A stretch of 64,000 nucleotides of DNA from positions 1 to 64,000 of the forward strand of contig CANAJP010000002.1 of NCBI GenBank assembly GCA_947361615.1. Reading direction: 5' to 3'. The notes under the pieces are model-generated. The model was not told the DNA's origin. It saw nothing but the letters and a program-made list of their open reading frames with translations, and did not search any database. Position 1 is the first letter of the stretch. Every line of letters begins with the position of its first letter. Positions 1 to 64,000 of the stretch are shown piece by piece. A program made the translations under genes and the position numbers. Source of the stretch: an uncultured Candidatus Melainabacteria bacterium. Its GTDB lineage: Bacteria > Cyanobacteriota > Vampirovibrionia > Gastranaerophilales > Gastranaerophilaceae.

Positions 1-42
1 AGTGACCGTTTTAAAATTACTCCCGATTTGCCGTTTTTTTCT

Positions 43-87
43 TGTAAATTAACACTTAGTTTGATGTTAATTACCACCTAAAATGAG
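43..87 (+). repeat. Transposon left end: terminal inverted repeat with two 19-bp repeats
   Basis: The tip TGTAAATTAACACTT starts at 43. Two inward-facing 19-bp copies follow: L1 at 47-65 (AATTAACACTTAGTTTGAT) and L2 at 69-87 (AATTACCACCTAAAATGAG), offset by 22 bp. The right end has the same pair with the same 22-bp period. In Mu and Tn7 relatives such repeats bind the transposase, so these are the inferred MuA-like binding sites. Confidence 0.8.
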
Positions 88-261
88 ACTAAAGGACATT
101 ATGAGAAACTCATATATAATATGAAAAAATAAAATTCTTATATGGTAATTTTTTTAATAATTTTAAAATGCGGTACTTTTTCGATTAAAACTCAATAAAA
201 TAATTTATTTAAAAAGTAATTTAATGCTTATCTATTATTGAGTATTAGACTAATTGTGAAA

Positions 262-280
262 AAGTAACATTATGTTTGAG
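262..280 (+). repeat. Possible third left-end transposase-binding repeat
   Basis: AAGTAACATTATGTTTGAG matches the right-end repeat AATTAACACTTGGTTTGAG at 15 of 19 positions and has the same orientation as L1 and L2. It lies just beyond the 3' end of the first minus-strand gene. The rest of 88-353 is AT-rich with no supported gene. Confidence 0.5.
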
Positions 281-353
281 AATTTTACTAAAATTATCAT
301 ATAAATAAAAATTTTGCGGAACCATTTTAACGGAACTTTGCGGAACTTTAAAT

Positions 354-1187
354 CTATATTTTTTTAAGGAACTCTCCAATATTATTTTTTCGATTTATGT
401 TATCTGGTATAAGAACACAGAATAATAACAATTGGTATAATTCATCATACCATTTTTCAAGTTCTTTATTGTCAATATCTATTATTGGGTTTTTATTATG
501 TTCTTTTCTTTTATTATTATGTCTAATATGCAGGTTATTTAATAAAGCATTTGCTTTTTTATAAAAATCCTTATAGTTTTCATTCGGAGATTTAAGAAGT
601 GGCTCATATTCTTGTGCTATCTGTCTTAAAATTTCCCTCTTTTGTTGCAAATCGCCTTTTAATGAAGCATGATGATACATAAGTATAGACATAGCCGTAT
701 CTTCTGTAGAAATTTCAGCAACAGAAGTCGCGGCAGGATTTTTAGGAATTAAAATGACTTTTTCTTCTTTTTCAAAAATATGTTTTTCGTAGTTTAAATG
801 CTCTATCAGAAGATCAATATTCTGAACCAACAAATAATATTCTCTATAAAATTGAAGATTTGCATAGTTACGTTTTAAATTTATATTCAAAATATTTATT
901 AAATTTACATAATATTCTAATGCCGTTAATATATTTGCTTTTTTATAATTATCTGTAGTAAATCCAATATCATTTCTCAGTTCTTGACACGAAAAATAAC
1001 ATCCTCTTTGTTTCCAAAATAGTAAGAATTTTTCATTGATAAAATTTTCTATTGTTCCTTGATACATTTGAAAATTTATAGTTGAATATTGCACAAGGTT
1101 TGATTCAAATAGAGTGTTTATTTTATTGAATTCTTTTTTTATATCAAATTTATTTTCTAATAACTTAAATATATTTTTTCTTACCAT
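354..1187 (-). CDS. Hypothetical protein of the Mu-type element
   Basis: I do not recognise this 277-residue protein. It is charged and mostly helical in character, with no signal peptide or membrane segment. The C-terminal half has a His/Asn/Arg-rich stretch (LHIRHNNKRKEHNK) that loosely recalls the basic motif of HEPN-like proteins, but its spacing does not fit the canonical R-x4-6-H motif. It lies 14 nt downstream of the Mor-like gene on the same strand and is probably co-transcribed with it, divergently from the transposase operon. Its place beside the left end suggests a regulatory, immunity or accessory role, which is inference only. Confidence 0.6.
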   Translation of the reverse strand: MVRKNIFKLLENKFDIKKEFNKINTLFESNLVQYSTINFQMYQGTIENFINEKFLLFWKQRGCYFSCQELRNDIGFTTDNYKKANILTALEYYVNLINILNINLKRNYANLQFYREYYLLVQNIDLLIEHLNYEKHIFEKEEKVILIPKNPAATSVAEISTEDTAMSILMYHHASLKGDLQQKREILRQIAQEYEPLLKSPNENYKDFYKKANALLNNLHIRHNNKRKEHNKNPIIDIDNKELEKWYDELYQLLLFCVLIPDNINRKNNIGEFLKKI

Positions 1188-1201
1188 ATAATGTTAAATC
1201 C

Positions 1202-1507
1202 TTACATAGCTTTCTTTTTCTTATACTTTTTGACAATTTTATATATATAACTCTCTGTTATGTCACATTCAGAAACAAGTTTTATACGAGACATTTTTGT
1301 TCCGTCATAATTATCAAGAATATATTGATGTTTATATTTAGTATTCAATGTTTTTGGAATAGTAATTGGTCTTCCTGCGTAATGTATCATTAGTTTTTTT
1401 GTAGCTTCAAAACCAATTTTATCAATTAAATCAAGCAATATAACATCATCAATTGTATCTTTTGTTATGTATTTAGTCCATTCAGGCTCTTTACTTTTCA
1501 TATCCAT
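1202..1507 (-). CDS. Mor-like transcription activator
   Basis: This 101-residue protein fits the Mor/C activator family of Mu-like elements. It has an N-terminal helical part (VILLDLIDKIGFEATKKLM), then the family's short strand-forming segment (YAGRPITIPKTL), then a C-terminal helix-turn-helix with a basic tail (ESYIYKIVKKYKKKKAM). In phage Mu, Mor activates middle transcription. Here there are no late phage genes, so it probably controls the transposition operon or its own operon. It is divergent from the MuA-like gene across about 130 bp, which must hold both promoters. The assignment rests on motif pattern; the regulatory target is inferred. Confidence 0.7.
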   Translation of the reverse strand: MDMKSKEPEWTKYITKDTIDDVILLDLIDKIGFEATKKLMIHYAGRPITIPKTLNTKYKHQYILDNYDGTKMSRIKLVSECDITESYIYKIVKKYKKKKAM

Positions 1508-1639
1508 ATTTTAATACAAATATGGAATTACATGGTATATTTTTCCACTACAATTTTCACTATTTAAAAATCTTGAAATTAATCGTCTATTATTTGCAGT
1601 CTATCTATATTCTAATAAGTTTAAAGATAAGGAGGGTAG

Positions 1640-3571
1640 ATGAATAGGGATTGGATTACAACAACTGAACTAAGTGAAATTTTAGGAATTTCTTCTCGTG
1701 CTTTAAGAAAAAATATAAATAAAAATAAATATGTTGCAAGAAAGAGTTGCAAAAGATATGAAATTCAGATTTCGTCACTAGACGAAATTGACCAAGAAAA
1801 AATTTATACTTATTTCTATAATAGTGAACAAGTTAAATCGATTAAAGAATATTCAGAAGACGAGAAAAAACTTGCTCTGAGTAAGTTTGATATAGTAATG
1901 AAATGGCGACAATTTTGCATTAAAAACAGAAAAAATAAAAGAAATACGGTAAAAGATTTTTTATTAGCATGCAAAGCCCTTAAGATTATTGGTAAATATG
2001 GAGAAGTCCAAAAGTTTTCTGTTTCGACCTTATTTCGTTGGAATAAAATTTTAAAAGAAAACAATGATGATTGGCGAGCATTACTAAATAAATATAAATC
2101 AGTTTCAAAAAATAAAGTAATGTCAAAAATGGAACAGGATATATTTTTAAAATTATTATTAGATCCAAAACAAACAAATGTTGGCAAGGCAATTAAAATA
2201 ACAAAATATGCACTACAAGAAAAAGGGATTTATAATGTTTCAAGCGATATGACATATCGAAGATTTGCAAAAAAATTTATGGAAGAACATTATGACCTTT
2301 GGGTATTTTCAAGAGAAGGTTCAAAAGCTCTCAAAGATAAAGTTATGCCTTATATAGAAAGAGATATTTCAAAACTCAATGTTGGAGATGTTATTGTCGG
2401 AGATGGACATAGATTAGCTTTCCAAGTCATAAATCCATTTACAGGAAAGCCATGCAGACCAATGTTAGTTGCTTATCAAGATTGGAAGTCAGGTGCTATG
2501 CTTGGTTTTGAAATCATGATTGAAGAAAATACTCAATGTATTGCTTCTGCATTAAGAAATTCTATTATTGCGTTAGGAAAATATCCTAAATATGTTTATC
2601 AAGATAATGGGAAAGCCTTTAAATCTAAATATTTTACAGATAACGAAACTCTTGATGGAGTATTTATTAGACTTGGAATAATACCAATATTTGCAAAACC
2701 ATACAATGCAAAAGCAAAAATTATTGAACGCTTTTTCAGAGAAATGCAGGATAGTTTTGAAAGATTGTTGCCATCATTTGTTGGTTCAAATATAGATAAT
2801 AAACCGGCATATTTAAAAAGGAATGAAAAATTCCATAAAGAAAAACATAATAACTATATTCCAACAATAGCAGAGATTTTCAAACTATTAGATTATTGGC
2901 TAAAATTTCATTATTCACAACCATGTCCGCATGATAATTCAAAAACTATCGGTGAAGTTTTTGAAAGTGGCAAAGGTAGTGGGGTAGACATCTCATTGTT
3001 AGATAACTTAATGATGGCAACTGAAATTAAAACAATTGGAAGAAATGGAATAAGATTTCTTAATTCGGATTATTATGACGAAAGTTTATATGGTCTAAAA
3101 ATAAGAGTAATAATAAAATACAGCCTTTTTGATTTATCACAAATAAAAGTTTATGACACGAATGGAAAATTTCTCTGTGTTGCAAACAGATTAGAAGCTA
3201 TAAATCCTCTTGCCAATTACATTGGAGAAGCAAAAGATGTTGAAGATTTAAAACAGAGATTAAAGCAACAGAAAAAACTCGAAGAACAAACCGCAAACGC
3301 ATATCTTCAAGAACTAAAAAGAGATAAACTTTTATTGCCTACAATAAGTTCAGAAGAATTAGAGGAATTAAAGACAATAGACATAGAAGATTTTGACTTT
3401 GGTGAAACCGAGTTAGAGGAAAATAAAACTCCCGTTTTTCATAACCGATATGAAAGATATGATTACCTAAAAACTAAAATTGATTTAACTGAAGATGAAA
3501 GAATTTGGATAAAAAACTATAAATCATCTAAAGAATACGGTTTAATATACGGATTGGAGGATAGAGATTAA
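1640..3571 (+). CDS. MuA-like DDE transposase
   Basis: This 643-residue protein catalyses strand transfer at the element ends. Its N-terminus (about 1-55: ITTTELSEILGISSRALRKN, then a YEIQISSL segment) resembles the MuA end/enhancer-binding domain. The RNase H-fold catalytic core supplies the DDE triad in typical contexts: GDGH near residue 255, QDNGKAF near 324 and KIIERFFRE near 363. A C-terminal beta-barrel-like region and an acidic tail follow. The start has a good Shine-Dalgarno (aaggagggtag). The stop is 2 nt before the ATPase gene and the third gene follows directly, giving a compact transposition operon. The length is close to that of MuA (663 aa). Confidence 0.92.
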   Translation: MNRDWITTTELSEILGISSRALRKNINKNKYVARKSCKRYEIQISSLDEIDQEKIYTYFYNSEQVKSIKEYSEDEKKLALSKFDIVMKWRQFCIKNRKNKRNTVKDFLLACKALKIIGKYGEVQKFSVSTLFRWNKILKENNDDWRALLNKYKSVSKNKVMSKMEQDIFLKLLLDPKQTNVGKAIKITKYALQEKGIYNVSSDMTYRRFAKKFMEEHYDLWVFSREGSKALKDKVMPYIERDISKLNVGDVIVGDGHRLAFQVINPFTGKPCRPMLVAYQDWKSGAMLGFEIMIEENTQCIASALRNSIIALGKYPKYVYQDNGKAFKSKYFTDNETLDGVFIRLGIIPIFAKPYNAKAKIIERFFREMQDSFERLLPSFVGSNIDNKPAYLKRNEKFHKEKHNNYIPTIAEIFKLLDYWLKFHYSQPCPHDNSKTIGEVFESGKGSGVDISLLDNLMMATEIKTIGRNGIRFLNSDYYDESLYGLKIRVIIKYSLFDLSQIKVYDTNGKFLCVANRLEAINPLANYIGEAKDVEDLKQRLKQQKKLEEQTANAYLQELKRDKLLLPTISSEELEELKTIDIEDFDFGETELEENKTPVFHNRYERYDYLKTKIDLTEDERIWIKNYKSSKEYGLIYGLEDRD

Positions 3572-3573
3572 AA

Positions 3574-4248
3574 ATGAATAATAAATTTGTAAAAACAAAA
3601 AACGTAAAAGCATTTATTTCATTGGTTACAAAACTGCAAAATTCTCCAAACAATGTACCTAAAATGGGCTTAGTTTATGGAGAGCCTGGGCTCGGCAAAA
3701 CTAATGCAATTATTTGGTGTGCAGTAAAACAAGAAGCAATAATTATTACTGCAAAAAATGGTATGAGTGCGAGATGGTTTTTATCTGATTTGGTGACCGA
3801 ATTAGGAGAAACTCCCAAATGGCAGTTATCTGAACTATTTAATCAAGCAATTCCCAAATTACTTGAAAAACCAAGAATGTTAATTGTTGATGAAGTCGAT
3901 TATTTAGCAACTTCATCTCGGGCAATTGAAACAATTAGGGATATTCATGATAAAACAGGTATTCCAATTTTACTTGTTGGAATGGGTGCGGTAGATAAAA
4001 AATTAAGCAGGTATAAACATCTGTTTGATAGGATTGTTGATATTTATAAATTTTTACCATTTGATATAGAGGATGTTAGAGAAATTATTACTTCTTTGTC
4101 CGAAGTAGAAATCGCAGAAGATGTAATAGCGATTATTCACCAAAAATCAAATAGGTTTAGGCAAATTGTTAAAACTATTATAAAAATTGAAAATTTTGCC
4201 AAAACAAATGATTATACAAAAATTACAAAGCAAGAGTTAGGGTGGTAA
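3574..4248 (+). CDS. MuB-like transposition ATPase (AAA+)
   Basis: This 224-residue AAA+ ATPase has Walker A GEPGLGKT near residues 35-42 and Walker B LIVDEVDYL near 102-110, then a sensor-like LLVGMG segment. In Mu and Tn7 systems the equivalent proteins (MuB, TnsC) bind target DNA, deliver the transposase and confer target immunity. It begins 2 nt after the transposase stop and ends 1 nt before the next start, so the three genes are translationally coupled. It is shorter than MuB (312 aa), apparently lacking MuB's N-terminal DNA-binding extension. Confidence 0.9.
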   Translation: MNNKFVKTKNVKAFISLVTKLQNSPNNVPKMGLVYGEPGLGKTNAIIWCAVKQEAIIITAKNGMSARWFLSDLVTELGETPKWQLSELFNQAIPKLLEKPRMLIVDEVDYLATSSRAIETIRDIHDKTGIPILLVGMGAVDKKLSRYKHLFDRIVDIYKFLPFDIEDVREIITSLSEVEIAEDVIAIIHQKSNRFRQIVKTIIKIENFAKTNDYTKITKQELGW

Positions 4249-4249
4249 G

Positions 4250-5011
4250 ATGAGTAAAACAAAATTGGAAAAACAGATTGAAATAATAGCTAAAAAGCAG
4301 AATATATTTACAGTAAATGATTTGGAAGTTTTATTGGAACAATCGAAAATCGAATTGATTCCAACCCTTGAAATTATGATTTCTAAAAAGAATCTTAAAG
4401 TTGATGGAGAATCGTATATTTATATTCCTAAAAAAATTAACAGTACAAAAGCAAATAAAGAAGATACTCGAGAATTTTCAATGATACGTTGTCTGCCATT
4501 TCAACCTAAAAAACCAAAAGAAGTTTATTTAAGACGAATTAATGAACTTGACGGGTTTGTAGATTATTTCTTTGCACATCCCAAAGTTAAACAACATATT
4601 CAAAAAATGATAAAAATTTTAAAAGAAACTCATAATGTAAGCAAAAAGAAATTAAATGAAACATTGGATAAATACAATATTACTCCAACAATGTATTATA
4701 GATTTAAAAACGAAATATCTAAAAATGGATTGACTAATCTTGTAGGAACAGAAATAAGAGCCCCCGGAGAAATATATCATTTTTTCAAAGAATATTACTT
4801 AACACCTAAACAACTAACTCCTGCTGAAGCAAGAGAACTTGCTATTCAAAGGTTTGAAAGATTGATAAAAATGAAGATTAATAGAAATAAAGTTATATCT
4901 GCTATGGGAATGGTGAAGAGAATATCAAAAGAATACACAAAAACACAAATTCAAAAGTACCGAAATTACAATTTTTCAAAATTTGATGTAGATAAAATGT
5001 TTGAAGAATAA
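4250..5011 (+). CDS. Uncharacterised third gene of the transposition operon
   Basis: I cannot assign this 253-residue protein. It is highly basic. The first 60 residues (KQIEIIAKKQNIFTVNDLEV, then SKKNLKVDGESYIYIPKK) read like a winged-helix unit. A central part (SKKKLNETLDKYNITPTMYY) could be a second helix-turn-helix, and the C-terminal 90 residues are helical and Lys/Arg-rich. There are no Cys/His zinc motifs of the TniQ/TnsD kind. The tight coupling to MuA and MuB implies a role in transposition, perhaps end binding or target choice (inference). Confidence 0.65.
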   Translation: MSKTKLEKQIEIIAKKQNIFTVNDLEVLLEQSKIELIPTLEIMISKKNLKVDGESYIYIPKKINSTKANKEDTREFSMIRCLPFQPKKPKEVYLRRINELDGFVDYFFAHPKVKQHIQKMIKILKETHNVSKKKLNETLDKYNITPTMYYRFKNEISKNGLTNLVGTEIRAPGEIYHFFKEYYLTPKQLTPAEARELAIQRFERLIKMKINRNKVISAMGMVKRISKEYTKTQIQKYRNYNFSKFDVDKMFEE

Positions 5012-5148
5012 GTAGAATTGGGTTTGAAGTTTTACACTGTTTATTTTGCGTTTTAAGAGAGTTTTTATTTCAAGATATATCAGATATCCTAATCAACAAT
5101 TTGAACGCAAATTTAACAGAGTTGAACAGGTTTTGAACAATGTTTTAA
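5012..5148. other. Convergent intergenic gap inside the transposon
   Basis: This AT-rich stretch lies between the transposition operon (+) and the restriction-modification operon (-). I see no gene and no strong hairpin. It marks the boundary between mobility and cargo modules. Confidence 0.4.
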
Positions 5149-7236
5149 CTAACCATTAATAATCTCTTTTATAAATTCATCTCTCCAACTCATGTTAAAT
5201 GAATTTTTATCTACTTTAAACAAATCATGAACATTATATATAATCTCATTATACATATCAGATTTATCCATGAGAACACAGAGTTCTGATGTGTCAATTG
5301 GCATTATGACTACATTATCGGTATAGTTTTCTCTATTTATAGAAGATTGTAATGGCACAGCAGCAACTGCTTTCCAAATATTGATCGTGTTTGGATCAAA
5401 TTCATCTGCAATAAAGAATGTGGTAACAATCCTGTTTGTATTTTGCGTTTCTTCCTCTACTTTCAAGTTTACAGAATGTCTCAATACAGGTTCCCATTCT
5501 CCTCGTTTTTGGCTATTTGAATTCATTAATGTAGCCTCCAACATGATAACTTTATCTTCTTCATAAATAACTATATCACCTTGGCCACCACCGGCATGAA
5601 CCAAAGGTTCAAAATCAGCAGATAATGTTAGATTATAGCTATTCAATAAATCTATTTGTTTACCAGAAAAATAATACCAAGCTATACCAACTATAAATTC
5701 GTATATAGTTGGTATAGTTGCTATTGAACTAACTTTATCCTTTATAAGATTATCGTTATTACGCTCTTTAAATAGTTTTAATATGTTCTTGGTTTCCTCA
5801 ATAGGAAATTTTTCATTGATGTGCTTAATAAATTCTTCTTTTCTTTTTTGGGCAATTATTTCAGTAATATCTATTATATCTTTATTCTCAAATTCATTTT
5901 TGATTTTTTCGACAATATCATCAATTCGTTCTTGAGCATATTGTAATATTTCACATACTGATTTAATTGAACAAAAATAACTATTTATACCATCTTCATA
6001 ATCTTCATCTGATGTATAATTACCAAAACTTAAATTTTTTATAGTCTCTATATCAAATATGTTGTTTAAAAGTTCTTTGTATGCTAATTCAACATAACCA
6101 TTATCGAAACTAATAATACCTGTTGCTTTAAAAATTCTTTTTGTCGTATCTGCATATTCTCTAATTTGATCCAATTGTTTAGACAATATAAATTCTTTGT
6201 ATAAATATTGGTTAATATTATTTTCAAACATTTCTTGATTTGAATTGATAAAGTTATCAACAGTTGGACGTTCCCCTCTTCTTGTTGAAAACAAATTCCT
6301 TCCTCGACCAAAAGCTTTATTTATTTTTTCTTGATAATCTTCATAATAATTTAATAAATTTTCTAAATTTATTAAATTATTGTTCCCCACAAAGGCTATT
6401 AAATAATTATAAAACTGCCAATAAATTTCAATAACAGAAGCACTTTTTTGATTTTTAAAGGTTTCTCTAAAAACAGTTTCATCAATTTTATTATTCGTAG
6501 GAATATTAGATGGTAGTGCTATATCAATATCTTTTACAATTTGACCGATTTTATAATTATTTACCAGTTCATCAATTTCTTCAAAATTATAATATGGACT
6601 TAACCCTTGTATAAGTTCCAAAAATTCATTTTCAGAAACTCTATTTCGTTTTAGTAAAATATAAATTGCCATAGCAAATGGAGAATAGAATTTATCATTT
6701 GTAGAATTGAAAATTTTTAACTTAAGTAATTGTCTAAAATACACAATATTAATATTGTTAATAGGAATTATTTTTTCTAAGTCATCTCTATTTAAAGGTA
6801 TTTGACTTAATAACTGTTCTCCAATTTGAGAGATAGTTCTTTCCTTGTCTGTGAAACCTAATTTAACTAAAGTACTTGTATAGTGTCTTGCTCTGTCTTC
6901 AATTCCCTTATCAAATTTGTTTATCAATTCACTATAATCGTCTGCATTATCTTGAATCCATTTTAGATTGTTTTGATTAAGTGCTTGATTAAATTTGGGT
7001 TTAGTGCTTATATCTACTTGCAAGTTATCATATGGAACATGTTGAGAAAATACCTCTGGCGATAATTCAATGGCTTGTTTGTAAAATATATATTGGGATA
7101 AGCTTTTAGGTAAATTATCCCATTTCATTGATAATTTATCTAAAATAGTTAAATAGCCTTGTAATGCATTTATTACATCACTTCGTCTTCCGTTAGTATC
7201 CATTAAATTAAATACTTTATTTTCTTGTATTTTCAT
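5149..7236 (-). CDS. AlwI-family type IIS restriction endonuclease
   Basis: This 695-residue protein matches the AlwI family, type IIS enzymes that recognise an asymmetric site and cut outside it. The C-terminal catalytic region (about residues 545-590) has HAGGGQGDIVIY, then VIMLEATLMNSNSQ and EWEPVLRHSV. This is the family's D...ExT nuclease core followed by Q...E-PV-RH. I chose the ATG at 7236 over the upstream GTG (7248) because GGAG precedes it at good distance. It is the last gene of a minus-strand operon behind two adenine methyltransferases, the number expected for an asymmetric site. The recognition sequence cannot be read from the protein. Confidence 0.88.
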   Translation of the reverse strand: MKIQENKVFNLMDTNGRRSDVINALQGYLTILDKLSMKWDNLPKSLSQYIFYKQAIELSPEVFSQHVPYDNLQVDISTKPKFNQALNQNNLKWIQDNADDYSELINKFDKGIEDRARHYTSTLVKLGFTDKERTISQIGEQLLSQIPLNRDDLEKIIPINNINIVYFRQLLKLKIFNSTNDKFYSPFAMAIYILLKRNRVSENEFLELIQGLSPYYNFEEIDELVNNYKIGQIVKDIDIALPSNIPTNNKIDETVFRETFKNQKSASVIEIYWQFYNYLIAFVGNNNLINLENLLNYYEDYQEKINKAFGRGRNLFSTRRGERPTVDNFINSNQEMFENNINQYLYKEFILSKQLDQIREYADTTKRIFKATGIISFDNGYVELAYKELLNNIFDIETIKNLSFGNYTSDEDYEDGINSYFCSIKSVCEILQYAQERIDDIVEKIKNEFENKDIIDITEIIAQKRKEEFIKHINEKFPIEETKNILKLFKERNNDNLIKDKVSSIATIPTIYEFIVGIAWYYFSGKQIDLLNSYNLTLSADFEPLVHAGGGQGDIVIYEEDKVIMLEATLMNSNSQKRGEWEPVLRHSVNLKVEEETQNTNRIVTTFFIADEFDPNTINIWKAVAAVPLQSSINRENYTDNVVIMPIDTSELCVLMDKSDMYNEIIYNVHDLFKVDKNSFNMSWRDEFIKEIING

Positions 7237-7247
7237 TAAAATCTCCA

Positions 7248-8192
7248 CTAATAATTTATAATTAAAACTTCTTCTGTAGCATCTGACTTATTTTTTGTTT
7301 GGTAATTTGAATTATTGTAACTGTAATTCAAGTTTTTAACTTCATATTTATCAGAATTTTTCTGAGTCCATTCAATAAGAATTGAATTTTCTTTTCCCTT
7401 ACTTCTTAATACATTAGATAATGCGAACTTTATGTTATTTTTATGCAAATCATCTAAGAAATCCAATAAATCATGTTCATCTTTTTCAGACCAGCCACCT
7501 TGCTCATTGTAAGTTGCACACGTTATTAAATATGGTGGATCTGCATAAACAAAGCTATTTGAATTAAGAGTTGAAATATCAAAATCCCTAAAATCAAAAT
7601 TTGAAAACTTATAATCTTTTTCTTTCAATCTATCAATAAACTTTTGTAATTTTTGTTTCATTTTTTCATTATAATCACGTTTTCCAACCGGTAAATTGAA
7701 ATGTCCTTGTGAATTAAAACGAATTTGATTATTAAATGAGTACAAAATCAAAGTATAAAGCATTGCATAATGATAATAACCAATATCTTTACTGTTATTG
7801 AAATCTTCTCTAAGCTTTAAAAATCTATCTTTATTATATAGAGCTAAACCTGTATTGCTATCACAGTTATAATAATCATAGCCATATTTTGAACTTTGAG
7901 AAAGTTCATATTTTTCTATTATTTCGTCAATAAGAGATAAAAAGTCGTTACCAAGATTCTTAAACATACTAAATAGTAAAGTTAAATTGTCATTTGTATC
8001 ATTTAGTATTGTTTTGTCACTTTTTACGTTTACTCCAACATTTGCTCCACCACAAAATAAATCAACAAAAATATCAATATTTTTGGGAAATAGAGGCAGT
8101 ATTTGTGGCAACAATTTAAACTTGCCACCAGTATAATTCAATGGCGATTGTATAATTTCGGTTTCGATATCTTTATTTAAAAGCATTTGCAT
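7248..8192 (-). CDS. DNA adenine methyltransferase, Dam/D12 class (RM methylase 2)
   Basis: This 314-residue N6-adenine methyltransferase has the alpha-class D12 order: SPLNYTGGKFKLLPQI at the N-terminus, the AdoMet loop DLFCGGANVGVNV (about 46-58), and catalytic YADPPYL. It should protect one strand of the asymmetric site from the adjacent AlwI-type endonuclease. It overlaps the upstream methyltransferase by 16 nt and ends 11 nt before the endonuclease start, so the three genes form one transcript with methylases first, a usual order that lets protection precede cutting. Confidence 0.88.
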   Translation of the reverse strand: MQMLLNKDIETEIIQSPLNYTGGKFKLLPQILPLFPKNIDIFVDLFCGGANVGVNVKSDKTILNDTNDNLTLLFSMFKNLGNDFLSLIDEIIEKYELSQSSKYGYDYYNCDSNTGLALYNKDRFLKLREDFNNSKDIGYYHYAMLYTLILYSFNNQIRFNSQGHFNLPVGKRDYNEKMKQKLQKFIDRLKEKDYKFSNFDFRDFDISTLNSNSFVYADPPYLITCATYNEQGGWSEKDEHDLLDFLDDLHKNNIKFALSNVLRSKGKENSILIEWTQKNSDKYEVKNLNYSYNNSNYQTKNKSDATEEVLIINY

Positions 8193-9301
8193 ATAAATAG
8201 TCTTTCTGCATTTTCTTCAATATTAGATTTTCCTGTTGAAAATGCTTTATAGTCTTGTGAAAAGACCTTAACTATACCTTTTGCTTTTAATATTCGCATA
8301 ATATCTTCATCTGATAATTTAGCATTAGAGCGATCGTTGCCTTTTTCTGCCATATTATTGTATGAAAGAACAATATACTTTGCTTTAATATTATGAATTA
8401 AATCTTCAAAAGCATTAGTTGCACTAATAGTGCAATAATCACTTTTTAGAGAAGTTCTATCCATTTTTTTCGCAACACCAAATACTTTTGGTTTTTCCCA
8501 ACGAGCAACATTTTCTAATAAATGATACGCATCACAATACTGCCTAGAATTGTATGGTGGATCCAAATAAACAACATCCGCAGATACAACCTTTACAAGG
8601 TTATTTATATCTTCATTGTAGAGTTCATTTTTTTGATTACTTATTTGAATTGAAGGCATACCCAATACCAATTCTCTATCTAATTCTCCATTTCTACGAT
8701 ATGCATCGTAATGTCCGCAAGTGTTTGCAATTTTATCCATCGCATACAATAAAGACGTTATCAAAATGCATTTTTCTCTTAGATTTATTAAACCCTTTTT
8801 ATAATTTTCTTCTATATCATTTCTAATAAAACCTATTTTTCTACAATTATTCTTACTAAAGAATGTATCAGCAAAGTTCTTAGACATATAGTTTTCAGAT
8901 TTTGCTGAAATATTATTATATTGCTTAATATAGGATTTTACTTTACTTTCAGACCATTTATCTATACCAAACCAAGTCTGATGACAAACATAATTACTAT
9001 AAAGAATATCATTGACAATTAAATGTTTATTTTGAAAAAGTGAAGCAACAGAGCCCGTTCCGGCAAATAAGTCTGCGATAGATTCAAATTCTCCACATTC
9101 TTTTTCTATTGTGTTTTTTATAAATTCGTTTAATTTATATTTGTTTCCTAAATAACGTCTATTGTATATGGAAAAATAATAAAGAGGTTGATTAATGTTA
9201 TCGTTATTTACTACCAATCTTAATGAAGACTTTGAGGGAAGTCTTTTCGAAACAATACTTGAAGTATAAGAATTCTTTTTTTCTTGTTCCTTAACTGGCA
9301 C
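8177..9301 (-). CDS. DNA adenine methyltransferase, D12 class (RM methylase 1)
   Basis: This is a second N6-adenine methyltransferase of about 375 residues, with NRRYLGNKYKL, the AdoMet motif DLFAGTGSVASLF and catalytic YLDPPYNSRQY. It is diverged from its neighbour, consistent with each enzyme methylating a different strand of a non-palindromic site. The open frame extends upstream to 9346, but I place the start at the GTG at 9301: AGGAGG lies exactly 7 nt upstream and the extra N-terminal residues are not conserved-looking. It is the first gene of the operon and divergent from the TrlF-type gene across a short promoter region. Confidence 0.85.
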   Translation of the reverse strand: MPVKEQEKKNSYTSSIVSKRLPSKSSLRLVVNNDNINQPLYYFSIYNRRYLGNKYKLNEFIKNTIEKECGEFESIADLFAGTGSVASLFQNKHLIVNDILYSNYVCHQTWFGIDKWSESKVKSYIKQYNNISAKSENYMSKNFADTFFSKNNCRKIGFIRNDIEENYKKGLINLREKCILITSLLYAMDKIANTCGHYDAYRRNGELDRELVLGMPSIQISNQKNELYNEDINNLVKVVSADVVYLDPPYNSRQYCDAYHLLENVARWEKPKVFGVAKKMDRTSLKSDYCTISATNAFEDLIHNIKAKYIVLSYNNMAEKGNDRSNAKLSDEDIMRILKAKGIVKVFSQDYKAFSTGKSNIEENAERLFICKCF

Positions 9302-9438
9302 GCACAAACCTCCTCTCGTAATTCTCATTGTAATACAAACATGCAAGATTTGTCGAATTGTTGCGAAGGCTTAAAAAAGTTTATAATTAATAAAAACGCC
9401 TATGTTTGTTGTATAATCATTGCATAGGGAGTAATAAA
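9302..9438. promoter_or_regulatory. Divergent promoter region, RM operon / TrlF-type gene
   Basis: A TATAAT at 9412-9417 lies 21 nt before the ATG of the TrlF-type gene, whose Shine-Dalgarno is GGGAG. The minus-strand operon must be transcribed from the same 137-bp interval, so the two defence modules may be co-regulated. Confidence 0.5.
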
Positions 9439-12297
9439 ATGAGTAAAGATTTTTCTAGAGGTTCTGAGTGGAGAAAATGGGATTTACATTTGCATACACC
9501 AAGCTCGTTTGATTATAAAAATTGTGCAGTTACAAATGATGATATTGTAAATAAGCTTATTGAAAATGAAATTAAATTAGCAGTAATTACTGATCATCAT
9601 TATATTGATGTTAATAGATTTTTCGAATTAAAAAGGATTGCTCAAAATAAAGTTGTTTTTCTTCCTGGTATAGAGCTACGAACAGAATTAGGAGGTTCAG
9701 AATCTATTCATATTACTGCAATTTTTCCTGACTTTAACGAAAAAGATAAGTTGGACGATTTATGGGATACATTAAAAGTTAACTTGTCAATTTCTGAATC
9801 AAAGGTTATAGAAAAAGGACACGATTCAATTTATGTAAATTTTGAAAATGCATACAAAACAATAAAAAACTTAAATGGATTTATATCTATTCATTCAGGG
9901 AAAAAATCAAATTCAGTTGAAAATATTACAAATGCTTTAACATATAAAATGGCTATAAAAACAGATATTGCCAATTCTGTTGATTTTTATGAAATAGGAT
10001 GTGAACAAGATATTGTTGACTACCAGAATAAAGTGTTTCCCAAAATAGATAAAATAATCCCATTAGTTAGAGGTTCTGATAATCATAACATTGATTATTA
10101 TGAATTAAAACTCAATTGTTGGATAAAAGCAGATCCAACTTATGAGGGTTTAAAACAAGCTATAATTCAACCTAAAGAACGGATTTATATAGGGGAATTT
10201 CCTCCACGATTAAAACAAATTGAAAATAAGCCAAGCCAATTCATTGATACAATAAAAATTAATAAGGTTCAAAACCCTAAAAATAAAAACGAAAAGTGGT
10301 TTGATTCTGTAGAGCAAATTCCTATAAATTCTGGAATGGTTGCAATTATTGGAGGGAAAGGTAGCGGGAAAAGTGCATTATCTGATATTATAGGCCATTT
10401 TTGTTACTGTAAAAATATGAAGAAAGCTTCTTTTTTGAATGATGATAGATTTAGAAAATCTCCTAAAAAATTTGCAGAAGACTATGAAGGTTGTATTGAA
10501 TGGACCAATGGGCAAATTGATAAAAATATTAATTTAATGGACAAAAATTATCCCTCATCAATTGAAAAAGCACAATATTTACCACAAAAGTATATTGAGG
10601 AAGTATGTAATAATTTAGATAATGAGTTTCAAGAAGAGATCGATAATGTTATTTTCTCATATATTGATGATAATAAGAAGATGGGGCAAACATCTTTAAA
10701 TGACTTGATAAATGCAAAAAATTCGGAAATTGTGATTAAACAGTCACAATTAAAAGAAGATATAATTAACTTTTCTAAAAGAATTGTTATTTTACAAGAT
10801 AAAAATACTGAAAATTATAAAATATCTGTGAATGATCATATAAAAATGTTAGAGGAAGAATTAATAAATCATAGAAAAACTAAACCAAAATTTGTTTCTA
10901 AGCCTAATGAGATACAGGATGTAAATACTACAAATAGATTAGATTTCTTAAATAATCAAATTAAAAAACGCGAAAAACATTTAAAAATACTTAATGATGA
11001 ATATTCAAAAATAATAATTCATCTTGAACAAATTAAAAAATTTAAAAATGAAATATTAAGAATAAAAAATGAAGCAAATATTATCGTTGAGACAATAAAT
11101 AGGTATTTAATTGAAAATAATTTAATAAATGAAACAAAAATTTCTATAGATATTAAAATGAATCTTAAAGATATAGAAGATGTGCAAAACAAACTTAAAT
11201 CTAAATTGAATAAACTTGAAATATTATGTAGTAATGATAATTCAAATAATTTTTCTTATTCATACAAAATAGGCCAGTTAAATCTTGAAAAAAATAAAAT
11301 AATTAAAAATACTAATATAGAACAACAAATTTATCAAAATTTTCTATCAAAATATAAAGATTGGAAAGAAAAAGTATTGCTTATAATTGGATCAAAAGAT
11401 CAAAAAGATTCTTTAAGATTTTATAAAAATGAAAAAAATTATATTGAACGATCTTTGGAACAAGAATTGCATGAAGCAAAACGAGAGAGAAAAGAACTTA
11501 TAAGTAAATCATATAGCTTGTTAGATGAAAAAGCAAAAATTTATGAAGAGATATATAAGCCAGTCAAAGATAAATTGAGTAAAATTCTTGGAAAAATAGA
11601 TAATGAGATACAGTTTACCATTGATAAAACATATAAAAAAACTGATTTAGACAATCATATATTAACATATATTGATCAGAAAATGACTTCTTGTTTTAGA
11701 GGGAAAACAGAAGGCTTGGCCTACATTTCATCACTAAGGAAAGAGGTAGATCTTCAAGAAATCTCCACTATTCATACTTTTATTAATTGTATTTTTGATG
11801 GAATTGAACAATCAGCAGAACCAAGAAAACTAGTATCTGATAGATTATCCTTGTATGAATATTTGCTATCATTAGAATTTTTAGATATATCTTTTGCATT
11901 AAAAATGAGCGACAGAGACATAACGGAATTGTCTGCTGGAGAAAAGGGATTGTTATTATTAGTATTTTATTTAGCTTTGAATAAGGAAAGTAAGCCATTA
12001 ATAATAGATCAACCAGAAGATAATTTGGATAACCAATCTGTATATAGTAAATTGGTTCCATGTATTCAAGAAGCAAAAATAAATAGACAACTTATAATTG
12101 TTACTCACAATCCTAATATTGCAGTAGCATGCGATGCTGAACAAATAATATATTGCAATATAGATAAAAAAAATAATAATGAAATAACATATAAAACAGG
12201 TAGTATTGAAAATCCTGATATTAAAAAATATATAGTAGATATTTTAGAAGGCACTGAACCTGCATTTTATTTAAGGAAACAAAAATATAATATTTAA
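9439..12297 (+). CDS. TrlF-type PHP domain/SMC-like ATPase (defence-associated)
   Basis: This 952-residue protein starts with a PHP phosphoesterase domain (about 10-270): WDLHLHTPSSFD, a second metal motif ITDHHYID and further histidines (IHSGKKS, GSDNHNID). An ABC/SMC-type ATPase follows, with Walker A IIGGKGSGKSAL near residue 303, a long coiled-coil middle (about 400-740), signature ELSAGEKGLLLL near 829, Walker B PLIIDQPEDNLD near 854 and a H-loop VTHNPNI. Proteins of this architecture (annotated as TrlF family) are often found near defence genes; the mechanism is not established here. Start: ATG at 9439 with GGGAG upstream, rather than 9406. It is the outermost cargo gene, 33 bp from the inner right-end repeat. 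Confidence 0.85.
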   Translation: MSKDFSRGSEWRKWDLHLHTPSSFDYKNCAVTNDDIVNKLIENEIKLAVITDHHYIDVNRFFELKRIAQNKVVFLPGIELRTELGGSESIHITAIFPDFNEKDKLDDLWDTLKVNLSISESKVIEKGHDSIYVNFENAYKTIKNLNGFISIHSGKKSNSVENITNALTYKMAIKTDIANSVDFYEIGCEQDIVDYQNKVFPKIDKIIPLVRGSDNHNIDYYELKLNCWIKADPTYEGLKQAIIQPKERIYIGEFPPRLKQIENKPSQFIDTIKINKVQNPKNKNEKWFDSVEQIPINSGMVAIIGGKGSGKSALSDIIGHFCYCKNMKKASFLNDDRFRKSPKKFAEDYEGCIEWTNGQIDKNINLMDKNYPSSIEKAQYLPQKYIEEVCNNLDNEFQEEIDNVIFSYIDDNKKMGQTSLNDLINAKNSEIVIKQSQLKEDIINFSKRIVILQDKNTENYKISVNDHIKMLEEELINHRKTKPKFVSKPNEIQDVNTTNRLDFLNNQIKKREKHLKILNDEYSKIIIHLEQIKKFKNEILRIKNEANIIVETINRYLIENNLINETKISIDIKMNLKDIEDVQNKLKSKLNKLEILCSNDNSNNFSYSYKIGQLNLEKNKIIKNTNIEQQIYQNFLSKYKDWKEKVLLIIGSKDQKDSLRFYKNEKNYIERSLEQELHEAKRERKELISKSYSLLDEKAKIYEEIYKPVKDKLSKILGKIDNEIQFTIDKTYKKTDLDNHILTYIDQKMTSCFRGKTEGLAYISSLRKEVDLQEISTIHTFINCIFDGIEQSAEPRKLVSDRLSLYEYLLSLEFLDISFALKMSDRDITELSAGEKGLLLLVFYLALNKESKPLIIDQPEDNLDNQSVYSKLVPCIQEAKINRQLIIVTHNPNIAVACDAEQIIYCNIDKKNNNEITYKTGSIENPDIKKYIVDILEGTEPAFYLRKQKYNI

Positions 12298-12329
12298 ATT
12301 TTTTATCACTCGAATGTATAATCAAAATT

Positions 12330-12374
12330 CTCAAAGTATATGTTAATTTTTCTCAAACCAAGTGTTAATTTACA
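12330..12374 (-). repeat. Transposon right end: terminal inverted repeat with two 19-bp repeats
   Basis: Read inward on the minus strand, R1 is 12352-12370 (AATTAACACTTGGTTTGAG) and R2 is 12330-12348 (AATTAACATATACTTTGAG), offset by 22 bp exactly as at the left end. The terminal TGTAAATT corresponds to 12367-12374. Inferred transposase-binding sites. Confidence 0.8.
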
Positions 12375-12698
12375 ATAGTACCTAACTGTAAGTGTATGTT
12401 TTTGAGTAATTTGATCGGAAGATTTTTCGTCATTGCGAGGGCAGAAAGCCCGAAGCAATCCAGCTTTTAGGCGGTCGGAAGTGGTTTGAGTATTTCAATT
12501 CCAAAACGGTCAAAACGGACATTTAATGGTCAGAGAGTAAATGTAATTAATACTTAAAATCATATTATTTTCACTTCACAAGCCAATTTTGCTCCTGAGT
12601 AATTAAAGAGTAGTTTGAATATTTTGAAGTTGTTTAAAGGTGGCAAAAAAAATTTTTACGCGGTTTTAATTAAATAGTTATTAGAAATGGAGGTAAAA
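12375..12698. other. Intergenic flank with a dispersed hairpin repeat
   Basis: No gene is visible. At about 12430-12462 there is a GC-rich repeat of a kind common in bacterial intergenic DNA (CATTGCGAGGGCAGAAAGCC and onward to GAAGCAATCC), able to fold on itself. The rest is AT-rich and contains the promoter and Shine-Dalgarno (ATGGAGG) of the next gene. Confidence 0.5.
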
Positions 12699-13031
12699 AT
12701 GAATATCAGATCAAATACACCTGTAAGTTTTGGTGCAATAAGAGTCCCTTTTAAACCCTGTAGTCAAAATAAAAAAGCAAATGAAGTTGTTAATAAAATA
12801 TTGCATGAATTTCACCCAAATGGCATAACTGCTCCCGATTATAATGTTATGTTTTTCAAAAATAAATTACATGAAGAATTAGCGGAAGAATATTTAAGTA
12901 AGGCAGGTATTTCTTACCGTCGTACTGCCTTAGCAGATATTTGTGATCAAGATACAAGATTTGAATGGGCTACTACTGGCAATGAAAATGTTTTATACGA
13001 TTGGTACTATCGTACATATTATAATAAGTAG
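12699..13031 (+). CDS. Hypothetical protein with N-terminal SFGA motif
   Basis: This is a 110-residue protein I do not recognise. The ATG at 12699 is preceded by GGAGG at good spacing, so it is preferred to 12687. It starts with a short Asn/Thr/Pro segment ending PVSFGAIRVPF, the Phe-x-Gly/Ala motif also seen near the N-terminus of several unrelated proteins in this window. The remainder is a small acidic domain rich in Tyr and Trp (FEWATTGNENVLYDWYYRTY). It is soluble by composition, with no cleavable hydrophobic signal. It is monocistronic and followed directly by a strong hairpin. Confidence 0.7.
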   Translation: MNIRSNTPVSFGAIRVPFKPCSQNKKANEVVNKILHEFHPNGITAPDYNVMFFKNKLHEELAEEYLSKAGISYRRTALADICDQDTRFEWATTGNENVLYDWYYRTYYNK

Positions 13032-13062
13032 GTCGTGTTGAATGAGAGTTGTTCAACACGAC
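13032..13062 (+). terminator. Hairpin after the SFGA protein
   Basis: GTCGTGTTGAA at 13032-13042 pairs perfectly with TTCAACACGAC at 13052-13062, an 11-bp stem. No strong T tract follows, so termination is probable rather than certain. Confidence 0.55.
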
Positions 13063-13129
13063 ACACTTTGTGAATAATCAATTTCCCTGTTTTAAATCAT
13101 CAAACAGACAGTCTTTTTACAGTAAGGGA

Positions 13130-13981
13130 TTATTTCAAATAATCAAACAAATTAAAACGAAAGAATTCCATAGCATCAGGATTACGTTTATATATTAATG
13201 AAGCAAGCTGTTGGATATATGGCTTTACACAGAATCCTAAATCTTTTTCTTTTGCTGCAATATCTATTTTTTGCATAATGGTTTTAGCCGCAATTGTAAT
13301 CGTATGTTTTTCTTGTTCATTAGACATTTTCAAGACTTTAAATATATTTACATAATCGCATAACTGAGCTTTCAATAAAATAGGCGACATCATAGAACCC
13401 AGACGACCATTAAAACTAATATCGACGATATTAAAACATTTTTTATTTTCATCATATAGGACATTTTGAGGGTTAAACCAATCTATCTTCCTCGGTTTAG
13501 AAACAATTTTTACTTCTTCTACAAAGTCATTATAGGCATTTTGAGGAAATTCAGAAATCGTTTGAATATAGTTCACAAACTGTTTAGTATCCTGTTTATT
13601 TATAGGAAATAGTTTATCTCCGATATGGTGCCTTATGCCGCAGGGTTTGCCTGTTTGAAAAACAACGACTGTCACATCCTTGCCAAGTCTTGCAATTTCC
13701 TGACCAACATTAAGTTTGGGGAATTCATCAACTATCGGCCCAAACCCTGTGAACGGTTTGCCTGACGGGATTTTCTTAATGCGTAAAAGAAAATCAGGGT
13801 TATCAGGAATACGATAAACAGAATTAAACCTGCCCTCATTTACAAAATTATCTGAAGTAATAAAATCTGGGAAATTTTCTAAAAAGGCATTTTTATTCGC
13901 ATATTCTTGAAAACTTTCAAATGTCTGATGCGGTAAACGCGCGCCGGTAAATGAATAATTATTATAATAATTTATCCTCAT
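13130..13981 (-). CDS. Divergent kinase-fold protein with N-terminal SFTG motif
   Basis: This 283-residue protein begins MRINYYNNYSFTGARLP, a version of the Phe-x-Gly motif. What follows reads like a protein-kinase/aminoglycoside-phosphotransferase fold. A glycine-loop-like segment (NEGRFNSVYRI) and a lysine strand (DFLLRIKKIP) lie around residues 48-73. A catalytic-loop-like segment (KIDWFNPQNVLYD) then comes before a DFG-like strand (FNIVDIS) near 170-190. The pattern D-x3-P-x-N followed by a strand and D is that of phosphotransferases, though the metal-binding motif is VDIS rather than DFG, so activity is uncertain. No close named family comes to mind. The gene at 18387 is a likely distant relative. 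Substrate unknown. Confidence 0.6.
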   Translation of the reverse strand: MRINYYNNYSFTGARLPHQTFESFQEYANKNAFLENFPDFITSDNFVNEGRFNSVYRIPDNPDFLLRIKKIPSGKPFTGFGPIVDEFPKLNVGQEIARLGKDVTVVVFQTGKPCGIRHHIGDKLFPINKQDTKQFVNYIQTISEFPQNAYNDFVEEVKIVSKPRKIDWFNPQNVLYDENKKCFNIVDISFNGRLGSMMSPILLKAQLCDYVNIFKVLKMSNEQEKHTITIAAKTIMQKIDIAAKEKDLGFCVKPYIQQLASLIYKRNPDAMEFFRFNLFDYLK

Positions 13982-14048
13982 AAAAATAAAAAACCTCTAA
14001 AAAAATTTTTTGTTAGTAAAAGATAATTATTTATGCTATACATAAAGA

Positions 14049-14648
14049 ATGAAAAAGATTTTATGTTTCGGGGACAGTAACACATACGGTTTTATTCCGA
14101 ACAGTGGCAAACGTTATGACAAAAACACGCGCTGGACTGGAATTTTACAAACCCTTTGCGGGCAAGAATACGAAATAATCGAAGCAGGCTGTAATAATAG
14201 AACAGCTTTTTGCGACAATCCTGCAGGAGAGATGTTTACAGGCTACAAAATTTTACCGGTGTATTTGAACCAGAAACCTGACATAATAATTTTATCTATA
14301 GGAATAAACGATTTGCAATTTGCCTATAATCCGACACTTGAAAAATTTTACGAAGGGATTACAGGGCTTGTGGAAATGGCTAAATCAAGCGGAGCGCAAA
14401 TAATTTTGACTGCACCGCCGGTATTGACAAACGATGTGCTAAAGGGATATTTTGCCTGCCTATTTGATAAAACATCTATCGAAAAATCGCAAAAAATAGG
14501 CGAAATATTCAAAAGAATTGCGCAGGAAAAAGACTGTAAATTTATCAATTTAAATGAATCTGCCAAGGTTTCACCCCAAGACGGTTTGCATTTTGACCCC
14601 AAAGAACATAAAAAAATAGCAAATACAATATTAAATTTTCTATATTAA
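14049..14648 (+). CDS. SGNH/GDSL-family hydrolase
   Basis: This 199-residue SGNH hydrolase probably acts as an esterase or lipase. Block I is CFGDSNTYGF with the nucleophile Ser, block III is SIGINDLQ with the oxyanion Asn, and block V is DGLHFDPKEH with the catalytic Asp and His. No signal peptide, so cytoplasmic. The ATG is only about 6 nt after an extended -10 (TATGCTATACAT) with no Shine-Dalgarno, suggesting a leaderless mRNA. Its 3' end overlaps the convergent XRE gene by 9 nt. Confidence 0.85.
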   Translation: MKKILCFGDSNTYGFIPNSGKRYDKNTRWTGILQTLCGQEYEIIEAGCNNRTAFCDNPAGEMFTGYKILPVYLNQKPDIIILSIGINDLQFAYNPTLEKFYEGITGLVEMAKSSGAQIILTAPPVLTNDVLKGYFACLFDKTSIEKSQKIGEIFKRIAQEKDCKFINLNESAKVSPQDGLHFDPKEHKKIANTILNFLY

Positions 14649-14852
14649 ATCTTTTAAGTCTTTATTTAACGCTACAGCAACAGAATTAACATTACAAATT
14701 CTCACATCTTGCTTAGCATTTTCAATATTGCTGATAAAATTTACACTTAAACCAGCTTTGGCAGCCAATTCTTCTTGAGAAAGTTTCTGCCTGAATCGTT
14801 CATTACGAACATTAATTGCGATTTTTTCCAACAATTCCTTATTTTTATCCAT
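14640..14852 (-). CDS. Small XRE-family HTH regulator
   Basis: This is a 70-residue single-domain Cro/C1-type helix-turn-helix protein: NVRNERFRQKLSQEELAAKAGLSVNFISNIENAK is the classic five-helix pattern. I take the ATG at 14852 (MDKNKELLEK) because the residues encoded upstream (MLLFLSICNNIF) are unlike the domain. It is divergent from the small gene at 14931. Two copies of TAGATTATTAT lie between them and are plausible operators for autoregulation. Confidence 0.8.
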   Translation of the reverse strand: MDKNKELLEKIAINVRNERFRQKLSQEELAAKAGLSVNFISNIENAKQDVRICNVNSVAVALNKDLKDLI

Positions 14853-14887
14853 AAAAATATTATTACATATTGACAAGAATAATAACA

Positions 14888-14918
14888 TAGATTATTATCT
14901 ATATTAATAGATTATTAT
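14888..14918. promoter_or_regulatory. Direct-repeat operator between the XRE gene and the small gene
   Basis: TAGATTATTAT occurs at 14888-14898 and 14908-14918, a 20-bp period (about two helical turns), upstream of both divergent starts. A repeat on one face of the helix is typical of XRE binding; inferred. Confidence 0.45.
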
Positions 14919-14930
14919 AGGAGAACAATA

Positions 14931-15116
14931 ATGTCATTCAAAGTAAAACAAGCTGAAGAATTAGCTGAAAAAATCTATAACACAACTTCTGTTGTAGACT
15001 CTTACTGCAAAACACATAGAAACGAAGAACTATTAGAAAGAATTTCCCCCATTATGGAACATTTGCAACGCGACACCGATAAACTTTACGCCATGTTTTT
15101 TGACGATGATGACTAA
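14931..15116 (+). CDS. Small helical protein
   Basis: This is a 61-residue acidic, all-helical protein ending in four Asp. The start has a clear Shine-Dalgarno (AGGAG). The C-terminal half (RISPIMEHLQRDTDKLYAMF) resembles the small protein encoded at 41357-41548 (LLPVMQMLHREIDNIYAELI), so the two look like paralogues. No known family assigned. It sits between an XRE regulator and the AddB-like helicase gene. Confidence 0.65.
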   Translation: MSFKVKQAEELAEKIYNTTSVVDSYCKTHRNEELLERISPIMEHLQRDTDKLYAMFFDDDD

Positions 15117-15137
15117 TTTTATGCTATAATTTAAACG

Positions 15138-18100
15138 ATGACAGAGAATAAAATATGCCCGAATGCAGGGCAAATGGAATGTATTAAAACTATAGACGGG
15201 CCGGTTATGGTTCTGGCAGGACCCGGAACCGGAAAAACTTTTACAATAATTCAGCGTATCAAATATATGCTAGAAACCGCTATTGCGCCCGAGTCAATAC
15301 TCTGTCTTACATACTCGGAAGCCGCCGCAAACGAAATGAAAGCACGACTTGTAAAAGAAATTGGTACAATCGCCGCTTCTGTTACCATCCATACATATCA
15401 TGCATTCTGCAACGAAATAATCCGCCAGAACCCTATGGAATTTGAACTTCTGGACGGCGTCGGGCTTGTGGACGACATAACAAAACGCACTCTTATGTCA
15501 GAAACAATCGATGAAATTCAACCTCAACACTACAAAACCAAATGGGGCGACAGCAAATATTTTATCCAAGAACTTCTGCAAATTGTCGACGAAATCAAGA
15601 AAAATCAGGTTTCAAAAGAGGATTACTTCAACACACTCGAAACTTCTCCGCAATGGAAAGGTAAGTTAAACGAACTGGAAGAGGAGTACAAAGAACGCGA
15701 AGCCAAAGGCAAGCTTGTAAAAACTTTCCTTGCGTCTTTCGATGCGCATAAGAAAAAAATCGGGAAAGCCATTGAAGCGTGGGCTATTTTTGAGAAATAC
15801 GACACAAAACTAAAACAAAAAAACTTCATCGACTTCAACGATATGATTAACATGGTTCTTGAAAACTTCGACACCAACGAAGAGTTCCTAAAACGTGTAA
15901 GTTCAAAATTCAAATATTTTCTGGTAGACGAATATCAAGACACGAACTACGCACAAAACAAAATCGTTTTCAAACTGGCAGAAGGCGCAGGCACACAGAA
16001 CATTTTTGTAGTAGGCGACGATGACCAGATAATCTACGAGTTTCAGGGGGCAAAAACCGACACGCTTGCGAAATTTCTATCACTCTACCCTGCAACAAAA
16101 GTCATTTGCCTGAGCGAGAACAACCGTTCATGCCAGAATATTCTTGATTTAAGCTACAGCGTCATTGCGCAGGATGAAACACGTCTTGAATTTAACCCGC
16201 AGTTCAAGAGCCACGGCATAAACAAAAGACTTACAGCAAAAAACACATCACTTGCAAACAATAAAATTCAACTCCATAGCTTTGCAGATATCAAACAGGA
16301 AAACAACTTCATTGTTGAAGAGATTGAAAAACTTGCGCAAAAAATGCCTGACGATTTATCACAAATCGCAATTCTTACACGCGAAAACAACGAACTTATG
16401 AATTTCGTTGAACTTCTAAGCGCAAAAAACATTCAATTTCAAATAAAATCAAGCAAAAGTATTTTTGCTCTAAAACCCTCTATTTTGATTTATTTCTATT
16501 TGAAAGCGCTTGAAAACCACGAACTTTATGCGGACAAACTCTTCGGGCTTCTTGTGTCTAAACCGTTTGATTTTGAGCTTTCAGATTACAATTTTCTTTT
16601 AGCGCAAAACCGCCTTAACCACAAAGATTTCATCGCTAATCTACGCGAAAATTCTGACCACGCGTGGGTGGATAAAGATAAAGTTAAAAATTTCCTCGCT
16701 GTTTTTGAGAATTTAAAAAACCTTAAAGCAACAGACTCGCTGAAAAATCTGATTGTCGGAATTATTAACCAGACAGGAATTTTACAATATTATGTAAAAA
16801 ACGAAACAAACAGAATTGAAAATATTTTCGCAATTAAACGGATTGTTGATGAAGCAGAAGCGTTCATGAAGCTTCACGAAGAGGCCTCTCTTGCTGATTT
16901 CATCGAACATCTTGATATGGCTTTCAACAGCGGAATTCCAATCAACATCGACCGTGACGAATACACCCAGAACGCTGTTCAGCTTGTGACGCTTCACGGT
17001 GCCAAAGGCCGCGAGTTTGAATACGTTTTTATGCCAAACCTGACGGCAAAAAAATGGGAAGGTAAAAGAGTTTCTAATTCAATTTCGCTTCCAATCGCTA
17101 AAGACGAAATCGACGAGAACGCACGCCGAAAATCCGAACAACTCCGTCTGCTTTTCGTCGGAATCACACGTGCAAAACACACACTCATACTTTCATTCTC
17201 AAACACAATCGACGGCAAACCGCAAGAATTTACAAATTATCTTTCACGGGTAACTCAAAACTCCGAGCTTATAGAAGATTACCCCCACGAACTTTCGCGC
17301 GACGACTATACATTTGAAATTGCCAAAAGCCTTACACTTACAGGATTTGACTACAAAACAGCCTTCAAAGATGAACTTGAAGCGCGCATAAAAGATTTTA
17401 TTCTCAGCCCGAGCGCACTCAATTGCTATCAGGCCTGCCCTCGCAATTTCCTCTACACATATATCCTGCAAATTCCTGTGTACAGTGAAGAATGGGACAG
17501 TGCCAACTACGGAAACGCGGTTCACAAAACCCTTGAAATCGCAATGCAAAAAGCAAAAAATTCCGCATACCCGACAAAAGAAGAATTTAACGAAATTTTC
17601 CAGAAAAATCTTTCAACACAAAAATTCTCCGACATCGCAACGCGCCGGCAGTTTGAAGAACGCGGCGAGAAAAAACTTGCAGACTTCTACCCGAAATTTA
17701 CAGAAATCCCGCCGGAAAGAGTTTTTGCAACAGAACACTATTTAAAATATGTTCCTGTTGAAAGCTACTTTATTAAAGGGTTCATAGACCGAATAGAAAA
17801 GAATACGGATGGAACATTCTCGCTCTACGACTACAAAACGGGTTCTGCAAAACGTAAAACCCAAATAGCAGACGGCGGCGACTACGAAAACTATCTTAAC
17901 CAGCTTCGTTTTTACAAATTCGCGTTTGAAACACAGAATGCGGGAGCGAAAGTTTCTCAAGTTGGACTAATTTTCGTCGAAGAACCAACAGAAAACTTCT
18001 ACACAACACTAACTGATGAAGACAACCGTATGATAAAAGAAAAAATTATTGACACGTACAAAAACATTCACGCACTGAACTTTGAGCCGGCCGAACAAAA

Positions 18101-18155
18101 CGAAAAAAGTTGCGCGAACTGTGAATTCCGCCAGTTATGCAAACTGGTCTTGTAA
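15138..18155 (+). CDS. UvrD-like helicase with AddB-type Fe-S nuclease domain
   Basis: This 1005-residue superfamily 1A helicase-nuclease is for DNA repair or recombination. N-terminal motifs: LAGPGTGKTFT (Walker A, near 30), LTYSEAAANEM (Ia), LVDEYQDTN (Walker B), VVGDDDQIIYEF (III), VTLHGAKGREFEYVFMPN (V) and RLLFVGITRAKH (VI). The last ~250 residues are a PD-(D/E)XK nuclease, with GNAVHKTLE, GFIDRIEK and LYDYKTG. Four cysteines (ACPRNFLY, then SCANCEFRQLC at the C-terminus) match the 4Fe-4S staple of AddB/Cas4-like nucleases. The start lies 7 nt after TATAAT with no Shine-Dalgarno, so it is probably leaderless. No AddA-type partner is adjacent. Confidence 0.9.
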   Translation: MTENKICPNAGQMECIKTIDGPVMVLAGPGTGKTFTIIQRIKYMLETAIAPESILCLTYSEAAANEMKARLVKEIGTIAASVTIHTYHAFCNEIIRQNPMEFELLDGVGLVDDITKRTLMSETIDEIQPQHYKTKWGDSKYFIQELLQIVDEIKKNQVSKEDYFNTLETSPQWKGKLNELEEEYKEREAKGKLVKTFLASFDAHKKKIGKAIEAWAIFEKYDTKLKQKNFIDFNDMINMVLENFDTNEEFLKRVSSKFKYFLVDEYQDTNYAQNKIVFKLAEGAGTQNIFVVGDDDQIIYEFQGAKTDTLAKFLSLYPATKVICLSENNRSCQNILDLSYSVIAQDETRLEFNPQFKSHGINKRLTAKNTSLANNKIQLHSFADIKQENNFIVEEIEKLAQKMPDDLSQIAILTRENNELMNFVELLSAKNIQFQIKSSKSIFALKPSILIYFYLKALENHELYADKLFGLLVSKPFDFELSDYNFLLAQNRLNHKDFIANLRENSDHAWVDKDKVKNFLAVFENLKNLKATDSLKNLIVGIINQTGILQYYVKNETNRIENIFAIKRIVDEAEAFMKLHEEASLADFIEHLDMAFNSGIPINIDRDEYTQNAVQLVTLHGAKGREFEYVFMPNLTAKKWEGKRVSNSISLPIAKDEIDENARRKSEQLRLLFVGITRAKHTLILSFSNTIDGKPQEFTNYLSRVTQNSELIEDYPHELSRDDYTFEIAKSLTLTGFDYKTAFKDELEARIKDFILSPSALNCYQACPRNFLYTYILQIPVYSEEWDSANYGNAVHKTLEIAMQKAKNSAYPTKEEFNEIFQKNLSTQKFSDIATRRQFEERGEKKLADFYPKFTEIPPERVFATEHYLKYVPVESYFIKGFIDRIEKNTDGTFSLYDYKTGSAKRKTQIADGGDYENYLNQLRFYKFAFETQNAGAKVSQVGLIFVEEPTENFYTTLTDEDNRMIKEKIIDTYKNIHALNFEPAEQNEKSCANCEFRQLCKLVL

Positions 18156-18210
18156 ATAAAATTTGAGTAATGTATAATATTAATCGTTGAAAACTAAAAT
18201 TAAACTTTAT

Positions 18211-18292
18211 GTCTGGGTGGCGGAATTGGTAGACGCGCACGATTCAGGTTCGTGTGGAGAGATCCTTGAGGGTTCAAACCCCTTCCCGGACA
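18211..18292 (+). tRNA. tRNA-Leu (anticodon CAG)
   Basis: The acceptor stem GTCTGGG pairs with CCCGGAC (one G-U), discriminator A at 18292. The D arm is TGGCGGAATTGGTAGACGC. The anticodon stem CACGA/TCGTG encloses TTCAGGT, giving CAG. A variable arm and T arm (GGGTTCAAACCCC) are present. CCA is not encoded. Confidence 0.93.
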
Positions 18293-18327
18293 TTTTTTAT
18301 TGTTATACGTTGCCAATTAGTGTACCC

Positions 18328-18356
18328 TTGACAATCTTTTTAACCAGTGTTATACT
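18328..18356 (+). promoter_or_regulatory. Sigma70-type promoter of the kinase-fold gene
   Basis: TTGACA (18328-18333), 17-bp spacer, TATACT (18351-18356). The start codon follows 30 nt later with Shine-Dalgarno TAGGAG. Confidence 0.8.
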
Positions 18357-18386
18357 CGTAGCACTTAGCCATTAGGAGTACCCAAA

Positions 18387-19388
18387 ATGATTCCAGCAAT
18401 TTCAGCACGTATCGAAAACAAAACATTTACCGCACCAAAACAATCAAAAAACAATACTGTACCATTTGCAGGACGACCGCCACAATTCCATCAGGAAAAA
18501 ACGGTTAACTTTTTCACAGAACTGGTAAAGTGCTGTCTTGAAGAGTCCACATTTTTAGAACGTCACAGACAAATTATAGGTGAAACTCTTGCAAGCATTA
18601 TGCCAAGAATCAATGCCGGACTACACAACAACGAAAGTGGTATGAGAGGTTTTGTTTCGAGACTTGACGATGACTTTGTACTCAAAGCACCACACTGGTT
18701 CAAAAAGGCAACACCTGAAGCTATTCAACGCAACTGCGCACAAGGAATGGTTCGCCCGAATAAATTTGAAGCGCTTGAGGATTACTTCGGTCATCACGTT
18801 ATGACCTTCGGCGACATCGCAATTATGAAAAACGCAACCGCTCCAGGTTCTTATGTACGAGTTGGCAGACCGTTTGAAATGGCACTTGATGATGGTGGTT
18901 TTGAATACTATTCAGAAACATATCTTCCAACCTGCGCGGCATTACCGCAAGATACCTTCGACAGATTAGCTAATAACCTGAAAAAATTAAACGGCATAAC
19001 TTCGGGAGAATATCACTATGAACCAGACACAATCAACCCGAATAATTTTCTAATATTTAATGAACATTTTAGAATTGTTGATGATATGGATCCTGTTAAA
19101 CTGGATGAACCAAACAACTTAACAACGATGTTACGTCCGCTAATCAACAACACATCGACTGACGAAAAAGCGGTATTTTCCACAGAACTCGTTCCACTAC
19201 GCAGAGAAATTTTCAAAAAAAGCTCAATTGCATCTGTAAAACATGAGCTTCCTCTTGCCTCATCATTTATGGAAGAAGCTGAATTCGAGGAAACTTGCCA
19301 GCTTACAGGCGTTGAAAAGCACATTCTTAAACTCAAACAATATATTCAAGAAAGAAGCGTTGACGGAATTAAACAAATCTTAAAATAA
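18387..19388 (+). CDS. Divergent kinase-fold protein with N-terminal PFAG motif
   Basis: This 333-residue protein is not assigned to a named family. The N-terminal 35 residues are Asn/Lys/Thr-rich and end with VPFAGRPPQF, the Phe-x-Gly motif shared with neighbours. The core is kinase-like: a strand with Lys (DDFVLKAPHW near 95), then a catalytic-loop-like YEPDTINPNNFLIF followed by FRIVDDMDPVKL (about 210-240), with Asp, Asn and a second Asp in phosphotransferase spacing. The same two elements occur in the protein at 13130-13981, although overall identity is low. A strong promoter and Shine-Dalgarno precede it. The C-terminal 80 residues are helical. Substrate and activity unknown. Confidence 0.6.
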   Translation: MIPAISARIENKTFTAPKQSKNNTVPFAGRPPQFHQEKTVNFFTELVKCCLEESTFLERHRQIIGETLASIMPRINAGLHNNESGMRGFVSRLDDDFVLKAPHWFKKATPEAIQRNCAQGMVRPNKFEALEDYFGHHVMTFGDIAIMKNATAPGSYVRVGRPFEMALDDGGFEYYSETYLPTCAALPQDTFDRLANNLKKLNGITSGEYHYEPDTINPNNFLIFNEHFRIVDDMDPVKLDEPNNLTTMLRPLINNTSTDEKAVFSTELVPLRREIFKKSSIASVKHELPLASSFMEEAEFEETCQLTGVEKHILKLKQYIQERSVDGIKQILK

Positions 19389-19460
19389 TAAAAAGATGTC
19401 ATTCAAGCCCCCGAGCCGAAATCTTACAAGCGTTGAATACTTACACGCCCTGCCGGCCAG

Positions 19461-19487
19461 ACCCTGAATCAAGTTCAGGGTGACAGG
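19461..19487. repeat. Half copy of the TGTCAT...ATGACA dispersed repeat
   Basis: CCCTGAATCAAGTTCAGGG followed by TGACAGG is a hairpin with the same core as the longer paired elements at 31518, 41663, 47554 and 58224. It lies between the kinase-fold gene and the phosphatase gene and may also terminate them. Confidence 0.55.
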
Positions 19488-19498
19488 GGATGTCACAT

Positions 19499-20128
19499 CT
19501 ACGAATGAACAAAACGCTCTTCCGGTAAAATAACCGCCGTTAAAAGGGCATTAGGATATTTTCCACATCCAGTATCAATACAAATTTTATCAACCTGAAC
19601 CTGAGGTTCTTTAAAATCAGTATGTCCAAAAATAATTTTTTGAGGCAAGTTGTGTTTTTTATAAATAAATTCACCGCGAATATAATAAAAATCACGTTCA
19701 TCTTGCGCTTCAAACGGAATATCAGGTCTTATTCCTGCGTGGACAAAAAGATAATCGTCCGTCATATAATAAGATTTCAAATTATCCAAAAACTCCCCGT
19801 GAACCTTATATATCTCATCAAAATTCCCGTAACTTTCAACCGTCTGCACCCCACCGTATGTCCAGAACAGATGTGTATAATATCTTTCCCCCTCACGTGC
19901 TTTCAAATAAGCATATTCATGAGATCCCTTAAGATATATACACCTGCAAACATCACCCATTGCAATAACTTTATCGATTACGCCTTTTGAATCCGGCCCG
20001 CGATCAATAAAATCGCCCATAAAAATAAGTGTATCATCATTTGATACGGCCAGTTTATCAATAAGCGAATTTAGTTTATCCAATTCTCCGTGAATATCTG
20101 TTATGGCTATAATTCTTCCCTGTGTCAT
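19499..20128 (-). CDS. PP1-like metallophosphatase
   Basis: This 209-residue calcineurin-like phosphatase of the bacterial PrpA/ApaH-like group has metal motifs ITDIHGE, FMGDFIDRGPDS, LKGSHEYAY (GSHE replacing the usual GNHE) and HAGIRPD, with a late FGHTDF. It could act on phosphoproteins or dinucleoside polyphosphates. I start at the ATG at 20128 (MTQGRIIAITD): TATAAT ends 6 nt before it and there is no Shine-Dalgarno, suggesting a leaderless mRNA. The Asn-to-Ser change in GNHE touches a metal ligand, so activity may be altered. Confidence 0.82.
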   Translation of the reverse strand: MTQGRIIAITDIHGELDKLNSLIDKLAVSNDDTLIFMGDFIDRGPDSKGVIDKVIAMGDVCRCIYLKGSHEYAYLKAREGERYYTHLFWTYGGVQTVESYGNFDEIYKVHGEFLDNLKSYYMTDDYLFVHAGIRPDIPFEAQDERDFYYIRGEFIYKKHNLPQKIIFGHTDFKEPQVQVDKICIDTGCGKYPNALLTAVILPEERFVHS

Positions 20129-20148
20129 AATAAAATTATAGCGCAAAA

Positions 20149-20946
20149 TTATATTTTTAGTACATCCACCATTGACATAACAATATCTCTCGAAATATCG
20201 AGTACACGCTCTTTAACCGAAGACGATTCAAAGGACTCATCCGCCAATAACCTCTTATAATCCGAATGTACATCGGTAAGATATTGAATTTTTCCATTTT
20301 CATCCAGCTTTGGCAAGTCCTCAGCCGCATAAATCACGTGTCTTAAATCATCATATAAGACTTTCACGGTACCTTCTTCTACATCCTTAGAAAAGGATAT
20401 ATCATTCATTATCTTAATAAAACGATTTTGTTGTTCCGGAGTCGCCTTTGCCAGTGCCTCAAGCGGTTTGGCCGCCCCTTCGCACAATTCATGTTGCGTA
20501 AAACCTATAAGCCCCAAACGTTCATATTCATCACAATTTTTAGCGACCTTTAAGTAATTTCTTATTAAAGCAGCATCGGGTGTCGCACTTGCTAAGGGCG
20601 CACCAAATTCCTCAAAACAAATTTTATAAGTCATAAAAAGTTCATTAACAACTTTTTTCATATCTTTTTCACGTGGATTTGCACGCAATTCATTCATAAA
20701 TCCGATAATTTCCGGCTCTGTAAACTTACGGCAACGTTTGTGGCGAACCTTACGAAACAGTGTAATACAAGCATCTTCGGCCTCATTTGTACCTTTTGTC
20801 CAGCAGCCAAACGGTAGCACAAGCCCCTTTTTATCATAAATCGATGTTTCAACAGAAGATATTTCTGAAACAGAAGCACGTGAAGGCACAGGCTGAGCCA
20901 ATTTCACCTGCGAAATATTATTAAATTGTATATTTTCTATACGCAT
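20149..20946 (-). CDS. Hypothetical helical protein
   Basis: This 265-residue protein is unrecognised. Its N-terminal 30 residues (MRIENIQFNNISQVKLAQPV) are Asn/Gln/Ser-rich like those of the Phe-x-Gly-motif proteins nearby. The rest is mainly helical and acidic with scattered cysteines and no membrane segments. It ends 20 nt before the start of the phosphatase gene, so the two may share transcription, although the phosphatase appears to have its own promoter. Confidence 0.6.
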   Translation of the reverse strand: MRIENIQFNNISQVKLAQPVPSRASVSEISSVETSIYDKKGLVLPFGCWTKGTNEAEDACITLFRKVRHKRCRKFTEPEIIGFMNELRANPREKDMKKVVNELFMTYKICFEEFGAPLASATPDAALIRNYLKVAKNCDEYERLGLIGFTQHELCEGAAKPLEALAKATPEQQNRFIKIMNDISFSKDVEEGTVKVLYDDLRHVIYAAEDLPKLDENGKIQYLTDVHSDYKRLLADESFESSSVKERVLDISRDIVMSMVDVLKI

Positions 20947-21013
20947 ACTACACCATTCAATCGCATAAAATATACTAAAGGTAAAAATTTGCCTTTTGTA
21001 TTAAGAAATATTA

Positions 21014-21691
21014 CTAACCTAAATCCTTGTAAAGATTATAAGCACGAATTAGTTTAGAATTATTCTGAATTTGATAAATTCTCACAAGCGCCCACTCTGA
21101 GGTGGAAGTACATTTTTCACGTGTCATTTCACCGGCCTCACAGCATAAACGAAGCCTTGTATCAATAACATTATAAAGCTTACCAAGAGTCTTATTGTCC
21201 ATCCTGTGAATAGGTCTTGAAAAATAACCTACAAGCCCGCCGGAATTATCATCAAGAGTTTTGTATAGTTTTGCCAGCGTAGTTTTAACATTTGACAATT
21301 CATAATCCAAAAATCTAACAACATCATCCTTTTTACCGTGACGGTAAACATAGGTTTTGACCTTATCAATTGCCTCCGGTGGGGCGTCGCCAAAATTCAT
21401 ATTATTGATATAACTGTCAACATCGGTTTGATTAATCCCCAACGCCTTAGCAAGAAGGATTTTATCCCCCTTTTTAGTAAACGAATTTTTTAGCGGACGA
21501 AAACGAATAAGCGGACGGTTTTTCATAATATAAGCAAATTCTTCTTTAGAAATTCTGGTTTTCATGACCTGCTTAATTTCAACCGCGTTATTATGTATAA
21601 ACTCCGCTTTCTGGGCATCAGTAAGCTTGGACGAGCCAAGGACTTTTTGAATATTAACAGCGTTTATAGATGTAATTTTAAAATCTTCCAT
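21014..21691 (-). CDS. Hypothetical helical protein
   Basis: A 225-residue protein is predicted from the ATG at 21691 (MEDFKITSINAVN). Lys/Arg-rich and helical, with a Cys pair (RLRLCCEAGE) and no signal peptide. On the minus strand a promoter TTGATA-17 bp-TAAAGT ends 7 nt before this ATG, with no Shine-Dalgarno, so it is another leaderless candidate; this argues against the upstream start at 21727. No family assigned. Confidence 0.6.
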   Translation of the reverse strand: MEDFKITSINAVNIQKVLGSSKLTDAQKAEFIHNNAVEIKQVMKTRISKEEFAYIMKNRPLIRFRPLKNSFTKKGDKILLAKALGINQTDVDSYINNMNFGDAPPEAIDKVKTYVYRHGKKDDVVRFLDYELSNVKTTLAKLYKTLDDNSGGLVGYFSRPIHRMDNKTLGKLYNVIDTRLRLCCEAGEMTREKCTSTSEWALVRIYQIQNNSKLIRAYNLYKDLG

Positions 21692-21758
21692 AAAAAAGAC
21701 TTTAACATAAATATTGTTGCGTATCAAACATTGCCGTGTTAAAATTTTAATATAACAT

Positions 21759-21831
21759 GCCGTTGTGGCTCAGGTGGTAGAGCAGCTGATTCGTAATCAG
21801 CAGGTCACGGGTTCGAGTCCCGTCAACGGCT
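21759..21831 (+). tRNA. tRNA-Thr (anticodon CGT)
   Basis: GCCGTTG pairs with CAACGGC, discriminator T at 21831. The D arm GCTCAGGTGGTAGAGC, anticodon arm GCTGA-TTCGTAA-TCAGC (anticodon CGT) and T arm CGGGTTCGAGTCCCG are all intact. No encoded CCA. The next start codon is 8 nt downstream. Confidence 0.95.
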
Positions 21832-21838
21832 TGTTTTT

Positions 21839-22645
21839 ATGAAAAACATTCTTCAACTAAATAACGCACGCAACTGTCTTAGAATTTTTCTGCGCACCGC
21901 TGGTGTGCAAGAATTATTTGTGCCTTATGAGCTTTGTTCTGTCGTATTTAAAGCCGCACGACAAGAAAATGTAAGGCTTAAATTCTACCATATCGACGAA
22001 AATTTTATGCCTTCCCCACAAAGTCCCCGCCACGCGTTCATTCTTTACCCGAACTATTTTGGAATTTGTGATGAAAACGCGCGCATACTGGCGTCAAAAT
22101 ACCCTAATTTAATCTATGACGCAACACAAAGTTTTTTCTCAGAACCGCTCGGGACTGCGACGATTTATTCTCCGAGGAAATTCTTTAACGTAACAGATGG
22201 CGGAATTCTCGTTACAGATTTAGAAATACCGGCAAAATTTCCAAAAGAGTCAGATGGTGAAGATTTTTCAACAGATCCGATGAATTTTGATTATGAAAAA
22301 TTTCTTAGAAATGAATTAAAATTCAATAATTCTAACGAAATCAAATTAATTTCAGATAAAACACGCCTAAAACTTTCACAAATAAATTTTGAGGCAGAAA
22401 AGACTGAACGCGCAGAAAACTTTTGGAAACTTCATGAAATATTTGGTACAATCAATGAGTTAAAAATTCCATCCACCGTTACTGCCCCCATGGTTTACCC
22501 GCTAAAAACCAAAAACCCTCCGCTTGTGGATTGCGGAGTATTTATTCTCAGATACAACTATATGAAAAATATTATACCGTTACCGTTAAAAATGGCGGGT
22601 AATAAACCCGCCATTGAAAAATTACTTGCAAATATAATTTATTAA
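21839..22645 (+). CDS. DegT/DnrJ-like PLP aminotransferase homologue, short
   Basis: This 268-residue protein resembles the large-domain half of DegT/DnrJ/EryC1 (sugar) aminotransferases. YPNYFGICDENARIL, LIYDATQSFF (PLP-binding Asp region) and the lysine segment YSPRKFFNVTDGGIL match the family. At 268 residues it is well below the usual 370-400, with the C-terminal domain reduced, so it may be a specialised or degenerate enzyme. Its ATG is only 7 nt after tRNA-Thr with no Shine-Dalgarno, implying expression from the tRNA transcript after processing. It overlaps pepA convergently by 24 nt. Confidence 0.65.
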   Translation: MKNILQLNNARNCLRIFLRTAGVQELFVPYELCSVVFKAARQENVRLKFYHIDENFMPSPQSPRHAFILYPNYFGICDENARILASKYPNLIYDATQSFFSEPLGTATIYSPRKFFNVTDGGILVTDLEIPAKFPKESDGEDFSTDPMNFDYEKFLRNELKFNNSNEIKLISDKTRLKLSQINFEAEKTERAENFWKLHEIFGTINELKIPSTVTAPMVYPLKTKNPPLVDCGVFILRYNYMKNIIPLPLKMAGNKPAIEKLLANIIY

Positions 22646-24019
22646 AGCTCTTACCCCTGAGCCGGTTGAACCTTTAATAAATTCGTTCAACGGTGCGTCC
22701 AAAAACGCAACGCCTGCGATATCTATATGCGCCCATTTTGCATTGCTTACAAATTCTTTCAAGAATAAGCCCGCAGATGAAGCGCCGCCTGAACGTCCAC
22801 CGGTGTTACGCATATCTGCAACTTCAGATTTCAAACCGTTTTTGTATTCTTCGTAAGTCGGAAGTTCCCAGTATTTTTCACCTATTTCAAATGCTGCGTC
22901 TTTAACATTTCTAACGAGTTCATCGCAGTTTCCGAGGATTCCCGCGCAAACAGCACCGAATGCTACTGAGCAAGCACCTGTAAGCGTTGCTATATCGATA
23001 ATTTCATCAACACCTAATTCTGACGCATAGCAAAGTGCATCCGCAAGGGTCAAACGGCCTTCTGCATCCGTATTATCAACTTCAATGGTTTTACCGTTTT
23101 TAGCTGTCAAAATATCACCAGGTTTATACGCAGTACCACTAGGCATATTTTCGCAAGCTGCAATTATTCCGTGAACCTCAACTTCAGGGTTAAGTTTTTT
23201 AATAACGCTCATAATACCGAGAACACATGCAGCACCTGCCATATCGTCTTTCATGGTCAGCATTGAAGCCGCAGGCTTAATATCAAGTCCGCCACTATCA
23301 AAACAGATACCTTTACCGATAATCGCGATACGTTTCTTCGCGTTAGGCGCTGAATATTTCATGTGAATAAATTTTGGCGGGTTAGCGCTTCCTTGACCTA
23401 CTGCCAAATATGCGCCCATTTTCATAGCCTTAATTTCTTCAACATCATAAACCTTTGTTTCCACGCCATCAAGTGACAGTGCAATCTCAGCAAGTTTTTG
23501 CGGAGTTGCATATTGCGCGGGTTCATTAGCCAAATCTCTTGCAAAATTCATCGCTTTTGCTATCAATTCACCCTCTTCAATCTGGCAAGGGCAAACTTTT
23601 GTGAAATAAACTTCTTCCACACGTTCATTTTTCTTGTTTTTATATTTATCGAAAGAATAGTTTCCAATATATGCACCGATTGTTCCGAATTTACCATAGT
23701 CAAATCCAAAATCCAAATCAAACGCAACTTTTTTCATTTTTAATGCAGCGAGAGTCTTAACGGCTTTTGCAATCACAACTCTTGCTTTGTTTTCAGAAAA
23801 CTCTTCTTTTTTCCCGCAACCCAAAACAAGGATTTTCGCGATATCAAACTGACCCAAAGTCGACAAAAGATAAGTTGTGTTATATTTACCATCAAAATCC
23901 TTTGTATCAACCACATGCTTATTCACGAAATCAATGTGAGTATAAGAATTTTCAAAAAGGCTGACAACAAGTACATCAGGATTAACCTGCGTAAATGATT
24001 CAATTGATTTAACTAACAT
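22622..24019 (-). CDS. pepA: Leucyl aminopeptidase (M17)
   Basis: This 465-residue cytosolic metallo-aminopeptidase has metal and catalytic residues in standard context: GKGICFDSGGLDIKP, MKDDMAGAACVLG and the family signature NTDAEGRLTLADAL. It releases N-terminal amino acids from peptides; family members can also bind DNA. The N-terminal 150 residues form the non-catalytic domain. The start has AGAGGGAA. It sits 24 nt downstream of the prepilin gene on the same strand. Confidence 0.93.
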   Translation of the reverse strand: MLVKSIESFTQVNPDVLVVSLFENSYTHIDFVNKHVVDTKDFDGKYNTTYLLSTLGQFDIAKILVLGCGKKEEFSENKARVVIAKAVKTLAALKMKKVAFDLDFGFDYGKFGTIGAYIGNYSFDKYKNKKNERVEEVYFTKVCPCQIEEGELIAKAMNFARDLANEPAQYATPQKLAEIALSLDGVETKVYDVEEIKAMKMGAYLAVGQGSANPPKFIHMKYSAPNAKKRIAIIGKGICFDSGGLDIKPAASMLTMKDDMAGAACVLGIMSVIKKLNPEVEVHGIIAACENMPSGTAYKPGDILTAKNGKTIEVDNTDAEGRLTLADALCYASELGVDEIIDIATLTGACSVAFGAVCAGILGNCDELVRNVKDAAFEIGEKYWELPTYEEYKNGLKSEVADMRNTGGRSGGASSAGLFLKEFVSNAKWAHIDIAGVAFLDAPLNEFIKGSTGSGVRALINYICK

Positions 24020-24043
24020 ATAAATTCCCTCTTACTTAATATA

Positions 24044-24991
24044 CTAACGGCCTACACACCGTAAATCCATTTCAGTATCTCTGTCTAACGGTTCACGTAA
24101 GATTAAGCCCGTTGTTCCCCAGAGATACCAGGCATAATTGGCGGAATAGAGCGAAGATGACCAATAATATCCTTCGTGCATACCTAAAAGCTGCGTATTT
24201 ACAAACATCGCCGCCAATTCATAATCAGTAGGCGCTCTGAGTGAACTTTTTTGAAGATGGCAGGCTTTGCCTGAAGCTTCAGACTGCGTTTTAGAGTCCA
24301 CATCTTCATAATGCGGCACAGGAGCGACAATTACACTATCCACCGGTTTAAAAATAGTAATAAACCCAATATCTTTACCAACCTTATTAGGCGGTTTATT
24401 ACCGTTAAGGTCATAAATCATATTGATACAAACAGATGAAGCGGAGAAATAATTAGGATTTTCTTTCTGGTCAAAAACCTTACAAACCGGATTAAAGAAA
24501 AGGTTAATACTTTCCTGGTTATCTGTTATAAATGCAACGCTGTCAAAATCTTCCTGATGGTAAGAATATATTTTGCCTGTTTCTGCATCTTCATAGAACA
24601 TATCAACCAATTTTGAATTCAACTGGCTCCAGGAACGAGGCATACGATGCATCATACCATCTGTGCCTTCATACACCTGCGGAAGCCCGCAGCCAAAAAA
24701 TTTATCATCATCACAAACCATGTGAACTTTAACAAGGTCACGATATTTATCGACAAAATCTTCACCGGAATGAAAATCTTTCAGGGTATCCATAAGAGGA
24801 ATAGCTTGCGCAACACGGGTATGCAGGACTTTCTTCCGAACCCTGAAAATCATATCCTGAATATTTGCCTGCAAAGCAGGAAGAGTCAAAACCGTAACAA
24901 CTCCGACAACAGTCAGAGCAATAACGACTTCGACAAGTGTAAATGCTTTTTTCTTAGTTTTATCTAATAAACCAACTCTTCTATTCAACAT
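24044..24991 (-). CDS. Type IV prepilin-like protein (non-phase-variable relative)
   Basis: This 315-residue prepilin has a short 16-residue leader ending KKKA, cleavage before FTLVEVVIALTVVGVVTVL, Glu at position +5 and a long hydrophobic helix. The mature part shares blocks with the four G-tract prepilins: a Cys-containing loop, NMIYDLNGNKPPNKVGKDIGF, VAPVPH, a YELAAMFVN-like region and a C-terminal RCVGR. It has no G tract and its leader is of normal length, so it is the baseline for the family. Exported and probably displayed on or assembled into a type IV pilus or pseudopilus. Confidence 0.85.
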   Translation of the reverse strand: MLNRRVGLLDKTKKKAFTLVEVVIALTVVGVVTVLTLPALQANIQDMIFRVRKKVLHTRVAQAIPLMDTLKDFHSGEDFVDKYRDLVKVHMVCDDDKFFGCGLPQVYEGTDGMMHRMPRSWSQLNSKLVDMFYEDAETGKIYSYHQEDFDSVAFITDNQESINLFFNPVCKVFDQKENPNYFSASSVCINMIYDLNGNKPPNKVGKDIGFITIFKPVDSVIVAPVPHYEDVDSKTQSEASGKACHLQKSSLRAPTDYELAAMFVNTQLLGMHEGYYWSSSLYSANYAWYLWGTTGLILREPLDRDTEMDLRCVGR

Positions 24992-25057
24992 ATTACTTTC
25001 TTTTATAAATTAATATACTGTAATCATCATAACATATTTAATATTTTTTGCAAATCC

Positions 25058-26149
25058 CTAATTTTCAAGAAATTCCGCGAGAATATAATTACTTACCAGA
25101 AACCCTTTTTTTGAGAACATATATGCCCCGTTTTTATTTAAAATATGGCCTGTTTGTAAATATTTGTTTAAAATATTTTTGTATTTATTTTCAAAATCAA
25201 TATTAAATTTTTCATTAATTTTATGAGCATTTAAGCCTTCAACCAGACGAAGTCCGAGGAAGATTTCTTCTTCTAACATTTCTTGAGGTGAAAGATTTTG
25301 AGAAAAATCTTTTTCTAACGGGTTAAAACAATAATCCTCGAAATTTGTTTTGTTAGAATACCTTATTCCATCAACATAACCGTGTGCTGCAAGGCCAAAC
25401 CCGTAATATTCCTGATTTCTCCAGTAATTAATGTTATGTCGGGAAGATTTTCCATTGCGAGAAAAATTACTAATTTCATAATGCTCAAAACCGTTTTGGG
25501 TCAAACACTCAATAGCGTTACTGTACATATCCGCCTGAAGTTCGTCATCTGCAAGATTTTTAGGATACTGCCGCGCAAAAAAACATCCCTCTTCTATTTT
25601 CAAGCCATAAAGAGAAATATGTTCAACCCCTAATTCTGCAGCCGTTTTCAGGTCTGAAACAAAACTTTCCAAGGACTGCTCCGGAAGTCCGTAAATAAAA
25701 TCAAGGCTTATATTATTAAAACCGGCGTCACGCGATTCCTCAACTACTCTAAAAACATCAGCAGATTTATGCCGGCGCCCGATTTTTTTTAGTATTTTAT
25801 CATCAAAAGTCTGAGAACCGATACTCAAACGATTAACACGTGTATTTTTTAGATTGTCAAAATACTCTTTATCAACCGTTTCAGGGTTAACCTCAAGTGT
25901 AACCTCCGCGTTATCTGCAATATTCAGCGTTCCAAAAATTTCATTAATCTGGGACGCAGTTAAAAGTGACGGGGTTCCCCCGCCAAGATAAACAGTATCA
26001 AGAATTTCGCCCTTATACTCGTTCAAAATCTGCGTTTTCAATGAATTCAAATACTGCCCTTTACGCTCCAGTATCGGAAACGATACAAACGAGCAATAAT
26101 GACACTTACTCCTACAAAACGGGATATGAATATAAGCACTTTTAACCAT
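25058..26149 (-). CDS. hemW: HemW-type radical SAM protein
   Basis: This 363-residue member of the coproporphyrinogen dehydrogenase-like family has the radical-SAM cluster motif CRSKCHYC (residues 12-19) followed by SF rather than the extra Cys of HemN, plus YLGGGTPSLL and VNPETVDKEYF. These features and the length favour HemW, a haem chaperone/insertase, over HemN. The ATG lies 6 nt after TATAAA (with upstream TG) and lacks a Shine-Dalgarno, so it is a leaderless candidate. It is divergent from the MFS gene. Confidence 0.85.
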   Translation of the reverse strand: MVKSAYIHIPFCRSKCHYCSFVSFPILERKGQYLNSLKTQILNEYKGEILDTVYLGGGTPSLLTASQINEIFGTLNIADNAEVTLEVNPETVDKEYFDNLKNTRVNRLSIGSQTFDDKILKKIGRRHKSADVFRVVEESRDAGFNNISLDFIYGLPEQSLESFVSDLKTAAELGVEHISLYGLKIEEGCFFARQYPKNLADDELQADMYSNAIECLTQNGFEHYEISNFSRNGKSSRHNINYWRNQEYYGFGLAAHGYVDGIRYSNKTNFEDYCFNPLEKDFSQNLSPQEMLEEEIFLGLRLVEGLNAHKINEKFNIDFENKYKNILNKYLQTGHILNKNGAYMFSKKGFLVSNYILAEFLEN

Positions 26150-26211
26150 AAAAAATTTATATCATAAAAAACACACTTGCGCTTATTTTTTTATGCTAAA
26201 ATTAACTCTGT

Positions 26212-27612
26212 ATGAACACAAAAAATATAAAATGGACAATATTTCTTATAACAGTTGTCGGTAACTTCCTCGGGATGTTCGATTCGACAACTGTAAACCT
26301 TGCGTTGTATGCGATGTCCACAGATTTGGGCGTAAGTCTTGAACAAATCCAGTGGGTTGTAATCGCTTATATGTTAATTTTGACTGTTTTATTACCGTTT
26401 TTCGGCAAATTGGGCGATATTCTTCCCAGAAACAAACTTTATGCAACGGGATTTTCGCTGTTTGCGCTGGGTTCTTTCCTGAATTTCACCGCAAACAATT
26501 TTTATTTGCTGGTTTTATACAGATGTATTGAGGCTGTCGGGGCATCAATAATGATTTCCAACGCACCCGCGATTATCGCCTCTATTTTCAAAAGCGAAAA
26601 ACGCGGCAAAGCGCTCGGGTTAAACGGATGCGTCGTAGCTATCGGAGGATTGAGCGGCCCCGCAATGAGCGGAATTTTAATAAACTTTTTCGGCTGGCAT
26701 TCAATATTCCTGCCAAGCATACCAGTTGCGCTATTGGGGGCGTATTTTGCGTATAAATTATTACCATCACACGTCTTACATAAAGAAAACTTTAAATTCG
26801 ATTACCTCGGATTTGCATATTTTTCTGTTGGAATTTTCGCACTCCTTCTTGCAATTTCCGAGGGACATGTATGGGGCTGGACATCTCTAAAAATAATTTT
26901 CTTAGGGTTTATCACGCTTGTATTTGGTACATTATTCTACCTGCGCGATCATAATATTGACTACCCGATGATAAACTTTAAACTGTTTGAAATAAGAGAG
27001 TTTACATTCGGAAACCTCGCAATAATGACATCATATATGGCGATGTTTACAAATAGCGTACTTCTGCCTTTTTATTTACAGGAAATTCTGTTATACAGCC
27101 CGATGAAAACAGGTTTAATCGTTTTATCTTATGCGCTTGTACTTTCAATAACAGCGCCATTCGCAGGGCGATATGCAGGAAAACACGGAAGTAAATACAT
27201 TACCTTATGCGGTGCAGCAATTTATGTTCTATCATTGCTGATGTTTATAACATTTAACGAAACAACCTCAACGATTGCAATCATTCTTGTTTCTGGTTTT
27301 ATGGGAATAGGAAACGGCCTTTTCCAATCACCGTCAAACAACGCAATCCTATCGAATGTTCCCAAACCGGAACTCGGTATTGCAAGCGGAATTCTCGCAC
27401 TTTCAAGAAATGTTGGAAACATTTTAGGCGTTGCAATTACGATAACTCTTTTTGCAAGTTTCAAATCCATGTTCTTGCATCAAGATTTACTCTACAACGA
27501 AGCCTTCCTTAAATCTTTCCATTACACAATGAGTGTAGGTGTATTCTTCGGGGTAGCCTGCTTTATGCTGGCGTTCCTCGCATATAAAAACGAAAAGCTG
27601 GACAGACATTAA
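26212..27612 (+). CDS. MFS drug exporter, DHA2-like
   Basis: This 466-residue integral membrane transporter has about 14 hydrophobic segments. The N-terminus (FLGMFDSTTVNLALYAM) is the conserved first-helix motif of DHA2/EmrB-QacA proton antiporters, followed by LQWVVIAYML and the motif-A loop GKLGDILPRNK. Probably exports a toxic or amphipathic compound; substrate unknown. TAAAAT ends 9 nt before the ATG with no Shine-Dalgarno. The TPR gene follows 20 nt downstream with its own -10. Confidence 0.88.
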   Translation: MNTKNIKWTIFLITVVGNFLGMFDSTTVNLALYAMSTDLGVSLEQIQWVVIAYMLILTVLLPFFGKLGDILPRNKLYATGFSLFALGSFLNFTANNFYLLVLYRCIEAVGASIMISNAPAIIASIFKSEKRGKALGLNGCVVAIGGLSGPAMSGILINFFGWHSIFLPSIPVALLGAYFAYKLLPSHVLHKENFKFDYLGFAYFSVGIFALLLAISEGHVWGWTSLKIIFLGFITLVFGTLFYLRDHNIDYPMINFKLFEIREFTFGNLAIMTSYMAMFTNSVLLPFYLQEILLYSPMKTGLIVLSYALVLSITAPFAGRYAGKHGSKYITLCGAAIYVLSLLMFITFNETTSTIAIILVSGFMGIGNGLFQSPSNNAILSNVPKPELGIASGILALSRNVGNILGVAITITLFASFKSMFLHQDLLYNEAFLKSFHYTMSVGVFFGVACFMLAFLAYKNEKLDRH

Positions 27613-27632
27613 TTATAGGATATAATCTAAAT

Positions 27633-29384
27633 ATGGATAAAATAAACGAATTAATAGCAAGTGAAGATTTTGAAACAGCCAAAAAAGAGCTTTTAGAGAT
27701 CATAAAAAATGACGAGAAAGATATCGAAAACCTTAAACTTCTCGGACTTTGTCATGTTAACCTCGGAGAATATGATGAAGGACGCAAGGCGTTTGAAACT
27801 GTAATAAAATACAAACAGGACGACGCGACAAGCTGGTTTTATCTTGCAAACTGCTATGATAATTTAGACAATTTTATCAGCGCCGAAAATGCATACCTTG
27901 AAGTTATTAAACTTCGTGAAACATACCTTGACGCATACAAAAACCTTGCAATTTTATATATTAAAAACAAAAAAGAAGAAGAAGCTGTTGAATTAATCAA
28001 AAAGACACTCGATTTTGAAGATGTAGACTACTCAATTTACTACATCCTCGGGACCTCAACAATGTCACTCAAACGCTATGAGGAAAGCATTGAGTACTTA
28101 CAAAAAGCGATTGAACTTAATCCAGACCATTCGCAGTTATACAACAATGTTGGAACCTGCTATACTGCAATAAGCGATTTTGAACACGCACTTGATTATT
28201 TTGAAAAAGCAGTTGAAATCGACCCGAACGAGTCAATTTCTTACTACAATCTCGCCTCCCTGCTTCAAAGCGAAAACCGACATGAAGAAGCAGCAAAATT
28301 CTTAGAAAAAGCTTACACTCTTGAACCTAAAGATAATTACCTTGTGGCACTTGCGCTTTCAATGGTGAAACTTGAAGAATACGAACGAGCAATAAAATAT
28401 TATAAAATATTGATTTCACATAATCCGGGTGTTACGACCTACCAGTACAATATTGCGTGCTGTTTTGAAAAGCTGAAAATGTACGAACACGCAATTTCAA
28501 TTCTTGCGCATCTGGCAGTTCTAAACCCGAAATCTGTCAATATTATGCAAAAATTAGGCCAGATGTATGTAAATATTTGCCAGTTCGGTAACGCTAAAAT
28601 GGTTTACGAAAAACTCATTTTACAAGGTAACATCTCTGCTGACATTTATTTTGAATACGCTCAGATTTGCGCAAACGTTAACGATCTGGACAACGCTGAA
28701 AAATACTTGAGAAAAGTTATTACAATTGACGAAAATTATGCGCTTGCCTACAAAGATTTAGGCATAATTTACCTGTCACGCAAGCAGTTTGATTACGCAG
28801 AAATCGAGTTCAAAAACGCACTCAAAATTAAACCTGACGATTTTTCAATTTTGTTTGAATACGCAAACTTCCTCCACGCAACAACAAATTTTGAAGAAGC
28901 AGACAAAATTTATGAAAAAGCACTTGCTGTAGAACCGGAAGACCATCAGGCACTGGCGTTCTCGGCACTAAATAAAATTTTACTAAAAGACTTTGAAACA
29001 GCTTCAGAAAGAATTACAAAAGCAATCGAAAAACAGCCAAATTCAGCGTTCTATCTTTATATTGCTGCAAAAATCAAATACAACGCAAAAGATTATGAAG
29101 AAGCAAAAAGATATTTAATTAGCGCATACGAAAAAAATCCTACGCTGGAAGTTGAAAACCTGCTTGCCCTAACCTACTATGAACTCGGGAAATGGGAAAC
29201 TGCAGCAAACCTTTTCAACAAAATTATTAACGAAAACGGCGATAATTTAAATCTATTATTATATCTAGCTGAATGCTATGAAAAACTCGGCAGAATTGAT
29301 GACGCCTTAAACAAACTTTACATTATAACCGACTTATTCCCTGATTGTGAATCTGCTCAAGAGATGATTAGACGTATCTCCTAG
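27633..29384 (+). CDS. TPR repeat protein
   Basis: This 583-residue protein is built almost entirely of about 16 tetratricopeptide repeats (for example YNNVGTCYTAISDFEHALDY then FEKAVEIDPN). No signal peptide, membrane segment or catalytic domain. Such proteins scaffold complexes, for example in pilus assembly or stress response; the partner cannot be read here. The ATG is 6 nt after TATAAT and lacks a Shine-Dalgarno. Confidence 0.9.
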   Translation: MDKINELIASEDFETAKKELLEIIKNDEKDIENLKLLGLCHVNLGEYDEGRKAFETVIKYKQDDATSWFYLANCYDNLDNFISAENAYLEVIKLRETYLDAYKNLAILYIKNKKEEEAVELIKKTLDFEDVDYSIYYILGTSTMSLKRYEESIEYLQKAIELNPDHSQLYNNVGTCYTAISDFEHALDYFEKAVEIDPNESISYYNLASLLQSENRHEEAAKFLEKAYTLEPKDNYLVALALSMVKLEEYERAIKYYKILISHNPGVTTYQYNIACCFEKLKMYEHAISILAHLAVLNPKSVNIMQKLGQMYVNICQFGNAKMVYEKLILQGNISADIYFEYAQICANVNDLDNAEKYLRKVITIDENYALAYKDLGIIYLSRKQFDYAEIEFKNALKIKPDDFSILFEYANFLHATTNFEEADKIYEKALAVEPEDHQALAFSALNKILLKDFETASERITKAIEKQPNSAFYLYIAAKIKYNAKDYEEAKRYLISAYEKNPTLEVENLLALTYYELGKWETAANLFNKIINENGDNLNLLLYLAECYEKLGRIDDALNKLYIITDLFPDCESAQEMIRRIS

Positions 29385-29483
29385 ACATAGCCTACCGGTG
29401 TATTAGCCACATGGCCAATTGCCCGTATTGATGGTTTGTTAAATTTTGTAAACATGCTAAAAAACATGTAGCAAAATTTATAC

Positions 29484-29512
29484 TTGACATACTTTTAGAT
29501 TTTCAATAAAAT
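29484..29512 (+). promoter_or_regulatory. Promoter of the two small paralogous genes
   Basis: TTGACA (29484-29489), 17-bp spacer, TAAAAT (29507-29512). It gives an 80-nt leader to the gene at 29592, which has Shine-Dalgarno AGGAG. Nothing else is evident between 29385 and 29591. Confidence 0.75.
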
Positions 29513-29591
29513 AGACAAAATTATTTTATTAACTCAAAATAGCAACTCGAAAAATTTAAAAGTATTCAAATACAGCAACAGGAGACAATCC

Positions 29592-30011
29592 ATGAACTTA
29601 ACAATTACCCCGGTCAATGTTAACAGTACATTACCACATCAAAACAACAATTCACATCAAACACAAAATCAAAACTTTGGAGCACTACAGGCTCAATTCA
29701 AGCCACAAACAAGAATTCCAAGAGAAGCAGATATAATTCTTGACAAATTTCTTTTCCACTTCGAAAATATCGCGAAACGAATTGGCTTGGACACACAAAA
29801 ACTCGAAAACAAAGGAATTAAACTATGCCTTGACTCCAGCAAAACCGAAGACATGGATCTAGGAATTTTAAAAGGCGTAATAAAAAATAAAGATGGCAAT
29901 GTTGTTAAAAATAACGGAAAAACCTTAGACCTCACTATTACGGACTTTTCCGAAAAAGAATGTGCCGAATCACTAGCTAATACAATTAAAAAATTAGATA
30001 TTGCAGCGTAA
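29592..30011 (+). CDS. Hypothetical protein with N-terminal NFGA motif
   Basis: This 139-residue protein has a 35-residue Asn/Gln/His-rich N-terminus ending QNQNFGALQAQF, then a small domain with IAKRIGLDTQKLENKGIKL. The same domain segment recurs in the next gene (TAKRIGLDTDKMAEKGFSL), so the two are tandem paralogues in one operon. No known family. The Asn-rich tail and Phe-x-Gly/Ala motif match other proteins in the window. Start supported by AGGAG. Confidence 0.7.
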   Translation: MNLTITPVNVNSTLPHQNNNSHQTQNQNFGALQAQFKPQTRIPREADIILDKFLFHFENIAKRIGLDTQKLENKGIKLCLDSSKTEDMDLGILKGVIKNKDGNVVKNNGKTLDLTITDFSEKECAESLANTIKKLDIAA

Positions 30012-30029
30012 ATATAAAGGAGCAAACTC

Positions 30030-30494
30030 ATGAATCTTAGTATATCCCCTATCAATTTCAACAACCACTCAGCTGCTCAAAACTGCAGAAGAAATAACAA
30101 TCAGACTCAAAATTTTCAAGCTTTACCTATTACTGTATTTCAACATCCGGCAGAAAGCAGAGATGTTATAAAAGCTTTTGAAAGAAGAGATAGAGTCATT
30201 GATGTTTTCTGTGGAGTACTTGAAGAAACAGCAAAACGTATTGGCCTTGATACAGATAAAATGGCTGAAAAAGGATTTTCATTGGAATTCATTCCGAAAT
30301 TCCGTTCAAGCTCAAAAATGCGTGTATCTTTAGTAGATAAAAAACATGACGTTGTAACATTCGCACGTCATCAAAAGCCAATTACTACAAATGTTTCTGA
30401 TTCATCTTTTCTGGATGAACCTTACGGCGTAGCACGTCAAGAAGCCGAAAACATTGCATATATGATTAAAGCGGCAAAATTAACCAGAGAATAA
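30030..30494 (+). CDS. Hypothetical protein with N-terminal NFQA motif
   Basis: This 154-residue paralogue of the preceding gene lies 18 nt downstream with Shine-Dalgarno AAGGAG. The N-terminus is Asn-rich and ends TQNFQALPITVF. The domain shares AKRIGLDT...K..KG, a central hydrophobic strand pair and a C-terminal helix (EAENIAYMIKAAKL). Divergence from its neighbour is high outside these blocks. Function unknown. Confidence 0.7.
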   Translation: MNLSISPINFNNHSAAQNCRRNNNQTQNFQALPITVFQHPAESRDVIKAFERRDRVIDVFCGVLEETAKRIGLDTDKMAEKGFSLEFIPKFRSSSKMRVSLVDKKHDVVTFARHQKPITTNVSDSSFLDEPYGVARQEAENIAYMIKAAKLTRE

Positions 30495-30495
30495 A

Positions 30496-31377
30496 CTAAT
30501 TTAAAACATTGTGTTGTTCAACAACACTGCGGATATAATTATAGTAATCATTATTTTTAAATTTCGCAATTTTATCAAGTAAATCGCCGGCAGAAATAAA
30601 ACCTTTTAAATAAGCTATTTCTTCAAGACAAGCGATTTTAACACCCTTATTAAGTTCCATGGACTGAACGAAATTGCTAGCCTGCAACATAGATTCATGA
30701 GTTCCGGTATCAAGCCAGGCAAATCCGCGGCCAAGGATTTCCACATCTAACAGTCCTTTTTCCAGATAAATTTTATTCAAATCAGTAATCTCAAGTTCTC
30801 CTCTAGCGGACGGCTTGAGATTTTTGGCATATTGACAAACTTTATTATCATAGAAATATAACCCCGTTACAGCGTAATTAGATTTAGGGTTTTGCGGTTT
30901 TTCTTCTAGAGACAACACTTTTTTATTCTCATCAAACTCAACGACCCCAAAACGCTCAGGATCTTTTACCGTATATCCGAAAACAGTTGCGCCGCGTTTG
31001 TTTTTAATAGCGTTTTCCATAATCGTTGAAAATCCGTGCCCGTGGAAAATATTATCTCCCAAAATCAACGCTACATCATCGGTACCAATAAAATCTTCAG
31101 CGAGTAGAAACGCATCGGCAATTCCACGTTGAACATATTGAATTTTGTATTCAAGTTTCAATCCGAACTGCGAACCGTCCCCGAGAACTTTTTTAAAATT
31201 CTCAAAATCTGCCTCATTAGTAATAATCATAATCTCACGAATTCCAGCTAACATAAGAGTTGAAAGCGGATAGTAAATCATTGGTTTGTCAAAAATCGGA
31301 AGCAAAATTTTCGAAATCGGAAGCGACGCCGGATATAAACGGGTTCCTGCACCACCAGCTAAAACAATACCTTTCAT
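30496..31377 (-). CDS. rfbA: Glucose-1-phosphate thymidylyltransferase
   Basis: This 293-residue nucleotidyltransferase makes dTDP-glucose from glucose-1-phosphate and dTTP, the first step to dTDP-rhamnose. It has the N-terminal signature GIVLAGGAGTRLYPAS, then SKILLPIFDKPMIYYPLSTL, ILGDNIFHG and VEILGRGFAWLDTGTHES. I start at 31377 (MKGIVLAGG) because AGGAGAG precedes it; the upstream extension from 31410 is not family-like. No other rfb genes are adjacent. Confidence 0.93.
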   Translation of the reverse strand: MKGIVLAGGAGTRLYPASLPISKILLPIFDKPMIYYPLSTLMLAGIREIMIITNEADFENFKKVLGDGSQFGLKLEYKIQYVQRGIADAFLLAEDFIGTDDVALILGDNIFHGHGFSTIMENAIKNKRGATVFGYTVKDPERFGVVEFDENKKVLSLEEKPQNPKSNYAVTGLYFYDNKVCQYAKNLKPSARGELEITDLNKIYLEKGLLDVEILGRGFAWLDTGTHESMLQASNFVQSMELNKGVKIACLEEIAYLKGFISAGDLLDKIAKFKNNDYYNYIRSVVEQHNVLN

Positions 31378-31517
31378 TAAATACTCTCCTAAAATCCTAT
31401 AGTCAACCACCCAAGAATAACATAACTATCCACTAGTGTCAAACATTCTTCTCCCTGTCATCCCGAACTTGCCGCCGGTCAAGGCGGTTTCTTAACCAAT
31501 TTGTCGGCTACGACTCC

Positions 31518-31674
31518 TGTCATCCTGAACTCGTTTCAGGATCTGGCCAGCGACACCTTTTAAGAAGAAACAAAGGAATTATTTTTACATGTTACGTTGA
31601 AATTTTTGTTGAATTTTTCTATTTAACTTATCCACGGAATACTGGATAGATCCTGAAACAAGTTCAGGATGACA
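31518..31674. repeat. Paired inverted dispersed repeat (MITE/BIME-like)
   Basis: TGTCATCCTGAACTCGTTTC at 31518 faces its near-complement GAAACAAGTTCAGGATGACA ending at 31674. Each half is itself a hairpin. The same paired layout recurs at 41663-41749, 47554-47640 and 58224-58310, but the centre here is longer. The wider gap 31411-31777 holds no gene; a 15-bp palindrome (GTCGACTGAGTCGAC) lies near 31711. Confidence 0.75.
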
Positions 31675-31777
31675 ATTGGGGATTTTATCAATTACGTCTT
31701 TATGGCTGTCGACTGAGTCGACCATTAATTTGTATTAAGATTCAGACACATTACACATAAAATGCTATAATCATAAA

Positions 31778-32575
31778 ATGGAAGATTTAATAGAAAAGTT
31801 GAAAGATATCGGGCTTAACGGAAACGAGGCAAAAGTTTACATCGCACTGGTTAAAAAATTTCCGTTAACAGGCTATGAAATAAGTAAAATAGCAAACATT
31901 CAACAGGCAAGGGCTTATGACGCCCTAAAATCACTTGAAGCCAAACAAATTGTGCTTCCATCTAACACAAAACCTGTTTCTTATACCCCTATTCGCCCCA
32001 AAGAACTCACCAAACGTTTCAAACGTAAAATCAATTCCACAATCGATTTTCTGGAAAAAAAACTTCCTGAAATCAAAGAAAATTCAATAGAGCCTATAGT
32101 TCCAGTTTCCGGAAGTTCCAACGCTCACGAAAAAATCATTGAACTCATACAATCAGCTAAAAAAGAAATATTTCTTCTGATAAGTTCAAGCGACCACAAA
32201 TATTTTGAACAAGCTTTGATGGACGCATACAACCGCGGAGTAGAAATTAAAATTTCAGGCTACGACAATTTTGGCCAAACATTTGGAAGAATTTTTGTAC
32301 AATCGCCGATGTCTGTTCTAGATAACAAAACCAATTTAAAAACAATTTTACTTGTAATTGACAACAGCGAGGGGCTTTACGGTGCGCTCAAGCCGAACCC
32401 CAAATCCGGTGACATCGAATTAATCTGGACCCAAAATTCCGATATTGTTTATTTAATTAAATCATATATTACACATAGCATGTACCTGACAGACATCGAA
32501 GAAAAATTCCCTGAACAATTAAAGTATTTCTACGGCGCTGGAATGAAAAAGCTTAGAGAAAAAGTACTTAATTAA
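31778..32575 (+). CDS. TrmB-family transcriptional regulator
   Basis: This 265-residue protein has an N-terminal winged helix (IGLNGNEAKVYIALVKKFPL, then GYEISKIANIQQARAYDALK) of the TrmB type. A linker follows, then a C-terminal phospholipase-D-like effector domain (KEIFLLISSSDHKYF). TrmB-like proteins usually sense sugars. No obvious target gene is adjacent. TATAAT (31766-31771) ends 6 nt before the ATG with no Shine-Dalgarno, so it is probably leaderless. Confidence 0.85.
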   Translation: MEDLIEKLKDIGLNGNEAKVYIALVKKFPLTGYEISKIANIQQARAYDALKSLEAKQIVLPSNTKPVSYTPIRPKELTKRFKRKINSTIDFLEKKLPEIKENSIEPIVPVSGSSNAHEKIIELIQSAKKEIFLLISSSDHKYFEQALMDAYNRGVEIKISGYDNFGQTFGRIFVQSPMSVLDNKTNLKTILLVIDNSEGLYGALKPNPKSGDIELIWTQNSDIVYLIKSYITHSMYLTDIEEKFPEQLKYFYGAGMKKLREKVLN

Positions 32576-32695
32576 ACTTTTTCTCATCAATGCGACAATC
32601 TGAGTTAAAATTTAACGCTTAATATATCGCAATAAACTAACAAATTTCATCTTGCTATTTTTTTAAAATTATGTATCATTAAAATAGAGGTTAGA

Positions 32696-33853
32696 ATGGA
32701 AAGTGGAAAAAACTTTACGCTAAAAAACAGCTTAACACAAATTTCTATAAATGAATTTATGACGGAACTCCCTGAATTAAAAAACATCACGGAGTCAAAA
32801 GCTTCTGCGATTGGTAAATGGCTTATAGGCAAGATTGAAAATGGTTTACAGACAGGGCACTTTCAAACCGGCCAACTTATGCCGTCAAAAGCTGAATTGG
32901 CGTACCGTCTTGGAGTCAGTATAGGAACTGTTCAGAATGCTCTAAAATACGTTGAAGACCACGGCCACATTGAGGCTAAACCTTGCATTGGCACAATTCT
33001 TCGTGACAAAAATCAACCTGCACTTTTTAGCAAAAAATCAACCTCAAAACGTGATATAATCATTTCTCAGATAAAAAATTATATTAAAGAAAACGGGTTT
33101 CAAGTAGGTGAAAGTATTTCGTCCTCAAAACATATTGCGCAAACCCTAAATCACCCTGTAAATACAGTCCGCCTTGCGCTCGAAAATCTTTGCACTCAGG
33201 GGATTTTAAAACATAATTTCAAAAACTCGGACGAACAAACAGGCTGGTTCCTTGCTTCAAATGATTTTGAAATAGAAGCTTCTGCACCAAACCGTGAAAC
33301 TCTCGTCGAAAAAGTCGTCAAAGACATGAAGCAATACATTACAGAAAACTACAGAACCGGTGACAGAATAAGTTCGCACGCAGAATTCTCGCAAATTCTT
33401 CAAGCAAGTATGAGTACAATTCACACAGCGTTCAAAATCCTGACCGATGAAGGAATTTTAATGACAAGAAGGGGCCAATACGGAACAATTATTATGAAAA
33501 TGCCTGATGAAAAAACAAAATTAAATATGCCAAAAGAAACTTCAATCTTTGCACCCGCGGCAGAAGCAGCGGTTTATTATTACGAAAAAACTCAAAACCA
33601 CATCAAAAAAATTATCGCTCAAAACTATTCAGTTGGCGATAAGCTTCCGCCAATTTCAGAATTTGCACGAGAATTGAACTTAAGCCCGAACACAATCCGC
33701 AAAGCATTCACAAACCTTGCACAAGAAGGATATCTAACATCATCACGTGGCAGATACGGTGGAACATATGTCCTTGATATTCCGGAAACAGAAGTCCAAA
33801 ACTTCAAATGGCTGGCCGTTAACCCAAAATACGCAGAAGTTTTAAATAATTAA
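32696..33853 (+). CDS. GntR-type regulator with four winged-helix domains
   Basis: This 385-residue protein appears to contain four tandem GntR-type winged helices and no separate effector domain. They lie at about 45-110 (LMPSKAELAYRLGVSIGTVQ), 123-180 (ISSSKHIAQTLNHPVNTVRL), 205-270 (ISSHAEFSQILQASMSTIHT) and 297-370 (LPPISEFARELNLSPNTIRK). Each has the P/S-S-x-x-E/H...T-V/I-x-x-A pattern and a following wing. Ordinary GntR proteins have one such domain plus a ligand domain. Shine-Dalgarno AGAGG is present. The target is unknown; argS follows 58 nt downstream with its own promoter. Confidence 0.8.
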   Translation: MESGKNFTLKNSLTQISINEFMTELPELKNITESKASAIGKWLIGKIENGLQTGHFQTGQLMPSKAELAYRLGVSIGTVQNALKYVEDHGHIEAKPCIGTILRDKNQPALFSKKSTSKRDIIISQIKNYIKENGFQVGESISSSKHIAQTLNHPVNTVRLALENLCTQGILKHNFKNSDEQTGWFLASNDFEIEASAPNRETLVEKVVKDMKQYITENYRTGDRISSHAEFSQILQASMSTIHTAFKILTDEGILMTRRGQYGTIIMKMPDEKTKLNMPKETSIFAPAAEAAVYYYEKTQNHIKKIIAQNYSVGDKLPPISEFARELNLSPNTIRKAFTNLAQEGYLTSSRGRYGGTYVLDIPETEVQNFKWLAVNPKYAEVLNN

Positions 33854-33911
33854 CATTTTACACATGTTTATTGTATAATTTCTCCATAAAGAACATTTAT
33901 GGAGAAGTTTT

Positions 33912-35624
33912 ATGATAAAAGATTATTTTTTAAATAGAATAGAAGACGCGATTATTTCCGCTGTTAAAGCCGGCAAGCTTGGTGCAATGGAAGAATACAC
34001 CCGTGGCGCACTTGTTATTGAACGTCCAAAAAACGCAGAATTTGGTGATTACGCAGTTAACGTTTCATCATTAGCACGAACTGCCAGAATTGCACCACCG
34101 CAAATTGCACAGGCCATTGTCGCAGAATTAAACGACACTGAAAACGAATACTCTGTTATTGGCGGATTTATCAACTTCAAATGCGGCAAAAATTTATTAA
34201 AAAATCTTGTTGCCGAAATCTTTGAAAAAAAAGAATCTTTCGGAAAACCTGAAAACGTAGAAACCGAAAAAATTATTCTTGAATACGTTTCAGCCAACCC
34301 TACCGGCCCGTTCCACATCGGCCACGGCCGTTGGGCTGCAATGGGAAGCGTTCTGGCAAACTTACTCAAATTCTACGGCCACGAAGTTTATCAAGAATTC
34401 TACATCAATGACGCCGGTTCACAAATCCAAAAACTCGGCAACTCGCTTGCTATCAGAATTAAGCAGGAACTGGGCGAAGACATAGATTTCCCTACAGATG
34501 AAATCGAAAGAAAAAATTTCTACCCTGGAGATTACTTGATTCCTGTGGCAAAAAAATTCCTTTCTGAACACGAACCTACTGACGACGTAAAAATTCTTTC
34601 TGACTACGCTAAAAAGGAAATGGAAGCGCTCCAAAAAGAACTTCTCGAAAACTTCCGTGTTCATTTTGACAAATTCTACTCAGAACTCGATCTTCACCAA
34701 TCAGGTAAGGTTGACGAATGTGTTAATAAACTTAAAGCCAGCGGCAAAATCTATCAAAAAGACGGTGCAGACTGGTTCAAATCTTCTGACTACGGCGACG
34801 ACCAGGACCGAGTAATCAAAAAAGCCGACGGTTCAAACACTTACTTGACCGCTGATATCGCTTATCACATCGACAAACTCGAACGCGGCTTTGACAGAAT
34901 GATTAACATCTGGGGCGCAGACCACCACGGTTACGTTGCCCGCGTTAAAGCTTCAATAGAAGCACTCGGCTACGATCCGAACAAACTTGAAATCTTACTC
35001 GGACAACTCGTTAATCTTGTTATTAACGGTAACGAAGTCCGTATGGGCAAACGTAAAAACATGGTTACTTTAGACGACTTAATCGAAGAAGTTGGCGTCG
35101 ACGCAACACGTTTCTGGATGGCAATGAGAAACATCGACACCACTCTCGATTTCGACATTGAACTTGCAAAAACAAAATCCGATGAAAACCCTGTGTTCTA
35201 TGTTCAATACGCACACGCACGCGCTTGCTCAATTATGAGAAACCTCGTAACAGACAAACTCAACACCGAAACAGGCGAAAAAACTCCGGCACCTTTGGCA
35301 CAAAACGAACTTGATGAACTTATTAATAATTTCAAACCGGAAATAGTAGAACCGACAATCGACACAGCAAAAGCTTTATTATTAAAGCTTGAAGAATACA
35401 AAAACGTAATCAAAACATCAGCTGAAACCCGTCAAGTTTATACCATTTGCCGCTACGTTCAGGAACTTGCAAGCGAATTCCACTCATTCTACAACGCAAA
35501 CCGCGTAATCTGCGATGATAAAGCGTTGATGAAATCAAGAATTGCGCTTGTCTGGGCTGTTAAAACCGTTCTAAGAAACGCGATGGAAGATATTCTGGGC
35601 GTCAGCGCACCTGAAAAAATGTGA
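33912..35624 (+). CDS. argS: Arginyl-tRNA synthetase
   Basis: This 570-residue class Ia synthetase charges tRNA-Arg. It has an N-terminal Add-1 tRNA-recognition domain (1-110), the HIGH motif in SANPTGPFHIGHGR, and a KMSKS-equivalent degenerated to VRMGKRKNM, as is usual in ArgRS. A C-terminal DALR anticodon-binding domain ends the protein. A promoter TTAACA-18 bp-TATAAT precedes it, then Shine-Dalgarno ATGGAGAAG. A strong terminator follows. Confidence 0.96.
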   Translation: MIKDYFLNRIEDAIISAVKAGKLGAMEEYTRGALVIERPKNAEFGDYAVNVSSLARTARIAPPQIAQAIVAELNDTENEYSVIGGFINFKCGKNLLKNLVAEIFEKKESFGKPENVETEKIILEYVSANPTGPFHIGHGRWAAMGSVLANLLKFYGHEVYQEFYINDAGSQIQKLGNSLAIRIKQELGEDIDFPTDEIERKNFYPGDYLIPVAKKFLSEHEPTDDVKILSDYAKKEMEALQKELLENFRVHFDKFYSELDLHQSGKVDECVNKLKASGKIYQKDGADWFKSSDYGDDQDRVIKKADGSNTYLTADIAYHIDKLERGFDRMINIWGADHHGYVARVKASIEALGYDPNKLEILLGQLVNLVINGNEVRMGKRKNMVTLDDLIEEVGVDATRFWMAMRNIDTTLDFDIELAKTKSDENPVFYVQYAHARACSIMRNLVTDKLNTETGEKTPAPLAQNELDELINNFKPEIVEPTIDTAKALLLKLEEYKNVIKTSAETRQVYTICRYVQELASEFHSFYNANRVICDDKALMKSRIALVWAVKTVLRNAMEDILGVSAPEKM

Positions 35625-35655
35625 GGCTGAGCCTCCTCTATTATATAAAAAAAAG

Positions 35656-35683
35656 AGAGTGGCAAGTCCACTCTGTTTTTTTG
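35656..35683 (+). terminator. Rho-independent terminator of argS
   Basis: AGAGTGG (35656-35662) pairs with CCACTCT (35668-35674), followed by G and a run of seven T. Confidence 0.85.
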
Positions 35684-35771
35684 CACAAAATAGCAAAAAT
35701 TTTCTTCTTTGTTACTTAATAAATTTACAAAATTACTTGAAAAAAAATGGAATTAGTGTAAAATTAACATT

Positions 35772-37217
35772 ATGACGTACGTAACAAAACAGAAAAGATT
35801 TCAAAACACAAAAAAATATACAAAAACTAAAGCCCCGATTGTTGAAGCTCTTCAACAGGCTTATCTGAACCCTACATACCAGTTCCATATTCCGGGACAC
35901 ACAAAAGGAGCGGGCGCTTTGCCTGAATTCAAACGTTTAATCGGAAGCCGCGCGTTGAACATCGATACAACTGATGAATTCGACAATCTTGGCACACTTC
36001 ACCCTGCAACTGGCCCGATTAAAGAAGCCCAAGAACTAGCGGCAAAAGCTTTTGGCGCAGAAAAAACATTTTTTCTGCTCAATGGTTCAACAGCCGGAAA
36101 CCTTGCCATTGCAATGGCTTTGACTAAAAAAGGGCAAAAAGTTATTATTAACAGAAACTGCCACCGCTCAGCTTTAACAGGTATGATTATTTCAGGTGCA
36201 GACCCGATCTGGGTGAACCCTACCCGTTTTGAAGAATGGGGAATCTGGGGCAATATGGCTCCTGAAACGATAGAAGAAACACTTAAAAACCACGATGATG
36301 TTTCAATGGTTTGGATTACAAACCCGACCTATGAGGGCGTTGTTTCTGATATCAAATCAATTTCCGCAATCTGTAAAAAATACAATGTGCCGTTAATCGT
36401 TGACGAAGCGCACGCATGTTTGTGGAATTTTAACGAACATCTTCCAACATCAGCACTCAAACTCGGCGCCGATGCAGTTGTTCACTCTCTTCACAAAACA
36501 GGCGGAAGCATGAGCCAGAGTTCAATGCTTCACATTGCGAAAAACTCTTTAATCAACGCTGATGATGTCGAAAAAGCATTAAAACTTCTGCACACAACCA
36601 GTCCGTCAATGATTTTACTTGCAAGTCTTGACGCGGCAAGAGCAAATCTTGATTCTCAACGTGGAAGAAAAGCACTTTCAAGAGCCGTTGCAAACGCTAA
36701 ATACTTACGCAAAGAAATCGACAAGATGGAACACATTCACCATCTTCGTCCAGACTTCGGCTACAAAACAGATGTAACAAAAGTTTTCATCAAAGCTGAT
36801 GGACTCTCAGGCAAAAGATTAGAAAGTATTTTGGAAATCGACTTTAACATTGAAGTTGAAAGCGCGTCCGATAATGGTCTGTTAATCCTTTCCAACATCG
36901 GCAACAAGCGTTCTGACATTGAATATCTTGTAAAATGCCTGAATAAAATTGATAAAGCGCACTATTCAGACATCTATTATCTTGAAAACAAAAAACACAT
37001 GCCAATGCTAACCCCGCAAATAAAAATGAGTTTGCGCGATGCATATTATGCAGAAAAAGAAACTCTGCCCAAAGCACAGGCAATCGGTAGAATTTGTGCG
37101 GAAGTAATCGCTGAATGCCCGCCGGGTATCGCAATTTTGCTTCCTGGAGAATTGATTACGGAAAAACATCTTCCATATCTGACCGATTACGAATGTATCG
37201 AAGTTATTAAAGCTTAA
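35772..37217 (+). CDS. Orn/Lys/Arg decarboxylase family protein
   Basis: This 481-residue fold-type I PLP decarboxylase has YQFHIPGHTKGAGALPEF, TTDEFDNLGTLH, LLNGSTAGNLA, DEAHACLWNF and the lysine segment VHSLHKTGGSMSQSSML. These fit the compact decarboxylases for arginine, lysine or ornithine found in cyanobacteria and Gram-positives. The substrate cannot be fixed from the sequence; arginine (polyamine synthesis) or lysine is likely. TTGAAA-17 bp-TAAAAT ends 7 nt before the ATG with no Shine-Dalgarno, a clean leaderless promoter. Confidence 0.88.
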   Translation: MTYVTKQKRFQNTKKYTKTKAPIVEALQQAYLNPTYQFHIPGHTKGAGALPEFKRLIGSRALNIDTTDEFDNLGTLHPATGPIKEAQELAAKAFGAEKTFFLLNGSTAGNLAIAMALTKKGQKVIINRNCHRSALTGMIISGADPIWVNPTRFEEWGIWGNMAPETIEETLKNHDDVSMVWITNPTYEGVVSDIKSISAICKKYNVPLIVDEAHACLWNFNEHLPTSALKLGADAVVHSLHKTGGSMSQSSMLHIAKNSLINADDVEKALKLLHTTSPSMILLASLDAARANLDSQRGRKALSRAVANAKYLRKEIDKMEHIHHLRPDFGYKTDVTKVFIKADGLSGKRLESILEIDFNIEVESASDNGLLILSNIGNKRSDIEYLVKCLNKIDKAHYSDIYYLENKKHMPMLTPQIKMSLRDAYYAEKETLPKAQAIGRICAEVIAECPPGIAILLPGELITEKHLPYLTDYECIEVIKA

Positions 37218-37257
37218 ATGATGTGCCTCGCAGCATTTTATAAGATTGAGGTTAAAC

Positions 37258-37425
37258 ATGATAGAAAAAAAAATGGTTCAAATTGGAAATAGTTGGGGCA
37301 TTGTCATTCCTAAAGCATTAATTGACGGATTGAGAATTAATACAGCAGACGATAAATTACAAATTTACATTGAAGACAACGAAATACACATTCGAAAAAA
37401 AACAGATAGCTCTAACAAAGCTTAA
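37258..37425 (+). CDS. AbrB/MazE-like DNA-binding protein (small)
   Basis: A 55-residue open frame begins MIEKKMVQIGNSWGIVIPKA. That is the SpoVT/AbrB swapped-hairpin fold in its MazE-type form: IGNSWGIVIPK, a Leu-rich loop, then a final strand EIHIRKK. GAGG lies 7 nt before the ATG. No toxin gene is adjacent: upstream is the decarboxylase and downstream is eno, about 95 nt away. It could be an orphan antitoxin or a small regulator of eno. Confidence 0.8.
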   Translation: MIEKKMVQIGNSWGIVIPKALIDGLRINTADDKLQIYIEDNEIHIRKKTDSSNKA

Positions 37426-38838
<1,413 letters not shown>

Positions 38839-38873
38839 TCGAATACAGTAAACATCAGCAAGACAAGCATACG

Positions 38874-38908
38874 GAAGCGGGTATCATTGATACCCGCTTC
38901 TATTTTAT
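38874..38908 (+). terminator. Rho-independent terminator of eno
   Basis: GAAGCGGGTATC (38874-38885) pairs perfectly with GATACCCGCTTC (38889-38900), then TATTTTAT. Confidence 0.88.
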
Positions 38909-38913
38909 AAGTC

Positions 38914-38942
38914 TTTACATTGCGGCATGTCTTTTCTATAAT
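38914..38942 (+). promoter_or_regulatory. glyS promoter
   Basis: TTTACA (38914-38919), 17-bp spacer, TATAAT (38937-38942). It starts 5 bp after the eno terminator, so eno and glyS are separate transcripts. Confidence 0.75.
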
Positions 38943-38972
38943 TGCATTATAAAATATTATAAGGTGAGAAAG

Positions 38973-40961
38973 ATGAGTAAATATTTATTAGAAATAGGTA
39001 CAGAAGAATTACCATACAGGTTTATCCCTAGCGCAATTGAACAATTGCAAAAAAGTTTTGAAACACTTCTAAATACAAATAAAATCGACTATACAGATAT
39101 AAAAGTTTACGCGACCCCGCGCCGCTTGGCAGTAATCTTAGACGGGCTTTCAAAAGAAGGCAAAGATGAAGTTAAAATCGTCAAAGGCCCTATCAAAAAC
39201 GTTGCGTATAATGAAAACGGCAACTTCACAAAAGCCGCTGAGGGTTTCTGCAAGAAAAACGGTATCGAAACAAAAGATTTGTACCTTGAAGATAATTATG
39301 TACACGCGAAGATTTCAATCAAGGGTAAATCAGCGGTAGAAGTTTTACAAACCAATGTTCCGGCATTAATCTTGAAACTTCAAGGCTCTCACTTTATGCG
39401 CTGGAGCGCTAACGACGAGAAATTTTCACGTCCAATCAGATGGATTGTTTCAATACTCGACAGCGAAGAAGTTAAGATAAAAATTATCGACAAAGAATCA
39501 TCAACTTACTCACGCGGTCACAGATTTGCACCGGAAAAATCTTTCAAAATTTCTCACCCTGACGAATATCTGGACTTAATGAGAAAACATTACGTAATTG
39601 CAGACCAGAACGAACGCCGCGCACGTATTATCGAGTTAGCGCAAAAAGAAGCAGAAAAACTTGGCGCAACGGCTCACTATACAGATGACCTGCTTGATGA
39701 AGTAACATTCATCACCGAATACCCTGTTCCTGCGGTTTGCGATTTCGACCCTAAATATTTAGAAATTCCGGAAGAAGTAACCGTAACAGTTATGGCTGTT
39801 CACCAACGCTACTTTGCGCTTTACAAAGGCGGCAAGTTGATAAACAAATTTATCACAATGACTAACTACCTTGGTAATGAGTTCGAAAACATCGCGGCAG
39901 GTAACGTTCGAGTAATTAAAGCAAGACTTGACGACGCTGTATTTTTCTTCAACGAAGACACAGCAAAACCGCTCGCGGATTACATTGAAGACCTCAAAGG
40001 CATTACGTTCCAAAAAGGGATGGGCTCAATGTACGACAAAGCACAAAGAATGGTTACATTAAGCCAGCACTTGATGAAAGAACTCGGCGAAACTTCACCT
40101 ACAATTGAACGCTCTGCATTATTAGCAAAAGCGGATTTAACAACGAAATTAGTGTTTGAATTCACAGAACTTCAAGGCTTTATCGGTGCTGATTACGCAA
40201 GAGTTTCAGGCGAAGACGCAAAAGTTTGCGACGGTATCAAGGAACACTACTTCCCACTCAACGCCGAAAGCGAAACCGCAAAATCAATCGAGGGTCAAAT
40301 CGCAGGCATTGCGGACAAAATTGACAACATTTGTGCAGTATTTGTAGACGGTAAAAAACCTACCGGCTCTTCTGACCCGCTTGGCGTAAGACGTGCGGCA
40401 CTTGGTATTATCAGAACAGTTCTTGAATACGGGTTGAAAATAGACATCAACGCACTTATAGACAAAACTCTTGAATTACTCCCAATCAAACGCGATTGCG
40501 GTGACGAAATCAGAGAGTTTTTCATCCAGCGTTTAGTAATCTTCTTGAACGATAATTACAAGAAAACCGTTCTTGAAGCTTGTTCAGATAAAGCATTGGC
40601 GAATTTGACCGACTACGTAGAACGTGTGAAAGTTGTTTCAACACTTGACAATCCTGAATTGTTAGAAAGCGCAAACCGCGTATTGAGAATAACTAAAGAT
40701 GTTGAAAACAACAAAGTTAGCCCTGCTTTACTAAAAGAAACGGCAGAAAAAGACCTCTTTTCGCAAGTTGGTAAAATCGATGAAAACATTGATTACACCG
40801 CATACTTAGCACAACTGGTTGCAATCAACCCATACGTAGTTAAATTCTTTGAAGATGTACTCGTAATGGATAAAGATGAAAACGTAAAAGCAAACCGTCT
40901 GGCACTTTTAAACATCTTGAGAGGCAAGTATAATCACCTTACAGACTTTGCGAAATTATAA
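38973..40961 (+). CDS. glyS: Glycyl-tRNA synthetase beta subunit
   Basis: This 662-residue beta subunit of the bacterial alpha2-beta2 glycyl-tRNA synthetase begins YLLEIGTEELPYRFIPSAI and contains FMRWSANDEKFSRPIRWIVS, SRGHRF and DPLGVRRAALGIIR. I start at 38973 (MSKYLLEIGTEELP), with AAGGTGAG upstream; the long upstream extension crosses the terminator and promoter and is not real. The alpha subunit (glyQ) is not in the window. The beta subunit binds tRNA and supports the catalytic alpha subunit. Confidence 0.95.
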   Translation: MSKYLLEIGTEELPYRFIPSAIEQLQKSFETLLNTNKIDYTDIKVYATPRRLAVILDGLSKEGKDEVKIVKGPIKNVAYNENGNFTKAAEGFCKKNGIETKDLYLEDNYVHAKISIKGKSAVEVLQTNVPALILKLQGSHFMRWSANDEKFSRPIRWIVSILDSEEVKIKIIDKESSTYSRGHRFAPEKSFKISHPDEYLDLMRKHYVIADQNERRARIIELAQKEAEKLGATAHYTDDLLDEVTFITEYPVPAVCDFDPKYLEIPEEVTVTVMAVHQRYFALYKGGKLINKFITMTNYLGNEFENIAAGNVRVIKARLDDAVFFFNEDTAKPLADYIEDLKGITFQKGMGSMYDKAQRMVTLSQHLMKELGETSPTIERSALLAKADLTTKLVFEFTELQGFIGADYARVSGEDAKVCDGIKEHYFPLNAESETAKSIEGQIAGIADKIDNICAVFVDGKKPTGSSDPLGVRRAALGIIRTVLEYGLKIDINALIDKTLELLPIKRDCGDEIREFFIQRLVIFLNDNYKKTVLEACSDKALANLTDYVERVKVVSTLDNPELLESANRVLRITKDVENNKVSPALLKETAEKDLFSQVGKIDENIDYTAYLAQLVAINPYVVKFFEDVLVMDKDENVKANRLALLNILRGKYNHLTDFAKL

Positions 40962-41060
40962 TTGTAACAAAAAGTTAACAAAGTGCTTAAAAAAGGAAAT
41001 ATTTCCCTTGAGGATGCTTTAAAATAGTACAAAGAAGGTTAGAAAAACTAGGAGCATAAA

Positions 41061-41324
41061 ATGCTTGAAAAATCAAACAAAACGGAAAATAAAGAAATAA
41101 AGAAAAGTAGCGCGAAATCTTCATATATGAGTGAAGTAAACGGCATTGAGCGAATGAGTTTCCACGAAATGGAAGCGAAACTTGAGCGCGAGGTTATTTC
41201 GCAATTAAAGTCCGAGTTTCCGGGTATAGAAAGCTCCAAATCATTCAGCTTACTGGTAGACGCAGTTGTGAATAACATCAAAAACAAAGATCTCGCGATA
41301 TCAGAAAGCAGAGAAATAGAATAA
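41061..41324 (+). CDS. Small charged protein, unknown
   Basis: This is an 87-residue Lys/Glu/Ser-rich protein with a disordered N-terminus and a helical C-terminal half (FHEMEAKLEREVISQLKSEF). The start has TAGGAG. It is transcribed alone and ends at a bidirectional terminator. No family recognised. Confidence 0.6.
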   Translation: MLEKSNKTENKEIKKSSAKSSYMSEVNGIERMSFHEMEAKLEREVISQLKSEFPGIESSKSFSLLVDAVVNNIKNKDLAISESREIE

Positions 41325-41330
41325 ATATAA

Positions 41331-41353
41331 AAAAGCGCCGTTGAGGCGCTTTT
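41331..41353. terminator. Bidirectional terminator
   Basis: AAAAGCGCC (41331-41339) pairs with GGCGCTTTT (41345-41353), with A-rich and T-rich flanks. It serves the two convergent small genes. Confidence 0.85.
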
Positions 41354-41356
41354 TTA

Positions 41357-41548
41357 TTATGAAAATTCTATATCTATCAATTCTGCGTATATATTATCAA
41401 TCTCACGATGCAACATTTGCATAACCGGCAAAAGCGCCTGAAATTCTTCAATATCGTTATAATAATATTGAATAAAAGCTTTTATCACAACGCTTAAATG
41501 ATAAGCTTCCTCTGACTTTTGGAAAATTTTCTTCAATGCCGCATCCAT
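41357..41548 (-). CDS. Small helical protein, paralogue of the gene at 14931
   Basis: This is a 63-residue acidic, Tyr-rich helical protein. Its second half (LLPVMQMLHREIDNIYAELI) matches the small protein at 14931-15116 in the pattern L-x-P-hydrophobic-M-x2-L-x-R-x2-D-x-hydrophobic-Y-A. The Shine-Dalgarno is GAAAGGA. Its upstream region contains a 16-bp palindrome. Function unknown. Confidence 0.65.
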   Translation of the reverse strand: MDAALKKIFQKSEEAYHLSVVIKAFIQYYYNDIEEFQALLPVMQMLHREIDNIYAELIDIEFS

Positions 41549-41591
41549 ATTATTCCTTTCGTAAGTTTTGTTAAAAATACGTAAAACATTA

Positions 41592-41607
41592 ATTCACCAT
41601 GGTGAAT
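41592..41607. promoter_or_regulatory. 16-bp palindromic operator candidate
   Basis: ATTCACCATGGTGAAT is a perfect palindrome 44 bp upstream of the minus-strand small gene. A related half-site (GTTCACATGTTACC) follows about 5 bp further on. Likely a dimeric repressor site. Confidence 0.5.
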
Positions 41608-41662
41608 ATTTGTTCACATGTTACCATATATTCAAATGTGTGTCAATATAATAATATCATAT

Positions 41663-41749
41663 TGTCATGCTGAACTTGTTTCAGCATCTGTCCAACGCCC
41701 CGACCAGAGTTCAACGCTGGACAGATCCCGAAACGAGTTCGGGATGACA
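41663..41749. repeat. Paired inverted dispersed repeat (MITE/BIME-like)
   Basis: An 87-bp element starting TGTCATGCTGAACTTGTTTC and ending GAAACGAGTTCGGGATGACA. It has the same outer halves as the copies at 47554 and 58224, here intergenic rather than within a reading frame. Confidence 0.8.
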
Positions 41750-41774
41750 AAATATAAATAGAATAGGAGCAATC

Positions 41775-41993
41775 ATGGGAGTTAGAGAAGATATAAAAGT
41801 TCTACTATCACGAGAGAATTGGACAATGACAGAACTTGTAGCCGAAATAAATAGACGGACAGGCAAAGACAGCTCTCGTTCCAATTTTTCACATAAACTA
41901 GCACAAAAAACCTTACGCTATGAAGAAGCAAAGCTTATAGGTGAGATATTAGGCTACGATTTAACATTCGTTAAACGGCAACAAGGTTCTTAA
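41775..41993 (+). CDS. Small HTH-like DNA-binding protein
   Basis: This 72-residue protein is a single helix-turn-helix-like unit: MGVREDIKVLLSRENWTMTE, then NRRTGKDSSRSNFSHKLAQK and EEAKLIGEILGYDLTFVKRQ. The pattern is XRE-like with a longer loop. Shine-Dalgarno TAGGAG. It lies directly upstream of the first G-tract pilin promoter and could regulate it, though nothing proves this. Confidence 0.7.
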   Translation: MGVREDIKVLLSRENWTMTELVAEINRRTGKDSSRSNFSHKLAQKTLRYEEAKLIGEILGYDLTFVKRQQGS

Positions 41994-42013
41994 CCTCTGT
42001 GCTGCTATTTTTA

Positions 42014-42042
42014 TTGACAGAAGTTGAGAAATGATTTAAAAT
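42014..42042 (+). promoter_or_regulatory. Promoter of G-tract prepilin A
   Basis: TTGACA (42014-42019), 17-bp spacer, TAAAAT (42037-42042), followed by AAGAAAGGA and the ATG at 42074. Same layout as the other three loci. Confidence 0.75.
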
Positions 42043-42073
42043 AAAAATATAGTAAGAAAGGATTTTATAAGGT

Positions 42074-43233
42074 ATGAAAAACTTAAAAGCTGAAAACCCT
42101 TGTAGTGTAGCCTTTTCCACTGAGGGGGGGGGGGGCAAGACTTAGTTAGTGAAAAGTCGTTAGTTAAGAGTCAAGAGTTCAATATGGGGAATAAACCCGT
42201 GCGTAGCGCGCATAACGAACTCCTTACTCATTACTCTTCACTCCTCACTAACTCTGCGTTTACGATGGCTGAAATATTATTATCCCTCACCATCATCGGC
42301 GTGGTTGCGGCAATTACATTACCAAGTTTAACCGGAAACATTAACGAGCGCATGTGGAACACGCAGCGCAAAGCACTTTATGCTAGATTTTCACAGGCTA
42401 TTTCTTTAATGCCTGCTCTTAACGGATATGGAACTTTAACTCAGGACGCTAGCGGAAGTGTTACGACAGATACAGCAACGGAAACTTTTATCACCGCAGG
42501 ACTGGCCAAAGTTTTAAAAATTAACAACATTTGTGATAACGATCACCTGCCTGAGTGCGGAATTGTATCTTCCATCATAAATATGGGTGTGACTAAAATC
42601 ACAACGCCTAAAAATCTTTACGAATTAAATAACCACTTCCAAAGTGCTTCGGTGTATGGGTTAGCAAATTTTTCGGCTATTAATACCAAAGCTGCCGCGT
42701 TTGAAACACAAAATGGGGAAAGTATCATTGCCTACTATAACCCCTCTTGTAGGACTCAATATTTGAGCAACGAACAAATGAGTTCAACTATGAATACTTT
42801 TGGGTACCCGCAAACTACTATGTGTGCGAATTTTATCTATGACTTAAACGGGCTTAAAGGGCCGAACACTGTTGGAAAAGATATTGGTTTTATAACTGTA
42901 TTCAATGCCATTGATTCAATCGTAGTCGCTCCAATGCCGTCTGCTAATACAAATGCAACATTCGAAGGTTCTAATAATATGATTTGGAATAACGCAGCAA
43001 AAGCATGTACGCTTCAGGATTCAGAAAGCAGAATTCCAAATATTGAAGAAGCATCTGCTATGTTAATTAATAAAAATTTAATCAATTTAAGCAGCGCACC
43101 AGCAAATTATTATTGGACAAGCACAATTCTTGCAACTAACCCTAGACAAGCCTGGCAAATTGTTCCCAACAAAGGGATTCGAACAACTGAGTACAAAACA
43201 CAGCTACGCTTTGTTAGATGTATAAAACGTTAG
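42074..43233 (+). CDS. Phase-variable type IV prepilin A (frame OFF with 12 G)
   Basis: An ATG at 42074 with AAGGATTTTATAAGGT upstream encodes MKNLKAENPCSVAFSTEGGG, entering a run of 12 G (42124-42135). In this frame a stop follows at 42143. The prepilin frame is open from the G run to 43233, so 13 G (or 10) would fuse start and pilin. The fused leader would be about 62 residues, ending LLTNSA before FTMAEILLSLTIIGVVAAI, with Glu at +5. The mature part (about 325 aa) has paired cysteines and the family blocks FIYDLNGLKGPNTVGKDIGF and VAPMPS. Without slippage the pilin could only start internally at 42184, which lacks a clear Shine-Dalgarno. Predicted surface or pilus protein. Confidence 0.85.
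42124..42135 (+). repeat. Poly-G tract (12 G) of prepilin A
   Basis: Twelve consecutive G in an AT-rich context, 50 nt after the start codon. Upstream and downstream frames differ by one base, and 13 G restores a single frame. Confidence 0.9.
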
Positions 43234-43865
43234 CACGCAAGCAACGGCTTTTGCATTCCGACACTTGATTTTACATCAATAACTCTTTGCCCTTTAAAGG
43301 TGAAGAGTTGTTTGATGTTATCAGGATTTTTAGTGTTTTCCATTGCCAGAATCGCACCTACAATCGCTTCCAACTGCGACATTGGCATCATATTTACAGG
43401 CAAATCTATTCCCCATTCGTTCGTCAACACCTGTTGTAAAAACTTACAATCTGCAGGTGTTCTTTCGCGAAAACATGAATTCAAATGTAAGCTCTGGCGG
43501 GTTAAATAAAGTTCAAAACGGCTCACGTCAATCCCCTGTTCCAGCAAACTATTAAAGAAATCACAACCGCGAGTTGAATATCGTTGTGTCCAGTTATCAA
43601 TATTTCTTATATGCGGGTTTGTCGCAACAAGCTGATACGGCTTTGACAAAATCCTCCACTTTCCGTTCAATAGCGTTCTATCCCATGGGAGTGAAACACA
43701 AATTTTTGACTGCTTTAATGAAGAAAAATTCTCAAAAAAGAAAATTACATCACTCATTTTATACAGTTTGTCGACCATAATAAGGTTATAATCTTCGTCT
43801 AAAACAGCAAGTCCTGTATCCATTGTTGACCCTGCCGTCAGCGATAAACCTACGTAATAATTCAT
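43230..43865 (-). CDS. Predicted RNase H-fold protein (DUF429-like)
   Basis: This 211-residue protein begins YYVGLSLTAGSTMDTGLAVLDED, a strand-turn-strand pattern with an early Asp-containing loop seen in RNase H-like proteins, including predicted nucleases of the DUF429 group. Later blocks (VSLPWDRTLL, CDFFNSLLEQGI, AIVGAILAMENTK) fit that group loosely. No activity can be claimed. It overlaps the end of prepilin A convergently by 4 nt and follows map on the same strand, separated by a GC-rich hairpin. Confidence 0.6.
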   Translation of the reverse strand: MNYYVGLSLTAGSTMDTGLAVLDEDYNLIMVDKLYKMSDVIFFFENFSSLKQSKICVSLPWDRTLLNGKWRILSKPYQLVATNPHIRNIDNWTQRYSTRGCDFFNSLLEQGIDVSRFELYLTRQSLHLNSCFRERTPADCKFLQQVLTNEWGIDLPVNMMPMSQLEAIVGAILAMENTKNPDNIKQLFTFKGQRVIDVKSSVGMQKPLLAC

Positions 43866-43887
43866 AAAGCTCCTTTATAAGTCAGGA

Positions 43888-43909
43888 GGCGCGGCGCTCG
43901 CGCCGCGCC
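43888..43909. repeat. GC-rich perfect hairpin between map and the DUF429-like gene
   Basis: GGCGCGGCG (43888-43896) and CGCCGCGCC (43901-43909) form a 9-bp all-GC stem. No T tract follows on either strand. It may attenuate transcription out of map or be a remnant of a GC-rich dispersed element. Confidence 0.6.
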
Positions 43910-43912
43910 ATA

Positions 43913-44668
43913 CTATACCATTAATCGTGTAGTAATAAGCGGCTCATTGTCAGTCACAATAACCGTATGTTCAAAGTGCGCAGCAGGCATTTTTTCAACA
44001 GAACTTACAGTCCACTCATCATCCGCAACAACAACTTCATCAACTCCGCCCATAATAAACATCGGCTCAATTGCAATCGCCATGCCGGATTTAAGCTGTG
44101 TTTTGTCACCGACTGAATAGTTAAACAAAAACGGTTCTTCATGCATTGCGCGTCCTACACCGTGACCGCCGTATTGACGAACGATTCCGAGTTTTTCACG
44201 GTTTGCGACAGCCTCAATCGCCGCTGAAACATCATCTAAAACATTACCTTCGTGCATTTTTGCGATACCCGCCCAGAGGCCCTCTTCCGTATATTTCAAA
44301 AGACTTGCGACTTCATCACTAATTTTACCGACACCGTAAGTCCAAGCGCTATCGCCCACAAAACCGCCGTATGTGGCGCCAACATCAATACTGATTACAT
44401 CGCCCTCTTTGAGAATAATATTTTCATCAGGAATTCCGTGGACAACCTGTTCATTAACAGATGTACAAATGCATGCCGGAAAACCGTTATAACCCAAGAA
44501 TGTCGGAATGGCGCGATTTTCTTTAATAATTTTCATCGCAATATTATCCAATTCCTTTGTAGAAATTCCGGGTTCCACAACGCGTTTCATTTCTTGATGC
44601 ACCAGCGCAACAATGTGACCTGCGTGGCGCATACGTTTTATATCATCTCTTGATTTTCTGTTTATCAT
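43913..44668 (-). CDS. map: Methionine aminopeptidase, type I
   Basis: This 251-residue enzyme removes the initiator methionine. Metal ligands are all present: DVGATYGGFVGDSA (two Asp), YGGHGVGRAMHEEPF (His), AIAIEPMF (Glu) and EHTVIVTDNEPLI (Glu). GGAG lies upstream of the ATG. It follows recR by 24 nt in a minus-strand run ybaB-recR-map. Confidence 0.95.
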   Translation of the reverse strand: MINRKSRDDIKRMRHAGHIVALVHQEMKRVVEPGISTKELDNIAMKIIKENRAIPTFLGYNGFPACICTSVNEQVVHGIPDENIILKEGDVISIDVGATYGGFVGDSAWTYGVGKISDEVASLLKYTEEGLWAGIAKMHEGNVLDDVSAAIEAVANREKLGIVRQYGGHGVGRAMHEEPFLFNYSVGDKTQLKSGMAIAIEPMFIMGGVDEVVVADDEWTVSSVEKMPAAHFEHTVIVTDNEPLITTRLMV

Positions 44669-44692
44669 TTTTCAACTCCATGCCCTGCAGCA

Positions 44693-45289
44693 TTAAATTT
44701 CTCTCCTACCCTCTATTGCTCTTGCAAGAGTAATTTCATCCGCATATTCAAGGTCAGAACCTATCGGCAGACCGAACGCAATACGCGAAACCTTTATATT
44801 AAAAGGTTTTATAAGTTTCGTCAAATAAAGGCTTGTTGCTTCGCCCTCAACCGACGGGCTTAGCGCAAGAATAACCTCTTTTACCTCTTCGTTAACAAGT
44901 CGGTTCAAAAGTTCTTTTATTCTAATATCATCAGCCCCTATACTATCCATTGGCGAAATCAAACCCTGTAACACATGGTATAAGCCTTTATATTCATTGG
45001 TTTTTTCAATTGCGATCAAGTCTTTTGTTTCTGCAACAACACAAATCGTTGAGCGGTCGCGGCTTGTTGAGGCGCAAATCTCACACGGTGTTGAGGTCGA
45101 AATATTAAAACAGATTTCGCAGTTTTTAATATTATTTTTCGCCTCTAACATCGCCTGAGAAAACTTTTCCACCTCAGTAATCGGCATTCTAAGAAGATAG
45201 AACGCCATACGCTGCGCGGATTTCGGCCCGATTGACGGAAACTTTTGAAAATACTCTATTAATGTCGCAATAGATTTAGGATAAATCAT
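44693..45289 (-). CDS. recR: Recombination mediator RecR
   Basis: This 198-residue protein acts with RecF/RecO in gap repair. It has an N-terminal helix-hairpin-helix (FQKFPSIGPKSAQRMAFYLL), a C4 zinc motif CEICFNISTSTPCEIC, a Toprim domain (STICVVAETKDLIAIEKT) and a C-terminal Walker-B-like strand. It starts within the last codon region of ybaB (1-nt overlap), a common recR arrangement. Confidence 0.95.
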   Translation of the reverse strand: MIYPKSIATLIEYFQKFPSIGPKSAQRMAFYLLRMPITEVEKFSQAMLEAKNNIKNCEICFNISTSTPCEICASTSRDRSTICVVAETKDLIAIEKTNEYKGLYHVLQGLISPMDSIGADDIRIKELLNRLVNEEVKEVILALSPSVEGEATSLYLTKLIKPFNIKVSRIAFGLPIGSDLEYADEITLARAIEGRREI

Positions 45290-45627
45290 TATTGAAATAA
45301 TCCTTGCAATCCTGGAATATTCAAACCACCGGTAACTGCAGTCATTCTAGATTCCATTTCTTTATTAGCTTTATCGCCTGCCTGTTTGATTGCTGCAGAT
45401 ACAACATCTTCAAGCATTTCGATAGTGTCTTTGTCAACAGATGACGGATTTTCAGGATTTATAGCTTCTGCTGCAATAGAGATTGATTTGAATTTACCTT
45501 GACCGTCGCAAACGACTTTAACGCCGCCTTTTTCACCGACAACTTCAAGGTTAGCAAGTTCTACCTGTGTATCTTTTAATCTTTTTTGCAAGCCTTGTGC
45601 TTGTTTCATCATTTGCATAATATTCAT
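45289..45627 (-). CDS. YbaB/EbfC nucleoid-associated protein
   Basis: This 112-residue small DNA-binding protein begins MNIMQMMKQAQGLQKRLKDT with a Gly-rich C-terminus, as in YbaB. It usually sits directly before recR, as here. Shine-Dalgarno AGGAGG. Confidence 0.92.
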   Translation of the reverse strand: MNIMQMMKQAQGLQKRLKDTQVELANLEVVGEKGGVKVVCDGQGKFKSISIAAEAINPENPSSVDKDTIEMLEDVVSAAIKQAGDKANKEMESRMTAVTGGLNIPGLQGLFQ

Positions 45628-45689
45628 TTATACATATCCTCCTAATTAAATGTCTTCCCTAATATTTAATCTTATTATATAATAAAAAT

Positions 45690-46487
45690 ATGGAAAATGG
45701 AAGAACATATCTCTTAGAATCTTTAAAAAACGGGCGTTTAATGCGCTGGACATTTATGCCGCTAAAAGTTTATATTGCGCCGATGAATTTTTACTCTAAA
45801 CAGGGGGAAGATTACAAATACCGTGCGATGGTAAAACAGGCACTGGAAGCATGGCAAAAAGTTTCAAACGGAAAAATTTCGTTTAAGATTGTCAGCACGC
45901 TTCTGGAATCTAACGTTAATATTGAATGGAAACGCGTAGATAGACAAGCCTTGGGGTATTGTACATTTCAATATGACCCGAACAACAGACTTTATAGCGC
46001 AGAAGTTCAAATCGGACTGACCGAGGGACTGGTTCACGCCCAATATATGGATGAAGACGAGGTTTACCACACAATCCTGCACGAAATCGGCCACGCACTG
46101 GGTTTAGGCCATAGCCCTTATAAAACAGATATTATGTATACTCCGCACCAGAAAGGCATTAAAAATCTTTCAACAAATGATAAGCTTACACTCAAATGGC
46201 TTTATAATTTTCCACAAGGTGCAACACCCGCTGAAATTGCGAACAAATACGGCACAAGCGGTTCAAATATTGATGAAATCACATCAAAAATTATTAACAA
46301 ACAAAACAAATCAGGCTTTGAAGAGGTAAAAAAATCCATAAAACCTCAAACGGGACGTGACCTTGTTGAAGAACAAGAACGAATTGCCCTAATGCGCAAA
46401 CATCACATGGCCCTTCAAAATGTAACTATTTCACAGGATATAAAAAATTATTTAATAAATCACAAAAATCAGCCAAGACAATTTTGA
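45690..46487 (+). CDS. Matrixin-like zinc metalloprotease
   Basis: This 265-residue protein has the metzincin motif ILHEIGHALGLGHSPYKTDIMY, with zinc ligands in HExxHxxGxxH and the Met-turn Met, around residues 130-152. No signal peptide or membrane anchor: the first 60 residues (MRWTFMPLKVYIAPMNFYSK) are part of the fold. This is unusual since matrixins are normally secreted. The C-terminal 90 residues are basic and helical. TATAAT ends 6 nt before the ATG without a Shine-Dalgarno, so it is probably leaderless. Confidence 0.85.
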   Translation: MENGRTYLLESLKNGRLMRWTFMPLKVYIAPMNFYSKQGEDYKYRAMVKQALEAWQKVSNGKISFKIVSTLLESNVNIEWKRVDRQALGYCTFQYDPNNRLYSAEVQIGLTEGLVHAQYMDEDEVYHTILHEIGHALGLGHSPYKTDIMYTPHQKGIKNLSTNDKLTLKWLYNFPQGATPAEIANKYGTSGSNIDEITSKIINKQNKSGFEEVKKSIKPQTGRDLVEEQERIALMRKHHMALQNVTISQDIKNYLINHKNQPRQF

Positions 46488-46490
46488 AGA

Positions 46491-46515
46491 ATAGGCGGCA
46501 CTGGGTGCCGCCTAT
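46491..46515. terminator. Bidirectional hairpin between protease and prepilin B
   Basis: ATAGGCGGCA (46491-46500) pairs with TGCCGCCTAT (46506-46515), loop CTGGG. It serves convergent genes. Confidence 0.7.
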
Positions 46516-46519
46516 TAAC

Positions 46520-47721
46520 TTATCGTTTAACACACCAGACAGGATAGTTTGTACCAACACCCCAATCGTCAATCTCTCCAGTGCCCATATTTGCTGCAAT
46601 ACCAACAAGGTTGCCGTCCCTCGGCCTTGTTTGAACGGTTGACGACCAATAAGTGGTATTTGTAAATCCTACCGGTTGCAACAATTGTTTATTTACGAAC
46701 ATTGCATAAGTTTCTTCCAGATTAGGCAAACGGTATTCCGCATCCATGTTCGTACAAGCTTTTCCCGCGTTTCTTTGTGCTGATGCAGGTAATGTTTTCG
46801 CTGCCGCTTGCGGCGCAATAACTACCGGATCACTTGGATATAAAACTGTCATAACTCCAATATCTTTACCCACAGTATTAGGGCCTTTGTTACCGTTTAA
46901 ATCAAAAACAAAATTTGCACAAACCGTTCGTTGATAAAGAGAACCAGCCGCCTGGCCTGATGAATTAACACCCCAATTGATATCATTCAAGGAGCCCATA
47001 CAATACGGATTTACATAAGCTATAATACTTTCTCCATTTTTCGTTTCAAATGCAGCAGCTTTTGTATCCTTGACATAGAAAGACTGAACACCATTATTGA
47101 GAGAGCCAACCATTTTAGGGTTTAATTCTTTCATAGTTGTCGGTACGCTTTGGGTAGAGCCAGCCATTGTCGTGATTTTACTTGAAATTCCGCAATCATT
47201 TAAATGAGTATTATCGCAAACATTATTAACTTGAAGAACTTTACCTAATACATTTGTCACAAAAGTTTCGGCTGCGGTATCAACACCATCACCGGCACCT
47301 GAAGAACTTTCTTCTGTTACAGTTGCATAACCGTTCAACGCCGGCATTAGGGCAATTGCCTGTGAAAATCGCGCATAAAGAGCTTTTCTCTGAGTGTTCC
47401 ATGTACGTTCGTTAATGTTACCGGTTAGCGATGGCAACGTTATCGCTGCGACCACGCCGATAATTGTTAATGATAGCAGGATTTCGGCCATGGTGAAAGC
47501 TACTCGTTGTACAGTAGCCCGCAAACCCATTATGGAACCCGCTTGACCGCGGGTGTCATGCTGAACTCGTTTCAGCATCTGGCCAGCGTGGAATTCTACC
47601 AGTGACGTTTGACAGATCCCGAAACAAGTTCGGGATGACAAGTGGGAGTAGAACGCCCCACTATTTCTACCAAAGAGGCTCCCCCCCCCCCTGTCAAAGT
47701 GTTTACAATTTTGTTTTTCAT
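46520..47721 (-). CDS. Phase-variable type IV prepilin B (frame OFF with 11 G)
   Basis: The ATG at 47721 (AAGGAAGG upstream) encodes MKNKIVNTLTGGGG, entering 11 G (coding strand). In this frame a stop is met in the leader. With 12 G the frame reads through GGGGSLFGRNSGAF and the dispersed repeat (SSRTCFGICQT...MLKRVQHD) to ATVQRVA before FTMAEILLSLTIIGVVAAI, a leader of about 75 residues. The mature protein has Glu at +5, a CDNTHLNDCGI Cys pair, FVFDLNGNKGPNTVGKDIGV and a CVKR end. As written, the pilin frame opens only at the non-AUG codon at 47641, with no Shine-Dalgarno. Confidence 0.85.
47554..47640. repeat. Paired inverted dispersed repeat inside the prepilin B leader
   Basis: An 87-bp copy starting TGTCATGCTGAACTCGTTTC and ending GAAACAAGTTCGGGATGACA. 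On the minus strand it is translated without stop in the pilin frame. The same element in the same frame interrupts the prepilin D leader. Confidence 0.85.
47681..47691 (-). repeat. Poly-G tract (11 G, coding strand) of prepilin B
   Basis: Eleven C on the plus strand. The start codon lies 30 nt upstream on the coding strand. Twelve G would restore one frame from ATG to pilin. Confidence 0.9.
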
Positions 47722-47746
47722 TAGTTTTTCCTTCCTTTCTGTTTGC

Positions 47747-47775
47747 ATTATGTATTATTTTTCACAACATGTCAA
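47747..47775 (-). promoter_or_regulatory. Promoter of prepilin B
   Basis: On the minus strand: TTGACA (47775-47770), 17-bp spacer, CATAAT (47752-47747), then AAAGGAAGG and ATG. Virtually the same as the promoters of C and D. Confidence 0.78.
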
Positions 47776-47854
47776 GACGCTGCTTTTGTAACAATTTCTT
47801 TACCTACTGGCAAAAAAAATTTTTACACTTGTTTAGGCTAAAGGGATTACTAAA

Positions 47855-49516
47855 GTGTCAATCAATCCAGTAACAAATAGCGTCAATACTTCTATCAATC
47901 GCAATCTCACAGCAGATTCGCGGACAGGACAAATCAAAAGCAGTTCTCCGCCACCTGCTTGCCCTGCTCCCGCAGGTCAACCCGTGGCTACGCTGTCTAA
48001 TACGCCACTCAAAAGTTTCGCTAGCGAAACTTTCTCGGACAAACAACCTGTTAAAGCAAGTATTTTTTACATTAACGATATTCACGGAAAATCTATTAAT
48101 ATGGAACGACTCGCAAGCGTTTCAAACGCATTTGATTCGTTTCAAAAAACACAGCCGGATGTAGATAGCTTAAAGCTTTCATCAGGTGATATTCAACTCG
48201 GCCACGATGAGAAAATTAACGAAGTCGCTGTTAAGTTCCAGAATGCAATCGGAATTCAAGCAACTGCAATGGGCAACCACGAGTTTGATCTGGCGTGGAA
48301 AAGATCCGGTAAATTATTGAATGTTTTAGAACAAATCCAATACAAACTTCTTGCCAATAATGTTTATATCAAGAACAGTGAAAAGGTTCAAAACAAACTT
48401 CAAAACTACACAATCCAAGAAATTAACGGCCACAAATACGGAATAATTGGCACTGCACCTGTAGATTTAGTATCCCGTCTGCGCCAGGGAACCCTAACAC
48501 AAAACCTGCAAGTCCACACCCTTGAAGAAACAATCAAACAGGTACAAAAAGATGCAGACGAACTGAAAGCGCAGGGCATTGATAAGATAATTCTACTCTC
48601 ACACGTAGGCTACGAAGGCGATGTACTTCTGGCACGTGCGACTGACGGAATTGATATTATTCTTGGCGGCCACTCACACGACCTTTTAAGAGATATCAAA
48701 AAAGACAAAAACCTATTCTACTCCAAATCAAACGAACCGGTTATCATAACACAGGGCGGTCGTGACGGAAACCACTTCGGTGTTTTGAATGTTGAATTTG
48801 ACGAAAAGGGAATCATTAAAAAAGCACAAAATAATATTTCATATACAAATTATTTCCGAAGAAATATGCCGATGAGATACATTTTTGAAACGATTTTAGG
48901 TAAACCTGAAAAAATCGGATATGTTCAAAGTGCCGAAAAAGCGCCAAAGAATGTACTTCTTGAGCCAACTGCACATGCAAACTTTATTCTTGACTGCATG
49001 AAAGAAGACTGCAAGGCTGACATTGCAATGATGCCATCGCCTGAAATCCGCGGCTTCTTTGAAGAAGGAACTGTCGACACAAGAACTTTAAATGAAATCT
49101 TACCGTTCAAAAACAAGGCTGTAGTTGTGAATTACAGTGAAAAAGAAATCGTTGATGCAATCAAATTCGCTGCGACCTCATTTGGCAATAAAGACGGAAA
49201 ACCTGGGATAATGGAAGTTTCAGGTCTTGAATATTCAGTCACAAAAGACGGTGAAGTTCTCTCTATAAACTACGTTGACAAAGACGGTAAAAAAACACCG
49301 ATAGACATTAAAACCCCGCGTGAATATAAATTCTACAAAACAGTAATCAACGATTTTCACGCTCAGGGTAATGACAATTATACAATGCTAAATAAGTTCA
49401 ACGAAGCAGAAAGAGTAACAGAATACGACATAACAGGTTGCGTCATTAATTGCTTGAAAAAGAGAAATGAACCGATAAAAATCGTCGACGATGGCAGAAT
49501 TAAAGTTGTAGATTAA
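47855..49516 (+). CDS. UshA-like metallophosphatase/5'-nucleotidase
   Basis: This 553-residue protein has an N-terminal calcineurin-like phosphatase domain (IFYINDIHGKSINM, SSGDIQLGHDEK, AMGNHEFDLAW, ILLSHVGYEGD, LGGHSHDLL) and a C-terminal 5'-nucleotidase domain (ADIAMMPSPEIRGFFEEG, NDFHAQGNDNYTML). The family hydrolyses nucleotides, usually in the periplasm. Here there is no ordinary signal peptide: the first 65 residues are Asn/Ser/Thr/Pro-rich (MSINPVTNSVNTSINRNLTA) and include a segment encoded by a 22-bp palindrome (KSFASETFS). The GTG start at 47855 follows AAAGGG. Location and substrate uncertain. Confidence 0.85.
   Translation: MSINPVTNSVNTSINRNLTADSRTGQIKSSSPPPACPAPAGQPVATLSNTPLKSFASETFSDKQPVKASIFYINDIHGKSINMERLASVSNAFDSFQKTQPDVDSLKLSSGDIQLGHDEKINEVAVKFQNAIGIQATAMGNHEFDLAWKRSGKLLNVLEQIQYKLLANNVYIKNSEKVQNKLQNYTIQEINGHKYGIIGTAPVDLVSRLRQGTLTQNLQVHTLEETIKQVQKDADELKAQGIDKIILLSHVGYEGDVLLARATDGIDIILGGHSHDLLRDIKKDKNLFYSKSNEPVIITQGGRDGNHFGVLNVEFDEKGIIKKAQNNISYTNYFRRNMPMRYIFETILGKPEKIGYVQSAEKAPKNVLLEPTAHANFILDCMKEDCKADIAMMPSPEIRGFFEEGTVDTRTLNEILPFKNKAVVVNYSEKEIVDAIKFAATSFGNKDGKPGIMEVSGLEYSVTKDGEVLSINYVDKDGKKTPIDIKTPREYKFYKTVINDFHAQGNDNYTMLNKFNEAERVTEYDITGCVINCLKKRNEPIKIVDDGRIKVVD
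48012..48033. repeat. 22-bp perfect palindrome inside the coding sequence
   Basis: The arms AAAGTTTCGCT and AGCGAAACTTT meet with no loop, inside the N-terminal linker of the nucleotidase gene. It resembles a palindromic element inserted in frame. Confidence 0.75.
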
Positions 49517-49522
49517 AACAAA

Positions 49523-49542
49523 AAGGGCGCCTAAACGCCCTT
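49523..49542 (+). terminator. Hairpin after the nucleotidase gene
   Basis: AAGGGCG (49523-49529) pairs with CGCCCTT (49536-49542). The flank is A-rich upstream and only moderately T-rich downstream. Confidence 0.6.
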
Positions 49543-49579
49543 CCAATTCCCTTGTTATATATGTGTGTTACTAGATAAA

Positions 49580-50116
49580 TCACTTGTTTGTTTTATACTT
49601 ATAACTCAAAATACTATAGCTTCCGGTGCTGGATGATGAATCATCGCCGTAAAAAGTTGACATATTAGACGCAAATTTATGGTTCATCTCATCTTCTTTT
49701 TCCATCTTAGCAGCTTTAAGTTTATATGCCGCGATTTCAGCATCTGTAATTCTTCCGTCCCCGTTAGAATCCATTGCCTCAAAGTTTTCCAGAATATAAG
49801 AATAATCAGCGTTTGAAATTCCAGCAGCCCCTGACGCCTGCAATTGTGTTAACTGCGCTTTAGTCAAACCGCTTGCAGACATCTGGCTGATTGTATTATT
49901 CGCCTCTGACGCTGAAATCACCCCGTCACCATCCGCGTCAAGTGCTGAAAAATTTGTTTGCAAATATGACGCAAAAGTTTGGTTTAAATTCATCAAATTA
50001 TCTGTATTTGTCCGTGCTTCTGCGATATTTTCAAGCGTAAGCCCGTCTTTATATTGTGAAGCCAAATATGCATAAGTGCTGTTCAACCCCGCATAAATTC
50101 CTGATAATGAAGTCAT
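49580..50116 (-). CDS. EF-hand calcium-binding protein
   Basis: This 178-residue protein has two canonical EF-hand loops, DADGDGVISASEA and DSNGDGRITDAEI, each flanked by helices (about residues 60-75 and 115-130). The N-terminus (MTSLSGIYAGLNSTYAYLAS) has no cleavable signal. The C-terminus is Ser/Tyr-rich. Likely a calcium sensor or buffer; no partner is evident. Shine-Dalgarno TTAGGAGG. Confidence 0.85.
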   Translation of the reverse strand: MTSLSGIYAGLNSTYAYLASQYKDGLTLENIAEARTNTDNLMNLNQTFASYLQTNFSALDADGDGVISASEANNTISQMSASGLTKAQLTQLQASGAAGISNADYSYILENFEAMDSNGDGRITDAEIAAYKLKAAKMEKEDEMNHKFASNMSTFYGDDSSSSTGSYSILSYKYKTNK

Positions 50117-50250
50117 AACTACCTCCTAATTCATTATTTAATGATATAAGTCAAAAAATCAACCTCTAAATAAAGTATTTTTACCTCCCCCCTCCCCAGC
50201 GATTTTTTTTGTCGTTTATGCTATACTGATGAAAAAGAAGGAGAGAAAAC

Positions 50251-50493
50251 ATGGCAGAAGCAAAAATTTTAGCGACTATACCTAGAACTGATACAGAACA
50301 ATTACAGATTTCAATAAGCGAATACAGAGGCAAAAGCTATTTCAATTTACGTATTCACTACACAACTGACGGCGGTGCAACCTGGTTACCGACAAAAAAA
50401 GGCGTAACTTTCGCACCTGAACAACTTGATTTGTTATCAGAAGCGATTGAAGAAGCGAAGAAAGAATTCATGGCTGAGGGCGAGGGCGAATAA
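50251..50493 (+). CDS. PC4/p15-like nucleic-acid-binding protein
   Basis: This 80-residue protein has the PC4 pattern: hydrophobic strands LQISISEYRGKSYFNLRIHY, then TTDGGATWLPTKKGVTFAPE and a C-terminal helix LDLLSEAIEEAKKEF. PC4-like proteins bind single-stranded DNA or act in transcription. AAGGAGAG lies before the ATG, with TATACT further upstream. A hairpin (GGGCGAATAATTCGCCC) overlaps the stop codon. The gene is 56 nt upstream of priA. Confidence 0.8.
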   Translation: MAEAKILATIPRTDTEQLQISISEYRGKSYFNLRIHYTTDGGATWLPTKKGVTFAPEQLDLLSEAIEEAKKEFMAEGEGE

Positions 50494-50548
50494 TTCGCCC
50501 CCTCTTATTTGGCTTACTGGCAAGACTTTATAGCTTGGGGAATAGACA

Positions 50549-52756
50549 TTGTCAAAATACGCTTTAGCATTAGTAAATATCAAGGGATTGGGGGTAAAGA
50601 CATACAGTTACCTTATTCCTGATGAAATGCAGGGCAAAATCCAAATCGGTCAGGTTATTCTTGTACCTTTTGGAAGACAAGGACTCGTAAATGCTTTTTG
50701 TGTGGGGTTTTCCGACTACTTACCACCCGAAATCAGGGCTAAAAAGGTGAGTAAAATTCTGGAGGGAAATCCCCTTTTTAATATTGATTATTTGAAGCTT
50801 CTTGAATGGGTTGCGAATTACTATTGCACGGATTTAATTACGGTTATAAATGCTGCAATTCCTTTAAAATTAATCGAGAAAGCCTCAAAAACCGAACAGT
50901 ATTTAGAATTTGTACACTTTGATGGAGCAACAAAACGTCAGGTTGAAGTGCTTGAAAAACTTCAAACACGTGGCAAATGCAATCTTATTGTGTTTGAAAA
51001 AGAGGCAAAAACAACCCGCGCAACAATCAAAAAGCTTGAAGAACTCGGCTGTCTGCGCCTGAGTAACGAGGAGCTTTACCGCAACCCGCTTGATGTTCTG
51101 CGCATAACTGAGCGCGAAGAACTTTTTGAACTTTCCCCGGAACAAAATACCGTTTATGAGGGCATAAAAAAGAAAATAGCTCAAACGCCGACAGATACGA
51201 TTCTTTTGCACGGTGTTACTGCAAGCGGAAAGACAGAAGTTTATTTCAAACTCATTGATGATTGTATAAAATCAGGCAAAAATGTTCTTTTTCTTGCGCC
51301 TGAAATTGCACTTGCCTCACAGCTTACCAAACGTCTTGCGCGAAAATTCGGGACCGAAGATGTTGCCATCTGGCACAGTAGTATTTCAGACGGCGAACGG
51401 TACGACGTCTGGCAAAAACTTTACCGTGACGAAATAAAAATACTCGCAGGCGCACGATCTGCGGTTTTTGCCCCGCTAAAAAACATCGGCCTGATTATTA
51501 TTGACGAAGAACACGAAGGCGCATACAAACAAACCAGCCCTGCTCCGCGTTATGACGCAAAAGTGGTTGCGCAAAAATTACAGGAGTTTCACAACTGCCC
51601 GATGATTTTAGGCTCTGCAACTCCTGATATTTCAAGTTATTATCGCGCAATAAACAGCAAAAACCTTTTTGAAATGCTTAAACGCTACAATAACGCCAAA
51701 GTTCCGCCTGTGTCGGTTATAAACATGCAAAATCACGGCAAAGCCGCATATAAAAACCTTATTTCCAAACCCTTGCAGACTGCAATCACCGAAACCCTTG
51801 AAAAGGGTCAACAGATAATTCTGCTTATCAATCGCCGCGGATTTTCGACATACTCACAATGTCAGGCCTGCGGCCATGTAATAGAATGTCCGCATTGTGC
51901 AATTCCGATGATTTGGCACGCAAAAGACCAGCGCTTAAAATGCCACTACTGCAATCATACTGAATACTTCCCTGATTTTTGCCCGTCCTGCGGCTCAGAC
52001 TCATTCAAAAACAGCGGGGTCGGAACACAAAAAATAGAGCAGTACATAAAAGAACTTTACCCTGAAAACAATGTTGAGCGTATCGACAGCGACATTCTAA
52101 CCCGCAAAGGCGAACATGTTCGCTTGCTAGAAAAATTCCAACGGGGTGAAATTGATATTCTTGTCGGCACACAAATGATTGCCAAAGGCCTCGACAACCC
52201 GAACGTAACCCTTGTCGGCGTAATCTCAGCGGACGCAAGTTTTAACCTGCCGGATTTTAGGGCATCAGAGCGCGGATTTCAACTTCTAACGCAGGTGGCA
52301 GGACGCGCAGGACGCGGAGAATTCTCGGGAAGCGTAATTTTCCAAACATACAACCCCGACTACTACGCTCTTGCAAGCGCAAAATCACAAAACTACAAAG
52401 AATTTTATGATACCGAAATTGTAGCACGTGAAGAATTCGACTACCCGCCATTCAGCCAGATTATCCGTATAATTCTTAGTAGTGAAAACAACTTCCGCGC
52501 CGAAAAATCAGCGCAGGAAATTGTTTTACGACTTGCCACTATGATTGAAAAATTCGGGGTTTCCGAACGTCTTGAGGTGCTGGGGCCAACACCTTGTGTA
52601 ATTGAACGCATCAACGGACTTTATCGCTTCCAAATAATCATCAAAAACAAACTTGGTGAAAAAGGTCACAGTTTTATTTCTAGTTTCATAGGAAAGATAA
52701 CGATGCCACGCGACATCCGTATGGCCGTTGACGTAGATCCTCTGGATATCCTTTAA
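50549..52756 (+). CDS. priA: Primosomal helicase PriA
   Basis: This 735-residue replication-restart helicase has an N-terminal 3'-DNA-binding domain (1-105), Walker A LLHGVTASGKTEVYF, DEEH box IIIDEEHEGAYKQ, GSATPD, and the two zinc-binding clusters (CQACGHVIECPHC and CHYCNHTEYFPDFCPSC). Helicase motif VI (VAGRAGRG) follows. The start is a TTG at 50549 with GGGGA upstream, fitting the conserved MSKYALALVNI start. It overlaps the convergent prepilin C end by 4 nt. Confidence 0.95.
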   Translation: MSKYALALVNIKGLGVKTYSYLIPDEMQGKIQIGQVILVPFGRQGLVNAFCVGFSDYLPPEIRAKKVSKILEGNPLFNIDYLKLLEWVANYYCTDLITVINAAIPLKLIEKASKTEQYLEFVHFDGATKRQVEVLEKLQTRGKCNLIVFEKEAKTTRATIKKLEELGCLRLSNEELYRNPLDVLRITEREELFELSPEQNTVYEGIKKKIAQTPTDTILLHGVTASGKTEVYFKLIDDCIKSGKNVLFLAPEIALASQLTKRLARKFGTEDVAIWHSSISDGERYDVWQKLYRDEIKILAGARSAVFAPLKNIGLIIIDEEHEGAYKQTSPAPRYDAKVVAQKLQEFHNCPMILGSATPDISSYYRAINSKNLFEMLKRYNNAKVPPVSVINMQNHGKAAYKNLISKPLQTAITETLEKGQQIILLINRRGFSTYSQCQACGHVIECPHCAIPMIWHAKDQRLKCHYCNHTEYFPDFCPSCGSDSFKNSGVGTQKIEQYIKELYPENNVERIDSDILTRKGEHVRLLEKFQRGEIDILVGTQMIAKGLDNPNVTLVGVISADASFNLPDFRASERGFQLLTQVAGRAGRGEFSGSVIFQTYNPDYYALASAKSQNYKEFYDTEIVAREEFDYPPFSQIIRIILSSENNFRAEKSAQEIVLRLATMIEKFGVSERLEVLGPTPCVIERINGLYRFQIIIKNKLGEKGHSFISSFIGKITMPRDIRMAVDVDPLDIL

Positions 52757-53902
52757 TCCATCCGACGAATACAGTATAAACTCATACCACGCAATTCTGC
52801 TTTAGTTGTACAGTTACGATAGCCTATAGCTGTACTTACCCGCCAGGCCTTTCCACTATCGCATGAACTTGTTGTCCAAAGTATTTCTGGAAGCGAAGAG
52901 CCTAAGAATTTTTTATTTACAAATACAGCCGCACCCTCGTCATAATTAGGTGCTCTGCCTTCACCATAACGTTCCTTGCATAATCTATTAGCTGCACTAA
53001 AATCACCACCTTGTCCAGAAAGCGAACCGTATGGTGAAACAGCTACTACATTTGAGTCTGACGGATACATTACGGTAATAAACCCGATATCTTTACCAAC
53101 CGTGTTCGGGCCTTTAGAACCATTCAAATCATAAACAAAATTAACACACATAGATTTTTGTGCATAATTAAGTTTTTCACCGTTTGAACGTTGTTCATCT
53201 ATATCCGCAGTACAAGCAGGGTTATAATATGCAATAATACTCTCACCGCTGATCGTTTCAAAGGCTCCCGCATCAACATCAGCAACAGTCACCGAATGTG
53301 TATACGTACCACCGGCAGAATTAGTAAATACTTTATAATAGCTAAATGCAGAGTTTAAATTATATAGAGTATCAGGAACAGAAGCAAGCTGCGAACCGTT
53401 AAAATCAGTAATTTTAGACGGAATTCCACAATCAGCTAAATGCTTGTTATCACAAATATTATTAATTTTTAAAACTTTTGACAAACCATCGGTCAAAAAG
53501 GTCTGTGTTGCTATAGATTTTGTTTCTGACGTAGTTGCCCCTTGCCCATAACCATTCAATGCAGGCATTAAAGCTATTGCCTGTGACATACGTGCATAAA
53601 GTGCTTTTCGCTGCGTATTCCATGTGCGCTCGTTTATGTTTCCTGTCAATGACGGCAAAGTTATCGCCGCAACTACACCGATAATTGTGAGAGATAATAA
53701 TATTTCCGCCATAGTAAAGGCCAAGCCGAGCGGAGCCACGGAGCGAAGCGGAGAGACGAGCGCGCGACGCGGCAAACCGCGCTTTGGCACGCAAGCGCGA
53801 GCGGTGGCGTTCAACGCGAGGCGCAGTTCTAACGCCCCACTAAATATACCTAAGAGAGGCCCCCCCCCCCCCTGTCCATGTTAAGACATTAAGTTTTTTC
53901 AT
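52753..53902 (-). CDS. Phase-variable type IV prepilin C (frame OFF with 13 G)
   Basis: The ATG at 53902 (AAAGGAAG upstream) encodes MKKLNVLTWTGGGG, entering 13 G; this frame stops seven codons after the tract. With 12 G (or 15) it continues GGGGPLLGIFSGALELRL, through a very GC-rich insertion (RALVSPLRSVAPLGLA), to FTMAEILLSLTIIGVVAAI: a leader of about 61 residues. The GC-rich leader (about 53722-53835) contrasts with the AT-rich gene. The mature part has Glu at +5, CDNKHLADCGI, FVYDLNGSKGPNTVGKDIGF and a C-terminal CIRRMD. Confidence 0.85.
53860..53872 (-). repeat. Poly-G tract (13 G, coding strand) of prepilin C
   Basis: Thirteen C on the plus strand, 30 nt after the start codon on the coding strand. 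Twelve G restores one frame. Confidence 0.9.
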
Positions 53903-53928
53903 AAGTTTCTTCCTTTCTGTATAAAATT

Positions 53929-53957
53929 ATTATGCAGCATGTTTTAAGATATGTCAA
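53929..53957 (-). promoter_or_regulatory. Promoter of prepilin C
   Basis: On the minus strand: TTGACA (53957-53952), 17-bp spacer, CATAAT (53934-53929), then AGAAAGGAAG and ATG. Confidence 0.78.
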
Positions 53958-53974
53958 CCTTGTATGACACAGCC

Positions 53975-54589
53975 TTAGCGTGCATTCGCCGGTGCGCTCA
54001 AATATAACGGCGTAAGTTTTCCCCAGTCGCCATCCTCATTTTCAGCTTTTTTAACCGCAATTTGCGCGATAATTTCACCCAAATTCAGATTCAACGCCTG
54101 ATATGAAACTCCACCCAAAAACGGTTGCAATTTATCATCAGTCACAACAAAATATCCGTCAGTCACAATTTCACCCAACGGCAAAATTCCTTTAATTTCA
54201 CCATCAATCGCGACATAAGCACTTTCGCGACGTGCGTCAAGCGCGATTAATTTCTTTTTGCCCTCAAAATCGACCGGTAAATTTTCTAAAACCTCAAAAG
54301 ATGTAACGCCAATAAGTTTTTTGCCCAATTCCTGCGCCATAACCCGAGCAACAGTCATACAGGTTCTAATTGCCGTAAACCCGCCGGGGCCTACGCTTGT
54401 TGCAATCAAATCCAAATCCGCAAATGTTAAACCGTTTGAAATCAAGGCATATTTAATAGTTTGGTGCAACAATGGTGATCGAGTTTGCATTTCCTCGTAA
54501 GAAACAGCAACGGCACTAAGTGAAACACCGTCACGAACCAAAGTTACATACATTTTATCCATACAAGTATCAAACGCTAAAACTAACAT
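53975..54589 (-). CDS. tsaB: tRNA t6A modification protein TsaB
   Basis: This 204-residue ASKHA-fold partner of TsaD in threonylcarbamoyl-adenosine synthesis begins MLVLAFDTCMDKMYVTLVRD, with LIATSVGPGGFTAIRTCMTV as the family's conserved block. It overlaps tsaE by 7 nt, the usual coupling. The short C-terminus is typical of some TsaB. Confidence 0.92.
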   Translation of the reverse strand: MLVLAFDTCMDKMYVTLVRDGVSLSAVAVSYEEMQTRSPLLHQTIKYALISNGLTFADLDLIATSVGPGGFTAIRTCMTVARVMAQELGKKLIGVTSFEVLENLPVDFEGKKKLIALDARRESAYVAIDGEIKGILPLGEIVTDGYFVVTDDKLQPFLGGVSYQALNLNLGEIIAQIAVKKAENEDGDWGKLTPLYLSAPANAR

Positions 54590-55050
54590 GTTTCCAGCCC
54601 CTCAATAATATATTCAAACCCTTTTCCGCTCGGCTCAAAAGTATAAACACGCGCGTCATCATCGTTATAAGTTACGTTGATTTTCAAATGATTAAACGGG
54701 ATTTCGTTTTGCGAAAACTCTGCCCATTCAACAAACGTAATGTTTTTCCCCTCTGAATACTCACGAAGCTCATCAGCTATAGTTTTAACCCCCTCGTGTT
54801 CAAGACGATACAAATCAAAATGATAAATCGGAAGTCTAGCGCTGTGGTATTCATTAAGAATTACAAAACTCGGGCTTGTAACTTTTTCCTGAACCCCAAG
54901 AGCATCGGCAACAAGTTTTACAAAAGCGGTTTTCCCCGCACCAATTTCACCGTAAAGGTTCACAAAACAGCCACTTTCAATAAGGCTTGCAAAATCTTGC
55001 GCAAGTTTTTTCGTATCATCCAAACTATTACAAACTCTTGAATACTTCAT
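54583..55050 (-). CDS. tsaE: tRNA t6A modification ATPase TsaE
   Basis: This 155-residue P-loop ATPase has Walker A GEIGAGKTAFVK, the TSPSFVILNEY segment, the HFDLYRLE motif and FVEWAE. It drives turnover of the TsaBDE complex. Shine-Dalgarno AGAGG. It lies 2 nt after the diguanylate cyclase stop, so yebC, the cyclase, tsaE and tsaB may be one transcript. Confidence 0.94.
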   Translation of the reverse strand: MKYSRVCNSLDDTKKLAQDFASLIESGCFVNLYGEIGAGKTAFVKLVADALGVQEKVTSPSFVILNEYHSARLPIYHFDLYRLEHEGVKTIADELREYSEGKNITFVEWAEFSQNEIPFNHLKINVTYNDDDARVYTFEPSGKGFEYIIEGLETC

Positions 55051-55051
55051 T

Positions 55052-56416
55052 TTACACCTCTAATGCGGACACAACCCTGTTACGTCCGCCAGTTTTTGCC
55101 TCATACAGCGCTTTATCTGCCTTGATAATTAGGTCAGAAATCTCATCACCCTCTTGCATTTGATAAACCCCAAGACTTATTGTGACATTAATATTTTTGT
55201 GTTCAGGCGTAAGTTTTGAGATATCAATCAAACGCTTTTCAACAGCTTTTCTAAGACGTTCGGCAACCATACAAGCGTCTTTTATCGCTGCACTCGGGAG
55301 CAATATTGTAAACTCTTCACCGCCGTAACGACCCGCCACGTCGTATTCACGAAGCTGTGAGCGAATAACATCCGACACATTTTTCAAAACCAAATCGCCA
55401 ACCGCGTGGCCATAAGTATCATTCACGCTTTTGAAGAAGTCAATATCCGTCATAATAACCGACAACGGCAACTTTTGACGACGGGAACTTGAAACTTCTT
55501 GTTTTAAACGTTCTTCAAGCTGACGTTTATTATAAAAACCGGTCAAAGCGTCAAGCGTTGCGTGTTTAAGGATTTCCGCGTAAACATTTGCACGGTTGAT
55601 GGTTGTCGCAACTTGATTTGTAAGCTGTTCGATATAATCAACTTCTTTGTCGTTGAGTTTACCCTCCATGCTTTTTGTAACTATACAGCCAAAAAGCTTA
55701 CCCTCGCTCACAAGCGGAAAAACCCCGGTTTTCTTGTCTGCCGTCAGAATACAATCCGAGTCACTTCGCAAAATACTTATAAGTCCGTAGATTTTTTCAT
55801 CGTTGCACGCCCCGGGCCAAACAAGCGAAAAATCTTCATTATCTTCTTTTTTCAAGAAAATATAAATAAGATGATTTGACACAAATTTATCAAACATTTC
55901 ACCAATCAGCGGTACGATATAATTCAATTCGTACTGAGTTTCGATGATTTTTGCTATATTCTTCATCGAATCGTGAAAATTAATATTTTTCTGCATTTTT
56001 TCGTTCAGAATAATATTTTGAACTTTTAACGAAATAACATCCGCAGCGATTTCAAGAAATTTCAAGAGTTCTACCTCGTCGCCGCTATGAGTAAACTCAA
56101 GCATTCCCACAAACTTTGCCTGTTTCTTGAGCGGGAAATAAAGTTTTCCGCCAAAAAATTTGTGCTGACACCCAGCCTCAAATTCCTCGTGAATTTTATA
56201 ATACTCGCCGACAACCTTTTTTTCAAAAATATCATCGATGTAGAGCCAATTTCTTGAAAAATCTCTTAGTTGCGCTGTTGTACTATCCCACGTATAAAGT
56301 TCAGTTTTTTGCACCTCAAAATAGTCCGCAAAAAAGTCGTGCAAAGAGTTCAAAATACTTTTTGCACTGTACGAACTATTCAAAAGCTTAGATAATTCGG
56401 CAATCTTCTGAAGCAT
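55052..56416 (-). CDS. Diguanylate cyclase with GAF-like sensor
   Basis: This 454-residue protein makes cyclic di-GMP. The N-terminal 270 residues contain two GAF-like regions (LYFPLKKQAKFVGMLEF; GVFPLVSEGKLFGCIV), and the C-terminal GGDEF domain has the active site RYGGEEFTILLPSA. An inhibitory site, REYD, lies five residues before GGEEF. Cytosolic. It overlaps the yebC stop by one base. Cyclic di-GMP controls type IV pili in many bacteria, so a link with the pilin genes around it is conceivable. Confidence 0.92.
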   Translation of the reverse strand: MLQKIAELSKLLNSSYSAKSILNSLHDFFADYFEVQKTELYTWDSTTAQLRDFSRNWLYIDDIFEKKVVGEYYKIHEEFEAGCQHKFFGGKLYFPLKKQAKFVGMLEFTHSGDEVELLKFLEIAADVISLKVQNIILNEKMQKNINFHDSMKNIAKIIETQYELNYIVPLIGEMFDKFVSNHLIYIFLKKEDNEDFSLVWPGACNDEKIYGLISILRSDSDCILTADKKTGVFPLVSEGKLFGCIVTKSMEGKLNDKEVDYIEQLTNQVATTINRANVYAEILKHATLDALTGFYNKRQLEERLKQEVSSSRRQKLPLSVIMTDIDFFKSVNDTYGHAVGDLVLKNVSDVIRSQLREYDVAGRYGGEEFTILLPSAAIKDACMVAERLRKAVEKRLIDISKLTPEHKNINVTISLGVYQMQEGDEISDLIIKADKALYEAKTGGRNRVVSALEV

Positions 56417-57168
56417 TATACGTCCAATTTTTCCATAATTTCGTCCGGAATGTCAAAATTCATATAGACATTTTGAACATCATCGTGTTCTTCAAGTCTA
56501 TCTAATAAACGCATAACCTGTTGCGCTGTTTTTTCATCAGTCACAGCAACAGTGTTTTGCGGAATTCTTGTAAATTCGGCAGTTTGAGGCTTAAACCCTG
56601 CGCCCTCAAGCCCTTCAACAACTTTTTGGAAATTTTCAACAGATGTTAAAACTGTATAAGTATCGTCCTCATCAACGATATCTTCCGCGTCGAAATTGAT
56701 AGCAGTTTCAAAAAGCGTATCAAAATCAATACCCTCTTTGTTGAAAATCAATTGACCGCGTTGGTCAAACATCCAACTGACTGCACCAGTTGTGCCAAGG
56801 TTTCCGTTGAATTTTGTGAAATAACTTCTAATATCGCCTGCAGTTCTATTTCTGTTATCAGTCATTGTTTCAACGACAACAGCGACACCGCCTGCCGCGT
56901 AACCCTCGTAAACCAATTCTTCATAGTTTTCACTTGAGCCAGCGCCTGCACCTTTTTCGATTGCACGTTTAATATTATCGTTCGGAAGCCCTGCAGCTTT
57001 AGCTTTTTCAATTGCTGTTCTTAAACGGAAGTTACCAGCAGGATCTGCGCCGCCCAAGCGCGCCGCAACGATTAATTCTCTTGAATATCTTTGAAACACA
57101 ACCGCACGTTGTGAATCAACTTTTGCTTTCTTATGTTTAATTGTAGACCACTTGGAATGTCCTGACAT
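56416..57168 (-). CDS. yebC: YebC/PmpR-family regulator
   Basis: This 250-residue TACO1/YebC-family protein begins MSGHSKWSTIKHKKAKVDSQ and contains ARLGGADPAGNFRLRTAIEK. The family binds DNA or helps ribosomes through proline stretches. I start at 57168, which has AGAGGAAA before it; the upstream extension from 57216 lacks support. Confidence 0.94.
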   Translation of the reverse strand: MSGHSKWSTIKHKKAKVDSQRAVVFQRYSRELIVAARLGGADPAGNFRLRTAIEKAKAAGLPNDNIKRAIEKGAGAGSSENYEELVYEGYAAGGVAVVVETMTDNRNRTAGDIRSYFTKFNGNLGTTGAVSWMFDQRGQLIFNKEGIDFDTLFETAINFDAEDIVDEDDTYTVLTSVENFQKVVEGLEGAGFKPQTAEFTRIPQNTVAVTDEKTAQQVMRLLDRLEEHDDVQNVYMNFDIPDEIMEKLDV

Positions 57169-57224
57169 AAAATTTTCCTCTCTATTTTCACCTGATATGC
57201 TTAAATAATATCGCAAACAAAGAA

Positions 57225-57258
57225 GAAAAACAAGGCGCCAGCCTTTCGGCTGGCGCCC
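57225..57258 (-). terminator. Terminator of prepilin D
   Basis: On the minus strand GGCGCCAGCC and GGCTGGCGCC (57257-57248 and 57243-57234) form a 10-bp stem followed by TTGTTTTTC. Confidence 0.8.
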
Positions 57259-57267
57259 TTCTATAAA

Positions 57268-58447
57268 TCACCGTTTCACACAATACGCATCCAATCTATC
57301 CGCAGGAGTGGAACCACCAAATCCTTGGACCAAAACAGCGGTACCGGCATTTGTAAACAACCCTTTGACTTTACCACCTTCAACAGCCGTAGATGACCAC
57401 AAATGCTGCCCCGTCTTAATATCATATAATTTGTGGTTAACAAATAACGAAACCAATTCCTCAAAATTGGGCAGACGATATTCCTCATCCATTTTTCTAC
57501 AAGCAGATACTCCCTCTTGGAAATAAACGTGGTGCAAAGCTTCTTTATTATTAATAACCGGCGCAACTACAACGCTATCGCTTGAATATAATGCCGTCAT
57601 GACACCAATATCTTTGCCCACAGTATTTGGCCCTTTTGAACCATTCAAATCATAAAGAAAATTCACACAAACTTTCGACTGTACTTTATAAGAAGTTCTT
57701 TCATTCATGTTGGATGTACATTTCGGGTTATAATATACTACAAGACTTTCGCCGTTAGCCGTTTCAAAGGCCGCTACCTTTGTATTTTTAAACATTGAAT
57801 AAGAAAGCATTTCGCCGTTCAAATCTGCGAAAGTAGCAGGAAAAGAAGCTACTTTATTTCCATTTACTGTATTAAAACCTTTGCTAGTAATACCACAATC
57901 ATATAAATGTTCGCTGGCACAAATATTATTTATCTTTAACACTTTGGACAGTCCGGCCACAACAAAAGTTTCTGCGGCAGTATCTTCTGCATCGCTTGCA
58001 CCTGCTGAACTTTCTTCTTTTAGGGTTCCATAACCATTTAATGCAGGCATTAACGCTATCGCCTGCGAAAATCTCGCATAAAGCGCTTTACGCTGAGTAT
58101 TCCAGGTTCGCTCGTTAATGTTACCTGTTAATGACGGCAACGTTATCGCAGCAACTACACCGATTATCGTTAGGGATAAAAGAATTTCAGCCATAGTAAA
58201 TGCAATACAGGTCACCCTTTTTCTGTCATGCTGAACTCGTTTCAGCATCTGTCCAGCGCTACATTCTACCGGTGTCGTTTGACAGATCCCGAAACAAGTT
58301 CGGGATGACAAATGTAGTAAACACATTATCCTTATTAACTTATTAACATGCCAACTTATTAACTCGGCGTTCTCTTCTATTAGGCGTGGGCCGTTAAGAA
58401 AACTCCCCCCCCCCCCCTGATAAAATGTTTACATTTCTCTTGTTCAT
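57268..58447 (-). CDS. Phase-variable type IV prepilin D (frame OFF with 13 G)
   Basis: The ATG at 58447 (AAAGGATTATT upstream) encodes MNKRNVNILSGGGG, entering 13 G, and stops three codons after the tract. With 12 G it reads GGGGSFLNGPRLIEENAELI and on through the dispersed repeat (SSRTCFGICQT...MLKRVQHD) to VTCIA before FTMAEILLSLTIIGVVAAI, a leader of about 82 residues. The mature part has CASEHLYDCGI, FLYDLNGSKGPNTVGKDIGV and a CVKR end. An internal ATG at 58326 exists but has no Shine-Dalgarno. Confidence 0.85.
58224..58310. repeat. Paired inverted dispersed repeat inside the prepilin D leader
   Basis: An 87-bp element starting TGTCATGCTGAACTCGTTTC and ending GAAACAAGTTCGGGATGACA, nearly the same as the copy in prepilin B and read in the same frame. 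Confidence 0.85.
58405..58417 (-). repeat. Poly-G tract (13 G, coding strand) of prepilin D
   Basis: Thirteen C on the plus strand, 30 nt after the start codon on the coding strand. Twelve G restores one frame. Confidence 0.9.
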
Positions 58448-58522
58448 AATAATCCTTTCTTGGCGTATCGCCATTATCTAATTATGGAAGCCGCTCAGCG
58501 GCACATCCTTTCTTTTAAATAT

Positions 58523-58551
58523 ATTATGTATTATTTTTTGTATTTAGTCAA
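58523..58551 (-). promoter_or_regulatory. Promoter of prepilin D, overlapping the upstream gene
   Basis: On the minus strand: TTGACT (58551-58546), 17-bp spacer, CATAAT (58528-58523). The -35 box lies inside the last codons of the formyltransferase gene. The leader to the ATG (about 70 nt) contains a GCCGCTGAGCGGC hairpin. Confidence 0.72.
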
Positions 58552-59412
58552 GTTACGCATCAAAACCCCACGCCCGTCAGCACAACGCGCAATAATTTTA
58601 CCATTCTTCAATGTAACACCAGCCTCACAAGTTTCAAGTATATCTATTTCATACGGGTTCACAATATAGAAATCTTCGCCCAACGTAACATAACACGGGA
58701 GCCACGGGTGTAACGCTCTTACACGCGCACAAATTTCATCAGCAGTTTCACGCTCAAAATCCAACATCATTTCGTCTTCCGTAATATTTGGATAATACGT
58801 CGCCAGCGCTTCATTTTGCTCAAGCGGTATTATTTCCCCTTTATCCAGCGCAACCAAAAACTCCGGTAAAGACTGGCGAACTTCAAACGCTGTCTTTTCT
58901 CTCAATTCTTTCGATGTATAATAGGGCAGAATTTCAACACGTTTCTGGTACAAAATCGCACCTGAATCAAACTTTTCATCAATCAGGTGAAAAGTAAATC
59001 CCGAAAAATATTCACGATTTTTTATCGTCTGCAAATACGGATTAGGCCCGCGATATTTTGGCAAAAGCGAAGGATGAACATTCACACTCGCAAGCTTTGG
59101 TGTTTCGAAAATCTCACGCTTAATCCTCTCACGCCAAGTCCCAACAAGCATTAAGTCAACATTATTTTGTAGCAAAAATTTCCTAAATTCTTTACTATTT
59201 ACAGACTTAAAATGCAAATCACGCAAACCATATTTTTTTATAAGTGTGTTTTCTAAAGATGGTCGCAAAAAATCTCTCAAGCCAAGACGCCAACGAGGAT
59301 AAATCAAATTATCATAACGAAAAACGCCGACAATTTCAACACCGCCGCATGCCATACAGCCCTCAATAAGCGAGCATAACATCGGTTCTTTTCCAACAAG
59401 AACTACCTTCAT
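58531..59412 (-). CDS. Formyltransferase-family protein (Fmt-like)
   Basis: This 293-residue protein has the formyltransferase core HPSLLPKYRGPNPY, preceded by VDLMLVGTWRERI and followed by SGFTFHLIDEKFDSGAILYQ. A C-terminal domain resembling that of methionyl-tRNA formyltransferase follows (ITEDEMMLDFERETADEICA, then RALHPW). It is either fmt or a related N-formyltransferase; the PNPY in place of the usual AAPI makes me unwilling to name it. It directly follows smpB. Confidence 0.75.
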   Translation of the reverse strand: MKVVLVGKEPMLCSLIEGCMACGGVEIVGVFRYDNLIYPRWRLGLRDFLRPSLENTLIKKYGLRDLHFKSVNSKEFRKFLLQNNVDLMLVGTWRERIKREIFETPKLASVNVHPSLLPKYRGPNPYLQTIKNREYFSGFTFHLIDEKFDSGAILYQKRVEILPYYTSKELREKTAFEVRQSLPEFLVALDKGEIIPLEQNEALATYYPNITEDEMMLDFERETADEICARVRALHPWLPCYVTLGEDFYIVNPYEIDILETCEAGVTLKNGKIIARCADGRGVLMRNLTKYKK

Positions 59413-59868
59413 TTACCCTCTGATTTTTGAAGCACGATCCATATCACGCTTTTGGTCTTTTTTCGTTAAATCCTCACGCTTATCGTGCAACTTTTTACCC
59501 TTAACAAGTGCAATTTCAAGTTTAGCAAGCCCCTGTATAAAAAACATTTCAAGCGGGACTATAGTATACCCCTCTTTTTTCACTTTTTGCGAAATTTTTA
59601 ATAATTCTTTTTTAGTTAGCAATAACTTTCTAATTCTCTCAGGTTCATGGTTATAACGGTTACCGTGATCGTAAGGCGAGATATGACATTTATAAAGGAA
59701 CAATTCTCCCTCAGAGCTGAAAGAACAAAAACTATCTTTCAAATTAACCAGGTTTTGTCTTATTGATTTAATTTCAGTTCCGGATAGAACAATGCCTGCT
59801 ACATATTTTTCAAAAATAGTGTAGTCATGAAAAGCTTTTCGATTTGTTGTGATAATTTTTCTATCCAT
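59413..59868 (-). CDS. smpB: SsrA-binding protein SmpB
   Basis: This 151-residue protein delivers tmRNA to stalled ribosomes. It has ITTNRKAFHDYTIFEKYVAG, LSGTEIKSIRQNLVNLKDSF, the ISPYDHGNRYNHEP block and a basic tail DKREDLTKKDQKRDMDRASK. I start at 59868: TACAAT (with upstream TG) ends 6 nt before it and no Shine-Dalgarno is present. No tmRNA gene was recognised in the window. Confidence 0.93.
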   Translation of the reverse strand: MDRKIITTNRKAFHDYTIFEKYVAGIVLSGTEIKSIRQNLVNLKDSFCSFSSEGELFLYKCHISPYDHGNRYNHEPERIRKLLLTKKELLKISQKVKKEGYTIVPLEMFFIQGLAKLEIALVKGKKLHDKREDLTKKDQKRDMDRASKIRG

Positions 59869-59888
59869 AAATAAATTGTAACACAAAA

Positions 59889-60602
59889 TTACTTTTTAAC
59901 GTGGAAAATTTCAGCCATTTCCTGAACACTTTTATGGAAATCATCATTTTGTAAAATAACATCATATTTATCTTTGAAAGACAGTTCATATTTAGCTTTT
60001 TGCAAACGTTCTGAAACAGCTTTTGCAGTTTCTGTTCCACGCCCGCGCAAACGTGCAGCAAGTTCTTTCATAGACGGAGGAGTGATAAACATCATTAAGA
60101 TATCAGAACGTTCTTTTTTGACTTTCATCGCACCATCAACATCAATCGCCATAACAGCATTTTTGCCTGTTGCCAGAGCAGAGTCAATGTCTTTTTTTCT
60201 TGTACCATAGAACGTATCAGTATAAACATTAACAAATTCTATGAATTCATTATTCTCGATACCTTTTCTAAATTCATCAGGAGATAAGAAATGATAATTA
60301 ACCCCATCAATTTCACCCGGTCGAGGTTTTCTTGTTGTACAGGTAACAACTCTTGCAAAGAAATCATAAACCCTGTCAAATTCGTTAATAACAGTATCTT
60401 TCCCTACACCTGATGGCCCTGAAACAACACAAACAAATTTATCTTTTATACCTTCTTCTGCAACATTAAGCACTTTTGACAGATTATTTTTAACTATCTG
60501 TCCAAAAGCCATATTAGTTCTAGCACCTGCCTGCTGGCAAGAATTCATATTATTCTTTGTATTTCGGCAACTTAAATTTGAGCTTAATAAGCTAACTTGC
60601 AT
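59889..60602 (-). CDS. gmk: Guanylate kinase with N-terminal extension
   Basis: This 237-residue protein phosphorylates GMP. It has the P-loop VVSGPSGVGKDTVINEF near 57-73, TTRKPRPGEIDGVNYHF and the C-terminal lid and core. Ordinary Gmk has about 205 residues. Here about 50 extra residues precede the P-loop, Ser/Asn/Gln/Cys-rich and containing TNMAFGQIVKN, which resembles the Phe-x-Gly motif of other proteins nearby. Start supported by AAGGAAAAAG. Confidence 0.92.
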   Translation of the reverse strand: MQVSLLSSNLSCRNTKNNMNSCQQAGARTNMAFGQIVKNNLSKVLNVAEEGIKDKFVCVVSGPSGVGKDTVINEFDRVYDFFARVVTCTTRKPRPGEIDGVNYHFLSPDEFRKGIENNEFIEFVNVYTDTFYGTRKKDIDSALATGKNAVMAIDVDGAMKVKKERSDILMMFITPPSMKELAARLRGRGTETAKAVSERLQKAKYELSFKDKYDVILQNDDFHKSVQEMAEIFHVKK

Positions 60603-60627
60603 AACTTTTTCCTTTTCCCTAATTTCG

Positions 60628-60658
60628 CGTAAAAAGAGCGCTTATGGTGGGGCGCTCT
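60628..60658 (-). terminator. Terminator of the rplU-rpmA operon
   Basis: On the minus strand AGAGCGC and GCGCTCT (60658-60652 and 60641-60635) enclose a 10-nt loop and are followed by TTTTACG. Confidence 0.75.
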
Positions 60659-60686
60659 CTACAATTTCACTAATTTAAAAAATAAA

Positions 60687-60944
60687 CTAGCCAGCTGCAT
60701 AAACGCTAACTTGTCTTCTATCACGTCTGTATGCTTCAAATTTAACGGTACCGTCAATCAAAGCAAATAATGTATCGTCACTACCGATGCCTACGTTGTT
60801 ACCAGGGTGGAATTTAGTACCTCTCTGGCGAACGATAATATTACCGGCTTTAACATTTTCACCACCGAACTTTTTGACACCCAAGCGCTTCGCTTCGGAG
60901 TCACGACCGTTACGGGTGGATCCCATACCTTTCTTATGTGCCAT
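60687..60944 (-). CDS. rpmA: 50S ribosomal protein L27
   Basis: This 85-residue protein has the L27 signature [20 protein letters not shown]. It starts directly [16 protein letters not shown], without the processed N-terminal extension seen in Firmicutes. AAAGGAGAT precedes the ATG. It is the second gene of the rplU-rpmA operon. Confidence 0.97.
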
Positions 60945-61043
60945 TGTTATATCTCCTTTATAATTCTTTCGTTAAGTAATATTTAGAAAGCTGTTCTCAA
61001 CCGTTTCGTCTTGCTGAACGCAAGCCGAATGCGGCTACGCTGT

Positions 61044-61394
61044 CTATTCTTCTGAAGCTGCTTCCTCAGTCTTTTTTTGAGCAGAAGTTCTGATTTTGTT
61101 AATCATAACTCTTGTGAAGCCTTGTCTGTGGCCTTGTTTTTTTCTATAACCTTTTTTAGGTCTTTGTTTGAACACGATAACCTTTTTAGATTTGTCGTGA
61201 AGCATAATAGTACCTTCAGCAGATGCACCTGCAACGTAAGGTTGACCTACTTTAGATTTTTTACCGTTAACTACCATAACGATTTTATCAAAAACTACTT
61301 TTGAATCTTTTTCGCCTTCAAGCAATTCAACGTCTAAATAACGTCCTTCTTCTACCTGGTATTGCTTTCCGCCTGTTTCAACGATTGCGTACAT
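61044..61394 (-). CDS. rplU: 50S ribosomal protein L21
   Basis: This 116-residue protein starts MYAIVETGGKQYQVEEGRYL and has KKGYRKKQGHRQGFTRVMI near the end, as in L21. The acidic tail (KKTEEAASEE) is extra. Shine-Dalgarno AAAGGAAAT. A promoter and a leader able to fold precede it. Confidence 0.97.
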   Translation of the reverse strand: MYAIVETGGKQYQVEEGRYLDVELLEGEKDSKVVFDKIVMVVNGKKSKVGQPYVAGASAEGTIMLHDKSKKVIVFKQRPKKGYRKKQGHRQGFTRVMINKIRTSAQKKTEEAASEE

Positions 61395-61476
61395 ATTTAT
61401 ATTTCCTTTCGCTTAGGGTTTCGTAACTTGTCGAACAAGTTTTATTGAACGAGTTACCCACTAATACACTATTATG

Positions 61477-61505
61477 ATTATTGCAAAGAGAAAATTTGTT
61501 GTCAA
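61477..61505 (-). promoter_or_regulatory. rplU-rpmA promoter and structured leader
   Basis: On the minus strand: TTGACA (61505-61500), 17-bp spacer, AATAAT (61482-61477). The leader of about 75 nt contains AACTTGTTCGACAAGTT, a 7-bp hairpin, so leader autoregulation by L21 is possible but unproven. Confidence 0.65.
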
Positions 61506-61531
61506 GTAAAACGCAAGAGTTTTAAGAAGTG

Positions 61532-62806
61532 TTACAAACTTGCAAACAAGCCCAAGAATTCAGGGAACGAAATATCTACCCATTCAAAATCTTTAACCAG
61601 AATTTCTTTTTCAGCAACAAGGCCTGCAACATATAAACTCATTGCTAAACGATGGTCGTGATAAGTTTCAACCTCCGCACCGCCCGTAATTTTGGCCTTA
61701 CCATTGACAATAAATCCATCAGAAGTTTCTTCTATGTCTATGCCGATTTTTTTCAATTCACAAACCAGCGCAGAAATCCTATCTGATTCCTTGTTGCGCA
61801 AATCTCCTGCATCTTTTACAACCGTTTGACCCGCAGCCTGAGAGGCGAGAACGGCAATGACCGGAAGTTCATCAATCAAACGCGGAATAATTTCTCCACA
61901 GATTTGACATGCCCGTAAGTCAGAATATTTTACACGTAAATCGCCGACAGGTTCGCCTGCACTTTCACGCGCGTCCAAAATTTCAATATCTCCACCCATA
62001 GCGCGTACAACATCTAAAATCCCCGTTCTTGTAGGATTTAGCCCGACATTTTTCAAAATAATATCACTATTTGGAACAATCAACCCTGCAACGATAAAAA
62101 ATGCGGCTGAGGAAATATCTCCGCAAATATCAATTTCTTTTGCGGTCAACCCAGAGCGTTTCACGGAAACCTTTTTACCCTCTACCGTCAAATCTGCGCC
62201 TAAATACTTAAGCATTAATTCGGTATGATTTCTGGAAACATAAGGTTCTGTAACCGACGTAATGCCATCGGCAAAAAGTCCTGCCAGAAGTACACAGGAT
62301 TTAACCTGCGCAGACGCAATTTTAGAAACATAATCAATCCCATTCAATTCACGCCCGAAAATTTTCAAAGGAGCATGCCCGTCCACGGCCTCGACACACC
62401 CACCCATAAGCGAAACCGGCTCAATAACACGTTTCATAGGACGTTTAGAAAGACTCGTATCACCAATTAACGTGCAATCAAAATTCTGACCGGCTAAAAT
62501 CCCCGTCATCAATCGCATAGTTGTACCGGAATTCCCACAATCAAGTGCTTGCAAAGGCAGTTGCAATTTTCCGTCCGAAAAAATTTCCAATGTTTTTTCA
62601 TCAAGGAATTCATGCCTGATACCCAGCCGCGAAAAAACCTCAAGCGTCGAATGCGGGTCAGCACCACTCGAAAAATTCTTTATCAACGATTTTCCTTTTG
62701 CAAGAGATGAAAACATAACCGCTCTATGCGAAATCGACTTATCAGCAGGAATTTCAACACAGCCGCGCAACCCGTTTTGATTTTTTGAAACTTTTATATT
62801 TGTCAT
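61532..62806 (-). CDS. aroA: EPSP synthase
   Basis: This 424-residue 3-phosphoshikimate 1-carboxyvinyltransferase has IPADKSISHRAVMFSSLAKG, DCGNSGTTMRLMTG, GDTSLSKRPMKRVI, DLRNKESDRISAL and TYHDHRLAMSLYVA. It follows the sulfatase gene by 4 nt, yet TAAAAT (with upstream TG) ends 6 nt before its ATG with no Shine-Dalgarno, pointing to its own leaderless promoter inside the end of the upstream gene. Confidence 0.96.
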   Translation of the reverse strand: MTNIKVSKNQNGLRGCVEIPADKSISHRAVMFSSLAKGKSLIKNFSSGADPHSTLEVFSRLGIRHEFLDEKTLEIFSDGKLQLPLQALDCGNSGTTMRLMTGILAGQNFDCTLIGDTSLSKRPMKRVIEPVSLMGGCVEAVDGHAPLKIFGRELNGIDYVSKIASAQVKSCVLLAGLFADGITSVTEPYVSRNHTELMLKYLGADLTVEGKKVSVKRSGLTAKEIDICGDISSAAFFIVAGLIVPNSDIILKNVGLNPTRTGILDVVRAMGGDIEILDARESAGEPVGDLRVKYSDLRACQICGEIIPRLIDELPVIAVLASQAAGQTVVKDAGDLRNKESDRISALVCELKKIGIDIEETSDGFIVNGKAKITGGAEVETYHDHRLAMSLYVAGLVAEKEILVKDFEWVDISFPEFLGLFASL

Positions 62807-62810
62807 TGCG

Positions 62811-64000
62811 TTATTTTAACATAAATTTTAAATTTTTATAAGGGATATCTAATTTCCAATTAGCTTTGTCAAAAATATTATCTTTAACAAAATGAAGATT
62901 ATCATTATCATTAAACGGATTAGTTTTTCCCTCATAGCAAGATGGCTGCCAAACATGACCTGCTTTGATATAAACACCATTTTTCTTTTCAGTTATAATT
63001 TTTTTACCAGTGAATGGATTCACAGCGTCTTTAATAAGGCCTTTTACCGCGATATATGGAACATCCGCATTAGTCATAAATTCCTGCGAAGTTTTAAATT
63101 CATCCTTTGAATTAAAATCTTTTATAATTAACAATGGATTATAAGGCATAATATACGTATTCTCAAACTTCGAAAATGTTGGGTTAACAACATCCCGTCC
63201 ATGGTCAGAAACAATTATAATTCTTGTGTTATTATAAACACCGTTTTCTTTTAGAAAATCCATATATTTACCAAGCATTATCAAAGAAGTGGCATTAACA
63301 TGGTAATGCTTTAATGCATGAGAGTTATCCAAAAATCCATGTATATCGTCAGGAACGCCAAGAGAGGCGTCCAGAGTAAAATCATCTCCGTAAAGTAAAT
63401 TAGGTTCATGAGGTAAATCGTTATTAATTACAATAAATGAATTTTTACCTTTTGAAAAACCTGTTAACTGAGGCAGGTAATAAAGTTCTGCATAATTTTC
63501 CACCAAATACGAAGAATGATAATCTATCAGATTTGAATTAAGGTATTTCCCTTTATTATAAATATATTTTCTAACAGCCGGTTGCGATACAGTCATCAAA
63601 CTATAATATAGAAAGTTTCGCATAGTTAATTTCGTATTCTTATCATCCAAATCACCATTAGCCATAAATGCAGAGCCTAAATCGCCTCTGACCTTTTTAT
63701 AATTGACGCCTCTTTCACCGTAAATTTTGTCTGTTTCAAGCCATTTATAACTCCAATCATCCCCCGGAGCATCCGCAACAGTCGCTTGCCATCCTTCTTT
63801 CGCAAATAAAGCAGGAAGCATTCCCAACGCTTCAATATATTTATCAATAACAGAACCCGTCGTATTTTTAGCCATATTTAATGGAGTGTACTCATATCCG
63901 CCTAATATCGTCTGATATCCAAGGAAAGTATACCCCGCCATCGAAACAGTGTTCGGATAATAAACAAATCCAGAAAATTCATCTTTCAACTCGGGTTTTT
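62811..64000 (-). CDS. Sulfatase-fold membrane enzyme, partial (5' end outside)
   Basis: The frame is open to the window edge, so the N-terminal part is missing; at least 396 residues are seen. It is an alkaline-phosphatase-superfamily sulfatase-type domain: NTVSMAGYTFLGYQTILGGY, FIVINNDLPHEPNLLY, HYHVNATSLIMLGKYMDFLK and RIIIVSDHGRDVVNP (metal-binding Asp-His). This resembles the C-terminal catalytic part of membrane sulfatase/phosphoglycerol or phosphoethanolamine transferases. Substrate not determinable without the N-terminus. Confidence 0.8.
   Translation of the reverse strand, partial: KPELKDEFSGFVYYPNTVSMAGYTFLGYQTILGGYEYTPLNMAKNTTGSVIDKYIEALGMLPALFAKEGWQATVADAPGDDWSYKWLETDKIYGERGVNYKKVRGDLGSAFMANGDLDDKNTKLTMRNFLYYSLMTVSQPAVRKYIYNKGKYLNSNLIDYHSSYLVENYAELYYLPQLTGFSKGKNSFIVINNDLPHEPNLLYGDDFTLDASLGVPDDIHGFLDNSHALKHYHVNATSLIMLGKYMDFLKENGVYNNTRIIIVSDHGRDVVNPTFSKFENTYIMPYNPLLIIKDFNSKDEFKTSQEFMTNADVPYIAVKGLIKDAVNPFTGKKIITEKKNGVYIKAGHVWQPSCYEGKTNPFNDNDNLHFVKDNIFDKANWKLDIPYKNLKFMLK

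What the first reader, a model, noticed from the sequence alone, without database searches (positions are those of the whole stretch)
42074..58447. Four prepilin genes switched by poly-G tracts in their leader, all caught OFF by one base
All four genes (A 42074-43233 +; B 46520-47721, C 52753-53902, D 57268-58447 -) share promoter, Shine-Dalgarno, ATG, 10-17 codons, a G run (12, 11, 13, 13) and an open frame into FTMAEILL. For B, C and D, 12 G joins the frames; for A, 13 G does. Each is off by exactly one, and each ON product contains GGGG. The downstream frame is stop-free from tract to pilin in all four, across 80-150 nt, which is unlikely without selection. Poly-G contingency loci are established in Campylobacter, Neisseria and others. 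A scattered phase-variable pilin repertoire in this lineage would, to my knowledge, be new.
Basis: partly seen in the sequence, partly recalled or inferred. Interest (0 to 1): 0.93.

Follow-up and report, generated by a model that had tools for sequence, protein, structure and literature searches.

The report
Poly-G switches on dozens of pilins
A bacterium from a non-photosynthetic branch of the cyanobacteria, likely a gut dweller, carries dozens of related predicted pilus-subunit genes with a run of 9 to 14 Gs in their start region, and in its assembled genome most are one base out of frame, so the runs likely act as random on/off switches that would let each cell show a different set of surface fibres.

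Summary
The four window genes are as described: tracts of 12, 11, 13 and 13 G, each one base from joining the upstream ATG to a predicted type IV prepilin. They belong to a genome-wide system. The window's genome (1.83 Mb; same genus as Ca. Gastranaerophilus, Melainabacteria) has 108 matches to this pilin. I examined 131 tract-bearing pilin loci in six genomes of the genus. The stretch from tract to pilin is stop-free in the pilin frame in 127 of 131, against 28 and 35 in the other frames. Of 116 intact loci 75 have one G too many, 26 are in frame, 15 are off the other way. Public proteins show one pilin, identical in its mature part, with leaders that imply 12 G and 13 G. Genes OFF in assemblies still evolve at dN/dS 0.04-0.19. 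Most likely mechanism: slipped-strand phase variation inside the prepilin leader of a very large pilin family whose modelled C-terminus has a C-type-lectin fold. No reads or expression data were available. The open-licence papers searched hold no report of phase variation in this lineage. New variant of a known kind.

The parts
42074..42123 (+). Gene A: start codon and leader before the tract (MKNLKAENPCSVAFST..), 50 nt; SD AAAGGA at about 42057-42062
42124..42135 (+). Gene A: poly-G tract, 12 G (13 would be in frame)
42136..42258 (+). Gene A: 123-nt spacer, open in the pilin frame up to the predicted cleavage site (A|FTMAEILL)
42259..43233 (+). Gene A: predicted mature pilin with stop; Lcl_C match below the Pfam cut-off at the C-terminus
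47692..47721 (-). Gene B: start codon and 30-nt leader MKNKIVNTLT
47681..47691 (-). Gene B: poly-G tract, 11 G (12 would be in frame); collinear counterpart in L247 has 12 G and is in frame
47498..47680 (-). Gene B: 183-nt spacer (15 nt in the collinear counterpart; difference 168 = 3 x 56), holds recurring repeat sequence, open in the pilin frame
46520..47497 (-). Gene B: predicted mature pilin with stop; AlphaFold model, C-terminal C-type-lectin fold (residues 209-325)
53873..53902 (-). Gene C: start codon and 30-nt leader MKKLNVLTWT
53860..53872 (-). Gene C: poly-G tract, 13 G (12 would be in frame); collinear counterpart in L247 has 12 G and is in frame
53719..53859 (-). Gene C: 141-nt spacer (15 nt in the counterpart; difference 126 = 3 x 42), open in the pilin frame
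52753..53718 (-). Gene C: predicted mature pilin with stop
58418..58447 (-). Gene D: start codon and 30-nt leader MNKRNVNILS
58405..58417 (-). Gene D: poly-G tract, 13 G (12 would be in frame)
58201..58404 (-). Gene D: 204-nt spacer, holds recurring repeat sequence, open in the pilin frame
57268..58200 (-). Gene D: predicted mature pilin with stop
24044..24991 (-). Distant pilin paralogue (38% identity to B) without tract, leader in frame (KKKA|FTLVEVV): an always-in-frame relative in the same window

Best explanation
The G runs lie in the start region of dozens of related, predicted type IV pilin genes and set whether the start codon and the pilin are in one frame, so length changes of one G likely switch each gene on or off at random. 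Shown: tract between start codon and pilin, frame dependence, intact in-frame and out-of-frame copies, and the same mature pilin with leaders that imply 12 and 13 G. Inferred: the changes arise by slipped-strand mispairing during replication; an in-frame copy makes a prepilin with a Gly-Gly-Gly-Gly leader that prepilin peptidase removes before the F of FTMAEILL; because the leader is thrown away, repeat insertions between tract and cleavage site are tolerated as long as they keep the frame. With most copies held one base out of frame, each cell would display a small, changing subset of a large set of pilins that end in a C-type-lectin-like domain. Ligand, target (host glycans, other microbes, phage) and switching rate are unknown.
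For: Scale: 108 matches to pilin B in the own genome, 96 of them (B included) over 231 or more of 322 residues; 88 distinct FTMAEIL N-termini in the fetched loci, 52 with a tract of 9 G or more within 520 nt. Of the other 36, 31 lie less than 520 nt from the end of the sequence held, mostly contig ends. On the two largest contigs 12 of 13 internal tracts sit before pilins. Frame: spacer open in the pilin frame at 127 of 131 loci in six genomes, 28 and 35 in the other frames; for spacers of 60 nt or more 70 of 74 against 4 and 1. Residue before the F is A or G at 116 of 116. Control: of 28 rows without a tract in 520 nt (27 distinct places; one counted twice), 23 have SD and ATG in the pilin frame, 3 have N gaps, 1 has a tract further up, 1 has no such start; in contrast 26 of 116 tract loci are in frame. 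Counterparts: L247 is collinear with window 43723-55756 and holds B and C in frame with 12 G. Alleles: ten public proteins share one spacer; four bear the canonical leader (12 G), six start MQGGGG (13 G), and four ON/OFF pairs (three distinct mature sequences) are 100% identical in the mature part; L162 has 14 G before nearly the same spacer. Constraint: dN/dS 0.04-0.19 in nine of ten syntenic pairs tested (the tenth saturated), including pairs OFF in both assemblies; first 30 codons nearly identical in protein but 46% identical at third positions. Tract length follows the frame: 75 of 116 are one G above in-frame, 52.9 expected when lengths are shuffled within genomes, 0 of 5000 shuffles reach it (4 of 5000 when shuffled within genome and leader class).
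Against: No reads, expression or protein data. Tract lengths are assembly consensus, and the 12 G versus 13 G alleles were seen as database proteins, not DNA. PilD (PF01478) was not found in the own MAG, though it is in 6 of 6 other genomes of the genus, so a gap is likely. One congener has 15 of 33 copies in frame, not fewer than chance, so 'mostly OFF' is not universal. Why the OFF state in this genus is mostly one G too many (75 against 15), yet one G too few in another genus (G042, 12 of 15), is not explained. 25 of the 75 'one G too many' loci do have an ATG, GTG or TTG upstream of the tract in the pilin frame. 5 of 52 own tract loci are broken by a stop in spacer or leader. Not every tract is before a pilin: 0 of 11 in G095. 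One congener (G006) has no tract at all. Switching rate is unmeasured.
Confidence: 0.87

Rival explanations
1. Translation starts inside the spacer (ATG, GTG or TTG downstream of the tract), so all copies are expressed and the tract is irrelevant to output.
For: In-frame starts exist in the window (42184, 47641, 53814, 58326), and gene callers use such starts in public proteins (P0112).
Against: Then the stretch between tract and internal start need not stay open, yet it is open in 127 of 131 loci. Many spacers are only 10-30 nt long and leave little room for an SD and start. An ATG with an SD-type motif 24-52 nt before the tract is present at all 50 own tract loci with 60 nt upstream (the search asked for that motif).
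Confidence: 0.04
2. Programmed slippage: RNA polymerase or the ribosome slips on the G run, so the 'one G too many' state gives a low, steady level of every pilin.
For: The OFF state is biased to one phase (75 against 15 of 116) and tract length compensates for leader and spacer changes to keep it.
Against: In-frame copies are common (26 of 116; 15 of 33 in one genome), another genus prefers the opposite phase, and the same pilin exists with leaders implying 12 and 13 G. A fixed programmed site would not be expected to vary.
Confidence: 0.08
3. Silent cassette store: out-of-frame copies serve mainly as donors for recombination into expressed pilins, as pilS does for pilE.
For: In 8 of 20 flank-matched pairs the pilin at the same site is not the best match among the fetched pilins of the other genome (ranks 2 to 44; the one at 44 is a truncated protein), so bodies turn over faster than their sites.
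Against: In 12 of 20 pairs it is the best match. Own tract loci have start signals of their own, unlike pilS; in-frame copies occur at many sites. Third-position identity is low in the shared N-terminus, which speaks against frequent DNA-level homogenisation.
Confidence: 0.06
4. Artefact: tract lengths are miscounted (two-colour Illumina chemistry, assembly), and the genes are really in frame and constant.
For: Some contig ends carry long interrupted G runs (C1:96933-96986, C2:82278-82309), as artefacts do; MOYE scaffolds have N beside tracts (7 of 13 rows dropped).
Against: Tracts recur at the same place in records of different titles, mostly with unique flanks on both sides. Lengths follow the reading frame, which a sequencing bias cannot know. 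Another genus has the opposite bias.
Confidence: 0.04

Closest known systems
Poly-G contingency loci of Campylobacter jejuni and Neisseria (pilC, pglA, lgtA)
   Same: Run of 9 or more G in a surface-related gene; frame set by tract length; lengths differ between isolates. Seen: passages of PMC5953494 (pilC G 9-20; 15-19 poly-G tracts per genome on average; maxima 54 and 47 loci, 36-82 in N. lactamica) and of PMC11868660 (23 such genes in C. jejuni NCTC11168).
   Different: There the loci are functionally diverse. Here one pilin family supplies dozens of loci in one genome, the tract sits in the predicted cleaved leader, and the host is an uncultured lineage next to cyanobacteria.
Neisseria pilE/pilS antigenic variation
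   Same: Large stock of variable pilins with a constant N-terminus (recalled). Some pilS copies carry repeat tracts (PMC5953494, passage).
   Different: One expressed locus fed by silent partial copies (recalled); here each copy has its own start signals and switch.
Opa proteins of Neisseria (multi-copy, each with its own repeat tract)
   Same: Closest in logic: several paralogues, each with its own repeat tract in the gene (PMC5953494, passage: CTTCT, 7-21 repeats; 4, 12 and 2 copies given for three species). That the tract lies in the signal-peptide region is recalled.
   Different: Pentamer repeats, about a dozen copies or fewer, outer-membrane proteins, not pilins.
Moraxella bovis pilin inversion
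   Same: Phase variation of pilin genes (listed in PMC11868660, passage).
   Different: DNA inversion, not a tract in a leader.
Legionella Lcl C-terminal domain (PDB 8q4e) and C-type-lectin folds
   Different: Lcl is not filed as a pilin; ligand binding here is untested.

Membership tests
Repeat-mediated phase-variable (contingency) locus | Mutable repeat of accepted length (G of 9 or more) in the reading frame | tested here: met
   Tracts of 9-16 G in 131 loci, four in the window; cut-off as in PMC5953494 (passage)
Repeat-mediated phase-variable (contingency) locus | Tract length decides whether the full protein is in frame | tested here: met
   26 in frame, 90 out of frame of 116 intact loci
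Repeat-mediated phase-variable (contingency) locus | Length differs between otherwise identical copies in nature | tested here: met
   Four pairs of public proteins with identical mature pilin, leaders implying 12 and 13 G; seen at protein level only
Repeat-mediated phase-variable (contingency) locus | Reversible switching at high rate with a change in expression | not testable with these tools
   No reads, no culture
Type IV pilin | Prepilin leader ending in G or A, then F, E at +5 and a hydrophobic helix | tested here: met
   A 78, G 38 of 116; F1 to A18 invariant in all 61 aligned; Pfam N_methyl matches are weak, below cut-off in A, B, D and not listed in C
Type IV pilin | Assembly machinery in the genome | tested here: inconclusive
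   PilB/PilT-type ATPase domain: 4 matches over the cut-off; Peptidase_A24 in 6 of 6 other genomes of the genus but not in this MAG
pilE/pilS system | Silent copies without start signals | tested here: not met
   ATG with an SD-type motif before the tract at all 50 own tract loci with 60 nt upstream; the start finder asked for that motif
Lcl_C / C-type lectin domain | C-type-lectin fold at the C-terminus | tested here: met
Lcl_C / C-type lectin domain | Score over the Pfam PF07603 cut-off | tested here: not met
   Gene A 26.3 bits against 34.9; B, C, D not listed; precomputed PF07603 on a number of relatives
Lcl_C / C-type lectin domain | Glycan binding | not testable with these tools
   -

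The most novel reading that the evidence does not exclude
A fibre lottery: a lineage of non-photosynthetic cyanobacterial kin holds about a hundred lectin-tipped pilins per genome, each parked one G away from its reading frame, and selection re-tunes the tract whenever leader or spacer shifts, so that at any time each cell shows a few random lectin pili out of a vast set. Multi-locus phase variation of this size would then exist in an ordinary gut commensal and as a trait of much of a family.
Probability: 0.55. Interest if true: 0.92.

Novelty: new variant of a known kind. Interest (0 to 1): 0.82.

Why it matters
[quoted passage not shown] Here an uncultured lineage not known as a pathogen (recalled) carries a repertoire of the order of the largest Neisseria phasomes (maxima 54 and 47 loci, 36-82 in N. 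lactamica, PMC5953494, abstract; another title speaks of 115 meningococcal genes, PMC5084427, listing only), and 12 of 13 internal tracts on its two largest contigs serve one pilin family. Runs of ten or more G occur in 116 of 146 genomes of the family sample, 41 of them with 20 or more (my count from the table), against 0-3 per genome in the 22 sampled genomes of other families of the order. The question can be tested at once with existing metagenome reads: tabulate tract lengths per locus, host and time. If the lectin-like tips bind gut glycans, this would be a way to change attachment, immune recognition or phage sensitivity without changing gene content. It also warns annotators: these genes get internal starts in databases, and assemblies often break beside them.

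Tried and rejected
Internal starts, programmed slippage, silent cassettes and artefact were weighed as rivals (see there). I asked whether the common OFF state is really ON from another upstream start: in the pilin frame 46 of 75 such loci have no ATG/GTG/TTG between the last stop and the tract, and in 4 more the frame does not reach past the tract; 25 have one (16 ATG, 9 GTG/TTG), so this is not a general answer. I asked whether the constant N-terminus is a DNA-level recombination tract: third positions are only 46% identical, so protein-level constraint is the better reading. Whether bodies at one site are swapped by recombination or by gain and loss stayed open. Pfam and NCBIfam gave only weak pilin matches. 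Tracts in G095, G110 and G020 were not next to pilins (0 of 11, 0 of 1, 0 of 1). Foldseek and VIA-align matches shown covered mostly the C-terminal domain; no pilin chain was among the rows shown, which says nothing against a pilin stalk; residues 13-26 of the model are below pLDDT 50. I did not test whether the spacer repeats occur outside pilin leaders. Two counts differ by motif: one search used a looser one (55 own loci, 51 open) than (52 own loci). The ten pairs were picked by me from the 57 flank-matched pairs, mostly ones whose pilins are each other's best match; several dS values are above 1.5 and so rough.

Rows dropped before the phase count: 15 of 131, namely 4 own loci with a stop in the spacer, 1 own locus with a stop in the leader, 7 MOYE rows with N beside the tract (one also without a start), 1 CALUQY row without a start, 2 JAMPIJ rows without start and with N.
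Full report
Observation. Each lies between an SD-preceded ATG and a type IV prepilin motif FTMAEILL, and each is one base away from joining the two frames: A 50+12+123 nt, B 30+11+183, C 30+13+141, D 30+13+204. Runs of 11 or more are expected 0.003 times per Mb and strand at this composition.

Scale. The window is contig C2 of a 1.83 Mb genome in 108 contigs, 95.6% complete. Pilin B matches 108 places in it; 96 of them, B itself included, cover 231 or more of the 322 query residues, at 48-69% identity apart from B. I fetched these loci, bar a few of the shortest matches. They hold 88 distinct FTMAEIL N-termini; 52 have a tract of nine or more G within 520 nt. Of the other 36, 5 have 520 nt or more upstream and no tract; 31 lie closer than that to the end of the held sequence, mostly contig ends, because assemblies break here. 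On the two largest contigs 12 of 13 internal tracts sit before pilins; the thirteenth lies in frame in a 465-aa gene. The genome has 127 runs of ten or more G counted by their 5' flank, 113 by their 3' flank, contig-end artefacts included.

Organism. The best relatives in named genomes are Ca. Gastranaerophilus phascolarctosicola Zag_221 (from its name, koala), other Gastranaerophilales or Melainabacteria MAGs, and a MAG filed as 'Fusobacterium sp.'. By matching coordinates they are five of the six other genomes of the window's genus. The source of the window's own sample is not known to me; that it is a gut bacterium is inferred from its kin. The sixth congener, G006, has no run of nine G and 13 pilin matches.

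Anatomy. Two leader classes occur: about 30 nt before the tract (MKNKIVNICA-like) and about 49 nt (MKNLKAENPCHMALLS-like). With a 15-nt spacer the natural in-frame product reads MKNKLMYILTGGGGSSLTA|FTMAEILL (L247), an ordinary prepilin leader with Gly4 in the middle. Longer spacers, up to 504 nt, hold recurring repeat sequence with a visible inverted repeat (CCCGAACTTGTTTCGGG in B and D), read in different frames and orientations as peptides such as CHPELVSGS, LSSRTCFGICQ and MLKQVQHD. They stay open: 127 of 131 loci in the pilin frame against 28 and 35 in the other frames; for spacers of 60 nt or more, 70 of 74 against 4 and 1. Among 90 intact loci of the short class 88 have a spacer divisible by three. 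This is expected if ribosomes run from the ATG through tract and spacer into the pilin, and the leader is later cut off and discarded. The residue before F is A or G in 116 of 116.

Phases. Of 131 tract loci in six genomes, 116 have a start, no N, and open leader and spacer (15 dropped). 75 have one G too many, 26 are in frame, 15 are off the other way. By genome, in order in frame / one too many / other: own 6/37/4, JAMPIJ 15/10/8, CALVBO 2/8/3, CALUQY 2/8/0, CAMUPF 0/7/0, MOYE 1/5/0. In-frame copies are rarer than one third in the own genome (6 of 47, binomial p 0.002) and over all (26 of 116, p 0.013), not in JAMPIJ (15 of 33, p 0.14); loci of one genome are not independent. Where leader or spacer length shifts the frame, tract length shifts with it: 75 loci in the one-too-many state against 52.9 when lengths are shuffled within genomes (0 of 5000 reach it) and 66.5 when shuffled within genome and leader class (4 of 5000); for the own genome alone the latter control gives 32 of 5000. 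So the reading frame, not only slippage mechanics, seems to shape tract length. In another genus (G042) 15 of 19 tracts lie before pilins of type FTLAEVL or alike, 12 one G short and 3 in frame. Being mostly OFF recurs; the side does not.

Internal control. Pilins of the same family without tract have short leaders such as MKKA|FTMAE or MKNLA|FTMAE. Of 28 rows with 520 nt upstream and no tract there (27 distinct places), 23 have SD and ATG in frame, 3 have N gaps, 1 has a tract further up, 1 has no such start. Out-of-frame pilins are thus a property of tract loci.

Same site, other state. L247 of the JAMPIJ genome is collinear with window 43723-55756 at 80-88% DNA identity. Their pilin bodies are 60% and 70% identical to B and C. 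The window's spacers are 168 and 126 nt longer, both multiples of three.

Same pilin, two lengths. In the protein search (2418 hits, best 120 listed) ten listed proteins share one spacer. Four start with the canonical leader MKNRRVSINAGGGG, six with MQGGGG, which is how a gene caller reads ATGCA followed by 13 G. Four pairs, one of each kind, are 100% identical over the 321-323 aligned mature residues; they stand for three mature sequences. L162 carries 14 G before nearly the same spacer. I did not see the DNA of the 12 G and 13 G copies. A second search with B found no closer relative than 70% besides itself among the 120 listed, so alleles of B were not seen.

Selection. In nine of ten syntenic pairs tested dN/dS is 0.04-0.19, also where both copies are out of frame in their assemblies; the tenth is saturated, several dS are large, and I chose the pairs. 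Across own-genome loci the first 30 codons are nearly identical in protein but 46% identical at third positions. Out-of-frame copies are thus not decaying pseudogenes as a rule; 5 of 52 own tract loci do carry a stop in spacer or leader.

Distribution. Runs of ten or more G: 116 of 146 genomes of the family sample, up to 127, 176 in one further genome of the family (G172); 30 of the 146 have none. In 22 genomes of other families of the order 0-3 each. In fetched stretches, tracts led to a pilin motif in 31 of 43 (G003; four of the 12 others are cut by a sequence end), 15 of 19 (G042), 4 of 8 (G139, two of these with a stop in the spacer), 0 of 11 (G095). Some genera therefore seem to use the tracts for other genes.

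Known or new. Phase variation by poly-G is well known (Campylobacter, Neisseria). In the open-licence papers searched, no paper holds both Gastranaerophilales (or Vampirovibrion-) and phase variation. Three hold Gastranaerophil- and pilin; one of them reports pilA, pilB, pilC, pilT and pilD in a termite species (PMC5877343, passages); the other two I saw only in the listing. Other searches were judged from their listings. Subscription papers and preprints outside that library were not searched. I file it as a new variant: known switch, new place (predicted cleaved prepilin leader), new scale in one family, new lineage.

Limits. No reads, no expression, no culture. The ON/OFF language describes reading frames in assemblies. 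Function of the display is unknown.

Noticed in passing
L266 2069-2082 (- strand; own genome C2:66069-66082): A 14-G tract in frame inside a 465-aa gene on the same contig (from its look a glycerophosphotransferase-like polysaccharide enzyme; no family search was run): possibly a second kind of switched surface gene.
   Followed up: partly
L262-L265 (genome G095): In this genome of another genus 0 of 11 fetched tracts are before a pilin motif; another set of genes seems to carry the G runs.
   Followed up: no
genome G006 (same genus): A congener with no run of nine or more G and only 13 pilin matches: a natural loss, or a genus member that never had the system.
   Followed up: no
JAMPIJ01 records (L156, L177 etc.): A MAG titled 'Fusobacterium sp. 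isolate NALB_7963_5' matches a genome of the window's genus (G003) and is collinear with the window; the label looks wrong.
   Followed up: partly
own genome C1:96933-96986, C2:82278-82309: Contig ends made of long interrupted G runs, probably sequencing or assembly artefacts.
   Followed up: no
window 47498-47680, 58201-58404 and spacers of many loci: Recurring repeats with an inverted repeat sit inside the predicted cleaved leader, in several orientations and reading frames but stop-free: a protein region that tolerates repeat insertion, like the palindromic elements inside Rickettsia genes (recalled).
   Followed up: partly
flank-matched pairs L231/L092, L246/L071, L242/L049: Same chromosomal site by flanks, different pilin body in two species (rank 37, 43, 32 of 52 fetched pilins): cassette turnover at fixed sites.
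   Followed up: partly
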